DNA of 64,000 nt from Cinnamomum chago (Eukaryota; Streptophyta; Magnoliopsida; Laurales; Lauraceae): the NCBI GenBank assembly GCA_038049695.1, contig CP142460.1, positions 41,462,501-41,526,500 of the forward strand, written 5' to 3'. Of this stretch, positions 1 to 64,000 are shown piece by piece; the first letter of the stretch is position 1, and every line of letters begins with the position of its first letter. The translations under genes and the position numbers were made by a program. Below the pieces are notes generated by a model. That model was not told where the DNA came from and did not search any database. It saw nothing but the letters and a program-made list of their open reading frames with translations.

Positions 1-330
1 CTTTGGCAAGATATGCATTCTCTCCCCTTGTAGAAGATCATACACAACTCTCCTTAGGAAGCTTGGACATTCTCTTCACCCTTTTGAGAACTTGAATGCT
101 CTCTCCCCCTTTGACATTAAATTGCAAAGGTACCTACACACATGAAACAAGGAAAATACCTTTAGTAGCACCTGTTAACAAAAGAAATCGAAAATGAAAT
201 TCATAACAGGTTATCATGTGAGGAAGTAGTCTCTAAGGGTCCAAAGGCAATCCAAGGGTCAATTTGATCAAAACTAATACTTCCTATGAAGGTTTACACT
301 CCCCCTCAATCCATTCTCTTCTTTTGTCAA
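1..330 (-). other. Multiple polypurine tracts preceding the (unseen) 3' LTR
   Basis: Pyrimidine runs at 21-27, 101-113 and 299-306 read on the minus strand as AAGGGGAGA, AAAGGGGGAGAG and GAGGGGGAG, each near TTTGACA-like words. The same spaced tracts lie next to the 3' LTR of the whole Sirevirus at 43975-44164. They suggest that the internal region ends at or just beyond the left window edge. Confidence 0.55.
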
Positions 331-2396
331 ACTTTTGACAAGATATAACTATTTGGTTCAAGAAGAAGATGGTTTAACCAATTGAGGATCAACTTCAAGG
401 AAAGGATTAGATTCATTTAATTAGAAAGCACAATATGATCAAATTACCAAAAGAAAGCAAGGTCAATGGGAAAAGCGATCATGGATATCAATTGGAAAAA
501 CAAAGAATACCAATTGAGATTCAAGGATAAGACTATTAAATCAATCACTCTAAAATGGAGTTATAAAGAATATAACTATTAAGATAAATCCAAATTAGAG
601 CTATCCATGATGCAATGGGGTTTACTAAACATAGCATCAATCAATTTAACTTATGAAAATCATATGATATGTAAGTTGTGAAATCATTTCATTCAAAACA
701 AGAAATATGACTATTATGTGCAAGAAGAGTGAAATGAATTTCAAGCATGAAGCCAACCTCAACAATTAACCAACTAATATTATGAACACATAAACATGGT
801 GGTCATGAGATTTACCTATATGAGCAAAAGAGGTGGCAATCATGAACATTATGATGCTAATGGAATGTGACATGGAATGTAAACATATAACTATCAAGAT
901 CAATCCAATGTACACAAGGTCTATCACATACACAAGATAAGATATCAATTGGATATGAAATCAATGGAAAGTTATACCAAATGAAACCAATTGAATATGA
1001 CAATATGAATAATAGCAAGGATGTGACAAACACAAAATTTCATCAAGCAACATAAATGGATATTCATCACTTATAATGATATGACTAATGAGCATAGTGA
1101 TGAACAAGGTAAATTGCAATACAAAAGAATATGACTTGGTAAAGCATGCAATTTCCAAAGTGTCAAAATCATATGAATTCAACATCTAAGATATCCATCA
1201 AACATATAGAAATACGAGGAATGGATTTCAAAGTGTTTCATATGATTAAGATCACTACTTATGAAGTTGAAACATGTATAATGATGACACCAAGAGAATC
1301 TACATGAATCAACATCATAACCATCCAAAAAGAAATGACTAGAAGGCATAGAGGATGGATTTGGGTTCTAGTATGGTTTCTACAAATATAACTAAGATCA
1401 CAACCATACATGGAACCAATTGACATTTGCATATAAAAAGAATGTAAACAAATAAGCAAATATGCAAACAACATTCATTTCCATTTCTAAGATGATGTAA
1501 CCAAAAGAAAAAGGAAATGAGAATCATGGAACATGCTTTGATGATTATAACTAATGATGTTATAGAGCATTTCCAACCATACAATCTTCAAATCAAAATC
1601 CAACAATGAGCATAAAAAGAATGATTTTGAAGATCAATTTTCAACATTGTATTTGAAAAGATATTACTTAATATGAAACACATACAAGTTGATTTTTCAA
1701 AATAATGATTTTCCATATTAAAGTATAACTTAGAAATCCATGGAAAAACTTAAATTGATTCAAATCATTTGTTCAAATAATCTTACCAAGACATCTACAC
1801 AAATGATTCAACAACAATTGATCATGAATAATCTCGCTATGAAAGCTTTTGAACTCACAATCAATTGATCATGTAAAGAAATGCAATGCAAGTCATACAA
1901 CTAAATATGAGCAAAAAGCAAATCTAACATGATGACATTATAATCAAATGATTTTGAAAACCATGACATGTAACTTAGAATGGTGCATGAAAACATGATC
2001 AAATGATCATAAAGAAACAATGCATTTTAATAAATGTAACTATATAGAAACAAAATGCAAATGCAACATGACCAACAAAGTGATTTAACTAAAAAGGATA
2101 GGTTGGTCAATGGGGTTCAAGGCCTTAAGGTTTGTCTAAGTAGATAACTTTAGGAATCCACCTAAGGTCTTGAGAGGGTTGAACTTTGAGGTCTAGTTTG
2201 GAATTCTCACCAACTAAAGGAGATTTGACTTGATAAATTTTCAATTTAAACTTATCACCATGATATTTAGATTTGACTAAATTTAGCTTAGATTGGTGAT
2301 TAGTCTTTTGATGTTGGTGAGTTTGTTTCTTTGGGGATAGATTCACTTTTCTTTTCTTCTTCTTTACTCCCTTTACTTGACTTTTGAATTTTAAAT

Positions 2397-3578
2397 TTAA
2401 CTTGTTACTTTATTCAAAAGTTCTTTCATGGGTTTATATAAGGGGGATAGGTTGAGAAGCTTTTTGTTCATAGATTCTTTTAAACTTGGTTTAACTTGTT
2501 TAAACTTCTTAGAATCTATCTTAGGAGACTCCATTTTAAATGGTTTAACTTGTTTAATCTTTTTGGAGTCTTCCTTGTTTTTTAGTGTCTTACCGTTCAT
2601 AGATTTTGATTCTACCTTCTTGAGTTCAAAGATGGGTTTAGACACATGGCTTCTTCTTCTTAGTTTGCACTCAAACCTAAAATGCCCTTCAATGCCACAA
2701 TAATTACATTTGGTTTTGGGCAAAGGAGAAAGAGTGCTAGAGAAAGAGGACTCACTTTTCACAAAAGTGTTGGTGAAATTAGGGTCATGTGAAGTATATT
2801 TATCAAAACCAAGACCCGTCCTTTCTCCATGAGGTTTACCCAATTTAAATAACTTTTCAAGTCTTTCTTCACTTTGGGTAAACTTGCACTCATACTTTTG
2901 TTTATATCCTTCAAGTTGAGTGACTTTGGTTATAAGGATTGAATTTTCATTTTTGACTTTTGAAAGTTCATTCTCAATTTCCTTATATTTGCTTAGCTCT
3001 TCATTGGCAAGTTTTAATTTGATTTTAAGTTCATCAACAATATTAGATCCAAGTTCTAAGGTTTTTAACTTACTTTGAACATTTGACATATTTTCCATGG
3101 AAATTGTCAACTTGGATTCTAAATTGATAAAGTCTTTGTCTTGCCTTTTTAATTGATCTCTTAGGTTTAAGTTTTCCTTTTTAAGATCATTATAACTTAT
3201 CTTAATCTCATTTTGTTCATCTTTGATATTGGATAAGTTATTTAAAGAGATCATGAACTTAGAGTCCAAACATTTTATTACTTCTTCTTTTTCTCTAAGT
3301 TCATCTTTAGAAGAGACTAGCTCTTTGTTTAGTCTTTTAGATTCTTCTCTTAATTTATTATTTTTCTTATTAAGTTCTAGAGAAAATGTGTATAATTCTT
3401 CATAGGCTTGTTGAAGATCTTCTTCATTGTAATCATTTTCTTCCTCTTTTGAATCAAATTGAGATTCATTTAATTGAGGGTTTGAATCTCCAATAGAAGG
3501 AAGAATGAGGGGTCTAGAAGAGTCTACACAAGAATCTAAACAATCTATAGAAGTGGAATCCATCCTAATGATTTTCAT
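2397..3578 (-). CDS. Gag-type protein of Sirevirus-like element (coiled coil plus CCHC knuckle)
   Basis: A 393-residue ORF, starting about 90 bases after the primer site. An acidic N-terminal stretch (about residues 40-55) is followed by a long charged heptad-like region (about 55-235) that should form a coiled coil. Next comes a single CCHC zinc knuckle, CNYCGIEGHFRFEC (C-x2-C-x4-H-x4-C, about residue 290), and a lysine-rich tail. This order matches the middle and C-terminal half of Sirevirus Gag. The N-terminal UBN2-type Gag domain seen in the other Sirevirus of this window (about residues 20-230 of that polyprotein) is not recognisable here. Further lysine-rich gag-like sequence continues downstream to about 2125. 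The role in life would be the particle shell and RNA binding; here it is a fossil. No pol follows. Confidence 0.65.
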   Translation of the reverse strand: MKIIRMDSTSIDCLDSCVDSSRPLILPSIGDSNPQLNESQFDSKEEENDYNEEDLQQAYEELYTFSLELNKKNNKLREESKRLNKELVSSKDELREKEEVIKCLDSKFMISLNNLSNIKDEQNEIKISYNDLKKENLNLRDQLKRQDKDFINLESKLTISMENMSNVQSKLKTLELGSNIVDELKIKLKLANEELSKYKEIENELSKVKNENSILITKVTQLEGYKQKYECKFTQSEERLEKLFKLGKPHGERTGLGFDKYTSHDPNFTNTFVKSESSFSSTLSPLPKTKCNYCGIEGHFRFECKLRRRSHVSKPIFELKKVESKSMNGKTLKNKEDSKKIKQVKPFKMESPKIDSKKFKQVKPSLKESMNKKLLNLSPLYKPMKELLNKVTS

Positions 3579-3665
3579 GTAAGGACAACTCTAGGGTTTT
3601 TGACTCTAGGTTTTTACACCTAATCAAGAATTCCAAACACTTGATCCTATAAGATAGAGCACGAG

Positions 3666-3677
3666 GCTCTGATACCA
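3666..3677 (-). promoter_or_regulatory. Primer binding site (initiator Met tRNA)
   Basis: Minus-strand TGGTATCAGAGC, complementary to the 3' end of plant initiator methionine tRNA, lies two bases inside the LTR end. It fixes the element's orientation and the inner LTR border. Confidence 0.9.
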
Positions 3678-3679
3678 AT

Positions 3680-5552
3680 TGAAAGTCCTGGGATCCTAAC
3701 CCTAGAGGGGGGGTGAATAGGGTGTGCTACAAATATGACCAATTTAGACCAATTTTAATTTCTTAACATAAACTAGTCGCATGTGATGATTAATCAAACA
3801 ATATGCGGAAGCTAATATAAACAATCACCACAAAAGCAAGCACCACAACACAAAGGTTTATAGTGGTTCGGCCTCAATGCCTACGTCCACTACCGGCTTG
3901 TGATCCAATCACCCCACCGGATTTCCACTATTTATGCTTTTCAATAGGCTAAGCAATAACCCTTACAATGTTGTTTTTACAAGACTCAACAACAACCTTT
4001 ACAAGATGCTTTTCAAGGCTAAGCAATAACCTTTACACAATGCTTTTCTTAGGCTAAGCAATAACCTTAACAAATGAAGATTTCTCTAAGAAGGTGTCTT
4101 CACAAAAGATCACTCTAAGAGATACAAATTAAGCTCAAAGAAATTGCCTCTTAAATAGGCTAATATGAAAGTGTAAATCAACTCACACAAACACTAAATG
4201 AATGTAAAGATGTATGCTCATGATGTGTGTGTATGTGATAACTTCAATCAAATTAAAAAAAAAAGCTCAATTAATATATTGCTTAAAGCAATTCAAAGTT
4301 TAAGGCTCATAAAAGATTGATTGAAGTTTAATGCAAATCACATGTATGAGAAACAACTTGTTAATGACATAAAAATCAAAGACTCACAAGTTGTATGAAA
4401 ATGACTAACTTAGACCATGTGATGCATGTGCAATGTTGTTTTCAAAACCAAAAGATTTAACTAAAGTCTAAATGAATGAAAACAACAAATTAGGTTTCAA
4501 CCAAGACAAGGAATCATGCTTTAAAGGAAATCAAAGACTTTGGCTAAGCATGATTAAGAAAGTTTTTACAACAACTTGGATTGAAACCAAGGTGAAGAAT
4601 CCAATCTTAATTAGATCAAAGATTAAGAGAAGAATGGATTCAACACATCATAGTTATCATGCTAAAAATCATTTACCAATAATTTAAACAAAGCACATAA
4701 CTTATGATTAAGAGAGGTAGAGCTTACTTAGAGATTTAACTTCATTAATCCAAGCTTTAGCTCTCCAAAAGACTCTTTGGTCTCTCTTAGTTCATCCCCT
4801 TTGTCTTGTCTCCAAATGCCTCAAAGAAGGCTTAAAAACCTCCAACTTTGACACAGGAAAGAACTACATTTTATAGCCAAAAAATGCCCAACGGCTAGTC
4901 CCAGGTCGACCTGGCAACAGGGGGGGGGGTCGACCTGCCCTACACAACGGCTCAATTTCTTACCATTGGAGCTTCAGGAACCAGTCAACCTGCAGTGGGC
5001 AGGTCGACCCGGGTCCCTGGCCAGGTCGACCTGCCACACAGCAGGTTGACCTCCTGGGACCAAAAATTGCAAAAAAACTCACATTTCAAAGTATTTCTTG
5101 GGGGAACTTTTGGCCACTGAATCAAGCTTGAAAAACATGTTTTAAATCAATCTGAGATGATAAAAAAACATGAAACACAAAAAGCCTTAAAATGATTCGA
5201 AACTTTAAAACCAATGGCTTGCTTGATTTCTAAAAACTCTTTTCACATTTAAATGCATACAAAAATGATCCTGAAAGTGATGAATGTATGCAAGGCACAA
5301 ACCTAAATCCTCAATTTGATTTCTCAAAAGTAATGCACAAAGAATTAGGTTTTCAAAAGAGTTTGGATTCTAAAACAAATGCATCCAAGTTTAGAAACAA
5401 AACATGCATAAATCATTAATTCTACAAGTCTAAAAACCAATGCATGTATAAAACCGGATTTCAAGATTTTCTAAAACAATGCATGTGTGAAAATTCAAAT
5501 GATGCTAAAGTGAAAATGCATCCATCAAATTGCAAATACAAAATCCCTAACA
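3680..5552 (-). repeat. 5' LTR of the gag-only Sirevirus-like element (1873 bp)
   Basis: On the minus strand the repeat starts TGTTAGGGATTTTG and ends GGACTTTCA, giving the canonical TG...CA ends, and the primer site follows two bases later. It carries the block 'gtggttc..cctca...ctacgtccac' near 3861-3890, which recurs in the other Sirevirus LTRs at 42931 and 49333. A cluster of GGTCGACC palindromes lies at 4901-5058. The second LTR is outside the window, so the ends are set from motifs and not from a pairwise match. Confidence 0.75.
4901..5058. repeat. GGTCGACC palindrome cluster in Sirevirus-like LTR
   Basis: About five copies of AGGTCGACC or near variants lie in 158 bp. One is the perfect 14-bp palindrome CCAGGTCGACCTGG at 4901-4914; others are at 4928, 5001 and 5021, plus the variants AGTCAACC and GGTTGACC. 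The surrounding LTR is AT-rich, so the block stands out in base composition. Confidence 0.85.
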
Positions 5553-6976
5553 ATAAGCAGTTAGTGTTGTCTGAGGCATGACCTGGGCTCATGATCTAGT
5601 GATCGGACCCTTTAAGACCATCTAATTGATTGAAGACACATGTTCACCTCTAAAATCAATGTGGATCTGAGATGTATCAGAAGGAAATGTGGATGGGCAA
5701 AGTGTTCCATCTGCTCCTGTTTCTTAGGACTCCCTATTGTACCATTAAATCAGAATGTGGTTTCAGAAGATCCATGCAAAATTTCCTCTAATGATCCTTG
5801 TCTCGTGGTTTTCCCATTTATGTGATTCTAGTATGTTCTTAGTTTGAGTGGGAGAGATTGGAAATGGGTTCTTTTGTCTTGTTTTGATCCCTTTTGGAGG
5901 TAGCATCTATGTTAAGAAGTTGTTTGAGAAAAAGGAATTATAATCAATTACTTTCCTTTTGTTCAGAAGAAAACTTGATTGAGTTTACTGTTGGTGAATT
6001 TCATTTCTGATGGTTTTAATTTGGTTGAGTTTTGTCTTTTAAGTTTCTTACTTCTTGTTAATTACATGATTCTGATGGGACGGTGTTCTAGGAAATGATT
6101 AAAATTATAGACTTAGATTAGATAACAATTTTTTTTTATTGGTTAAAATTATGTTTACTAGTTGGAGAGGCTGGGAGTTTATTGTTGTTCTATGATCTTC
6201 ATATGAGACCTGACTATTTAGTTTGAATGATATACACTTGGAGGTTGGTGCCTGAACTTGTCATGCTTTGTGTTTTTTTCTTTTCTCTATTTTGATTGAG
6301 TGTTTTTTTTTTCTTTGATGTTCCTTCTAATATAGATTTCAATTAGTTACCTACAGAAAACAAGTGGGAATTTCTAATGTTTTTCAATCACTTTGCTGAC
6401 CACCATTTTGTAGAAATATGAAGGTGTGCAGTGTGCGCACATTTGCGTGCGTGTGGTTGTAGGGCCAAAGGGTGGTACAGAGTCCCTATTCTAAATCAAA
6501 TAAGTAAACGCTTAACAAAAAATATATATTCTCATTCACCTCACAATAAAAAGAAGACTACACCAAACACTTGAATCTCTTCAAGACTTCACACTTGTTG
6601 CAGGCAAACATGCGTATTAAAACTGACTGCATCGAAACACATTGGATTGAGTATTCATCTAATGTGGTTTCTAAACAGGGGGTGATGTGTATTAAAATTG
6701 ATTGTCATTAATTTTGTTTATTAGATGAGTATTGCCTGCATTCTTATGTGGTTTGTTATGGATTCTTTTTTATGCTTTGTCTGACGATCATTTTTTTTTT
6801 AAATTGGGTTTTTGTGGTTTGTAGAAACGAAGGTTGGAGACAAGGATATTCAGTTCGTTTGGGTTTTTCTTATATTTGAGTCTTTTTTTCTCTGTTTTTA
6901 TTTCTTTTTTGCATTTATTTTATACCATCTATTGGCTGAATTTGAGTTAACCACCACCTTACATATGTAAATAGAT
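5553..6976. other. No gene seen; 5' flank of the CACTA gene
   Basis: AT-rich DNA with T-runs and no coding signal. It may hold the upstream part of the CACTA element, but I found no CACTA terminal repeat (CACTACAA...) in it. The bases just before 6977 (tacatatgtaaatag) could be a splice acceptor or leader for the transposase gene. Confidence 0.4.
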
Positions 6977-9900
6977 ATGGACAAGAGTTGGATGTTACAA
7001 TATCATAATAGATTCAGTCAGCCGTATATAGAGGGGGTGAATTCTTTTATTGAATTCGCAATGACGAATTCGAGTGGGAGTGGAGTGATTAAATGCCCAT
7101 GTAACTACTGTTGTAATGGTTTTAAGCATGATTATGAGATTGTGAGAGACCATCTGCTCCAGCGTGGGATGATGGTATCCTACGACACTTGGTTACAGCA
7201 TGGGGAACTTGCACAATCCGATGAATCGGATGATGATAGCGAGGATGAATCGGATGAGGACCGGGATGGATATGATGAGTTATTAGAGGACCATGGTAGG
7301 AGGACTTACATGATGGATGATACCCTAGGGATGGATGATGTGCGAAACTTTGAAATTATGCTAGAAGCTTCCCAGCGTGGTTTGTACCCGAGCTGTAAAG
7401 ATTCAGAGACCCTGTTAGCATTTGTCATCAGGATGCTACATGTGAAGGTACAGTATAGGTGGAGCAACAAGTCGTTCGACAAGGTCTTGGAGATATTTAG
7501 GGACACCCTACCAGAAGGTAATGTGGTTCCCGCGTCTGTTTATGAGGCCAAGAAGCTACTACGTGACTTGGGGATGGGGTATGAGCACATTGACTCCTGA
7601 AAGAATGATTGTACACTTTTTTGGAAGGAGAATGCTCACTTGGAGAAGTGTCCGGAATGTGGGGAGCCTAGGTACAAGTTCAATAATGGCAAGGGTAAGC
7701 AGATCGCTCATAAGATACTACGTTACTTCCCATTGATACCTAGGTTGCAGAGATTATACATGTCCAGGATGACAGCCAAAAGATGAGATGGCATCATAAG
7801 AATGGCATATATGGCGATCTGGGTAGGCATCCGGCAGACTATCAGGAATGGAAGAAATTTGATTTGAAATTTCCAGAGTTTGCCCGAGAGATCCGCAATG
7901 TGAGGTTAGGACTGGCCACCGATGGGTTCAACCCCTTCGGCAACATGAGCACTTCTTAAAGCATGTGGCATGTCATACTTATGCCTTAAACCTTCCACCC
8001 TGGATGTGCATGAAGGATCCATTTTTCATGATGTCCTTACTTATTCCTGGGCCGCAGGCACCTAGGAAGGAGATCGATGTGTGCCTGAGGCCCTTCGGTG
8101 ATGAGTTGAAGGAGTTATGGGAGATTGGTGTCATGACTTATGATGCCCATAGTGAACAAACCTATCGAATGCATGCGGCTGTGATGTGGACCATAAATGA
8201 CTTTCTCATGTATGGTAACTTGTCTGGTTGGAGCAAAAAAGGTTATTTGGCTTGTCCCCTTTGCAATGAAGATTCATTATCATGTAAGTTGAGAAGTAAG
8301 ATTGGGTTACTTGCCTAAGAACCACACTTGGAGAAGGAGCAAGAAGTTCAACGGTAAGCCAAAACATAAAATGAAATCCTTGCGTTTACCGGTGCAAAAA
8401 GGTACTTGATCAGTTGGATCAACTACCAGAAGTTAGGTTTGGAAAGGACCCCAACAGCAGGAAAAGACCTCGTGAGCCTACACTGTTGAATTGGGCAAAG
8501 AAAAGCATCTTGTACGAGCTACCATACTGGAAGAACCTAAACCTTAGGCATAACCTTGATGTCATGTTCGTAGAGAAGAACATATGTGAAAATATTGTTG
8601 GGACTATGGTGGGCATAGATAAGAAGAATAAGGACATGGACAAAGCACGTGATGATTTAAAAGATATGAGCATCATGCCACAATTGCATCTGCAAAGGAA
8701 TGAAGAAGGATCCATTATGAAACCCCATGCATCCTACACATTGGAACCGAAATAGAGTGAGGGTTTTTTTGAATTCTTGAAATCAATCAAGTACCCGGAT
8801 GGCTATGCTGCAAACTTGTCAAGGTGTGTGACCTCAAAAAATGGCAAATTATCGGGTATGAAAAGTCACGGCTATCATGTCCTCCTACAACGTCTTTTTC
8901 CGGTTGGCCTACGTGGTTATGTTGATAAGGAGTTAAGTACAACTCTATTTGAGTTGGACAGTTTCTTCTAGGACCTTTGCTCAAAAACATTGAAACAGAG
9001 CGGTTTGATACAATTAGAGGAACGGGGAGTGCTCATACTTTGCAAGCTCGAGAAGATTTTTCCTCCAGCATTCTTTGATGTAATGGTCCATTTGGCTGCT
9101 CACTTGCCACGTGAGGCCATGCTTGCTGGACCGGTGCAATATCGGTGGATGTACCCCATCGAAAGGTAACTGTTACCATCCGATGAAGTGTTATTCATGT
9201 AGTAGTGTGATTGTCTTGCATAAGTAACCTTAATACTAATGTCTCATTGTTTAAAGGTTTCTCGGGACTTTAAAAGGTTATGTTACTAACCGAGCACGAC
9301 CCGAAGGTTCGATCGCCGAGGCTTACATTGTCAAAGAGTGTTTGACTTTCTGCTCGATGTACCTAAAAGGGACTGATCGAGACGAACGAAATGATGATGG
9401 TGGCGTGCGTGGTCCTGAGATGGAGGTTTTCACGCAAAATGTTTGTCCCTTTGAGCCGATCACAAGGGCATCAAATCCTTCTCAGAATGAACGCAACATG
9501 GCTCACTGGTTTGTATTGTATAATAGTCCCGAGTTAATGCCATATCTCGAGTAAGTGCTTTGGCTTAAACACTTGTGTGCATAGATATTTGTTCCCTTGT
9601 TGATTCTTCCTCTACTTTTACTTGCTTATGAATTGCTTTGGCTTAAGTAGGGAACACAGAAATACAATACAAAATCCAGAAGCGCATGACATCAATCAAA
9701 TACAGCGAGACGCATTTCCAAAATGGTTCAAGCAACATATAAGATATATGATGCTCTATTGACATAGTAAACATTATCTAACTGGGCCTCAGTTAACATC
9801 AACTTAATAAACTTACCACATGTTGCTCATGTAGATGAATGATTTGCGAAACCAAGGGTCGCCAGAAGCAACCGATGAAATGTGGTCATTAGCAAATGGT

Positions 9901-10572
9901 CCCAGTTCGATAGTTTATCTATATTCAGGGTGCATATTCAATAGTGTTCAATTCCACACCAGAGATTGCGAGAACAGGCGTAAGTGCCAGAATAGTGGTT
10001 TAGTCGTGCAAGGGGAGCATATTTGGAAGACAATCGACTTCTACGGGTACTTGTGCAAAGTCTGGGAATTGACATACATGCATGGGGGTAGGGTGGTTCT
10101 GTTCCAATGTGAATGGTACAACACCGGTACCAAAAATAAAATACATACCGATCAACACATAACAAGCATTGATGTTACAAGTCGTTGGAATAAAGACGAT
10201 CCATTTGTCCTACCAAGTCAAGCGAAGCAAGTTTTCTATGTTAGTGATACTTGTAAAGGCAACAATTGGAGAATCATAGAAGGAGTCAAGCATCGAGGAG
10301 TGTGGGATGTACCAGAACTGGATGATGTGCCTAACGAGGCCTTCCAGCAGCATGAAACCACTGATGTTGTCCCAATCTATGTCGAAGATAGGGATGTTCA
10401 CTACTGTAGGGATGATATTCCGCCAGAGATAGTTAATGGTGATGTGCCAATGGAGGAGCATAGCGATGACGAGGATGAAACTATGGCAGAATATATAGAT
10501 GATGATGATGAAGACAATCTGTGTAGCCAGTCCGATTCGGATATAGATCCTGATATAAAGTATGATGTGTAG
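6977..10572 (+). pseudogene. CACTA TNPD-type transposase (broken)
   Basis: Domains in order: the transposase-associated N-terminal domain at 6977-7230 (CPCNYCCNGF, then HLLQRGM and YDTWLQHGE); an acidic linker; the Transposase_21 catalytic region from about 7600 to 8310 (HHKNGIYGDLGRHPADYQEW, GLATDGFNPFG, then LIPGPQAPRKEID and GYLACPLCNED); a DUF4218-like part (FPPAFFDVMVHLAAHLPREA at about 9059, continuing after an intron to 9410); and a DUF4216-like part at about 10040-10130 followed by an acidic C terminus ending at 10572. Plausible introns are 9167-9256 and about 9553-9836. It is broken by a TGA at 7598-7600 inside an otherwise continuous homologous frame (KNDCTLFWKE follows), a frame change near 7780, and further stops near 7959, 8316 and 8753. 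Family identity is certain from motif order; exact exon borders are not. Confidence 0.88.
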
Positions 10573-10713
10573 TGTTTGTTATTTGATTTGTGTATGGACA
10601 AGTGTTCTAAATTAATAAAGTTGTTGGTTTACATTTCATGGCTCATTATATGTCTCATTTTATTTCATTTTATATGCCTTCATTCTCTTGTATGTCATAT
10701 ATAGTTGTCAAAA

Positions 10714-12860
10714 ATGCCCAAGGGAAGTAAAACATATGTCAAGCCCGGGTGGGTTGCCAAACAGGCAAAGTTGACAGAATACGAGAGGGTGAGAAGTAAG
10801 AACATCATGAAAACAGACGAGAGATGTCATGCTTTGGGGGTAATGCACATAGCCAACACCGTTTTTGGATTGGGTTAAAGGAGCAGCAGGAAAAATGGAG
10901 AGGGAAAAAGAAAATCGGGTGAGGATGATGACAACGAAGAATATCGACCACCCAGGGTGATTTTGGGTTGGTTTCTTCGGATGAAAATACGGGTGATGAT
11001 GGGGATGATGAGACTTATGGGTCTCCGGCAAATATGGTAATTTGTGTCTATTGATTTATGATAAGCCATTCTAGTTGTAAATTTTATTCCATTCATTTTA
11101 TTTATGTATTTATGTACTAATAATTCATTGTTGTGTTGTGACGGGTTACTCAAATGAATTGAAGGAAGTGAAGCAGACATGCTTGTGCTGTAGCAGCTAC
11201 ACTGGCCCAGGCTACACCGGCACAACCTCCAGTCACAAGGCCTTCTCGTGTAGAGAACACGCCCGAAGGGGCGAGCCAAGCTACACCGGCACAGCCTCAC
11301 GTCACACAATCTTCACACCAGAGGTGGTGACCTTTGCTAGAGCGCGTAGTCCTACACGGATTGCCATCACTACTGGCCAGTCTGAACAGGTTTTGACACC
11401 AAGTACAGATGGCAGCAGTGTTGGTGAGAATTATAGTATTATTTATGTTTAAAATGTACATTCTTTTAATGTTATATGCTTTGTAACTCAATTAATATTG
11501 TGGTCGTGACAGCATCAGCCTCAGGCAAGGGCTCCCACCGTGTATGGGGCAAGATAAGGGGGTGCAAGGTGGAAAAGCTGGAGAAGCATCTTGGCCATGC
11601 CATCCCAATTTTGATCCCAACTTCGAGCCATGCGCCAGAGGGCGGATTTTCCACTAGTTTTGCAAACCTTCTTGGGGAAGTGATTCAAGATGAGGCACCT
11701 GTTCGGAAAAAGGGCTGGAAGTCTATTCCTGACGGGATCAAGAAGTTGGTGGTAAAGAGAGTTCAAGTAATTTCATTTGAGATAACTTAATGCAGATTCA
11801 ATTAGACTCATTAATGTTTAATTGTTGTCTCACATTACATGTTTATGTTTGCAATTGCAGCAATTTTTTGAGTTCGGGGACTATGTGAACGATCTGATCA
11901 TCAAGGCTGCCATTGATACGAAGTGCCAAAAGCTGTACAGGGACCGGAAGTGTGAATTGCATACCCACTATTTGTCTCTTTTGGAGGAGGGGGTGCCCAA
12001 TCCAAAGAGCCACTCACTAAAGCCTTGTAAGGCAGATGATTGGGCCTGGATGATCGAAAATTTGTGGGAGACTATGGAGTGGAAGGTAACTTTTAATGGT
12101 TTTGTATATATCTCTGCCTCAATTACTAATCAAGATCATTGTATTAGTTAAAAATTATTTTGACTAATATGTTGTTTCTTATTTTTCTGTGTAGGAGAAG
12201 TCAAAGATAGCGAGAGTTAGCCAATCGAAGATGCCGTGGAATCATACGAGCAGCTCTAGATCTTTCCTAGCACAGAGTTCAATAATCGTAAATGCCGGTT
12301 TAAGAATTTTTTCCATTTGACTAAGTTATGAAAATTAAATTCTTCTATTAACGAAATATCTAATGTCATAACAGAGAGCACATAATATTGGAATCGTGCA
12401 GGCTTTTCCTGATTTCTACCACGACACCCACTATATGCACGTGAATAAAAAGTGGATAAATGTGGATGCTCAGAAGACACATGTACATATGCCTAAGTCA
12501 TATTTTATATATCAATACAAATTTACTTTTATACATATGTTAAACTCACTTTATTTGATTTTTACATGTTTAAAAATGGCAGGAGGAATTAGTGCGAGTG
12601 ATGGCCGAACAATCCCAACCCTCCATCACATCTCCGATGACCGAGGAACAGATATCCGTCAAGGTACTTGGACAGAGATCGGGATATCTTAAGGGTTTTG
12701 GCATTCGCACGAAGTCCACTCCAGGTTCAACCTAGAATCTGACGGGCCTGATTCTAAGGTACTTCAATTGCGGCAGCAGGTATCTTTCCTCGAGGGCTTA
12801 GTCCTCTAGTTAGCTGAGCGTGTGGAGATAGATCCAAGTTCCCTTGTTGGTGGGGATGGC
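10714..12860 (+). pseudogene. CACTA second gene with Transposase_24 domain (broken or multi-exon)
   Basis: It begins at the ATG at 10714 (MPKGSKTYVKPGWVAK...), followed by YERVRSKNIM, a phrase typical of the start of this family, and a stop at about 10875. The conserved region resumes at about 11530 (GKIRGCKVEKLEKHLGHAIP, then KKGWKSIPDGIKK), continues after a plausible intron (about 11770-11860) with FEFGDYVNDLIIKAAIDTKC and WAWMIENLWETMEWK, and after a second intron (about 12088-12194) with EKSKIARVSQSKMPWNH. A last block near 12400-12480 (FYHDTHYMHVNKKWINVDAQ) and 12585-12720 follows. In En/Spm the second product binds the subterminal repeats and assists the transposase; that role is assumed here from position and domain. 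Confidence 0.7.
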
Positions 12861-12869
12861 ACCTCTGCT

Positions 12870-15800
12870 AGAGCTCAGGATGCGACTTCTCTAGGTTTGT
12901 ATATGACTACTCTTTTTAAAATGGTATTTATTTGCATGTTGAATTAATTGAGAAAGAAGTTGGATTGTTGTCCTTTAAGATGGGTTATTTTCAAAATGCT
13001 TCTTCCTTTTTTTATCCAAATTCTGTGAAATGCTGAAAGGTTTTTGAACTACAGGAGAGGTACAAAAACGGCTTGCTGGTATAAGAAAAATAAAACAAGC
13101 ACACCAATGATAATTTATCAAGATCATTTACAGTGATTTGTAATACCAATTTTGATAAGAAGGGAGAGAAGTGCATAGGGAAACACACACACAAAAAAAG
13201 ACCCTCATCAATCAACCTTAAATCCAAGAAATATCAGTCTAAAGAAACAAACACATGGATAAAAGCTCAATTGTTTAGCACCATCACAAACAAAATCCTT
13301 TCTTAGAACCCATTTTACCATGCATTTCCATACAAAACATGTGAATTTAGAAGAAATAAGCTGATACCCAAGAAGCAGAAACACAATTCACTGTAAAAAT
13401 TGTTCTGCCCCCACCAAACAATAGAAACCCATAACCTTAGAAAATGTAATATCAAAATCCAAATATATGGGAGAGTGATTACTTACAATCGAGTCCAAGT
13501 GCAGGGATTGTCAAGGTTCTTTGGAATGAGCCAAATACCTATGTCAGACAACATAATTTCGGATACTTTTAGTGCTGATATAAATATTCTTTTACAATTT
13601 GATGATTCTGTTTTCCTTGACCAGATATATTATTACAAATTAATCACTTGATTATATTACTCTTGTGGTGTTATTTTTCATATTATTCATCATTTAGAAG
13701 TAATATTCACAAAAATCTATCTAAATGTCATTTCAGATCCACGAATCCTTTGTTTTGAGAATTGCCAAATTGGACACCTCATACCACTTTTGGATTCTAA
13801 AGACATACACAAGTAACTTAGTCATGATGCAATGTTACGTCTTTTCAAGAGTTATGATGGACACTTTGTATATATTTTGCAAGATGGAAAGTTATATAAA
13901 TGAGAATTGTGAGACAGCTTTTCAGTTATCCAGCCTATGCAATTTATTCATAGCATAAAATTAAAAACTCAATCCAAAAACAGAACTTGATAAATTTGCA
14001 TTCTCTTTGGAACCATTAATTTGTCCTTCACAACATATCGTATAAAATTAAAAAAAAAAAAAAAAAAAGTCTAATAAATAACACCATCCTACCAGCAGTT
14101 GGATTAGGCGATAGCGATTATTGACCAAAAGGCGCATCCATTGTATGGTCCTGACTACTGACCATCATAGTGGATGACTCTCATACCTCTAATATGAACC
14201 ATAGCTCAATTCTTTTTTATTTTTTATTTTTAATCTAAAACGCATTTGCTGATCACTGTTTGGAGAGTCGGCATCATCCAAACCAAGAGGTTCACTATTC
14301 ATTGTTCACATGCTAAGGTAATATCCATTGGACCCCACCAAATGAATGATCTCAATTATAAGTTGGCAGCTCAAATGAACCCACCAAGACATTTCTTATA
14401 GCAAAAGTAAAGGTCAAAATCTTCTGATTTTTCACCAAGACATTGCTATCTTTTGAAACTCCATTGAACAATTATAGAAACCAACTTCAAGAATTCATAT
14501 AAAGAACGCACAAAACTATAAATAAAATCAGAAGGATTATGACATGAAGTAAGACCTATATAAAAACGAACCCAAAGAAGCCTTCGGTTACAGAATTGAA
14601 CAAATCAAATAGAGGTAAATGGAAGTACACAAATATAATCAATCCATTCAGCTAGAATTAAAGGTATGAAGAACGAATAAATCTGACCCATTAGAGGAAC
14701 AGGAACATATTCATCAAAGAACTGTAGCACCAGATCTAAAAATGAACAGTGAGATTTTTAAGAATCAGAGAAATTATAGATTGCCCAACTAAGAACTCCA
14801 TGACTAGGAGAGGTCCTGATTCAGAGAGGTGTGAAATAGTGAGCAAGAGGTACAGAACAAACAAAGACATGAACATACCTGATCTCACAAGTCTGAAACT
14901 TTAGTTAACATAATCCTTATCAAGTATACCGTCATACATCCCTTACAAACATTAGCAGCACATGAATTTAGGAGAACTAATGGATGAATTGGTATTGATT
15001 GGTATTGAATTCTAAAATTTCTTATTCAAAAACATCATCACCAGTCACCAATACACAAATCCAAGAAATTATTTCAGGAGAGCTAATGGATGAAGACAAG
15101 CTGGCCAGTCACCATTACAATTGGTCTGACTGCAACCTGTTTAATTGTAGTAAAATCCAGGAATGGGCTACGAGGTTCCCTCTACCTTTGAATTCTCACA
15201 GACAGTGAACCACTTTGCTCATACAGTATCAATGCTGTCAAATTAAATGAATGACCAAAAACAGAGTTGTCACTCATCCCTTATATATTTTCCCTTTTAC
15301 TTTTCCTATTTCTTCTCTTTCCTTTCATCTGAATCACTTCTATTTTATTTTATTTTTTTTCTGTTTGGGCTTTGGTGACTCCACTCATAGGGTGACTCAA
15401 CTCGGGCCAATTTTCAGAACACAGAGCTGACAGACAACACAGGTTTAACTCCTACCACACAATGAAGACTGAAATAAGAGAAAATATGGAAAAACATATG
15501 CTTTATTGTTTGTTGTTACTCTTTAGGTTTGAATGTTGAAATCACTTGTGACTTAGGAATTAGGATGTAATTTATTATTCATTTTGATTTCAAGTTTTCT
15601 GTTTGTTTATAATGTGATAGTTTGGTTTTTGTTGTTATTATTTATTATGTCACATGCTGGTTTTCTTTATGGAGAAAATGTGGAAAAACATATGCTTTAT
15701 TTATTATTTTTCTATTTTTTTTTTCTTTCACATGCTGGTTTTTTGTGGTTTTGTTATGGTTTTGCTATAGAGTGAGATGGAAGATGGCTATGGTGGCTGT

Positions 15801-16697
15801 TTCATGTTGATTTGTTTCATGTTGCTATGTAGTGAGAATTGTTAGAAACTTGAACAAAACATACATAATCCTTGATTCATTTTCCATTAAACGACGGACG
15901 TTATTTGATGGGCATTTTCATTTATCTCACCTTTTCCTTGGGTATTGCTATCTCAGGTTAGATGTTTCCTAAATCCAACCCTGACCCAATGTCACCTGTT
16001 GATGCACATTAGTTGCTACAGTTTCAATCAGTCGTGTTCCATGTTTGTCAAGTGAAATAGAATGACTTTGATTCATTGGGTCCAGATGCAGAGATGATTT
16101 TGAGCATGTTTAAATCCTAGCTGGAATGCAGGGTAACGCCCGATGGCTGTTCTTTAGTTGGAATGCAGGGTAGTGCTGATCTGGTTCAGTGGGCTTGCTG
16201 CTGAATTATTTGGTTGTGTATGGTCTTTCAGAGGAGGCTGAATTACAATAATTTTTCTGTTCCTGGTGCCTTTCAGAGCAGGCTGTGCATTGTCTTGTCC
16301 TGCTGCCTAGCTATGGTGTGCTAGTTTGTTTTACTTTTGGGTTTTTCTTGAGCTCCGATGTGCATAGTCTTCTGCTGCTAGTTTGTCATCATTAGCGTCA
16401 GTTCACCCATCAATCTAGATAAGCATGGTGGTGTTTTACTTACTGCTGGAATTTTGGGTTTTGTTCAAAAAGTTTCGGGGTTTTGTTCTTAAAATCTTTT
16501 TTCTTGTTTTAGAGATGCAGTTTTGTTGATTCTGTAGATCCTTACTTTTGTTTGAGTAAGTCAATCCATTTTAGTAGATTTTGGAAAGAAATCCATGTGG
16601 TTTTCTTACTTGAAAGAAAGAAAGGTTTTTCTAATAGGAAGATCTTGTATATCTGTGATTTTGAGACTCATGTTTTGTTTGTTTGTTCACTGATTTG
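12870..16697. other. No gene seen; AT-rich DNA, possibly distal CACTA or older repeats
   Basis: No ORF here has recognisable protein motifs. It contains an A19 run (14050-14068) and a local duplication: the word 'ggaaaaacatatgctttatt' occurs near 15489 and again near 15682, and 'cacatgctggtttt' occurs twice (about 15651 and 15729). Another short repeat, '(g/t)gaatgcagggta', occurs near 16124 and 16160. Confidence 0.5.
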
Positions 16698-16884
16698 TTC
16701 ATCTTTTTTTTTTTTTTTTGATAACGTAGGGTTCACAGTCCTTTGGACCAGAATAATCCCTACGGGCCCAGGAGAGAAAGCCGGGTAAAATTCCCCTGTG
16801 GCCCCAGTGTGGTAGAGCAGTTTTGAACCCACAACCTCCGGGTGCAAACCGTAGTCCTAGGCCAACTGAGCTACCCTTCATCTT
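16698..16884 (-). mobile_element. tRNA-derived SINE (Au-like) with target duplication
   Basis: On the minus strand the element begins at about 16876 with AGGGTAGCTCAGTTGG. It contains a pol III A box TAGCTCAGTTGG (16862-16873) and a B box GGTTCAAAAC (16820-16829) separated by 32 bp, a short body (CCGGGTAAAATTCCCC complement), and a poly(A) tail (T run on the plus strand, ending at 16719). TTCATCTT occurs at both ends (16698-16705 and 16877-16884), a good target-site duplication. The body resembles the widespread plant Au SINE from memory; family assignment needs a search. Confidence 0.82.
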
Positions 16885-17689
16885 GATTTGGTGGAATATG
16901 ATTCTTAAATGCAATTTGTTATATTGAAACTTCACGTTGAACAATCGATGCTCAGCTCGTTTGCATTGGTTTCTGTATGAAGATTTAGTTTGTGGGTAGT
17001 TAAACACAGTTTCCCTTTAGAGGAAGTGTGATGTCTCAGATCGAGCATTTGCTTGATCCAACAAATTGAACATGTTTAAGCCACTCTTGGTGGGGAAACT
17101 ACAATCTGCTACTGTAGACGCTTGTTTTAATGTTACTTGCATCCACATCAGATGGCTAGGATCAGCTGAAAAAGGAGGTGTTGATGCATTATCTTTTTCT
17201 GATTACACCTTTTGAATTCACTAATTACATTACTAGAATGTGGACTCCATATGCTTCTCTGCATGAAACGAAAAAGTTCATGTTTCACAATTGGGCATCA
17301 CATTGTACCTCTTGGCTTTTACTTGTATTTTATATTTATTTTTTTTAGGAAAAAAGAAGAAAAGAAATGATGATGATGACAAGAACCCTAACACAGTTGG
17401 ATGATGCTCATTGTAGCAACCAGTTTGAGGCATGTCACCCACCAAAAATAAAAAGATGACATTGCCAAGAATTTCAGTTGAATATCTACAATAGACATGC
17501 AGGTTTCCTTGAGGGTGTTGGTCAAGCAGTTTGAATATGTTGTGCCAATGTAATTTCACATTGTATTTGTTTAGGTTAGGGCATTTCTATTTGGTGTTAA
17601 AGCCCATCTATGCCTTTGTTGTGGAGTGGAGTTTTGTTAAGAGTATTGAAGGAAGTATTTAGAGTTGGTAGTGCCCTTTTTTTTCTTCT

Positions 17690-17790
17690 TCTTCTTTTTT
17701 TTTTTTTTTTTTTTTTTTTACAAGGATTCGAACTAACATGCGTGCACGCTACACGTCCCTAATTAGCTAATGAATAGCTAGGTACGATTT
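17690..17790 (-). mobile_element. Short tRNA-like SINE or tRNA-derived fragment
   Basis: Minus strand: an A-box-like TAGCTAATTAGG (17758-17769), a B box GTTCGAATCC (17724-17733) 24 bp later, then a short stretch and a long poly(A) (T run on the plus strand, about 17696-17719). No convincing target duplication was found. It could be a very short SINE or a retro-copied tRNA fragment. Confidence 0.5.
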
Positions 17791-18190
17791 GATAGTCTCT
17801 TTTATTTGGGAGTTGGATTTACTGGCCACCTGTTGTATGTCATTGTGAAAAGATTTGTATGGATCAATTTTGTGACTTCACCACTTTAATTCTTTGACCT
17901 GTGATGCTAAGTGAGTAGCTAGATTAATTTTGGGTTAAGTCCTCATGGATGTGTGTGTTTGTAGATGTTCCTGTAAAATTTTCCTTCATAATCTCATGTT
18001 CAATTTTCTCTTTTTTTCCTTAAGTTCGATTGATGCCATCTTTTGAGTACTCTTGGCAAGGCACATTTTGAAAATTTTTGAACCATTGTTTAAATCCAAG
18101 ATGTTTGTACTCATGAGTCTTGTTGTACACAAGTAATGTTAGAAACAGAGATCTGAGGTCAATAAATTTTTTGTTTTAGGGGCATATATC

Positions 18191-18217
18191 TATATATATA
18201 TATATATATATATATAT
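18191..18217. repeat. (TA)n microsatellite
   Basis: An uninterrupted TA dinucleotide run. Confidence 0.95.
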
Positions 18218-19014
18218 CATGTGATAGATCTTCAATGATATCAATCATAAATGTTGGCCCCATTACGTTCAAATCCAAGATCTCTAAACATTGTGTCCTT
18301 CTCTTATATTCCTCCAAATACTTTTAATTTCATTCTGTGATGTATTTTTTCTATGGACTTGATTTAATGGAATCTCTTTGTTCTAGGGAAGAATTCCACT
18401 GTTTTCATAATTGATTTCAGTTGCTTTGTTTATATATAGTTTCACTAAAAGCTGTGCATATGACATTCTTAATCATATGTTAATCTTGCTAATTTTTTTA
18501 TGCATATTGAATGAAAATTGAAAAACAAATTTTGTTAAAAGAGTCCATGCAACTAGGATGCAGCCAACATGAAGGCCAAGTATGCAAGAGTAACACATTG
18601 TTATATGTTAAAATGAGATGCATGAAGTTTTTTTAAAACAATGGTGCATGTGTTGGAATGGTGCAACATGGAAATGATCATATATGAATATGTAAATTTT
18701 CATTGGCATTTGAATATTGGTACAGAGTAGAATGTTACTACTTGTTTTAATTTTGTAATGATAATGGTAAAGTGCTTTCAATGTTGAAAGGATGGTTGAA
18801 TATTAATATGAAGTGGAATGAATTTTCTTGTTTCATTTTTTAATTTGATGATTTTGGAATAGAAATGGATGTTGGGTGTAGTAGATTTGGTCTTGGATAA
18901 TGGAATTAGCAATTTCAATTTATTCATGTGACACAGGTAGGAAGTCATAATGAATTGATGTATATACAGGAAAAGAAAATTAAAAATCAATAAATAAATT
19001 ATATTTAAAAAAAA

Positions 19015-19141
19015 AAATCTTCCCGGCGAGATAAAACGCCGACAAAAAAATTTTGAAAAGAATTTTCGTAAATTGTAAATCTTTTCCCAGCGCAAAATTA
19101 ACGCCGGCAAAAGTTTTTCTAAATTTATTTTTTTGAATGTA
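19015..19141. other. CG-containing short inverted motifs next to the gypsy truncation point
   Basis: The words 'cccggcgagataaaacgccg' and 'cccagcgcaaaattaacgccgg' alternate with A/T runs. Such CCGGCG...CGCCGG words are typical of the subterminal repeats of plant CACTA elements, and the last bases (tttttttgaatgtag) resemble a CACTA end. The stretch stops exactly where the truncated gypsy fragment begins. It may be the end of a CACTA relative; evidence is motif-level only. Confidence 0.3.
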
Positions 19142-20915
19142 GAGACATTACTTGTACGGGGAGAAATTCAAGGTTCACTCGGATCACAGGAGTCTCCAGT
19201 ATCTATTTGAGCAGAAGGATTTGATTATGAGGCAGACCGGATGGATGGAATACATCAAGGACTACGACTTCCCGATAAAGTATCACCTCGGGAAAGCAAA
19301 CGTGGTTGCAGATGCATTGAGCAGAAAGACAGTGAATACCGGATGTTTACAGACAGAGTGGTCTTTGATAGAGTTATTCATAGATTCGGCCATAGAGTTC
19401 CAGCCTCACAGTGAAAGAGTCATGGTTGCCAATATGCACACTTGGGAACCAGAGATTCTTAGCAGAATCAAGAGCAGTCAGTCAGAGGATCCAGAGTTAG
19501 TCAGACTGAGAGACAGCATAGCGGAAAGGCTAGAGTTCAGACTCATAGATGGAGTAATGTACTGCCAAGAAAGATTATCTGTACCGGGTGTACATGATTT
19601 AAGGAACGAGATTATCGTTGAGGCACACCATTCTCGTTATGCCAATCACCCAAGGAGCACCAAAATGTACCAAAACTTCAGGAGTTTTTACTGGTGGAAC
19701 AACATGAAGAAAGACAATGCTGGATTTGTCTCGAGATGTCTAGTGTGTCAATAGGTGAAGATTGAACATCAGAAACCTCCAGGATTACTCCAACCATTGA
19801 AAACACCAGAATGGAAGTGGGAGCACATCACCATGGACTTCGTTGCAAGATTGCCACCCATGAGGGACAATGACAACATTTGGGTGATTGTTGACAGACT
19901 CACTAAGTCAGCACACTTCATTCCTATGAAGATGAGAGGATCCATGGATGTTTTGGCACACAAGTACATTGACAATATAGTCAAATTGTACGGAATTCCA
20001 GATTCCATTGTTTCAAACAGAGATATGAGGTTTGTGGGCAGATTTTGGGTCAGTTTGCAAGTAGCTTTGGGTACTACATTGAACTTCAGCACTGCGTATC
20101 ACCCTCAGACCGATGGACAGACTGAGAGAACCAATTAGACTATGGAGGATAAGTTGCGGGCATGTGTTCTTGATTTCAGGAAAGACTAGGAGAAGAGTCT
20201 TCCTTTGTGCGAAATTTCCTACAACAACAGTTATCACTCCAGTATTGGGATGACATCGTTCGAGGCATTGTACGGACGGAAGTGTAAGAGCCCGATTTGT
20301 TGGGAAGAGATTGGTATTCGGAGTTTCCATGGACCTTCGATCATCAGTGATACCAACGAGAAAGTGAAACAGATCATTGATAGGCTGAAGATTGCAAGAG
20401 ACCGTCAGAAGAGCTACGCAGACCCCAAGAGGAAAGTTTTGGAATTTCAAGTTGGAGACAAAGTATTTCTCAAAGTCTCATCGACTAGAGGAACTATGAG
20501 ATTCGGTAAGAAAGGAAAACTGGCTCGGAGATACATTGGACCGTTTGTGATCGATATGCGCGTTGGCGAAGTGGCTTACAGATTGATACTACCAGCAGAG
20601 TTAGCAGGAGTTCATAGAGTTTTCCACATTTCTATGCTGAGGAAGTACATTCCAGACCCTCCACACGTGCTACATCACGATCCTTTGGATGTTCAACCAG
20701 ATGTTACGTTCATAGATAGACCGAAGAAGATCATCGACACAAAGGAACAAGTACTGAGGACAAGGATCATTTAATGGGTCAAAGTACAGTGGGAGCATCA
20801 CAGTCCAAGGGAAGCGACTTGGGAACTCAGATATCAAGTTCAGGAGAAGTATCCAGAGTTATTGCCAGAGGTGTGTTAGAGATTTGGAGGACCAAATAAC
20901 CTAAGCGGAGGAGGA
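19142..20915 (+). pseudogene. Gypsy unit A: 3' part of pol (RNase H to chromodomain), 5'-truncated
   Basis: It opens inside RNase H ([20 protein letters not shown], then VVADALSRK). It continues through the integrase zinc region (HHSRY...CLVCQ), the integrase core (ITMDFV, VIVDRLTKSAHFIP, AYHPQTDGQTERTN) and the C-terminal HRVFHISMLRKYIPDP stretch, to a chromodomain-like tail before the polypurine tract. It is roughly 95-97 percent identical to unit B by eye. It is a fossil with a handful of breaks, and everything 5' of RNase H is absent. Confidence 0.88.
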
Positions 20916-22349
20916 TGTAACATCCCGACCCTTAATCTCCTATTAATTATAATTAATTATGTGATTAGTTAGTAAGTGTGTTTAGAGTCTAAGTAGTCGG
21001 GTTTGACGTCGAATCTCGTGTGCGATGTCTCGCACGATTCGAAGTGCGTTTGGGTAGGATAGAGAGTTGTTTTTCTAATTGGGTAAGTTGTCAGGGAAGT
21101 TATGAGATTATAAGTTTTGTGAGTTTGGGTGCATCGGGTAGGTTTCGTCGTTTCATGCACTTTAGTCTCCTGTCTCATTTCGATTCGAAGCTTCGAAGAG
21201 GCCCGATAGTCATCAATTGTACATATGGACTGACCCAAAACTTGACCCAAACCCAACCCATTTCCAAGGCCCATTTCCAAGGCACAATGCCTTATATTAT
21301 GTCAAAAACCCATCTTCTTTTCTCTCTTTCATTTCATTCAATTACAAGAACAACACAGTAGCAGCCCCTTTTTCCTTTCTCTCTTTCTCTCGTCTTCTTC
21401 CTCACGTCCAACGATCACCAGAACTCGGCAACGACATCCAATCTGCCCATCTTCTTCCTCAAGCTTCCAAGACTCCAACTATACCCTTTTCTAAGCTTTT
21501 CAACCTCAACCCATTCCAAGGTAAGCTCCTAAAGCTTGTATACCATCTCAACTTCTTCCTTCTTAGTTAGAAATGGATTAGGGAGACTCACCTCAACCCT
21601 TGGCATGCATTTGTAGGAGTGATTTGGGTTTTGTCACGCCCCCTTACCGAAACCTCGGGGGCGGGAGATGGGATTAAGCATAAATGTATTTTACTTCTCC
21701 CAAGATCCGCGTGTGTGAAGACAACACATTCTGAATATTTTGCGGAAGCATTTGTGGCGTTGCGACCCGAAGTCCGTGGCCATCGGATTCCGCGTCGCAC
21801 TCAACCTTTAGCGTATAGCTATTATATCAAGAATCATATCAAACTGGAGTAACCATCACAATAAATTACAGAGCTGACGGTAACAGGATATTACATTCCC
21901 AAATATGTTCAAGTTACAATTATCAATGTACATTAATTAAGAATCCCAAGAAAAGGCTAATAAAAGCCATACAACAAAAAGCTATTAACCACTACCCAAA
22001 AAGTGACGTAGCTCCGATGTCAAGCTCAATGTCTACATGACATAGCCGACAAAACAACCTGCAAAATAAGGCTCCACAGCCAACACAAGCACTCAACTCG
22101 GGACGAAGAAATCTGAACCTGAGTACCAAAAGTAGTGGGTCAGACACGACGGTCTGGCAGGTGGATGAAAAGATAATAATATACTCAAGAATAAAACATA
22201 TGATCAATCATGCTATTCAATCAAGTGCTGCATATAATTAAACGGGTGCAAGGTCGGGAATCTCGGGAAAACTCGTATTCATTTCAAGCATGGGTAAAAC
22301 ATGAATATCTAATAAAACAAGTGTTCGTCTAAAACATGTATAAATATAG

Positions 22350-22770
22350 TGGTATGGCAAAACAACGTTCATTTGAAACTTAAGCAAAACATAAGTATAC
22401 AATAAACCAGGTATTCATAGAAGTCTAGCAAAACCAATGTCCATTTGAAACATATTTCAAAGCATGGATATTTAACAATCGGGTAATCATTTAAAACAGG
22501 TATAAACATAGGAATCTGGCAAAACGCGTGTCGTTTAAAATATATTTCAAAGCAGGGGTACTTAACAAATCGTGTATCATTTAAAAACAGTTATAAACAT
22601 AGATATCTGACAAACCAAATGTCCTTTAAAGCAAGTTCGGATATTTAACAATTCGGGTATTCCTTTAAAACATGTGTAATCATATAAATCTAGCAAAATC
22701 ATTGATCGTTTGAAACGTATGTAAAAGCATGGGTATTCACCCAACCGACAATCCTTTAAAACATTTGCGG
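22350..22770. repeat. Degenerate tandem repeat, period about 70-90 bp, inside the solo LTR
   Basis: The anchor word T(A/G)GCAAAAC or a close variant recurs at 22355, 22426, 22517, 22608 and 22691, spaced 71, 91, 91 and 83 bp. Each is followed by 'gt.c.tttgaaa(c/a)' and 'aa(c/t)..(t/c)gg(t/g)at' words. About five decayed units. Confidence 0.7.
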
Positions 22771-23907
22771 GTACAAAGAACAAAAGACAATATAATAATA
22801 ACTGAATTTACATTGGAGAATATTAACACTTGTTGAAATAACAACTTTCATAAAGGAAACGAATCATATATCGGAAGCAAGTAAGCAATATAAAACATGT
22901 CGGGTATCCAAGGAATCGGGAACTGGCAAGATGGCAATCACTAGAAGCTAAGTCCTCTATCACCGAAGTGACAAGAGTATAACGGGACGTTGGTCTCAGT
23001 CACACAAGGTGAGGAGACTCAACGTAAATCATATATACAATATAAATATACGGGAACGGGACCACGGCAATAACCGGGTATCGGGATCCAAACTGCAGCT
23101 GGCGGGACGGGAGAGGGATTTCCAAGTCGATGGATCAAACCGACAAGGTATCCAAGCTTAGTGATGCCGACTCATAGGTCAAAACCAATCGAGACATATG
23201 CAAGTAAATCAAGTACAGTAAATAAACGGGTAAAACGGGGGTGCTCAAGGGCACACTGTCACTTCATATCGGGCAATACATTTCGGGACAAATAACTGTT
23301 ACTAGTGTAACTTCAATGCTTTCGGGGAAACAAGTCATGTAATGCAAATCTCGGGAAAAGAGGTGAAACAATGAACTATAACAATTTCGGGTAAAAATAT
23401 CGGTTTCAAGATCTATTTAAGTGAATAGGGGTCCCGTATGTCGATTATAACAATTACTTGGTACTCCTTGAGTTTAAAGACATTCCGGGCTCCTTATGCA
23501 CTTTTACTATATTAAAATCTTAACTTGAGCTTATGGGTAGTTCTAGATGTTACAATAGCAAAAATCAAGATTATCAACGGTCCATCCTAGGCATGACATT
23601 AATCCGGAAACATCGAGCAACCTATTCAGTCACCGAAAGGAATGGAATTCGCGATAACCAAGGGAAAGACTTGTGTTTAGATATAAAGAAGATATCGCGT
23701 CGTTCCATCCCGTTCAAGATTGAAATGAATTGGACTTCGATGCCACCGAACCAACCGTGAGGCGCGTCGGCTCAAGACATTCTCACACATGGTCCAAACA
23801 GTCCAAAAAGGGTAGCCAGGGTCCCACCTGAAACCAAGAATTAGTGTCTAATCAACACCATTCTTTTCTTTTAGTTCTCTAGTCTTAGAGACCTTAGGAA
23901 ATGTACA

Positions 23908-24001
23908 GGGTCCGATCGATCGGCCGATCGATTGGCCCAAAAAGCCTTACTGTTAAAAGACAGGCCGATCGATCGGCCTGTAGGTCCGATCGATCGGACC
24001 T
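23908..24001. repeat. CGATCGATCG palindrome cluster in solo LTR
   Basis: Three CGATCGATCGG cores lie within 94 bp. A 22-bp perfect palindrome spans 23960-23981 and a 20-bp perfect palindrome spans 23982-24001. A fourth half-copy (CGATCGATTGG) follows the first core. Confidence 0.9.
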
Positions 24002-25766
24002 GGGCGTGCAGCAGGTCCGGGACACTGATTTTTCTCCTTTTTGTTTCCTTTCCTTCCAACATATAATCAATCACATAGAATTGTACATAAGGAGACTTAA
24101 ACACATGTTTCCAAGACATTAAAATGAGGTAAAGAGCTCCTCATTTCAAGTTCCTCCATTTCCATCCTTTCCATTCACAATAAATCTCAAAAGTGGAGAA
24201 AACTCATTCATGTGAAACCATTTGAAATCTTGACACTATGATACATACATTTCCAAGAGATTACAAGGGAGAAATAACTCATCAATAAGCACATCTTGAA
24301 ATCAATATTAATCATATTAAAGACAACTATTAAGATCACCAAAACCATTAATGAATCGAGATTTTCTCACAAAACATGTTAATAATCAAAACGATCCAAT
24401 CAACCACTTGCCTTGGGTTCCAATCTCACAAACCAAGCTCCTAATCCCTTCTTAAGCTCACTTCCAAGCTACAATAAAAAAACCCCCAAAAACAACCCTA
24501 AAATGGGTTACACAAAGAATGAAAATGAAAGAGCTTTCAATAATACAAATGGAGCTTCTCAAGAGCTAGAGGAACACTAATCTAGGAGATGGGAAGAATC
24601 ACTTACTTGGAAGGTCCTCTAATGGCAAGAGTAAGCTCAATGGAAGCCTTGTGATGGAGGGTTCTCTTCACAAATGGTATCAATGGAAAGCTTGCAAGAT
24701 GAGGAAGAAGATGATGATCTCTATTGCTTGATTGATGAGCTCTAGGTGTGGCTTGGAGATGGAGAAGCAAGAAGAAGAGGAGAAAGCAAGAAAAGCCCTA
24801 GGCTCAGCTGGAACAATGGAGAATGGAGAGGAAATGAGCAATGAAGGGGATGGGTTCCTCTTATAAACAAGTGAGGTTTGCATCCCACAACTTAAAGAAC
24901 TTGGGTGGCTGAAATCATCTAATTCGGGACCTCGGATGGATTCGACGAAGAAGGAAGAAATGATCGTCGAAATATCTAGTTTCCAAAAAGTATATGTTTC
25001 GCGGGTTTCGGGAATATCAAGTTTTAGGTACAGATTTGGTGTGCAATGACTGTTTTGCCCTCCAGGCTATGAAAATCGGGTTTTCGGGTTCTCAAATGGA
25101 TACGAGATCAACATGAAAGTTGTAGGATTCCTCAAGATGAATGCAACGGGCCAAAAACACGATACGAAACAAATCGGGAAAATCTCACAAGAAAAGCAAA
25201 GCCGAAAAGGGAACCCCCAAAGGGCCCCACAAGCTACCAAAGCACTCAAAATCCCAAAACTAGAAGAAAAACCATTCTAGCTCACAAACTCAACCCAACA
25301 ACTACTAATCCCACTAAAAGAACTAATCCACAAATAAAACACCACTAATCCAAGAGATTAGGGGTCGGGTTCTCACAGGTTTGGAGAGTTGTTTCATCCC
25401 GTTGGAGCTTCCAGGAGTTGTTTTTCTCCAAGTTCTTCTTGATTTTAGTCTAGCACATCACCTAAGGCAAATACATAGTTATATTCATGCTTGATATGCT
25501 TGTTTTCCCTGATTTGTATGAGAAAATCATGTTTTAGATGGTAATTGCTCGATTGATACCTTAGAGGTTTGAAAACATGTTAATTTGTTTTATTAGTTGA
25601 ATGTAATGGATTTAGAGAGTTATGCCTTAATTAGTTAGTTTTGTATATTGTAGTTAGGTTGTTTTTATCATTGCATGAACTGTTTATTAGGTTCAAGAAG
25701 AAAGGAAATGGAATGGATCCATTTCAGTGTAGAAACAGAACCCAGGCTCTGTTTCCGCAGTTCACG

Positions 25767-25895
25767 CGGTCGACCGGCTAGGGACCTCGGTCGACCAGCG
25801 ACACAGGATCAGGTTCCCTGGAACCTTACCAAAACATTGTTCTCCATTTCTGCTTACAACTGCGGGTCAACCGACCAAGGGCGGGGTTGACCAAG
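25767..25895. repeat. GGTCGACC palindrome block, middle gypsy LTR
   Basis: CGGTCGACCGG at 25767 and CGGTCGACC at about 25788, then the variants GGGTCAACCGACC and GGGTTGACC near 25865-25895. It is the shorter counterpart of the block at 33470-33690 in the other LTR. Confidence 0.85.
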
Positions 25896-27451
25896 CCAAC
25901 TGCTGAATTCCTTCTGGGAAAGGATTTTTTTACCCTATTTTGAATGGACTTAGATGGGACTTTGTCTACCCCTTTTTGCACTCATTTGACTTATTGTGAG
26001 GATGTCTTGAGACGACGTTGGTCACTGTTGATCCGGTTGTATCGGGATCCAACCTAGTTCAATCTTGAACGGTACGGGATAACATGATGCTCTTCTTTAA
26101 ATCTATGCACAAAGATTGTTCGTCTGAGTATCGTGAACCCTCACCCCTTCGTTGACCGAATAGGTTGTACGATGCTTTAGGATTGGATTGTTTATCCTCT
26201 TCGATTTTGAATTGTACCATCGAGTACTATCTACATGTGACGAGCATGTTCTTTAGTTCTGTTTGCTTTACTTTACTAGAGGATCACTTTGAGAACTTAG
26301 ATGATGGACTTAGGATCCCTTTTGTTGTTTCGTTTACTTTGAGGTTCGTTTGAAGTGTTGAGGCTAGGGGCTTTGATTGTAAAGCTTGAAGAGAACTACT
26401 ATTGATGTTTGTTTGAGGTTTGATTTGATTTGGAATAAAGTAGTTTCTCTAATGTTATTGAATCTTGTTCGCGCAAGAAAGCATAGCCCTTCACCGATGT
26501 CTTTAGGATTCTTTGCGTCAGGCACCACTCAACTTTTAACGTTCAACACAGTTGGAGCACCATCTGTGAGAAGACTGATACTTATCCTCAAGTTGTTTGT
26601 TCCTCGAAGCAAGATAGAGATAGAGCTCACGGAGCCCAAGCTACTTGAGCTAAGGGTTGTTTGTTCCTCGAGTTGTTTGTTCCTCGAAGCGAGACAGAAC
26701 CAGAGCTCACGGAGCCTGAGTTACTAGAGCTATGGGTTGTTTGTTATTGGATACTAGGTTTTATCCCCATTGATGATATATTAGCATATGTGGACCGCCT
26801 ACTTTGATAGTTTGTTTATGATTCGAATGCAATACATCTCTTACGATCAGAGTGCTATGCATATCTTATAACCATGTTTATTGTTTAATCTCTTTAGTAC
26901 TGCATATCTATGTTGATGATATATCTATCGTCTTGTCATTCGTTGTGTTGATGATGCTACTCTTGGTGCAGAGGTACCGAGCCTTTCTACCCCGAGGAGG
27001 AGTAGGCGACGGAAGAAGTTCAGGCAGATCAGCTTGATGACTTCCTAGAGTATAGTACAGACGGCATTGTATAGCCGTGACGACCCCATACATGAGAGCT
27101 TCACGATATATCTGACTAGCTTCATCTTTTGGTTCTTTATACTTCTGTTTAGGCCTAGTTTTAGAGTGGCCTTCTTCCTGTGTAATTAATATTTTGTTAA
27201 CAGTCTCAAACTTTAACTCTAAATATGTTATTCAATATTGTGCTTTTAACTATACATCTTTAAGATACCAACTGCATTTATGAAGCTTCCGCTAATTGTT
27301 TTATATATTTGAGGAGATGTTTATACCTCACAGCGGTCTTCGATCCAGAAGGGACATGATTAGGACAAGTGACACGTGATTAATATTGGAAAACGTTTTA
27401 ATCGGCCCTAATCTCACGCATAACCCCGGTTTCACTTTTGGGGGCGTGACA

Positions 27452-30400
27452 AGTTGGTATCAGAGCATTACTGTTTTCTAGATTAAAAACAGGTAGAAAC
27501 TTAAGACGTGTGAGGATTGGTTTTTCTTTGGGTATCTTAGCTTGTGTAGATTGTATAGTTTGCATGCTAGATTGAGTCTCATAGGACTATTATTTCTTAT
27601 CTTGCAGCATGGCTGGGGGACATACTCGCTCCACCTAAAACAACGACCATGCCGGTTCTAGTGGAAATGAATCAGCGGAGACTAGATTCAACGAGTTGAT
27701 GCAAGCCTTTGTGGATTCTCAAACGGCACAGGCTCAGAATCAGACATAGTAAAGGGAAGAACAGCATAAGCAGAGGGAAGATCAGGCTACCTTCCAGACT
27801 TAGATGTTGCAATTTTTACAAAGGCCAGCCCCGGTACCTCAAGTCATCATGCCTCCTAGGGTGACAGACTTGAATGATATTTATGATAAATTCAAGAAGA
27901 GGAACCCACCAGCGTACTTTGGAAACGAGGACCCCCTCGATGCTGATGAGTGGGTAGTACAAATGGAGAAGATCTTCAAGGTCTTCCAGTGTTCAGGGAG
28001 GGAGCGTGTTCAGTTGGCATCTTACATGTTCTAAGGAGTGGCAGAGTTGTGGTGGAAATCGGTCATGACACCTTATGACACGATAGAGGATACCGAAGCT
28101 TGGACGTCATTTCAGACACTCTTTCGAGCTAAGTATATCCCACCCCACATTCAGGCCCAGAAACTTATCGAGTTTGAATCCTTGGTTCAAGGAGTGGATC
28201 CAGTCCGAATCTACGAGCATAAATTTACCAACCTCTCTAGGTTTGCACCGACCTTGGTTCGTCTTGAGGCTGACAAGGTAATGAGGTTCATTCGGGGACT
28301 GAGACCCGATATCCAGATGGAGGTGACATCTGTTTCCTTAATCACATATGAGGAGAACCTCAAGTGTGCGTATTAGGCCGAAGAGTCTATTCGGAAGAAG
28401 ACCCTCTATGCACAGCAACTTCACCTAGTACCCGTACCAGTTAGGAATCCTGGTTCGGGACAATTTCAGCAGCGTCCACAGCAACCATATCAGTACCAGC
28501 AGTACCAGCAGCGTCCACAGCAACCATATCAGTACCAGCAGCAGCAAGGCAAGAGGCCCAGATTTGATCAGATACGTAGAGCTTATTGCGAGCGTTGTGG
28601 CAAGAACTCGCATACTACTGCGAACTGCAGATGGAAGACAGGGGCATGTTTTGAGTGTGGTTCAATGGACCACCAGCGACGAGATTTCCCTCAGGCTCAA
28701 GAGCAAGGTGTGAGGAACGCAGCTCCTCAACCACCATTGGCAGCACAGCCTTTGAGGCAGGCACCTCAGCAGCAACCTAGGGCACCTCAGCAGCCACCTC
28801 AGCTTAGACTTCCAACACCACCCCAGACTAGAGGACAGTTTAGACCCCAGGGGCAGCAGAGGCCACAAGGCCAGCAGTATACACAGCACAGACCTCAGGG
28901 ACAACAGTGGCAGCAACAACGGCCTCAGATGCATGGGAAACTTTTCACCTTAGATCAGCAGGAGGCCAAGGAAACAGGAGGAGTGGTGGAAGGTACACTC
29001 TCTATTTCAGGTGTACCTACTAGAGTCCTATTTGATTCTGGTTCCACGCATTCTTTCGTGTCACCTATTTTTGCTGCGTGCTTAGTGGGAGATATAGCTC
29101 CATTACATTGTATTTTGCTTGTTAGCACTCCCTTAGGGAATACTGTACAGTGTCAATCCTATTATCCAGCGTGCAAAGTGCAGGTGGGGAGTTTTATCCT
29201 ATCTGCAGATTTGATCATCCTTGGGATGAAAGATTTTGATGTGATACTAGGTATGGATTGGTTATCCACCTATAGAGCAGTTATGGATTGCTTCAATAAG
29301 ATAGTCAGATTGCAAGTTTTGGCAAACAGTGTTGAGATTGTTGGTGAGAGGAAACCCATGTCCACTAGAGTCATCTCAGCTTTGAGAGCCGATCGATTGA
29401 TTCGGAGTGGATATGAGGGCTATGTAGCATTTATCACGGAGGATACATTGTCCAAAACGATGGAGGATATTCCAGTTGTGTGTGAATTCCCGGATGTCTT
29501 TTTGGAGGAGATACCTGGATTACCAACTGTCAGAAAGATTGATTTCACGATTGAACTTATGTCAGGGACAACATCGATATCGAAAACTCCTTATCACATG
29601 GCTCCAGCAGAGCTAATAGAGTTGAAAGCTCAATTGCAGGACCTCTTAGATAAAGGATTTATGAGACCAAGTGTGTCACCTTGGGGTGCACCAGTCCTAT
29701 TCATGAAGAAGGATGGATAGATACGTATGTGCATAGAATACAGGGCAGCTGAATCAGATTACGATCAAGAACAAGTATCCATTACCCAGGATAGATGACT
29801 TATTTAATCAGTTGCAGGGAGCATAGCATTTCTCCAATATAGATTTGAGATCAGGTTACCACCAGATACGAGTCAGAAATCAAGTTGTGCAGAAAATAGC
29901 CTTCAGGACCAGATATGGACATTATGAGTTCTTGGTTATGCTATTTGGGCTGACCAACGCGCCAGGAGTATTTATGTCCTTGATGAACAAAATCTTTGCA
30001 CCATGCTTAGACAAGTTCATGGTCGTATTCATAGATGATGTCCTAGTCTATTCGAAGTCTAGAGATGAACATGCAGAGCATTTGAGGAGTTCATTACAGA
30101 TTTTGAGAGAGAATTAGATCCATGCTAAGCTTAGTAAGTGTGAGTTTTGACTTGAGCAAGTGTCTCTTCTTGGACACATCATCTCTAAGGAAGGTTTATC
30201 AGTAGATCCAGCAAAGATTGAAGCAATAGTCAGTTGGTAGAGCCCGAAGTCAGTGTCAGAGATCAGGAGTTTTTTCGGGTTGGCAGGCTATTACAGAAGA
30301 TTCGTGAAAGGATTCTCCAGTATTGCAACTCCATTGACTAAATTGACAAGGAAAGATGTTCCTTTTGTATGGACTGAGCAATGTGAAGCGAATTTTCAGG

Positions 30401-32391
30401 AGTTGAAGACCAGATTGACCAAAATACCTATTCTCTCTTTACCTACCGGAAATGGATGATTCGTGATCTTTACAAATGCTTCAGGCATTGGATTGGGATG
30501 CGTACTCATGCAGGAGGAAAAGTAGTGGCCTAGGGATCCAGACAGCTGAAAGAGCATGAGAAAAGATGCGCTACTCATGCCTTAGAGCTTGCAGCAGTAG
30601 TTATGGCACTGGAAATATGGAGACATTACTTGTACGGGGAGAAATTCAAGGTTCACTCGGACACAGGAGTCTCTAGTATCTGTTTGGGCAGAAGGATTTG
30701 AATATGAGGCAAACCAGATGGATGGAATACATCAAGGACTACGCCTTTCCGATAAAGTATCACCACGGGAAAGCAAACGTGGTTGCAGATGCATTGAGCA
30801 GAAAGACAGTGAATACCAGATGTTTACAAATAGAGTGGTCTTTGACAGAGTTATTCAAAGATTTGGCCATAGAGTTCCAGCCTCACAGTGAAAGAGTCAT
30901 GGTTGCCAATATGGACACTTGGGAACCAGAGATTCTTAGTAGAATCAAGAGCAGTCAGTCAGAGGATCCAGAGTTAGTCAGACTGAGAGACAGCAAAGCG
31001 GAAAGGCTAGAGTTCAGACTCATAGATGGAGTATTGTACTGCCAAGACAGATTATGTGTACCGGGTGTACATGATTTGAGGAACGAGAGTATGGTTGACG
31101 CACACCATTCTCGTTATGTCATTCACCCAGGGAGCACCAAAATGTACCAAAACTTCAGGAGTTTTTACTGGTGGAACAACATGAAGAAAGACATTGCAGG
31201 ATTTGTCTCGAGATGTCTAGTGTGTCAACAGGTGAAGATTGAACATCAGAAACCTCCAAGATTACTCCAACCATTGAAAACACCAGAATGGAAGTGGGAG
31301 CACATCACCATGGACTTCGTTGTAGGATTGCCACCCATGAGGGACAATGACAGCATTTGGGTGATTGTTGACAGACTCACTAAGTCAGCACACTTCATTC
31401 CTATGAAGATGAGAGGATCCATGGATGTTTTGGCACACAAGTACATTGACAATATAGTCAAATTGTACGGAATTTCAGATTCCATTGTTTCTGAAAGAGA
31501 TATGAGGTTTGTGGGCAGATTTTGGGTCAGTTTGCAAGTAGCTTTGGGTACTACATTGAACTTCAGCACTGCGTATCACCCTCAGACCGATGGACAGACT
31601 GAGAGAACCAATCAAACTATGGAGGATATGTTGCGGGCATGTGTTCTTGATTTCAGGAAAGACTAGGAGAAGAGTCTTCCTTTGTACGAATTTTCCTACA
31701 ACAACAGTTATCACTCCAGTATTGGGATGGCACCGTTCGAGGCATTGTATGGACGAAAGTGTAAGACCCCGATTTGTTCTGAAGAGATTGGTATTCGGAG
31801 TTTCCATGGACCTTCGATCATCAGTGATACCAGCGAGAAAGTGAAACAGATCATTGATATGCTGAAGATTGCAAGAGACCGTCAGAAGAGCTACGCAGAC
31901 CCTAAGAGGAAAGTTTTGGAATTTCAAGTTGGAGACAAAGTGTTTCTCAAAGTCTCATTGACTATAGGAACTATGAGATTCGGTCAGAAAGGAAAACTGG
32001 CTCGGAGATACATTGGACCGTTTGAGATCGATATGCGCGTTGGCGAAGTGGCTTACAGATTGATACTACCAGCAGAGTTAGCAGGAGTTCACAGAGTTTC
32101 CCACATTTCTATGCTGAGGAAGTACATTCCAGACCCTTCACACGTGCTACATCACGAACCTTTGGATGTTCAGCCAGATGTTACGTTCGTAGAGAGACCG
32201 AAAAAGATCATCGACACAAAGGAACAATTATTGAGGACAAGAACCATTTAATGGGTCAAAGTATAGTGAGAGCATCACAGTCCAAGGGAAGCGACTTGGG
32301 AACTCAGAGATCAAGTTCAGGAGAAGTATCCAGAGTTATTTCAGAGGTGTGTTAGAGATTTGGAGGACCAAATAACCTAAGCGGAGGAGGA
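27452..32391 (+). pseudogene. Gypsy unit B internal region: gag-pol of a Tekay-like chromovirus (broken)
   Basis: Parts in order: Gag (about 27600-28690; PPAYFGNEDPLDADEWV, ELWWKS, FRAKYIP), zinc-knuckle cysteines (CERCGKNSH and CFECGSMDH, about 28588-28670), a Gln/Pro-rich linker, protease (FDSGSTHSFVSP at about 29031), reverse transcriptase (about 29600-30110, with FIDDVLVYS), RNase H (about 30450-30830), integrase (about 31090-31660) and a chromodomain-like C terminus (about 32190-32350). The internal length of about 4.9 kb fits a full chromovirus. It is a fossil with about fifteen breaks. Confidence 0.9.
27455..27467 (+). promoter_or_regulatory. Primer binding site (initiator Met tRNA) of gypsy unit B
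   Basis: TGGTATCAGAGCA three bases inside the LTR end. It shows that unit B starts here and that the shared LTR is its 5' LTR. Confidence 0.92.
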
Positions 32392-35263
32392 TGTAACATC
32401 CCGACCCTTAATCTCCTATTAATTATAATTAATTATGTGATTAGTTAGTAAGTGTATTTAGAGTCTAAGTAGTCGTGTTTGACGTCGAATCTCGTGTGCG
32501 AAGTCTCACACGATTCAGAGTGTGTTTGGGTAGGATAGAGAGTTGTTTTTCTAATTGGGTAAGTTGTCAGGGAAGTTATGAGATTATAAGTTTTGTGAGT
32601 TTGGGTGCATCGGGTAGGTTTCGTCGTTTCATGCACTTTAGTCTCCTGTCTCATTTCGATTCGAAGCTTCGAAGAGGCCCGATAGTCATCAATTGTACAT
32701 ATGGACTGACCCAAAACTTGACCCAAACCCAACCCATTTCCAAGGCCCATTTCCAAGGCACAATGCCTTATATTATGTCAAAAACCCATCTTCTTTTCTC
32801 TCTTTCATTTCATTCAATTACAAGAACAACACAGTAGCAGCCCCTTTTTCCTTTCTCTCTTTCTCTCGTCTTCTTCCTCACGTCCGACGATCACCAGAAC
32901 TCCGGCAACGACATCCAATCTGCCCATCTTCTTCCTCAAGCTTCCAAGACTCCAACTATACCCTTTTCTAAGCTTTTCAACCTCAACCCATTCCAAGGTA
33001 AGCTCCTAAAGCTTGTATACCATCTCAACTTCTTCCTTCTTAGTTAGAAATGGATTAGGGAGACTCACCTCAACCCTTGGCATGCATTTGTAGCAGTGAT
33101 TTGGGTTTGGAGAGTTGTTTCATCCCGTTGGAGCTTCCAGGAGTTGTTTTTCTCCAAGTTCTTCTTGATTTTAGTCTAGCACATCACCTAAGGCAAGTAC
33201 ATAGTTATATTCATGCTTGACATGCTTGTTTTCCTTGATTTGTATGAGAAAATCATGTTTTAGATGTTAATTGCTCGATTGATACCTTAGAGGTTTGAAA
33301 ACATGATAATTTGGTTTAGTAGTTGAATGGAATTGATTAGTTAGTTTTGTATATTGTAGTTAGGTTGTTTTTATCACTGCATGAACTGTTTATTAGGTTC
33401 AAGAAGAAAGGAAATGGAATGGATCCATTTCAATGCAGAAACAAAACCCAGGCTCTATTTCCGCAGTTCACGCGGTCGACCGGCCAGGGACCTCTGTTGG
33501 CCGGCGACACAGGATCAGGTTCCCTGGAACCAGACCAAAACATTGTTCTCCATTTCTGCTTACAACTGCGGGTCGACCGACCAAGGGCGCGGTCGACCGA
33601 GCAAGCATGGAGGAGGTCGACTTGGCTTCCTCAGGTCGATCGGACCCACTGTGTACTCGATCGACCGGCCAAGGGCGGGGTCGACCGAGCCAACTACTGA
33701 ATTCCTTCTAGGAAAGGATTTTCTTACCCTATTTTGAATGGACTTAGATGGGACTTTGGCTACCCCTTTTTGCACTCATTTGACTTATTGTGAGGATGTC
33801 TTAAGCCGACATTCGTCACTGTTGATCCGGTTGTATCGGGATCCAACCTAGTTCAATCTTGAATGGTACGGGACAACAGGATACTCTTCTTTAAATCTAT
33901 GCACAAAGATTGTTCGTCGGAGTATCGTGAACCCTCACCCCTTCGTTGGCTGAATAGATTGTACGATGCTTCAAGATTGACATTATACCTAGGATTGGAT
34001 TGTTTATCGTCTTCGATTCTGAATTGTACCATCTGGTACTATCTACATGTGACGAGCATGTTCTTTAGTTCTGTTTGCTTTACTTTATTAGAGGATCACT
34101 TTGAGAACTTAGATGATGGACTTAGGATCCCTTTTGTTGTTTTGTTTACTTTGAGTTTCGTTTGAAGTGTTGAGGCTAGGGGCTTTGATTGTAAGGCTTG
34201 AAGAGAACTACTATTGATGTTTGTTTGAGGTTTGATTTGATTTGGAATAAAGTAGTTTCTCTAATGTTATTGAATCTTGTTCGCGCAAGAAAGCATAGCC
34301 CTTCACCGATGTCTTTAGGATTCTTTGCGTCAGGCACCACTCAGCTTTTAACGTTCAACACAGTTGGGGTACCATCTGTGAGAAGACTGATACTTATCCT
34401 CAAGTTGTTTGTTCCTCGAAGCAAGATAGAGACAGAGCTCACGGAGCCCGAGCTACTTGAGCTAAGGGTTGTTTGTTCCTCGAGTTGTTTGTTCCTCGAA
34501 GTGAGATAGAACCAGAGCTCACGGAGCCTGCGTTACTGGAGCTACGGGTTGTTTGTTATTGGATACTGGGTTTTATCCCAATTGATGATATATTAGCATA
34601 TGTGGACCGCCTACTTTGATAGTTTATTTATGATTTGAATGCAATGCATCTCTTACGATCAGAGTGCTATGCATATCTTATAACCATGTTTATTGTTTAA
34701 TCTCTTTAGTACTGCATATCTATGTTGATGATATATCTATCGTCTTGTCATCCGTTGTGTTAATGATGCTACTCTTGATGCATAGGTACCGAGCCTTTCT
34801 ACCCCGAGGAGGAGGAGGCGACGGAAGAAGTTCAGGCAGATCAGCCTGATGACTTCCTAGAGTATAGTACAGCTGGCATTGTATAGCCGTGACGACCCCG
34901 TACATGAGAACTTCACGATTTATCCTACTAGCTTAATCTTTTGGTTCTTTATACTTCTGTTTAGGCCTCGTTTTAGAGTGGCATTCTTCCTTTGTAATTA
35001 ATATTTTGTTAACAGTCTCAAACTTTAACTCTAAATATGTTATTCAGTAATGTGCTCTTAACTATACATCTTTAAGATACCAATTGCATTTATGAAGCTT
35101 CTGCTAATTGTTTTATATATTTGAGGAAATGTTTATACCTCACAGCGGTCTTCGATCCAGAAGGGATATGATTAGGGCAAGTGACACGTGATTAATATTG
35201 GAAAAAGTTTTAATTGGCCCTAGTCTCACGCGTAACCCCGGTTTCACTTTTGGGGGCGTGACA
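32392..35263 (+). repeat. 3' LTR of gypsy unit B (2872 bp)
   Basis: Starts TGTAACATCCCGACC right after the polypurine tract (gcggaggagg) and ends GGGGGCGTGACA. It matches the middle LTR along its whole length. The next bases, CAAAC, would be the right target duplication; the matching left copy is lost with the truncated end of unit A. Confidence 0.9.
33470..33690. repeat. GGTCGACC palindrome block, right gypsy LTR
   Basis: At least five GGTCGACC or GATCGACC cores (near 33473, 33572, 33590, 33658 and 33678) and related words lie in about 220 bp. GTGTACTCGATCGACCGGC at 33651-33669 recurs with one change in the unrelated solo LTR at 37119-37137. Confidence 0.85.
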
Positions 35264-35809
35264 CAAACGGTGAATCAAAATATATATATATAGAGTCTAG
35301 CATGCAACAATACTCGCATGTGTGGGAATCAGAATATAAAATGCATAAATGTTGTTTGAATTTCCAACACCTAGGCATTGAGTAGAATGCATAAAAACTC
35401 AATTTGAGGAATATATCCAAACATTAAGTTCAATGAGTGACGATTTCATCACCCAAATAGTGGGTACAATATGTGAAACCCAGCATTTAATAGTGCGTGG
35501 AGTATATGAAAATCAGAATAGTGACCCCACTTAGACAATGAGTAAAGCACGCAGCATTAAGAACATGGGTAAGGAATGAATTGCCCAGAATATCACCATA
35601 CAAATCATATTATAAAAAACTTGTAAATAGATGAATTTTCCTCACCAAATATTGAATGAGACTCATTTGACTCCATCATGTAAATCACGCCCATACGGTG
35701 GATCATTCATGATGATGGCGATGACCATCGCTCTGTTTGACTCTAATTCAACCGAGCTATGTCTTTCAACCTCCTCCCCTCCTTGCAAAAAAAAAAAAAA
35801 ATCCCAACT
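35264..35809. other. No gene seen between the gypsy LTR and the ORF remnant
   Basis: AT-rich flank with a short TA run (about 35280) and an A15 run near 35787. No recognisable coding motif. Confidence 0.45.
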
Positions 35810-35989
35810 CTAGACTAGGGGAATTACCCCAAGATATCATGTTGGAAATCCTGGAAAGAATCCTAGCCCCCAACTATAGACCCCTCAAGTCCTTTCTCAG
35901 TCTTGGAAGACTGTACCTTCATAGAACCAACCTTTGCAACCCCCTTCTCCACCCTTTTTCTCTTTCAAAATATGCCACCTGATGGTGAG

Positions 35990-38900
35990 TGTGAGGCCCC
36001 ACCCCTTGTGGACCCTCACTTTTATTTTAATTGTGTTAATTATAGTATTGTATATCTAATTGTGCTAATTAATAGAGGTCAGTAAGGGTAGTATATTATT
36101 TTCTCAGTATTTTAGCCTAATTTCTAGGATTTTGTCTCTTTTCATATTTTATAAGTGTTATAGGGTGTTTATTAGACTTATTAGAGTTTGTTAGTTAGTT
36201 AGAGGCTATTGCTAGTAATTAGAAGTAATAGGAGGGTTTTCCACATGAGAATATTTCAATCCCACATAAAAAGACCAAATAGCCATTATACTTATCTCAA
36301 TTTTCTATTAACCAAGGAATGACACTTTGGACTTTTCCTTTCCATCACAAAACTATAAAAGCGAGCCCCTCTCATCCCAAACGAGCCTTCATTCTCTCAT
36401 CTCTCATTTCCCTCTCTTTCTCTCTTCTCTCTCATTTTCCCTCCAATTCTCTCATTTCCCTCCAAGAATTCACTCCATTTCTCTCTATAGAAACCCTAGA
36501 TCTAAACTCCAAGGAAGAAGAAGAGGAGGATCTCTACAAGTTGCTGATATTATTTTCTCTAAGGAATTCTCCCATCTTATAGATATCTCATTTCTCTACA
36601 ATTCAAAGCACTTCTCTCTCTAGTTCAATTTCCCCGGAATTCTCCCTTTCTCTCTCTAGATTCATTTCCTTATTACAATTCTTTTATGAATCTGGGATTA
36701 GGTGTGTTAGAGCTATTCAGATCTGAGGTTTTGGATTGATTGAGTGATTGGAGACCTTAGGAGCTTAGTTTTCTCTACTTCTAGTCAATTTCATTGCATT
36801 TGGATTTGAGGTTTGTACAATATACTTACTTAATATGGAATGGATGTCTCTTGTCATTTGATTCTACAATCTCAATTCAATTGGATGTTTGATTGCATAG
36901 ATCTGTCCTTTTGAGCCTATTTTCATGGATTTTGGTCATTGATAGATGAGATTTCTCATTGGGAATATCAATGGCCCAATTGGTGATGGTTTGATGATGA
37001 TTGAAGTGCCTTTATGTTTGGGTATGTTTCCATGGTGATTGGGCGAGATTGGATGGGATTTTGATGGAAAATAGATGGAATAGATGAAATTCCAGAAATC
37101 TGAAAAGTTGCAGGTCAAGTGTACTCGGTCGACCGGCTAGACCTGACTCAATCAGGTCAACCGGGAACACTGGAATTCTAGATTTTTAAGCCCCAATTAG
37201 CTTTTTGAAAAATTTACAGAGATAGTGTACTCGGTCGACCTAACCCTGTGCCCGGTAGACTAGTACACTGCAGATCCCAGACTACACCCAATGTACCCGG
37301 TCTACTAGACCTTAACCAGACCGACAGGATACACTGAGAATGTCAAAAATTGAGAGTTGACACGGGCGCTGTATGATTCAGGTAAGCTAGTGTACCAAGT
37401 CAACCAGATACACTGGAAATCACAAAATTCTAGTCAATTCCCAGCTTCTGATCCCTGTGTAACAGGGCGACTTGACCCTTGCTAAGTTGACCTGCCACAC
37501 TGCAGACAGTAAGTCCGGTCTTCTGCCTTTAATTTGGAATGTTATATTTGTGGGTCACGTTGACCATCCAAATAGACTTCGATTGATGTACCAATCATGA
37601 GTCAAAGGTTTAGCTCAACCTTGACTCATGGGGACCACCAAAGTAAGGCCTAGATGGATTTCGACTCGATTCTTAAATGTTGTTGAAGATGCCCGTAACT
37701 TCTGGAGCACCAAAATACATTATCCTTGGCATCTTAAACATCTTTTAGGAATGAAATGGACCGACATGGACATGGACCTGGACCTGAAAAGAGGTCATTA
37801 CTTAGGTCAGACCTTTGTTATTTCCCATTGATTGGCTTGGTTTCGGAGATTCATTATGTTCAATTCATTGTTGTCACTCTTGCATCCTTTTCATTGTTAG
37901 TACTTGTTAATTAAATGGAAATTGGATGACCTAAACCTAGGATTACCTAGTAGTGACCCGATGTTATGGATTGGTGATCATTGACTCGTGTCTGTGGCTA
38001 GGCGGGCCATCATATGGCCTAAGAATGGATGGATATGATACCTTAGAATGAAGAGGATTGTTATTGTGGTTTCGTGACCCATTTATGAATGGAAATTGAC
38101 TGAATACTATTGGACTGAAAATGAATGTTATACTTGGACTATTTTGGACTAAGACCATGGCATTGGTGGGCCTTGCCAATGGATTTGATGGTGGACTAGG
38201 ACTTGGATTGTACAAACACAGACATTTATTTGTTCCTTGAGTCGGCACTAACATTCACTCAGTTGTTGTAAGCTTAGCCTTTGGGTTGATCATCACTGGG
38301 GAGAGCTACATTGGTTGTGGATTAGAGCTATCATGATGAGCTCTGGTTAGACGACCGGTGAGATTCCGGTTCTGGTCTATGGAGCATGAGAGTGTTTATA
38401 TTGTTATTATTATTGGCGAGGCTCACCATCCCTTACATGGTTACTTTTATTTCCCTGCCGCGATTAATTTACTGTATGAGAGGGCTGCGGCATAATATCC
38501 TACGTTGTCCAGCTCGTGTGAATGTGCCACGTTGATGTTGGTTAGACTAGATGCTTTACTTTTCATGCTGATTTTATTTGTTATATCTTGTTCAATTGCC
38601 TAGCATTCGTAACTTTGTTATTCTTATGATATTATCATCGTCTCTATTCTTTTTATGCATACATCCTATGTTACTTGTATACTGTGCCTTGCCAGATCTT
38701 TGGATCTGACCCATCAGTTGGTGCTTAAATATTGAACCCGACCCCAAGGGAGACGCGATCATCGAGGCACCTCTAGTGGATGAGTATGGATGGGAACTAG
38801 TCGACCAAGAGGTTCAGCCGAAGATTGAAGTTCCTGCACTTGGGGATTGAGTGCACCTATTTTTGGGGTTTGATTGTGATTTGTTGTGAGCAGGGAGATA

Positions 38901-39212
38901 ATTTGATATATACCTTATATTATACTTTAAGGTTTAGGCTGGACTTCAGCCCTGCTACATTTGTTGTATGGCTGGTGATACCTTTTATCACTCCCACTAT
39001 CATTTAACATATGTTTCTGCTATTATGTGATTTTTCTTCTGTTATTCTATATGCTTCCGTACTTAACCGTTGATTACTATATTGTTTCCAAAGTTTTAAA
39101 TTGAACCTCACTGCAAACTATGATCTTGGAAGTTCTTGGATTTTCTAAGAAGTTGCTCGCTAATTTTGGGTACCATGACGGTAAACTCGACATTCGGAAT
39201 TGGAGCATTACA
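35990..39212 (+). mobile_element. Solo LTR, gypsy-like (3223 bp)
   Basis: Starts TGTGAGGCCCCACCCC and ends GGAGCATTACA, with no primer site, polypurine tract or coding region. The flanks are GTGAG (35985-35989) and ATGAG (39213-39217), a 5-bp duplication with one mismatch. Its terminal words resemble those of Tekay-like LTRs. Its 3' half matches the fragment at 39450-40777 at moderate identity. It carries a promoter-type CT-rich stretch (about 36370-36660) and a palindrome-rich block. Confidence 0.75.
37119..37505. repeat. GGTCGACC palindrome block in solo LTR
   Basis: CGGTCGACCG at 37126-37135 and CGGTCGACC at 37232, with degenerate relatives (GGTCAACCGG, CGGTAGAC, AAGTCAACC, AAGTTGACC) spread to 37505. 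It ends with GACCTGCCACACTGCAG (37489-37505), which matches 16 of 17 bases of the Sirevirus-like LTR at 5028-5044. Confidence 0.8.
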
Positions 39213-39449
39213 ATGAGGAACCTTCAAATCCTCCAGATCAATCTCAGTTCCTTGTTAACTCCCAACCAGCAAGTATCTCGTTAGAAATAGATCTCGCTCC
39301 CTTTTCAAAGAAAAAGAAGTCCAAATTAAGCCAGATCCAAGCATGCTCCCTTTACCTCCCAACCCAAAACTAGGTGGTCCGATGGAATTTCTTCTCCTTT
39401 ACCTAGTTCTAAATTATCAGAGCCCTTTTTAAAAACTGCGGGGGATTTT

Positions 39450-40777
39450 CCAGTGGTGACCTGGTGTGTTGAATGAAGACCATTTGACCCGTGTCTGTGG
39501 CTAGGTTGGCCATCATATGGCCTAAGGATGAATGGATGTGATTACCTTAGAGAACAGGATTGTTATTATGATTTGTAAACCCATTATATGAATAAGAAAT
39601 GTATTAAACCATGCTGGACTTGGATACAAATGAGGTATTTGGATTGTATTGGACTAAGACCATGACATGGTGGGTTATGGCCGTGAATTTGACGATGGAC
39701 TTGGACTATGGATTGTATGTTTGGATTGGACTTGGATATCGGGCCTTGTATGGACATGTTATGACCTTGCTCGCGCAAGGATAGCCTAGACAGACACATA
39801 CGTTCACATGGTTTCTTGAGTTAGCATTAAACATTCACTCGGTTGTTAGAAGCTTAGTCATTGAACTGATCATCCTTGGTGGGAGCTACTTATTATGGAT
39901 GAGGCTACCATGATGAGCTATGATTAGACGATCGGTGGACTCCGGTAGCGGTCTATATATTTCTTAAGATTGTTATATTGTTATTATTATTGGCGGGGCT
40001 TGTCATCCCTTGCATTATACTTTATTTTCCCTGCCACGACTAGACAACCATATGGGACGGCCGCGGCATAATATCTTGTGGTGGCCAGCTCATGTAAATG
40101 TGCCATATTGATATATGGTGGTGAGATTAGATGTTTTACTTTCATTTTGGTTTCATATGCTATACTTTGCACGATTGCCTAGCATTATACCTTTGTCACT
40201 CTCATGATATTATTATCGTCTCTATTCTTTATTGATACTTATATCTTATGTTACTTGTATACCGTGCCTTGCCAGATCATTGGATCTGACCCATCATTTG
40301 GTGCTTAGGTATTATCTCCGACGCCGAGGGTGACGCTCTCGTCAAGGCGCCCATAGCAGATGAGTATGGGTGGGGTCTGGCAAATCAGGAGGCTAAGTCG
40401 GAGACTGGAGTGCCTACACCTAGATTCGAGTGATTCTTTATTTTGGGTTTTGAGTGTCATTTGTGTGAGAAGGGTGGGGTTTATTCATATGGTTTGTACT
40501 AGCTATATTTCATACTTTGAGATTAGCATAGATGAATGCCTTGCTACATTTACTTTATGGATTGATACCTAATTAGCTTCCGCACTTATTGTTATTGCTT
40601 TTGTGATATTTTCCATATGCTTCCGCACTTAACCATTGATTACATGTCATAAAAGATTTAAATTGGACCTCACTGCAGACCTATGATCTTAGAAGTTCTA
40701 AGATTTTCTAGGAAGTAGCGCACCAAATTTGGATAGTTTGGCGGTAAACTCGGTATTCGGAATTGGGGCATTGCACA
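39450..40777 (+). repeat. 3'-half LTR fragment related to the neighbouring solo LTR
   Basis: Shared words with 37950-39212 run in order: 'gtgtctgtggctagg', 'ccatcatatggcctaag', 'ttgccagatc(t/a)ttggatctgacccatca', and an end 'cggaattggggcattgca'. The 5' half is missing and no primer site follows, so it is a truncated LTR of a related but older or different subfamily. Confidence 0.7.
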
Positions 40778-41059
40778 CATCTGCTATTGGGCCCATACAT
40801 GAACACCAAGAGAATGCTAAGTATTAAAATGATTGTTGCCCATAGTTTTGGGTTCTTAAAGTCTAATGGTTATACACATGGTTTTAAATCTCGCCTGATA
40901 CCGGTTCGTATCGGCCGATACGAACCGATATCGGCCATAACCGGTCTGATATATTGGTGTGATACTGGTCTCGATATCAGTCACCAATATATTGCCAACA
41001 TAGCGGTCGGTCTTGGCCGGTATTTTAAAAATATCGGTTTGGCCGATATTTTGGTTGTT

Positions 41060-42825
41060 AGAAACGATACTTTAAAAAAAAAACATAGAAGGGAAAAGGG
41101 AAAACAAAGCAGATCGGAATCACTTGAAGAGAAAATAAAATAAAGAAAAGAAAATACAGAAGCAAAAAGAGATAGAGAAGGAGGAAGAGAAAGAGGAAGA
41201 GTGGAGGTATCTTGAGCTCTGTCGCCACTACCGACGAGGGCACAATAGTGCAATACCCATCGGTACTTACTGCTACTGCCACCTTGATCTCCTCTCCCTC
41301 TTGTATTTCCTCTCTCCCTTCTCACTTTCCCTCTTTTGCTTTTCATTTTCCTCGTTCTTTTTTCGGTCTTAGCATAATAGTGGGAGTAGTGATAGAAATG
41401 GAAATAAGGAATACCTAATTTCCATTTATTAGGGCTATCAATATTCAATACATTAACCCCTTTCTCGTTTCGGTTAAAGAGAATAATGGAAACCGGGAAT
41501 TGATCGCTTTATTTAGGCTATTAATACATTGATTTATTTCCTTTTATGCCCAGGCTGAGTTGGATTACTAGTGGCAATTGATCTTATGGACTTTATGTGA
41601 GACTTGGACTTAGGGCCATTTTGTGGGCTCCAATCTATATGTTTAGATTATTTAGCTCTTTTGGTTTTAAATATATGGGCCCTAATCATGTTTTCCATCA
41701 AACAGTCTAATCAATGCTGGAGAAGATTCAGATTCGAATAAAATTTTAGCATACCTCATATAATTGGAGGCTAATTTTATTGACACGTTTGGATTTCAAC
41801 TATGCTCAACAATAATATTCAAATTATATCCCCTTATTAAATGGGCCCTGAAGAAATCTTAGTCAAATTAGAGTTGGGCTACTATTTGAAAAATCACTTG
41901 AAAAGATATATGAATAAACTTTTAAGAAAAGCTCAGATTTGCAAAATGGTCAATCAAACAGTGGGCTAGGTCTTATTGGAGTCAATGATCTTGTCAAGTT
42001 GGTATCTATTTTAAGTGATTTGGATATGTTAAATATGAACTACTACATTAATTTACAAACTATATGGATTGGACCAAAGATTGCACACTAAACTTAATAT
42101 AATTAGTTTTTAAAAATTAAGCGGCGATGATGCAAGATGTCATGTCTTAGAGGGACCAATATTTTGATTTATAGTTGTTGATCGTGGCTCCAAGTGCAGA
42201 GCTTCGATTATAGAAATAATTGGTGAGACCAGGTCGATCCACAATGAGCTTTAGAAATAAGGCTTTCCAACTTTGTCACCTGCTCTAAATAAAATCTAAT
42301 TTTAACCTAAAATCTAGAAAAGTACATTCATCATTCCTACTTTAAATTAGAATTAAATACATTTCAAAAAATAAAATTCCTAAATCTAAAAGCCTAATCT
42401 AAAATGAATCACAGGTTGCTACAAAAGAAAACACAAATTAGAACATCAAATTAGAAACAATCCAAAAATAAAACTAAGAAGCTAAATAAAAAATAAAAAT
42501 AAAAATAAAAAAACCTAAGTTAGAAACCAAATCAATCAAAACATGCTCAACAAAGATTAGTAACAAATCAAATCACACAAAAAGAAAACAACTTACTTTC
42601 TAAAATTAGCATGAAAACCTTACTAAATTAGTTTCCTAAATTATAAAGTAGGTGACTCAATTAGGGTTGACATATTTCCTAAGTTAGTGAATTGAGTTAA
42701 TCAACTCCCTAAAGTTAAGAACTTTCCAAATAAATAAAGATTTTCAAATCATAATAAATTTAGAAAACATTAAGTCAATCATACCTTATGTTAGAATTTC
42801 CAAATCTTAAGAAACTTCCTAAGTT
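41060..42825. other. No gene seen; AT-rich DNA left of the Sirevirus
   Basis: Noncoding. A word 'accaggtcgatccacaatgagc' (about 42228) and a right-hand 'aaggacttatca' (ending 52430) look like parts of a further unclassified repeat also split by the Sirevirus, but I could not delimit it. Confidence 0.35.
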
Positions 42826-42830
42826 AAAAT

Positions 42831-43974
42831 TGTTGACCCCACACGGACACTGAGAGGGGGGGGTGAATCAGTGTATCTAAAAATTTAAATGCAACCACAC
42901 AACCACACAACCACAACACAAAAGTTTTTACGTGGTTCACCCTCAGGCTACATCCACGGTGCACAAAGAATGCACTTCCACTATTTTTAGCAACACCAAC
43001 TGCTAGGAGCACCAACCCCTTACAACTTTGCCCGCACCAACGGACAGGAGCACCAACCCCTACACTCAAGCACCCACTTGAGCGATTACAAGGATAAATA
43101 GAATTTATGACACACGCAGGTGCCTTACAATAAAATTCCAGCAACACACACAGGTGTCAAGAAAATATCAATCACGTAGATGATCTCACAGAAATTAGTT
43201 CTCAATTAAATTTGCCCTGCAACTCTTGTAAACCACAAACACTAATTTCTAATCACACCTTTTTGCCCACACAAATATAATCTTAAAAAAACTACAAGTA
43301 TGAGCATAAATCCACATGAAGTAGAGAGCAAGATAACCATACCACAGATGAGGAACGGATCAACATATTCTGAAAATCACCTTTGATTAAATAGGGGGGC
43401 GGGCATATGTTGAAGATGTTGACGTGAAAGAGAGATACAATGGCAGCACGTAGTCCCCTCTGGCTTCTTCTACACAATCAAAGAAATTGCAAAAACAAAG
43501 CCTCTATGCACACCGTTCTGTACTCCTCTCTGTGCTCAATGAAAAACCCATCTTCACCAACGTTTTCTTCCTTCTTTTTTTTTATGTTCTCTGTGTGATG
43601 AATCAAAAAAACTTTTTTTTGCCCTTACACTTTTACTCTTCTCTATAATCAATGAATAACTCCCTTCCCATACGTTTCCTTCTTTTCTAGTCAATGAAGA
43701 TCCCTTCTTTGCACACATGTCATGTCCTTCTTATCTTAGACCTTAGATCCTAAAAAGTTGGATCATAGTATCTATACAAGTGTCCTTTTCCATAAGTGCA
43801 TACCCAATATTTGTGGACCCCACTTATGAGCCTTTATGAAGACTTTTGCATTCCCATTAGATTGGGCCTTTGCACAACTGGGCTGCAAGTGGGTTGTTGG
43901 GCTGACCCACTAAAATTGCCATATTATATTGACAACAATTTCAACTCCAAATCCAAACCCAAGTATGATCAACA
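42831..43974 (-). repeat. 3' LTR of the young Sirevirus (1144 bp)
   Basis: Same length and ends as 49234-50377. Two substitutions were seen: one in the G run near the start and one near 43345. Confidence 0.95.
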
Positions 43975-44164
43975 ATCTCCCCCTTTGGAATTGTTGTCAA
44001 CCAAAGAAAATTTTCTTCTAAACAAGTGAACTCCCCCTGACACCAAACACCTCTCTACTTTAGCTTCAAAGCCTTTAGATACCAACCATTCTCCCCCTTT
44101 GACAACAAGAACAAAGGGCACCCATAGAGAGCAAGATACATAGAAAAAAAATCATGCTCCCCCT
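43975..44164 (-). other. Four polypurine tracts before the 3' LTR
   Basis: AAAGGGGGAGAT abuts the LTR (43975-43986). Further tracts GGGGGAG lie at 44031-44038, 44091-44100 and 44157-44164. Repeated polypurine tracts between pol and the 3' LTR are characteristic of Sireviruses. Confidence 0.9.
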
Positions 44165-44178
44165 ATGAACAAGATCTC

Positions 44179-47100
44179 CTATTTCTTTGGAGCCTCAATA
44201 ACTCCTAATTTCTTCCGAAGATATTCAAAAACTTCTTTTGGTAGAGGCTTTGTAAAGATATCTGCAACTTGTTCTGAGGTAGGGATGTACTCTAGTTTGA
44301 CTTCACCATCTGTCACTTTGTCTTTCAGAAAATGGTATCGAATGGCTATGTGCTTTGTCCTTGCATGTTGCACTGGATTTTTTGAAATGTTGATAGCACT
44401 TGTATTGTCACACATGATAGAAATAGGCTCTATAATCTGGATCCCCAAATCTTTCAACATCTGTCGCAACCATAGCACCTGAGTACAACTAGTAGATGCA
44501 GCAATATATTCTGCTTCTGCTGTAGACAGAGATACTGATTCCTGCTTTTTACTATGCCACGCTACAAGTTTGTCTCCTAAGTAAAATGCTCCTCCACTTG
44601 TGCTTTTCCTGTCATCAATGCAGCCAGCCCAATCAGCATCGGAATACGCAATCAAAGTGAAGTCCTTTCCTTTAGGATACCACAGTCCATATTCCAATGT
44701 GCCTCTAAGATATCGAAAAATTCTCTTCACTGCTGTTACATGTGTTTGTCTGGGATCAGCTTGAAACCTTGCATCCATGCAAACTGCCTGAAGAATGTCT
44801 GGACGAGTAGCTGTCAAGTAAAGTAGACTCCCGATCATTGAGCGATAGAGAGTATGATCAACTGAGTCGGAATTGTCATCTTTGCTAAGTTTACATCCAG
44901 TTGTCATGGGAGTGCTAACAGGCTTACTGTCCTCCATGTTGAATTTTTTCAACATCTCTCTTACATACTTGATCTGAGACATGAAAAGTCCTTCCTTCAT
45001 CTGTTTCACTTGTAGTCCGAGAAAGAATGATAACTCTCCTATCATAGACATCTCAAACTCAGTTCTCATCCTCTCTGCAAAGTCTTTGCACTGTTCATCT
45101 CGGTTGCCAGCAAAGATGATATCATCCACATATACCACTACAACTACTTGATTTCCTTCTGTTGTCTTCACATATAGGTTGCTGTCCACTACCCCTTTCT
45201 TGTATCCAAGCTGCTGTAGGTAAGAGTCCAACCGAGAGTACCATGCCCTAGGTGCCTGTTTTAAGCCATAGAGAGCCTTTTTCAACTTACACACCATGTT
45301 CAAATCAGTACCAATTTGAAATCCATCCGGTTGCTCAATGTACACCTCCTCTTCAAGATTGCCATTCAAAAATGCAGACTTGACATCCATTTGATATATT
45401 TTGAAGTCTTTGTATACTGCCAAAGCAAGTAACATACGGATGGCTTCAAGTCTAGCCACTGGTGCAAAAGTCTCTTCAAAGTCGATCCCTTCAATTTGTG
45501 CATAACCCTTGCAAACCAACCTTGCTTTGTTTCTCACCACCTTTCCTTCTTCATTTAACTTGTTCCGAAAGACCCACTTGGTACCAATTATGTTCTTGTT
45601 TGCAGGTCTTGGTACAAGTTCCCATGTCTGGTTCTTCTCAATTTGATCTAACTCTTCATTCATAGCCTGCACCCAACTTTCATCTTTGCTTGCTTCATTG
45701 ATATTCCTGGGTTCAATGCTGGATAAGAGAGAGTACATACTTGTCGTCATCCTTCTTGTTTGAATTCCTGCCTTTGCATCACCAAGAATGTTGGTTTCCT
45801 TGATTCCATGATATTCATGCCATCTGCTGTTTTCGCTCTTCTTATCTGAATGATCCTCAGATTCTCCTTCCTTTCTATCATCAGACTGTGCTCCAAGTTC
45901 ACTGTCATCATTGTCATCCTCATATACTGGAAGTTCCTGTTTACTGATTTCTGGCTGTTCAACCTGTTCATCAATCTTGACATCAATACTCTCAACTATT
46001 TTGTTTAGTCTTTTGTTATAACATCTGTAGGCCTTGCTTCTAGTTGAGTAACCCAAAAAGATGCCTTCATCTGCCTTTTCATCAAACTTTCCCATGTTCT
46101 GTTCAATTCTCTTGATATAGCATTTACTTCCAAAGACTTTGAAATGTTTGACAGTTGCCTTCCTTCCAAACCATAGTTCATACGGAGTTTTCTCTTCATG
46201 AGGCCTGAGCATGCACCTGTTCTGAATGTATACAGCAGTTTGAACTGCTTCTTTCCAATGCCTATCAGAGAGCTTGCTTTCAACTAACATGGTTCTTCCC
46301 ATCTCCTGAACAGTTCTATTCTTTCTTTCTACCACACCATTTTGCTGAGGTGTTCGAGCTGCTGAGTACTGTCTTCTGATGCCATGCTTCTGGCAATACT
46401 CTTCAAATTCTTCAGAAGTGAATTCACCACCTTTGTCTGATCTTAAACATTTGATCCTTCTTCCAATGTGGTTCTCAACCTGTTTTCTGAAAATTTTGAA
46501 CATGTCAAGAGCTTCATTTTTATGTTTCAGAAACATTATCCATGTCATTCTTGAAAAGTCATCAATGCATAACATGAAGTATTTATGACCATTGATGCTT
46601 TGAGTCCTCATAGGACCACACAGATCAGTATGTATTAACTCCAATGGCTTGCTGGTGTGATGCTCTTTTGACTTGAAAGAAGTTCTAGTAAGTTTCCCTT
46701 TTTGACATGCATCACAAACAACAGTTGAAGACTTTCTTATATGAGGAATATCCCTTACTGCCTTCTTGGAATGGATCTTTGATAGGTTATCAAAGCTTAT
46801 ATGTCCAAGTCTTCTATGCCATAATCTGCTCTCATCTACTTGTCCAATAGCACATGTTTCCTTGACAGTTTCAGATAGTGTGTAGAGATTTCCGGATGTC
46901 CTTGAGCCAACTGCTACAACTTTGCCATTGTTAGACTTCCTTATCTCAAATCCCAGCTTCTTGAACACCACCTCATGTCCTTGATCACATATCTGACTCA
47001 CACTTAGAAGACTGTGCTTCAACCCATTCACAAATAAAACTTCTTTGGAAGTTATCTTCCCATGATTCAGTTGAACTGCTCCTTTTCCAACTATCTTGGC

Positions 47101-49191
47101 ACCATCATTATTTCCAAATTTTACAGAGCCTCCATCATATTGTTCTAGATTCATGAACCTGTCCTTGTCTCCTGACATATGATTTGAGCAGCCACTGTCA
47201 AGAATCCAAGGTGTTGGCCCATTCTGTGCTTTAAGAGCTGTCTGAACAATCAAGGATTCGGCTTTGTTTTTCTGACTCTCCTTCCTTTTCCACACTTTCT
47301 TATACTTTCCCTTTTGTTGTTCTTCTTCACAATGCACCTGTTGCGCCATGTGAATATTTTGCTTTTGTTTCAAAGCATTAGCATGATAATAATAATCCTG
47401 AAAGTTGTTAGTAGGATATTGGTATGCATACATACATTCCCTGGTTGTATGCCCAAAGTTGTGGCAATTGTAGCATTCTAAGGGGTTCATAATCAGGGCT
47501 TCAAATGGGTTTCTACTAACATAATTTCTAGGCCTTCCATTAAATTTACAGGTAGCTATTTTGTGGCCAAAAGTATTACACTTAAAACAATGACCATTAA
47601 AGTAAGGAGTAGACATGTAAAATGATGGTTGCCATTGTAAAGGTGCCATTGACCTTTGCTGAGATTGCTGCGCCATAGATGCTACATGTTTCTTTGGTTG
47701 TTGCACAGGTTTAGATTGAGTAGGCTGAGCAATTACTTTCTGAATCTTCTCAACATGTGACCTATCTTGTTTGGTTGAAGACTCACCCTTGCCAAAACCC
47801 AGACCAAACTTTATATGTGAAGGTCGCTGATTGTTTAGAATTTCATTCAACTTGATTGATCCTTCATATGCTTTTAGTTTCTGATTAATCTTGTCAACTT
47901 GAGCTTTCAAACCTGTAATTTCCTCTTCCATTATGCTGCACTCCTTAGTCTTTATGATAACTTGTGACTCAAGCTTTTCTTTAATTTTCCTCCCTTCTTC
48001 TATTTCAACCTTTAGTGTCTCAACTATTTCTTCAGTTTCTGTCATCTTCTTAGAAATCTTTTTGTTTTTCTTTCTTTCTGTACTCAACTGCTCCAAAGCT
48101 GCTATAAGCTCCTCTTCCAAATTAATCTCAGTCTCAATCTCCTCATTATTAGATTTTTCCTCTTCCTTTTCATCCTCTAGGGCTGCCATAAACAGAACCT
48201 CATTTGATTCTTCAGAATTCTCATTTGAACCATCTTCTGAAGAACTTTCTGTCCTTTTTGAAATATAACTCTTTGACTTTCCTTTCTTGACATATGACTT
48301 GCGAGAATAATCCTTCTTTGATTTGTGAGAGTCACTGTCATCTTCATCTGTGTTAGCAAGAGGGCACTTTGCTGCAAAATGACCAATACCTCCACAATTG
48401 AAGCATTTGAATGGAAGCTTTCCTTTGAACTTTCCATTTCCCTTCCTTAGCTTCCGCACAAAATTAGCTGTCAATTCATCATCTGAGTCCTCTTCATCAG
48501 ACTGTGCTACCTGTTTGTTCTTTTTGTGGGCTTTGAATGCTGCTTCCTTTTCAGTGGGTTTGGTCTTGCCTATTCTCATCTCATATGCTGTAAGAGATCC
48601 ATGCAATTCATCCATATTAAAGACATTTAAGTCTTTGGCCTCCTCAATAGCTGATACTTTTGAGTCAAATCTGGGAGGAAGAGACCTCAAAATTTTCTTC
48701 ACAAGTGTTGGTTCCTTAATCTCCTCACCAAGCCCTCTGATAGCATTAACAACTTCATTAACTCTAAGCATGTAAGCATCAATGTTCTCATCCTCACTCA
48801 TCTTGAGCATTTCAAACTGTGATCGGTGAGTCTGAAGCTTAGCCTCCTTGATCTTCTCATCTCCTTCATGCACACTTTTCAGTTTATCCCATATTTCTTT
48901 CGCAGTTTTACAGTTCATGACTTTGACAAGTTCACTGTTTGACAAGCCACACAACAGAGCATTCCTCGCCTTTGAATCATTCTCAAATAATTTCTTCTCA
49001 GCCACAGCAATAGGATCTTCTTTTCCTTTGTAGCCTTTTCTTACACAGTCCCATATGTCATACCCCAATGCTGAAAGATAAGTCTGCATCCTGAGTTTCC
49101 AAAAAGAATAATTTGTCCCATCAAATAGTGGTGCCTTATTAGAAGAGAACCCTTCTCCTGAAGCCATGTGGGTTGTTGCAAGATCACCCAA
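44179..49191 (-). CDS. Gag-pol polyprotein of the young Sirevirus (1670 residues)
   Basis: A single ORF whose ATG lies about 30 bases after the primer site; a second Met at residue 9 is an alternative. Parts in order: a UBN2-type Gag domain (about residues 20-230; [13 protein letters not shown]), a first zinc knuckle [14 protein letters not shown] (about 262-275), a long acidic coiled coil (about 340-450), two more knuckles [14 protein letters not shown] (about 531) and [14 protein letters not shown] (about 572), protease ([11 protein letters not shown], about 660), integrase (HRRLGH...CDACQKG, then the core with FSRMTW and [12 protein letters not shown], about 790-960), reverse transcriptase ([20 protein letters not shown] at about 1352) and RNase H ([16 protein letters not shown], about 1518 on). 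Length and order are those of a complete copia polyprotein. Confidence 0.96.
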
Positions 49192-49219
49192 AGCAGATTA
49201 TGCTTGTAAATGGAACCTT

Positions 49220-49231
49220 GCTCTGATACCA
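49220..49231 (-). promoter_or_regulatory. Primer binding site of the young Sirevirus
   Basis: Minus-strand TGGTATCAGAGC, two bases inside the 5' LTR, complementary to initiator Met tRNA. Confidence 0.95.
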
Positions 49232-49233
49232 AT

Positions 49234-50377
49234 TGTTGACCCCACACGGACACTGAGAGGGAGGGGTGAATCAGTGTATCTAAAAATTTAAATGCAACCA
49301 CACAACCACACAACCACAACACAAAAGTTTTTACGTGGTTCACCCTCAGGCTACATCCACGGTGCACAAAGAATGCACTTCCACTATTTTTAGCAACACC
49401 AACTGCTAGGAGCACCAACCCCTTACAACTTTGCCCGCACCAACGGACAGGAGCACCAACCCCTACACTCAAGCACCCACTTGAGCGATTACAAGGATAA
49501 ATAGAATTTATGACACACGCAGGTGCCTTACAATAAAATTCCAGCAACACACACAGGTGTCAAGAAAATATCAATCACGTAGATGATCTCACAGAAATTA
49601 GTTCTCAATTAAATTTGCCCTGCAACTCTTGTAAACCACAAACACTAATTTCTAATCACACCTTTTTGCCCACACAAATATAATCTTAAAAAAACTACAA
49701 GTATGAGCATAAATCCACATGAAGTAGAGAGCAAGATAACCATACCATAGATGAGGAACGGATCAACATATTCTGAAAATCACCTTTGATTAAATAGGGG
49801 GGCGGGCATATGTTGAAGATGTTGACGTGAAAGAGAGATACAATGGCAGCACGTAGTCCCCTCTGGCTTCTTCTACACAATCAAAGAAATTGCAAAAACA
49901 AAGCCTCTATGCACACCGTTCTGTACTCCTCTCTGTGCTCAATGAAAAACCCATCTTCACCAACGTTTTCTTCCTTCTTTTTTTTTATGTTCTCTGTGTG
50001 ATGAATCAAAAAAACTTTTTTTTGCCCTTACACTTTTACTCTTCTCTATAATCAATGAATAACTCCCTTCCCATACGTTTCCTTCTTTTCTAGTCAATGA
50101 AGATCCCTTCTTTGCACACATGTCATGTCCTTCTTATCTTAGACCTTAGATCCTAAAAAGTTGGATCATAGTATCTATACAAGTGTCCTTTTCCATAAGT
50201 GCATACCCAATATTTGTGGACCCCACTTATGAGCCTTTATGAAGACTTTTGCATTCCCATTAGATTGGGCCTTTGCACAACTGGGCTGCAAGTGGGTTGT
50301 TGGGCTGACCCACTAAAATTGCCATATTATATTGACAACAATTTCAACTCCAAATCCAAACCCAAGTATGATCAACA
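49234..50377 (-). repeat. 5' LTR of the young Sirevirus (1144 bp)
   Basis: The plus-strand ends are TGTTGACCCC and GATCAACA; the first and last six bases form the inverted repeat TGTTGA/TCAACA. Near its inner edge lies the block 'ttacgtggttcaccctcagg' (49331-49350) followed by 'ctacatccacgg', also present in the gag-only element's LTR. Confidence 0.95.
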
Positions 50378-50382
50378 AAAAT

Positions 50383-52534
50383 CTTCAATTAAAAAAAATT
50401 AGAAAGATCTTTTATTTCTGGAAATTATCTAAATAATCTAAAACATAAAATTAGAAACTAATCCTAAAGTTAGAGAGTTAGTAATGCAATGTATGCCGTG
50501 AGATGTTAGAAGATTCTAAGTCTAGAAAACTAGTATACATGACTGTTTTTAGACATGATTTTTTCCTAATCTAATGCAACCTAAAACTGAGTTTAATAGT
50601 TGGGTTTTGAACTGCAATGATGCATGAATCAAATAAAAAAATGGAAGTGGAAAACTATTTAAAATTGAGATATGAGTGTATGAACATGACCTAAAAAAAA
50701 AAAAAAAACTATGCAGAAATTCTTCGCACAAGTGGGTCTGACTAGCCATGTTTGAGCCACTTGTTCACCATCTTTCTTAAAATATTTTTTCTTGAAATTA
50801 TGGGGTTTGAAAATAAACTGATCAAACTTTAATTTCCCCAAATTTCATCAAAAAATAATGTGTTTTGATCAGGTTTCCAATCGCAAACTTTTTACAAAAA
50901 ATATGTCCTGAAATTCCTGCAACAATGTGCTGAATTGTGCATTTTATATTGGGATCCGAATTTCCAAAAATTATTTGGCCGAGATTATTGACTCAAATCT
51001 CTGATTTTTCTTACTTATTCAATTTAAAACTCCGATTCCAACAACTGAAACATATCTAAACTCCACCAGTATGAATATGTATGCAATGCTAATTAGTACC
51101 AACCAAAAACTATGCATAAAAATTCACATAAACATATAAGAAGCATAAGAAGAAAAGAAAACAACAAGTGCTTGAATTTAAATGTATAATGTAAAAGAAA
51201 ATAAATGTGTGGATTTCATAAATTTAAATGTGTGGCATTAACAAGAAATTAAATGTGTGGATTTTTCAAACAAAAGTAAATGTGAGGGAATTGCAATAAA
51301 TAAATGTGTGATTAGTGCTCTTTTTTTTTTATTCACAAATCGGGTTCATAATTACTTATTTCATGCCCTTAGGATCTTGGGTTGTCAATCCAAGAACAAC
51401 GAGAAGGAAAACATAATTCAAACATTAATTACCTAAGAAAAAGAATAATTTAAAAAATCACACTTTTACTAATATGCAATGTTTTTACATAAAAGATGGA
51501 GAAATAAAACTCAAAAAAAAAAAAAAAAAAAACTACATACTAGGATGAAAGGAACCTCTAGTTGAAGCTTTAAGTTGGGATAAGCCTTCTTGAAGAGAGA
51601 TGAGCTATGGTAGGGAAAGGAGATGGGTAGAATGGTGGAGGAATTATACTAGTGAGGGGGTTTTTTTCCGTCATGAAGGGGAGTGGACGTCCAAGGCTTC
51701 TTTTAATAGGGTATGGACTGCCCTATTCTTTCTCCCTAGTCCTTACTTTGTTGCAAGAATCTTCTTCACTTAGTAAGTCTTCTCCTTTATTTTCTCCATT
51801 CTATCTTCATGCACTTATCATATTTCCTTCTTTAGTAAATCTTCCTTTGACTTGACATTTATGAGAGATACATGAGGTGGCAAACTCTAAGTTGGAATCA
51901 AGAGAATTGAATGCCCAATATGTGTAGATTCTTTCCACTTTTGCCTCTTCGGAAATTTTCTTTCTTGATTTGGCCCTTCATGGATTTTCTTTGATTATCT
52001 TGAATTATCTTCAAAAATGAACTTGGGATTTTGTGCAAAGAAAGTGGACCCCCCTCTTGGACGCCCCACATGTGACCTTCACATGTGCATGTGTGGGACC
52101 CTTTTTCTCATTTCCTGTAAGCCAAAAAAATATAAAATTTATGTGAAAAGACAAATTTACCCTTAATTTATGAATACATGACTACGGGCCCATCTCTCAT
52201 GAAAAGATGAATGAAAACAGATTTGAAAAATAAAATTACGAAAATGGTAGGTTTCATGATTTGATGCAAAAATGTTGGTTTTTTAGCAAATTATGCATGA
52301 ATGCACTACAATGGATTAAAAATGCATAAAATCATGATATGACACTAAATAAAGCTCTTTTGGCTTGATAAGTCCTTAAACTTACAAAAAAATAACCACA
52401 AAAATGTGCATTTTTTAAGGACTTATCAGTTGTCACTAATGGTAAATAACATTGTTTTCCGTTATTGTATAATATTCTAAGTTTTTTAGATATTTTTTCA
52501 AATATTTTTGGACTAAAAAAACTTTTCACACCAC
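50383..52534. other. No gene seen; AT-rich DNA right of the Sirevirus
   Basis: Noncoding, with A runs near 50694-50707 and 51515-51532. It probably continues the older repeat that the Sirevirus split. Confidence 0.45.
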
Positions 52535-52628
52535 AATGACCACAACGGACCGCTAACCGCGAACAATACCGAAATCATATTGGTTTTTGGGGTCGACCGA
52601 TACCAATATTTTAAACCATGACTATACA

Positions 52629-53160
52629 TCGTGGAGACTTACTGTGATAAAGTAATGAAGTCTAATGAGGAACACTATCCAAAACAAAATAAAATTAAAA
52701 TTAGTGCTAATCTAAAGCATGGGCATCTTTGTATAGTATTTCATTAGAAATGGAGGTTTTCAATTTTTATGTTTTTTCATTTTCTCAAATATTTTCGTTT
52801 TAGGAAAAAGGGGCCATGAAAAAGAGTGGAAACAAACTACAATATCAGTGCAAGGCCAATATTGACCGATACATAGAGGTCATGAATTTGGCTTATAAAT
52901 ATCAAAAACCAAGTTTTTTTAATAAATTTTAAAATAGATGTTGATGAGAATAATAATAATACTAATAATAATACTTTGAGTTTTATATTCCAATCTCCAA
53001 AACCTTTATCAGTAACATTAAATGTAAAAAATCAAATATAAGTCTCAAATTGCATTTGAATCATCATTTTTAAATTGCTAACTCCAAACCAAAAGTACAT
53101 CAATTGTTAAAAACTGAATCTATCAATCAAATGATTCAAAATGTAAATGATTTATCAAAA
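52629..53160. other. No gene seen
   Basis: AT-rich. A word 'ggccaatattgaccgatac' near 52854 resembles the right end of the preceding element, so that element's border may lie further right than given. Confidence 0.35.
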
Positions 53161-53300
53161 TAAGGTGACTCAACCGAGTCATCTGCTAACGCACCTAGAT
53201 TTCCTACTTGAAATGAGCCAAGCAGGAATTGAACTTTCACCTCACTCTTCCACGAAATGCACAATTCCATCCGAGCTACACGAGCTTCGCATATAACATT
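53160..53300 (-). mobile_element. tRNA-derived SINE
   Basis: Minus strand: A box TAGCTCGGATGG (53267-53278) and B box GTTCAATTCC (53225-53234), 32 bp apart as in a tRNA-derived promoter. The body runs on to about 53163, with GACTCGGTTGAGTCACC at its end. Target duplications were not resolved. Confidence 0.65.
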
Positions 53301-54311
53301 CTAGTAATAAGTACTTACATTAATCATAAAAAGGTCCAAACACGAGTCTTTGTCATATTCCATCCGAGTCCAAAAATCCAAACCCTGCCACAACTCAGAA
53401 TATTATTGATGCTTGATTGAAGCTAAAGCTCTCGTGGTTTCCGTTGAATCCACATTTTGTCTGATGTCTTGGAGGTGGTACAATCCATTAAAGGATCACA
53501 TGCTTGAACCTATTTTAAAAGACATTACAACTCTTACATTTCATTATTAGTCAGTTGGATTTTCTTTTATTCCTAAAAAATTGAATTTAGTTGTTCATAT
53601 TTATGCTAAAAGTACATGCCATACGGCGGGTTGGATATGGAATGTTGGGTCTTTTGTACCTATGTTCCTTTCTGGATGTTTTTTTTGTTGTTGTTTTGTT
53701 TTACTTGTTCTTAATAATTATTTTACTTTACCAAAGGAAAAAATAAAAAAACTCAAAATATTATTGCTAAACCTGCTTCTAATATGAGTGGGTTAAAAAC
53801 CAAACAAATAGAAGCACGTCAGGGCAGGTCATCCATTTAAACCAGCAAATACCTTCAAATTTGAGTCATTGATGGCACCCAGTCAGGCCAGAGAGGCCCA
53901 GCAACTCAAGTCCATTCATCCAAGATAAAATAGCCCACTAGATGAATGGCCTCTAGCGCCACAGGTGTTCCAATGCTAGGTTTGGGCATCTCTAGAGGAC
54001 TAGCCATTGCCAACGTGCCATTCCTTCATTAGCTTCTTGTGAATACGCATCACCAGATTGACTGAAACGTAGAAAGTAGACGAGATAAGGTCCATAACAT
54101 ACAGCTAGATGGTCTTGTGGATACCAGGACAAACTCTCAAAGTAAGCATGCAGATCCTCTCAGTGTCAACTCAGGCAATTATGAGTTGGAGGAGTCGGAA
54201 TCTACACAAGTAAAGTTCTATTCTCCTAAAATTTAGGAATATCTGGAACACGTAAGTAGACCATTCATTACAAGCGTCTTGGATTTTTAATAAGTGAGTT
54301 TCAGTGTTAGA
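53300..54311. other. No gene seen
   Basis: Noncoding sequence with T-rich stretches (about 53670-53720). No recognisable motif. Confidence 0.45.
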
Positions 54312-54497
54312 GCTCCACCTAGGCATGTCAAATAGGCCAGGCTGTGCGGAACAATGGGTCGTGCTGAGCTGAGGCCCGTTTGGCCCGGCCCGCCAGGCAC
54401 CCCTAGCACGTGGGCAGGCACATGCGGCCCGCCAGCCCACCAAGCCTGCCCAACGGCCAAATGTCATTTTTTTTTTAAGAAAAAGGCCATTTAACCA

Positions 54498-54525
54498 CCC
54501 CCCCCCCCCCCCCCCCCCCCCCCCC
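54498..54525. repeat. C28 homopolymer
   Basis: 28 consecutive C, preceded by CCA. It lies in the hAT 5' region about 180 bp from the terminal repeat. The complementary G run could fold into G-quadruplexes; length may be unreliable in assembly. Confidence 0.9.
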
Positions 54526-55550
54526 AAAACAGCTATAAAACGGTCATATAAGGGGTATTTTGTGTCATTTTCCATTTTACAAAGTCTAAAAATACCCTAA
54601 CCCTCTCATTCTCATTCCTCACCAATTTACACAACTCTCTCACTCTTTCTACATTCTCTAGCTCTCTCTCAAAGCATTCAACTCTTTCACTCTCTCTAAG
54701 AAGTTTTTGGAAGGCCAAAAATCAAGTAATCAAGAGACAAGGTTAAAGGGACCTTCAAAGATTTAGAGGTATTTATATTATTTAAATTTGAAATTCCATA
54801 TATTTATAATATATTATATAACTCTCATTTTCTCGCCTTTCTTATATTAATTATCACAAAAGAAGGCTATTAGCCTATTACTGTTATTATTTATAAATTT
54901 TATTTTTTGAAATATAGCTAGAAGATTTCCCTTGGAATCTTCTTCTGTTAATTTAGGGGTAGAAGAAGATTTTATTGAATGACAAGATGAAGTAGGTGAT
55001 TTACCACCCCCTTTTCCTCAGAGTTCCCGTAAACCAACCAAGAGGAATAGAACTTCAGTAGTTTGGTAGATATTTACAAGGTTTGATGTTACTGAAAATA
55101 GAAAGAAAGTTGAAAAGGAAAAATGCAAATTTTGTAGTAAGATTTATTATGCCGATTCAAAATCGAGTACCTGTCATTTGTCAAGACATAGGCAAAAATG
55201 TTTAGCCTTACATAAGCCGGCGAATGCAGGGGCAAGGTGGTGGTAGTAGTAGTAGTTTGGGTCTTTTTTCTTTTAATACACAAAGTGCTAGACAAAATCT
55301 TGTTAAAATTACTGTGTTATCCGAATTACCATTATCTTTTGTTGAAAATGAGTTTTTTGAAAAATGGGTCCAGAAATACTGTCAACCATAATTTCACAGT
55401 ATTTCAAGAAATACAACCAAAGATGATGCTATTAGACTCTGAGAGGAAGAGAAAACAAATATAAAAAATTATCTTGTAGAAATTCCTGATAGAATAGCCA
55501 TAACTACTGATATGTGAACTTCTAAAGGGGGTGATAGTTGTCTTTGTATT

Positions 55551-58500
55551 TGTAAGACCCTGACCCGAATGAACCCGATTAGTATTAATTAAGTCGTGTG
55601 TTAGTCTTAAGCGTGATTAGTAGTCTTTAACTAAGTTGGGTTTGGAATAGCTTTTGATATAGTTTTAGGGAATTTTGATTGCTTAGTAATTAGTGAGGCC
55701 CTTTGGGGGTTCATTTTTATGACTTTGCATGTGCTTGGGGATTTATCGGAGATTCTTGCATTCATTGTTTTAATCCCATTTTATTTGCATTGTTAATCCC
55801 TACAACTTTTATGTTGGTCATGTACCCGTTCGAAATCCCAAAAACCGACTTTCTTAGCATTGAGGGCAAAACAATCTTTTCATACTAAATGTATACCCAA
55901 AACTTGATATCCCCGAAACTAGCGAAACATATACTTTTTGGAAACTAGATATTTCGACGATCACTTTTCTCTTCTTCGTCGAATTCATTAGAAGCCCCGA
56001 AAGCCATAATTTCAACCCAATTAGATTATTAGTAGTGGAGCCCACTCCCCACTTGCTTATAAGAGAACTCTACTTCCTCATTTTCCCTTTTTGTTGGCAA
56101 ACTACAATCTCTCAAACTAGGGTTTCTCCTTTTCTCTCTTTTCTTGCTTTCCATCTCCCAATCCACTACCAAGCCTACAAGTAAGCAACCTTCCCCATCC
56201 ACTACCAAACCTTTGCTTTAGGGTTAATGCTTGTCATCATCTTCTTCCTCATCACCAAATCTCTCCATTGATATCCTTTTTAGAGAAAACTCTTCATTCC
56301 AAGACTCTCTTTGAGCTCACCTTGCCCATTTGGAGAACCTAAAAGTAAGAAACCTTCCCCATCTCTTAGATTTGTGTTTCCTTGATCTTGAAGATGCTCC
56401 ATTCTCATTATTGTAAGGTTTCCCTTTCTATTTCTTGTTTTGACCCATTTTAGGGTTTGTCTTTGGGGATTTTTGCTATAGCTTGGATCTTTGGCTCAGT
56501 AGAGTACAAGAGTTTGATTTCTTGATTTGAAGACCCTAGGCAAGTGGATGATTTGATTTTTATGAGCTTTCAATGGTTTCGGTATTTCCACTCATGCCTA
56601 TTTATTGCATTGATTTGAAATAAATGTTCATGATAGAGCATTGCTAATGCATTTATGGTCATAGAGATGTGTTGATTTATAGCATTTAATTTCCTCTTGT
56701 TTTGTCCCAAAATGCACTCTTATGTGAAATGGTTTCCTTCCTTCTTTCTTTGCATTGGATGTGATGTTGATGGAGGAGAACGGAATGCATATTGTAAGAG
56801 ATTTGATGTTGTTTGAATGAAGTTTTTGGACTCCTTATTGGATGTCTAAAAGAGGCTAGAAAGAGGTTGTAGAAGGAAGAGATAAAGAGGAGTTGAACTG
56901 CCCCGGAATCAGATTCTCGACAGTTCGCTCGAGCAAACATGACACTTCGCTCGAGCGAAGTGTCCAGAAAAGGGTTCGGAGCATTCCAGTAGGCAGTTTG
57001 CTCGAGCGGACCCCTTGGTCGCTCGAGCGAACCTTCCAGAACTCGTTCCGAAGAGTGATTAGTTCGAGTGAACCAATACTTCGCTCGAGCCAACCACCTA
57101 CTGGATGAGTTCGCTCGAGCGACCTCAACTTCGCTCGAGCGAACCCACCTAGACAACCATACCAGAGAGCTCCTCGCTCGAGCGAACCGGAGAGTTCGCT
57201 CGAGCGATGAGTTTTGTCGATCAAAGGCTATGTTTGGGACAGTGATGAGTTATTTAAATGTTTTGGAACTATTCATTGAGAACCCCTTTATGTCAGGGCG
57301 ATTTACTAAGCAATGTATGAGGCCATTTGAAAAAGAAACAACATCACGAAGATTTCATTTGAAATTTTGAAATTTCAAAGTGTATAAGGAGTCCAGAATG
57401 TCCCCAAACTCAAAGAGTACCAAATTGTTATTAGATCGACATACGAGATCCCTATTGACTTCAAATAAATCTTGAACCCGATACTTTACCAGAAATTTCA
57501 ATTGTTTATTGTATTTCACTGTTCTCGAGATTTATACTACATGATTTATTATTCCCGAAAGCATTGAAATTGTACTTGTATTAATTGCTAGCCTCGAAAT
57601 GCATTGCCCGACATGAAGTGACAGTTGTGCCTTTGAGCACTCCCGTCCCGTTTATTTATGTACTTACAATTGATGTATTTCATACATGTTTTAATCTCGT
57701 CATTTGACCTATGAGTCGGCACCACTAAGCTTGGATAACCCTGTTGGTCTGATCCACCGACTTGGAGATCCCCCTCTTGTCCTGCCAGCTGCAGTTTGGA
57801 TCCTACTACCCGGTCATTACTGTGGTCTTGTCCCGTTGCCCGGCTCGCTATCGTGGTCATGTATAGTATATGTATATGTATTTATAAGATCCACTGTTTC
57901 TTCTCACCTCGAGTGATTGAGATCAGTGCCTAGCTATTGCTCTGTCACTTTAGTGACAGAGAACTTAGCTTCGTGTTGTTGTCATCTTGTTTTTTTCCCG
58001 ATTCCTTGGTTACCTTTACATGTTTTACAATGCATACTCGTATTTGAATAAATGTTTTATCTTGTTTATAGAAATTGTTATTTAAACAGGTTTAAATGCT
58101 TTTGAAGGTAAATTCATTTATTATTATATTGTCATTGTATTTTACCCATTTGTCAAACCGTCGTGTTTGACCCACTCTTTGGTACTCAGGTCCGGATATT
58201 GTCTATCCCGAGACGGAGCTTGAGGATGCGGTCGGTGAACCGCAACGCCTAGTCGAGTAGCATGCTGATGATGTCATTTAGACATTGGACTGCTAAAGAG
58301 AGATAACATTTTGGGAAAACTTTTAACCATTTTTTTTTTGGGATTGATATTTGTTTATATTGGCCTTTGTTGGCCTCTATTTTTTGAAAATGTAATTAAA
58401 TGATCTTTGTATAAACTTTAACTTACTTTTAGGTAACATGCTATTGATCATTGCTCATTCTGATACCGTACTATACTTGTGTTGTTATATTTATAACTAG

Positions 58501-58711
58501 AGATGGATTGAATATTTGATTTGCTACACGCTTCCGCACTTAATAGAAATGTTCATATATGGTTGTGATATCCTCACCACGGACACCTATGGGAAATTAA
58601 ATAAGTGTGTACACCGTGATGACACACTCCACATGTTAACCATTCACTCACCACACCATCATTAGTCCCGATCCCGGATTAGTCCCGCGAACCCAGTCCA
58701 GGGTCGCGACA
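55551..58711 (+). mobile_element. Solo LTR of a gypsy family, inside the hAT transposase (3161 bp)
   Basis: Starts TGTAAGACCCTGACCCG and ends CCAGGGTCGCGACA, with no primer site or coding region. The flanks are GTATT (55546-55550) and ATATT (58712-58716), a 5-bp duplication with one mismatch. Long stretches match the minus-strand solo LTR at 21632-25377 (for example the 'ggaaactagatatttcgacgatc' region near 55940 against 24965-25000), so they are one family. It must be younger than the hAT insertion. Confidence 0.85.
56923..57208. repeat. CGCTCGAGCG palindrome cluster in solo LTR
   Basis: About ten copies of TTCGCTCGAGCGAA or close variants lie in 286 bp, including a 24-bp perfect palindrome at 56941-56964. 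Spacing is irregular (about 15-45 bp). Confidence 0.92.
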
Positions 58712-60496
58712 ATATTACTGCACATAAAATAGATGCAAAATGGATTATTAATAAACGTATAATTAGTGTTAGTTGTCTTGAATGGCCACACAATGGCACT
58801 AGAATAAGTATATTTATTTTAAAAAAAACTAGATGAATATAATATTAAGGAAAAAGTTTTATTTATAACTTTAGATAATGCCAGTAATAATACAGTGGCT
58901 ATTGAATTAATGAGAATGCATATGCCACTTGCAACTTTGATAGATAACTCTACCTTTCAAAATAGATGTGTATGTCACATCTTAAATCTAATTGCAAAGG
59001 TTGATTTAAAGCATATTGTAAGTTACACAAATGCTATTAAAGACATTACTAGATTTATTTTCTCCTCTGCACAGATAAGACAATTGTATGTCCAAATATG
59101 TGCGAGGCAAGGCGTATCAGCTATTAAAATGCCTAAAGAAGTAGAACATAGATAGAATTTTATGTATGATTTGTTAAACAAGGCACTTGACCGGAAAACT
59201 GTTTTGAATGAATTTTGTGCTTTTCATGCACAAGATTTGATGATTAGTGATGGACATTGGGAGTTATGCGCCCATATAAGAGATTTATTAGAAGCTTTTT
59301 ATACTTCAATATTATTTTTTTCTGTGATATATTATCCCACATCTAATGAACCTTTTTAAAATTACTTTACAATTCAATATATTTAGATCTCATTTTTTAC
59401 TGAGTAACACTATTAGAAACATGGAAGAAAAAATTAATAAATATTGGAAAGAGGCTCCAATGACATTTTCTGTAACTGCTGTATTTGATCCTAGGTTAAA
59501 ATTAAGTGGTATACAATTTTTTATTGATGGAATAAATAAAAATATGAATTATATAGATTTAAATATTTTTTCAAATATAAGGGCAAATTTACAAGCACTT
59601 TTTTCATTTTTATTGTGAGCAAATGAGTACAATTGGGCTTACTATATATGGGCCATTTAGAAGTCCAGTAAACAGTTGTTGGTGAGTGGGATGTGTGGTA
59701 TTCTTCCATATCCACATGCATAGCATCCAGCTCAAGCTCAAGTAAAACTGTGATAGAGTTATCATCGTATCTTGACGTCAGTGTAATACAGGTGCAAGAT
59801 GCATCTAGTTTTGACATTTTAGCCTGGTGGAAGCAACAAGAAAGCGTTTATCCGGTATTGGCCGCTATGGCTCGTGATCTATTGATTATTCCAATGTCTT
59901 CTATAGCATCAAAACATGCTTTTAGTGCATGTGAACGTGTGGTGGATGACAGAAGAGCAAATCTAACTGAAGAAATGGTGGAGTGCTGTGTTTGCCTCCA
60001 AGACTGGTATTTGGCAGATAAGAGGAAGCAAGAGTTGACATCAATTAAAGATTATGATCCAGCAGATTACATTAATGAACTACCATCTGATTTTTTACTT
60101 TTTCTTTCATTGTAATTTGTAAACATATAAGTTTTTCTTTCTTTTTTTATTTTTATTTTCTAAAAAAGATTATAAGGTTTTGAAGGTAATCCTATTTACA
60201 AACCTTAAAGAAATTAAGATCCAAATGGTTCTCTCTTCTAAATGGAGTAGGTCGAGTTTGACCGAACCACTTAAATATTTTTTTCATTCTCCGTGTTTGT
60301 ATTCTAATTTTTATTTTTAATACTGAAAAGAAAAAAATTGAAAAAAAAATATGAAGGAGGCACGTCGGCCTGACGCGCTCCAGCACGGCCAATGGCGAGC
60401 CGTGTCGTGCCAGGGTTTTTCCCTGGTGGGCTGGGCCGTGCCAGCCTGCTAGATGAAATGGGTTGTGCCGGGTTGTTTGACATGCCTAGCTCCACC

Positions 60497-61874
60497 TCAC
60501 AGTCTAAGTAGACATCTGAGAGTATTTGTACTTTTCGGCACCATTTGTGTAGCTGTTTTTCTACATAAAAAACACGAAAAGTGAAAATGACTTTGCAAAA
60601 TGTACTATTAGAATCCGTTTAGGTAATTCATTTATAAAGTGAAGAGTAAAAGCAAAATGGGTTTTATCAATATAAAAGTTTAAAATTCACATTTTTTACT
60701 TTTTTTTTCATTTCGTAGTATGTGGAGGATTTATTTTTATTTTTTTACTTTTTTAAATGAAAAGAAGGGCCCTTTTTATCTTTTAATCAAGCCAGATAAT
60801 CACTTCAGGCCCTTGTCACAAAAAGATCACATCATGTAACCAAAAAAATATATAGATGATAATAATAATTTATTTTATTTTAATCAGGAATTTTGACTTA
60901 GACAAATCTGATGGTGAGTAACATTGACTATAGTGAGATTTGGCGGAGAAATAAATTAGGATGTGACAACGGTTTTGAGGTTTAGAATGCTTTGGGATGT
61001 GGTTAGCTGTTGGATTTATTGCTGTGGACTTTTTTGAATGGTCCGTGTCATGTACTCGGATAACCAGGAATTTCAAAAGTCCAGCCTAGCCTGCTGCACG
61101 GTCCGTGGTTTTGTGCTGTCATGTCAGGAAACGTGGATGGGACGTCAATGAATGAGGACAAACTTCTCTTCTAGTGGACCCACTTCATGTGGTGGGACCC
61201 ACCGTGGACCAATCCCATCGCACCATGCAATCGTGCTTGGGTATTTGACTCATATTGGCCGGTCAAAATTAGATTACGCTTCCCAATGAGACAAAGCGGA
61301 CAAGTATTTTGAGTCAATGACTGCAATGACTTCATATCGATGTAAATAGTCCCGTTTCTCCCATTATCTTAAGTTTCCGATCCCTTAAAAATCAAATTTG
61401 GCTCCTTATTTAGGCCTCCATAATTAAATGAGTCCACTTTGAGTCATTCTTTTTTATCCGTGACCTAAATGGTCCAGGCCTAGTTTCACTTTAGTTTGAA
61501 CCCATGGACTTGGAACCCTACAAATTACCTCAACTTTCTAGAATATATCCTAAAAATTAGGTTTTTTCTCCATATCATTCTCTATCTATACCCGGATCAG
61601 AATTCGGACCTGTCCTATATACGGTTTCGATGCCGGTTCCATCTTCTCATTAACGGTTCCAATTCCAGAACCAAGAAACTAGTTCCAGGTCCAAGATCCA
61701 TCTTCACATTAATAGTTCCGATACCGGGTCCACCATGAACCTGGACCAGAACTGACCCATTTACGTCCCTATATGATGAGATTTTATTTTGAAAGCATGG
61801 GCTATAAGAGCCCGGGATCCTTTAAGTCTAGCACTTGGAGAAATCCTGAGCTGAAGCAGCGGGAAATCCACATT
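60497..61874. other. No gene seen
   Basis: Noncoding. 'gtggtgggacccaccgtgg' near 61189 is a short hairpin. A stretch near 61600-61760 with 'ggttcc', 'ccgggtccacc' and an end 'acgtccctata' may be a decayed MITE, but its other end was not found. Confidence 0.4.
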
Positions 61875-62146
61875 AGGACCCATCTATTAAATATTAGGGC
61901 CGGTCAAAATAAATGTCTACCATTATATGGGATGTCCTTAAACTTTACTCCACTAGGAGATGGCCTCACTATAAGATTGACCATTTGATTATAAGCGTGA
62001 TTAGTGATCCACACATCAATCACGTATTTAATCAAATGGCCAATCTTATGATTGACCAATTGACATTAAATTTAAAATCTAGAAACATTTCATACATTGG
62101 GGGGACGTTCATTTTGAGCAGCTCAAACTTTTAATAGGCAGGCCCT
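61875..62146. mobile_element. Fold-back (long inverted repeat) element, 272 bp
   Basis: The two halves are imperfect reverse complements about a centre at 62010. The inner arms 61971-62002 and 62018-62049 (32 bp each, four mismatches, 15-base loop) pair best. The outer ends (aggacccatctattaaat on the left; agggcctgcctattaaaa as the complement on the right) also match. No coding sequence; the target duplication is unclear. This is the form of a fold-back MITE. Confidence 0.7.
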
Positions 62147-62191
62147 ATCGTAGAACTTCACTCCTTCGATTTAAGATTTCTCTGAGTTCAA

Positions 62192-62558
62192 GCGTCAAAT
62201 AGGGATGGCAGCGAGGCGTCTCAATTTTGGCTCATCCGAACCCAACTCACCCCGTGACAGGTCACCAGTATGTGATACCAAACCCCCTCCGTCAGGGCAT
62301 CGTAGTCTTCAAATACACAATCTTATCTTCACACATGCCTAAAGTAAATATCCCAACATCACTTGCACCATACGAACTTTGTTTATACTTTCGGTAATAA
62401 ATAAATATATATTACATATACAGGGCGAGGCTAGTTGGATAAAAAAAAATCCAAACCCTCCCAGTTCTAAGAAAACTACTACCAAACTTACCCCTAATAA
62501 GAACGCGTCGGGGTGGATCCCCATATAAACTCGACCCATTGCCATCTCTAGTGTCAAT
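62192..62558. mobile_element. hAT-type MITE, 351 bp
   Basis: The ends TAGGGATGGCA (62200) and TGCCATCTCTA (to 62550) are inverted repeats with one mismatch. They are flanked by GCGTCAAA (62192-62199) and GTGTCAAT (62551-62558), an 8-bp duplication with two mismatches. No coding sequence. The TAGGGATGGCA end is of hAT type. Confidence 0.8.
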
Positions 62559-63275
62559 GGATCCAAACTTAGGCAATACATATAGAGGTTAGAAAAGAGC
62601 CGATTGTAGGATTAGTGGTCGTTGGTTTACTCAGTTACATGTTTGAATAATGCATGTGCATAATGGTTTTGCATTATGACATTTTTGTGAGCTCATTTAT
62701 ATGCGTAAATGAATTGTGAAGATAATGTATAAATGATGTAATCTTCATGTGAAAGTTTATGCACTCGAGAATATGTTAAATGATTATACACATCTTAGTT
62801 ATAAGAGGCGCCGGTGTAGAATATGTTTTGCCTCCAATAGGTTGTGGTCTCAAAAGTCGTCACCAAAGTTCATTTTTCTCAACTCGATGTTATGGGCCAC
62901 AAACTTTTAATTCAAATCATTCAATTTGTGTATTGACCCATTAAAACCATAAACATTCAATCTCATGTCTTAAATATTCATAGTTTTTGATACATATGAA
63001 GTTATTACATATTTAATATGAACTGTTTAATGTTTAGTCATGTGAAATGAGTTCATTTTTTAAAATAGAAAAATCGACTCTTTGTCAATTATGAGGAAAA
63101 AAAACTTTGGGTGAAAAAGGAGGCAGATGAGAATGTTTTGGCTTAATAAGGAGGGAAAACAAAAGGTACAATCTCTTGTTTTCCCTTAATATATGAACCT
63201 ATTTGAATGTAAAAAGAATTGAATTTGATATTAGTCATTACTATTTAACCATCTATCTCCTTAGCTAACAACTCC
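62559..63275. other. No gene seen
   Basis: AT-rich noncoding DNA between the MITE and the LINE tail. Confidence 0.5.
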
Positions 63276-64000
63276 TTTTTTTTTTGCTTTAAGGGTAAGT
63301 ATATTAGAAAGAAAGGGAGGATATACATGGGTCAAAATGAGACCCCTAAAAATAACTCAGAGCTAAGGAGAGAGAAATAGATAAAAAAGGAAAGAAAATC
63401 CAGAGAAGAGACGTTGACTGCAATGGATGAGAGGCTGCCAAATGAAGAAGAAGAGTCGCCTGAGCAGACGATGAGGATGAAGAAGAGTGAGGAACTGCGT
63501 AGTTGAGGAATGGCGAAGAGGTTGTCGGACTGCTACAGAGTAAACCCCAAAGTATGAAGAGTTGAGCTCTCTGCTGGGAAACAGATCAAGTATGAAGACT
63601 GACGAGGAGCCCGAAAGAGGAGAAATCCGAGAGGAAGACGAGCTGCAGAACCCTGATCGGAGGAGAGCAAAAGAAGCTGCTAATCCCTATAGAGCTGCAA
63701 AAGAAGAGCTGCAGACGGAGAGAGCTGCAGGCGGAGAAAAACTGGAGGAGGCCCTAATGAAGGAGGGCTGCAGGCGGAGATGCAGATCAGGGAGAAGGCT
63801 TTGAAGGGGGGTCACCTAGCAGGGATTTTGAGGAAGAGTAGAATGGATCTGAGCTGAATACTGCAGAAAGGCTTGGAGAGTTTCCCAAGTGAGAAGGAGA
63901 GGAATTCCTGGAGTTGCTGCTGGATTGTAGAGAGATGAATCTTCTTGTCTTCAAAGGTAGCTATATTCCTTGCCTTCCATAGGAAGTAGATGACATTGAT
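63276..64000 (-). mobile_element. 3' end of an L1-type LINE, running off the window
   Basis: The minus strand carries the end of an ORF2-like frame (64000-63812), then a pyrimidine-rich 3' untranslated region of about 525 bp (GA-rich on the plus strand) and a poly(A) tail (T10 at 63276-63285 on the plus strand). Retroposed 3' ends of this form are typical of LINEs. The rest lies beyond 64000, so integrity and target duplication cannot be judged. Confidence 0.6.
63812..64000 (-). CDS. C-terminal end of LINE ORF2-like protein (partial)
   Basis: 62 residues open from the window edge to a TGA at 63812-63814. The start, INVIYFLWKARNIATFEDKK, matches the (I/V)Y-(F/L)-(I/L)W-(K/R)-x-RN motif found after the zf-RVT domain near the C terminus of plant L1-type ORF2 proteins. 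The remainder (IQLRSILLFLKI) is less diagnostic. A domesticated reverse-transcriptase-like fragment cannot be excluded. Confidence 0.6.
   Translation of the reverse strand: MNVIYFLWKARNIATFEDKKIHLSTIQQQLQEFLSFSLGKLSKPFCSIQLRSILLFLKIPAR

Follow-up and report, generated by a model that had tools for sequence, protein, structure and literature searches.

The locus raises the question of why the long terminal repeats (LTRs) of several retrotransposons should each carry a dense block of short CpG palindromes, and what might read such blocks. Within the window, i.e. the whole analysed stretch of 64,000 nucleotides from Cinnamomum chago, 50 CpG palindromes of at least 8 bp were counted as compared to 25.8 ± 3.8 in 30 dinucleotide shuffles, and four clusters, defined as three palindromes within 200 bp, were found versus none in each of the 30 shuffles. 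Palindromes are present at all places named in an earlier note on this DNA, and their clustering exceeds the shuffles; on the whole, its observation was partly confirmed and its interpretation partly supported. The block at 37119-37505, which it had listed as a cluster of perfect palindromes, contains two perfect GC-rich ones and falls short of three within 200 bp. A random genome sample of 20 stretches (of 80 planned) covering parts of 11 of the 14 contigs yielded 13 clusters, seven of them of the kind described here, five from one satellite-like region (L020) and one (L026) with another motif. The blocks are a genuine, non-random feature that occurs genome-wide. They are not universal, since two young copia LTRs (42811-43975 and 49213-50378) contain no palindrome of at least 8 bp with a GC content of at least 50%.

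The first block belongs to element W, which lies in minus sense with one LTR at 3677-5553 and its partner LTR just left of the window (a 98% copy, with a query range that stops 276 bp before the window begins). Its block at 4901-5058 (minus strand) is of the GGTCGACC type and stops 25 bp upstream of the TATA box CTATAAAA in element sense, with core spacings of 20 and 22 bp among the ten W sequences used. The 5' LTR/PBS junction reads CA/ATTGG/TATCAGAGC below 3677 (window 3600-3720, minus sense), while the polypurine tract (PPT) of the sister copy L031 (minus sense) reads AGGGGGAG and runs into AT/TG at the 3' LTR; L030, which is the window copy's partner, has AAAGGGAG there, with two differences. 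Inspection by eye also revealed the PPT-flanking inverted repeat CCATCAAATTGCAA / TTGCAATTTGATGG and, by comparison with published text, the C-rich integrase signal CACCCCCCCTCTAGGG near the LTR 3' end. Judged by these four junction features, W is a Sirevirus-type Ty1/copia element, the profile search having covered only its predicted 397-aa gag-like ORF (2400-3590, minus strand), whose best Pfam match is a sub-cut-off zinc knuckle (zf-CCHC, E 0.0032, 17.9 bits, cut-off 20.8). With an internal region of about 4 kb, W is probably non-autonomous.

Such blocks have a known counterpart. In the parts of Bousios et al. 2010 (PMC2829016) drawn on here, Sirevirus RM boxes are described as palindromic CpG-rich words repeated many times in the LTR, with eight or more per element and a TATA box downstream at a mean distance of 37 bp; they are specific to Sireviruses among the copia elements compared there, and no common binding factor could be named. 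As the W block likewise consists of palindromic CpG-rich words with a TATA box shortly downstream, and W shows the PPT, PBS-junction, inverted-repeat and C-rich features, its block is by sequence of this RM-box type.

The remaining carriers are of another kind. Element Y (plus strand) comprises the remainder of a 5' LTR at 25378-27451 followed by a tRNA-Met type PBS, internal region pieces at 28377-32248 and a 3' LTR at 32392-35264 (ends TGTAACATCCCGACCC...GGGGGCGTGACA); its predicted protein domains RVP_2 (protease), Integrase_H2C2 and SH3_Tf2-1 are those of Ty3/gypsy. Both Y blocks are of the GGTCGACC type, with centres at 21 bp in the 5' LTR (25767-25895) and a 20-bp centre spacing occurring twice, once to a near-palindrome, in the 3' LTR (33470-33690). 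Nested within the Y 5' LTR is a solo LTR of type X (21632-25377, minus strand, ends TGTGAGAACCC...GGGGGCGTGACA), whose CCGATCGATCGG-type block at 23908-24001 has two centres spaced by 21 bp, while a second X solo LTR (55551-58712, plus strand, ends TGTAAGACCCTGACCC...GGGTCGCGACA) carries a GCTCGAGC-type block at 56923-57208 with centre pairs at 22, 21, 20 and 22 bp. The solo LTR Z (35990-39212, plus strand, ends TGTGAGGCCCCACCCC...GGAGCATTACA), its boundaries set by eye, is flanked by a target duplication matching at four of five positions (GTGAG/ATGAG). X and Z appear gypsy-like by their LTR ends only. The Z block (37119-37505, plus strand) is built of degenerate 46-47-bp dyads, AGTGTA..CGGTCGAC-14/15 bp-GTCGACCGG.TACACT, and this order is visible in its copies. 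The block varies between the Z copies found, of which 17 were taken as Z loci; six copies can be aligned through the whole block at 70-79%, the 15 blocks of one subgroup align mutually, and 13 of 31 successive distances fall at 35-45. The boxes are present in both superfamilies, as assigned by junction motifs for copia and by protein domains for gypsy.

The note had counted five LTR types, which are not all unrelated: BLAST self-comparison of the window showed the X LTRs with the 23.9- and 56.9-kb blocks to be homologous (68.5% and 74.3% flanking the block), and the 23.9-kb X LTR also has about 300 bp beside the block (70.7%) in common with the 33.5-kb Y LTR. In the same comparison, neither Z nor W gave an alignment of this kind to X or Y. 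Ordinary homology of whole LTRs, which the note had named as a possible explanation of the sharing, accounts for part of it, namely the sharing among X LTRs and that between X and Y. Block exchange, also proposed there, is supported by the X-type LTRs L016 and L005, in which a GGTCGACC block and the stretch after it can be aligned to the Y LTR (77% over 640 columns and 67% over 591, respectively). Across the six X sequences used for the comparison of words, homologous LTRs bear different words (GGTCGACC, GCTCGAGC, CCGATCGATCGG, GGCTAACC) at one variable site, so that the place of the block in the LTR is retained while its letters turn over.

Two individual words had been reported as shared. 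The first, GTGTACTCGRTCGACCGGC, common to the LTRs at 33651 and 37119, was confirmed with 50 places genome-wide versus 0 for the reversed control, and a match as good as that between the 33.6- and 37.1-kb blocks was reached by 2 of 1000 core-preserving shuffles (ten block pairs compared). The proposed copia-gypsy word GACCTGCCACAC(A/T)GCAG is indeed present at 5028 in the copia LTR and at 37489 in Z, with a match extending over 25 of 30 bp, but is marginal, being reached by 8 of 1000 core-preserving 2-mer shuffles and non-significant after ten comparisons. A palindromic word with a CGG-CCG core, CGGTCGACCG, occurs in Y, Z, X (L016) and the W copies L013 and L015, while the window W block carries AGG-CCT and the GCTCGAGC and CCGATCGATCGG blocks are without the CGG-TCGA-CCG form; the same CGGTCGACCG is given as the Vitis Sirevirus RM-box word in the portions of PMC2829016 used. 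The suggestion of a common factor gains support from gypsy-type LTRs and a Sirevirus-type copia LTR using the same words with the same 19-23-bp pairing.

The palindromes are paired, mostly 19-23 bp or about two helical turns apart. Genome-wide, exact pairs number 36,705 for GGTCGACC (62 for the reversed control), 16,231 for GCTCGAGC (127) and 9,407 for CGATCGATCG (0), counts that are inflated by copy number because spacing classes are inherited within families. Many of these pairs descend by copying from a single ancestor. For GCTCGAGC, 72 pairs at 24-28 bp stand against 2,938 at 29-33 bp; the classes were compared using 34 of the 50 listed 24-28-bp places (repeats and near-repeats removed) and all 50 listed 29-33-bp places, and as 32 of the 34 are distinct, part of the contrast reflects family amplification. 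The GGTCGACC peak has a tail of 2,354 pairs at 24-28 bp, 45 of 50 among the matches listed lying at 24 or 25 bp. It is conceivable, albeit improbable, that the palindromes have no function and were spread by slippage, hairpin-mediated recombination and inter-LTR exchange, with spacings taken over from a few founder units. Such a process would fit the common ancestry of many pairs, the block and flank common to X and Y and, in 10 of 11 comparisons, a higher gap rate within the block than beside it, but it is opposed by three words with dissimilar spacers preferring the same spacing and by the LTR site being kept despite letter turnover.

It is directly observed that the palindromes are abundant, paired and phased, that their words turn over between homologous LTRs and that both superfamilies carry them; from this we infer protein binding, a host origin of the binder and a transcriptional outcome. 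With some confidence, we favour the blocks as putative cis-regulatory arrays of binding sites for a symmetric DNA-binding protein. The site would be a short, mostly TCGA-centred palindrome and its reader symmetric, probably dimeric; the working unit would be two sites about two, sometimes three or four, helical turns apart, a phased spacing that may place two dimers on the same side of the double helix. As the words are used by both copia and gypsy-type LTRs, a family of host factors is a more likely reader than proteins belonging to a single element. Pairs about two turns apart in unrelated families suggest that similar DNA-binding proteins may read their blocks. The blocks would evolve fast by exchange with other LTRs and turnover of units while pairing and LTR place persist, and the outcome would be transcriptional, as enhancer or anti-silencing activity. 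Weighing against this reading are the uneven position of the blocks relative to scored TATA boxes, the inflation of pair counts by copy number, the tail of the GGTCGACC peak, the 35-45 distances and the through-block alignments in Z, and the complementary inner flanks of GCTCGAGC pairs.

A scored TATA lies 25 bp downstream of the block in W and 766 bp upstream of it in Z; Y and one X have theirs downstream at a distance of about 1 kb or more, and the other X has none scored. A promoter-proximal place for all blocks is rejected, as only the W block adjoins a scored TATA. In X and Y, inspection by eye shows TATA-like words with a CT-rich leader that precede the block by about 700-870 bp.

The note had offered a regulatory or an RNA-hairpin role, and the regulatory one fits both the helical phasing and the TATA adjacency in W. 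For a role in RNA, where hairpins of the transcribed block would feed small-RNA silencing or promote RNA dimerisation or template switching, the evidence is mixed and we consider it rather unlikely. Folding of the W, 23.9-kb X and 56.9-kb X blocks is much more stable than that of 2-mer shuffles (z -6.1, -6.6 and -12.4) and remains so with the cores kept (z -4.9, -4.3 and -6.8); compared with freely shuffled sequence, the Y and Z blocks score z -3.7 and -3.5. As three of the five blocks fold so stably, the hairpin is kept as a rival. Further, the scored TATA in Z and the by-eye words in X and Y would place the block inside the transcript, and the inner flanks of GCTCGAGC pairs exceed shuffles in complementarity in the hairpin-like direction (P 0.001-0.003), those of GGTCGACC pairs being borderline (P 0.03-0.16) and those of CGATCGATCG pairs not above shuffles (the three lists in the inner-flank test had n=23, 25 and 19, with exact repeats removed from those of GGTCGACC and GCTCGAGC). 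Selection on an RNA hairpin is nevertheless unsupported, as 67 dyads showed no compensatory change, and the helical phasing, unexpected from a hairpin, favours a DNA-binding protein. In maize, Sirevirus LTR palindromes are small-RNA hot spots, clustered where the LTR evolves fast and is predicted to fold strongly, according to the passages used of PMC10760457 and PMC5311732 (on Bousios et al. 2016); the blocks described here are likewise clustered, fast-evolving and predicted to fold strongly, but the maize word is CACCGGACNNNGTCCGGTG, and those passages describe neither gypsy sharing nor helical spacing.

With little probability, the motifs might instead be recognised by sequence-specific anti-silencing proteins that the elements themselves encode, in the way that VANC acts on VANDAL transposons. 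VANC targets are, in the sections used of PMC5735166 and PMC10398659, arrays of short motifs in non-coding VANDAL sequence which, like the blocks, diverge fast between related copies, and the switch of word type between homologous LTRs would agree with such targets; VANDALs, however, are DNA transposons, their motif YAGTATTAC is non-palindromic and the cognate protein is encoded by the element. Among the window ORFs searched, no anti-silencing-like protein was found, and the words are common to copia and gypsy. We know of no accessory protein common to copia and gypsy elements. Enhancer boxes of the Tnt1/Tto1 type are likewise repeated in the LTR, upstream of its promoter, but differ in having few copies and other words; to our knowledge, they are not shared across superfamilies.

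Relative to the RM boxes as presented in the parts of PMC2829016 used, for Ty1/copia Sireviruses, what is added here are blocks in gypsy-type LTRs, word turnover at one variable site and pairing in the helical range; W is a Sirevirus-type carrier, unlike Y with its Ty3/gypsy domains and X and Z, gypsy-like by LTR ends only. A limited literature search including PMC2829016, PMC6911290, PMC12016029 and PMC10794571 returned, in the text portions covered, no earlier gypsy counterpart or helical spacing; 'helical phasing' was absent among the matches listed, and for the motif words the titles among the matches listed suggest primers or constructs.

More tentatively, both superfamilies may share a modular grammar of palindrome pairs phased at two, three or four turns and recognised by dimeric factors of one family, encoded by the host or by the elements. 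In such a grammar the word (GGTCGACC, GCTCGAGC, CGATCGATCG, GGCTAACC) would be replaceable and the geometry kept, as if recognition or silencing were being contested in an arms race. If one host-factor family did serve both superfamilies, it would constitute a shared control point for plant retrotransposon activity, and with tens of thousands of phased pairs in several word classes in both superfamilies, the reader is directly testable. Sharing across classes of transposable elements has precedent in maize, where a copia palindrome is the commonest structured motif of Helitrons in the excerpts used of PMC10760457.

The density of CpG palindromes that the earlier note had described for the LTRs of the window was confirmed, as 50 palindromes of at least 8 bp were counted against 25.8 ± 3.8 in 30 shuffles, and four palindrome clusters against none in the shuffles. 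A random 200-kb sample held 238 CpG palindromes against 146 ± 13 after shuffling, and 13 clusters against a shuffle mean of 5.5 (maximum 10). Seven of these clusters are of the types described for the window blocks, and five come from a satellite-like locus rich in CGACGTCG words (C10:597509-607508). Within this sample GGTCGACC was observed 18 times with 1.0 expected and GCTCGAGC 10 times with 0.7 expected, each in 4 of 20 regions, and the genome count of CCGGTCGACCGG is 11,616, that of its reversed control 21. A 26-bp perfect palindrome, CGGTTCGTATCGGCCGATACGAACCG, lies in a different sequence context at 40902-40927, and one locus elsewhere in the genome (L026:3663-3813) carries further CpG palindromes of other words, ATACCGGTAT and TCGGCCGA.

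Centre distances between palindromes are 22, 21, 20 and 22 bp in the gypsy-like solo LTR X56 (block 56923-57208), 21 bp in its homologue X23 (23908-24001), 20, 20 and 21 bp in the Ty3/gypsy LTRs Y (25767-25895 and 33470-33690), with a near-palindrome as one partner in a single case. In the minus-strand Sirevirus-type copia LTR W (4901-5058) they are 24 and 22 bp; the window blocks hold further distances besides these. Genome-wide, with a pair defined as the same word twice with 2-32 bp in between, we counted 36,705 pairs of GGTCGACC (control 62), 16,231 of GCTCGAGC (127) and 9,407 of CGATCGATCG (0). Among the first 50 listed places for each word, which follow contig order and in which same-family copies recur, 43, 40 and 32 pairs, respectively, are spaced 19-23 bp start to start, with nine more GCTCGAGC pairs at 29-33 bp and 17 more CGATCGATCG pairs at 41-42 bp. 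Merging similar spacers from the listed places left 19/24, 20/26 and 13/19 distinct ones at 19-23 bp. Spacings near 21, 31 and 42 bp amount to two, three and four B-DNA turns. Counted directly, GCTCGAGC forms 2,938 pairs at 29-33 bp against 72 at 24-28 bp, a 40-fold contrast that partly reflects amplification of phased families, since few of the places at 24-28 bp repeat one another (32 of the 34 typed are distinct) and the 29-33 bp list holds 14 distinct of 50. The 2,354 GGTCGACC pairs at 24-28 bp, spaced by 24 or 25 bp in 45 of the 50 listed, are the tail of the two-turn peak.

Between the regulatory and RNA-hairpin roles inferred earlier, this helical spacing favours a candidate DNA-bound protein, the evidence on hairpins being mixed. 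All five blocks fold better than free 2-mer shuffles (z −3.5 to −12.4; eight flanking stretches +0.5 to −3.5). When the shuffles preserve the cores, the excess stability persists in W, X23 and X56 (z −4.9, −4.3 and −6.8), is moderate in the gypsy-like solo LTR Z (35990-39212, block 37119-37505; z −2.7), and the Y block shows no excess over shuffles (z −0.6). Hairpins also gain from the inner flanks of GCTCGAGC pairs, complementary above shuffled level (P 0.001-0.003); this is borderline for GGTCGACC (P 0.03-0.16) and not above shuffled for CGATCGATCG. The Z arms, however, show no compensatory change, with 745 of 1005 paired cells against 744 ± 7 expected and 23 double changes against 19.8 (P 0.23), and we consider it unlikely that the blocks act as RNA hairpins. 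Somewhat more likely than not, the block is a cis-regulatory array of putative binding sites for a symmetric, probably dimeric protein. Because copia and gypsy LTRs both use the words, and given the Vitis Sirevirus word CGGTCGACCG (PMC2829016), we infer that the candidate reading protein is a host factor.

In element sense, the W block ends 25 bp from a downstream CTATAAAA found by TATA scan, resembling the Sirevirus repeated-motif (RM) boxes, which also lie shortly upstream of TATA (published mean 37 bp; PMC2829016). The same scan scored a single word 766 bp upstream of the Z block, one word each far downstream of the block in the X23 and Y LTRs, and none in the X56 LTR; visual inspection of X and Y shows, roughly 700-870 bp upstream of the block, TATA-like words that a CT-rich leader follows. 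The W transcript therefore probably excludes the block, and transcripts from gypsy-type LTRs may include it. This difference, which is the chief difficulty for a single simple model, fits an enhancer-like element working from either side.

The word GTGTACTCGRTCGACCGGC occurs at 50 places genome-wide (control 0), and the eight loci fetched comprise a Y LTR in three, a Z LTR in two and an X LTR in one, besides a Y piece adjoining an X piece on the opposite strand and a W/X/Y mosaic. Regarding the longer shared words singled out by the earlier note, the Y-Z block match was reached by 2 of 1000 shuffles with cores kept; the W-Z match, the copia-gypsy case, was reached by 8 of 1000, which loses significance given the ten window-block pairs compared, and was rejected. 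Robust sharing across superfamilies lies in core word and spacing rather than in this longer match.

One site in the homologous X LTRs carries differing words: GCTCGAGC at 56.9 kb, CCGATCGATCGG at 23.9 kb, GGTCGACC in L016 and L005, and GGCTAACC/GGCTAGCC words in L015 and L026, where the edge bears GCTCGAGC or a mutated remnant. The L016 and L005 X blocks are alignable to the Y block and the stretch behind it, so the block exchange suggested at the outset probably took place between LTR families, judged from these alignments. Both Z flanks are kept in 16 copies with an intervening 339-475 bp unalignable to the query; six other copies align through the whole block (70-79%) and 15 fetched middles align to one another, so the Z block varies by subgroup, not copy to copy. 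Identity is lower in block than flank in 10 of 11 pairwise comparisons (exception Y against L001, 74.7 vs 70.9%); the gap rate of the block exceeds that of the flank in 10 and equals it in one. At L016:5811-10000 an X LTR sits within a W palindrome block, between window-equivalent 4970 and 5019, and L002:1380-2050 is a mosaic in which an X/Y-type LTR piece with its block stands between two stretches of W LTR, the expected PBS being absent.

RM-box arrays, described in Sireviruses, occur here in gypsy-type LTRs too, with phased-pair geometry and word turnover in addition. A maize palindrome common to copia and Helitron elements, reported in PMC10760457, takes away part of the novelty of cross-class sharing; no earlier gypsy counterpart or helical spacing was found in the open-licence literature searched, which is weak evidence of absence.

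A GC-rich palindrome block is absent from the LTRs of a young copia element in the window (42811-50378), which has terminal repeats of 99.2% identity and, on the minus strand, a 1672-aa ORF containing gag, integrase and RVT_2 pieces. The window also holds CACTA-type transposon remains (6971-10569; Transpos_assoc, Transposase_21, DUF4216) and a hAT transposase C-terminal dimerisation domain (59672-60112). On contig C6 (64288795-64351612), the Y block region recurs in eight matches about 7.75 kb apart with one gap double that, probably tandem LTR-internal units, resembling what the window shows at 19-35 kb, where the order is LTR-internal-LTR-internal-LTR.
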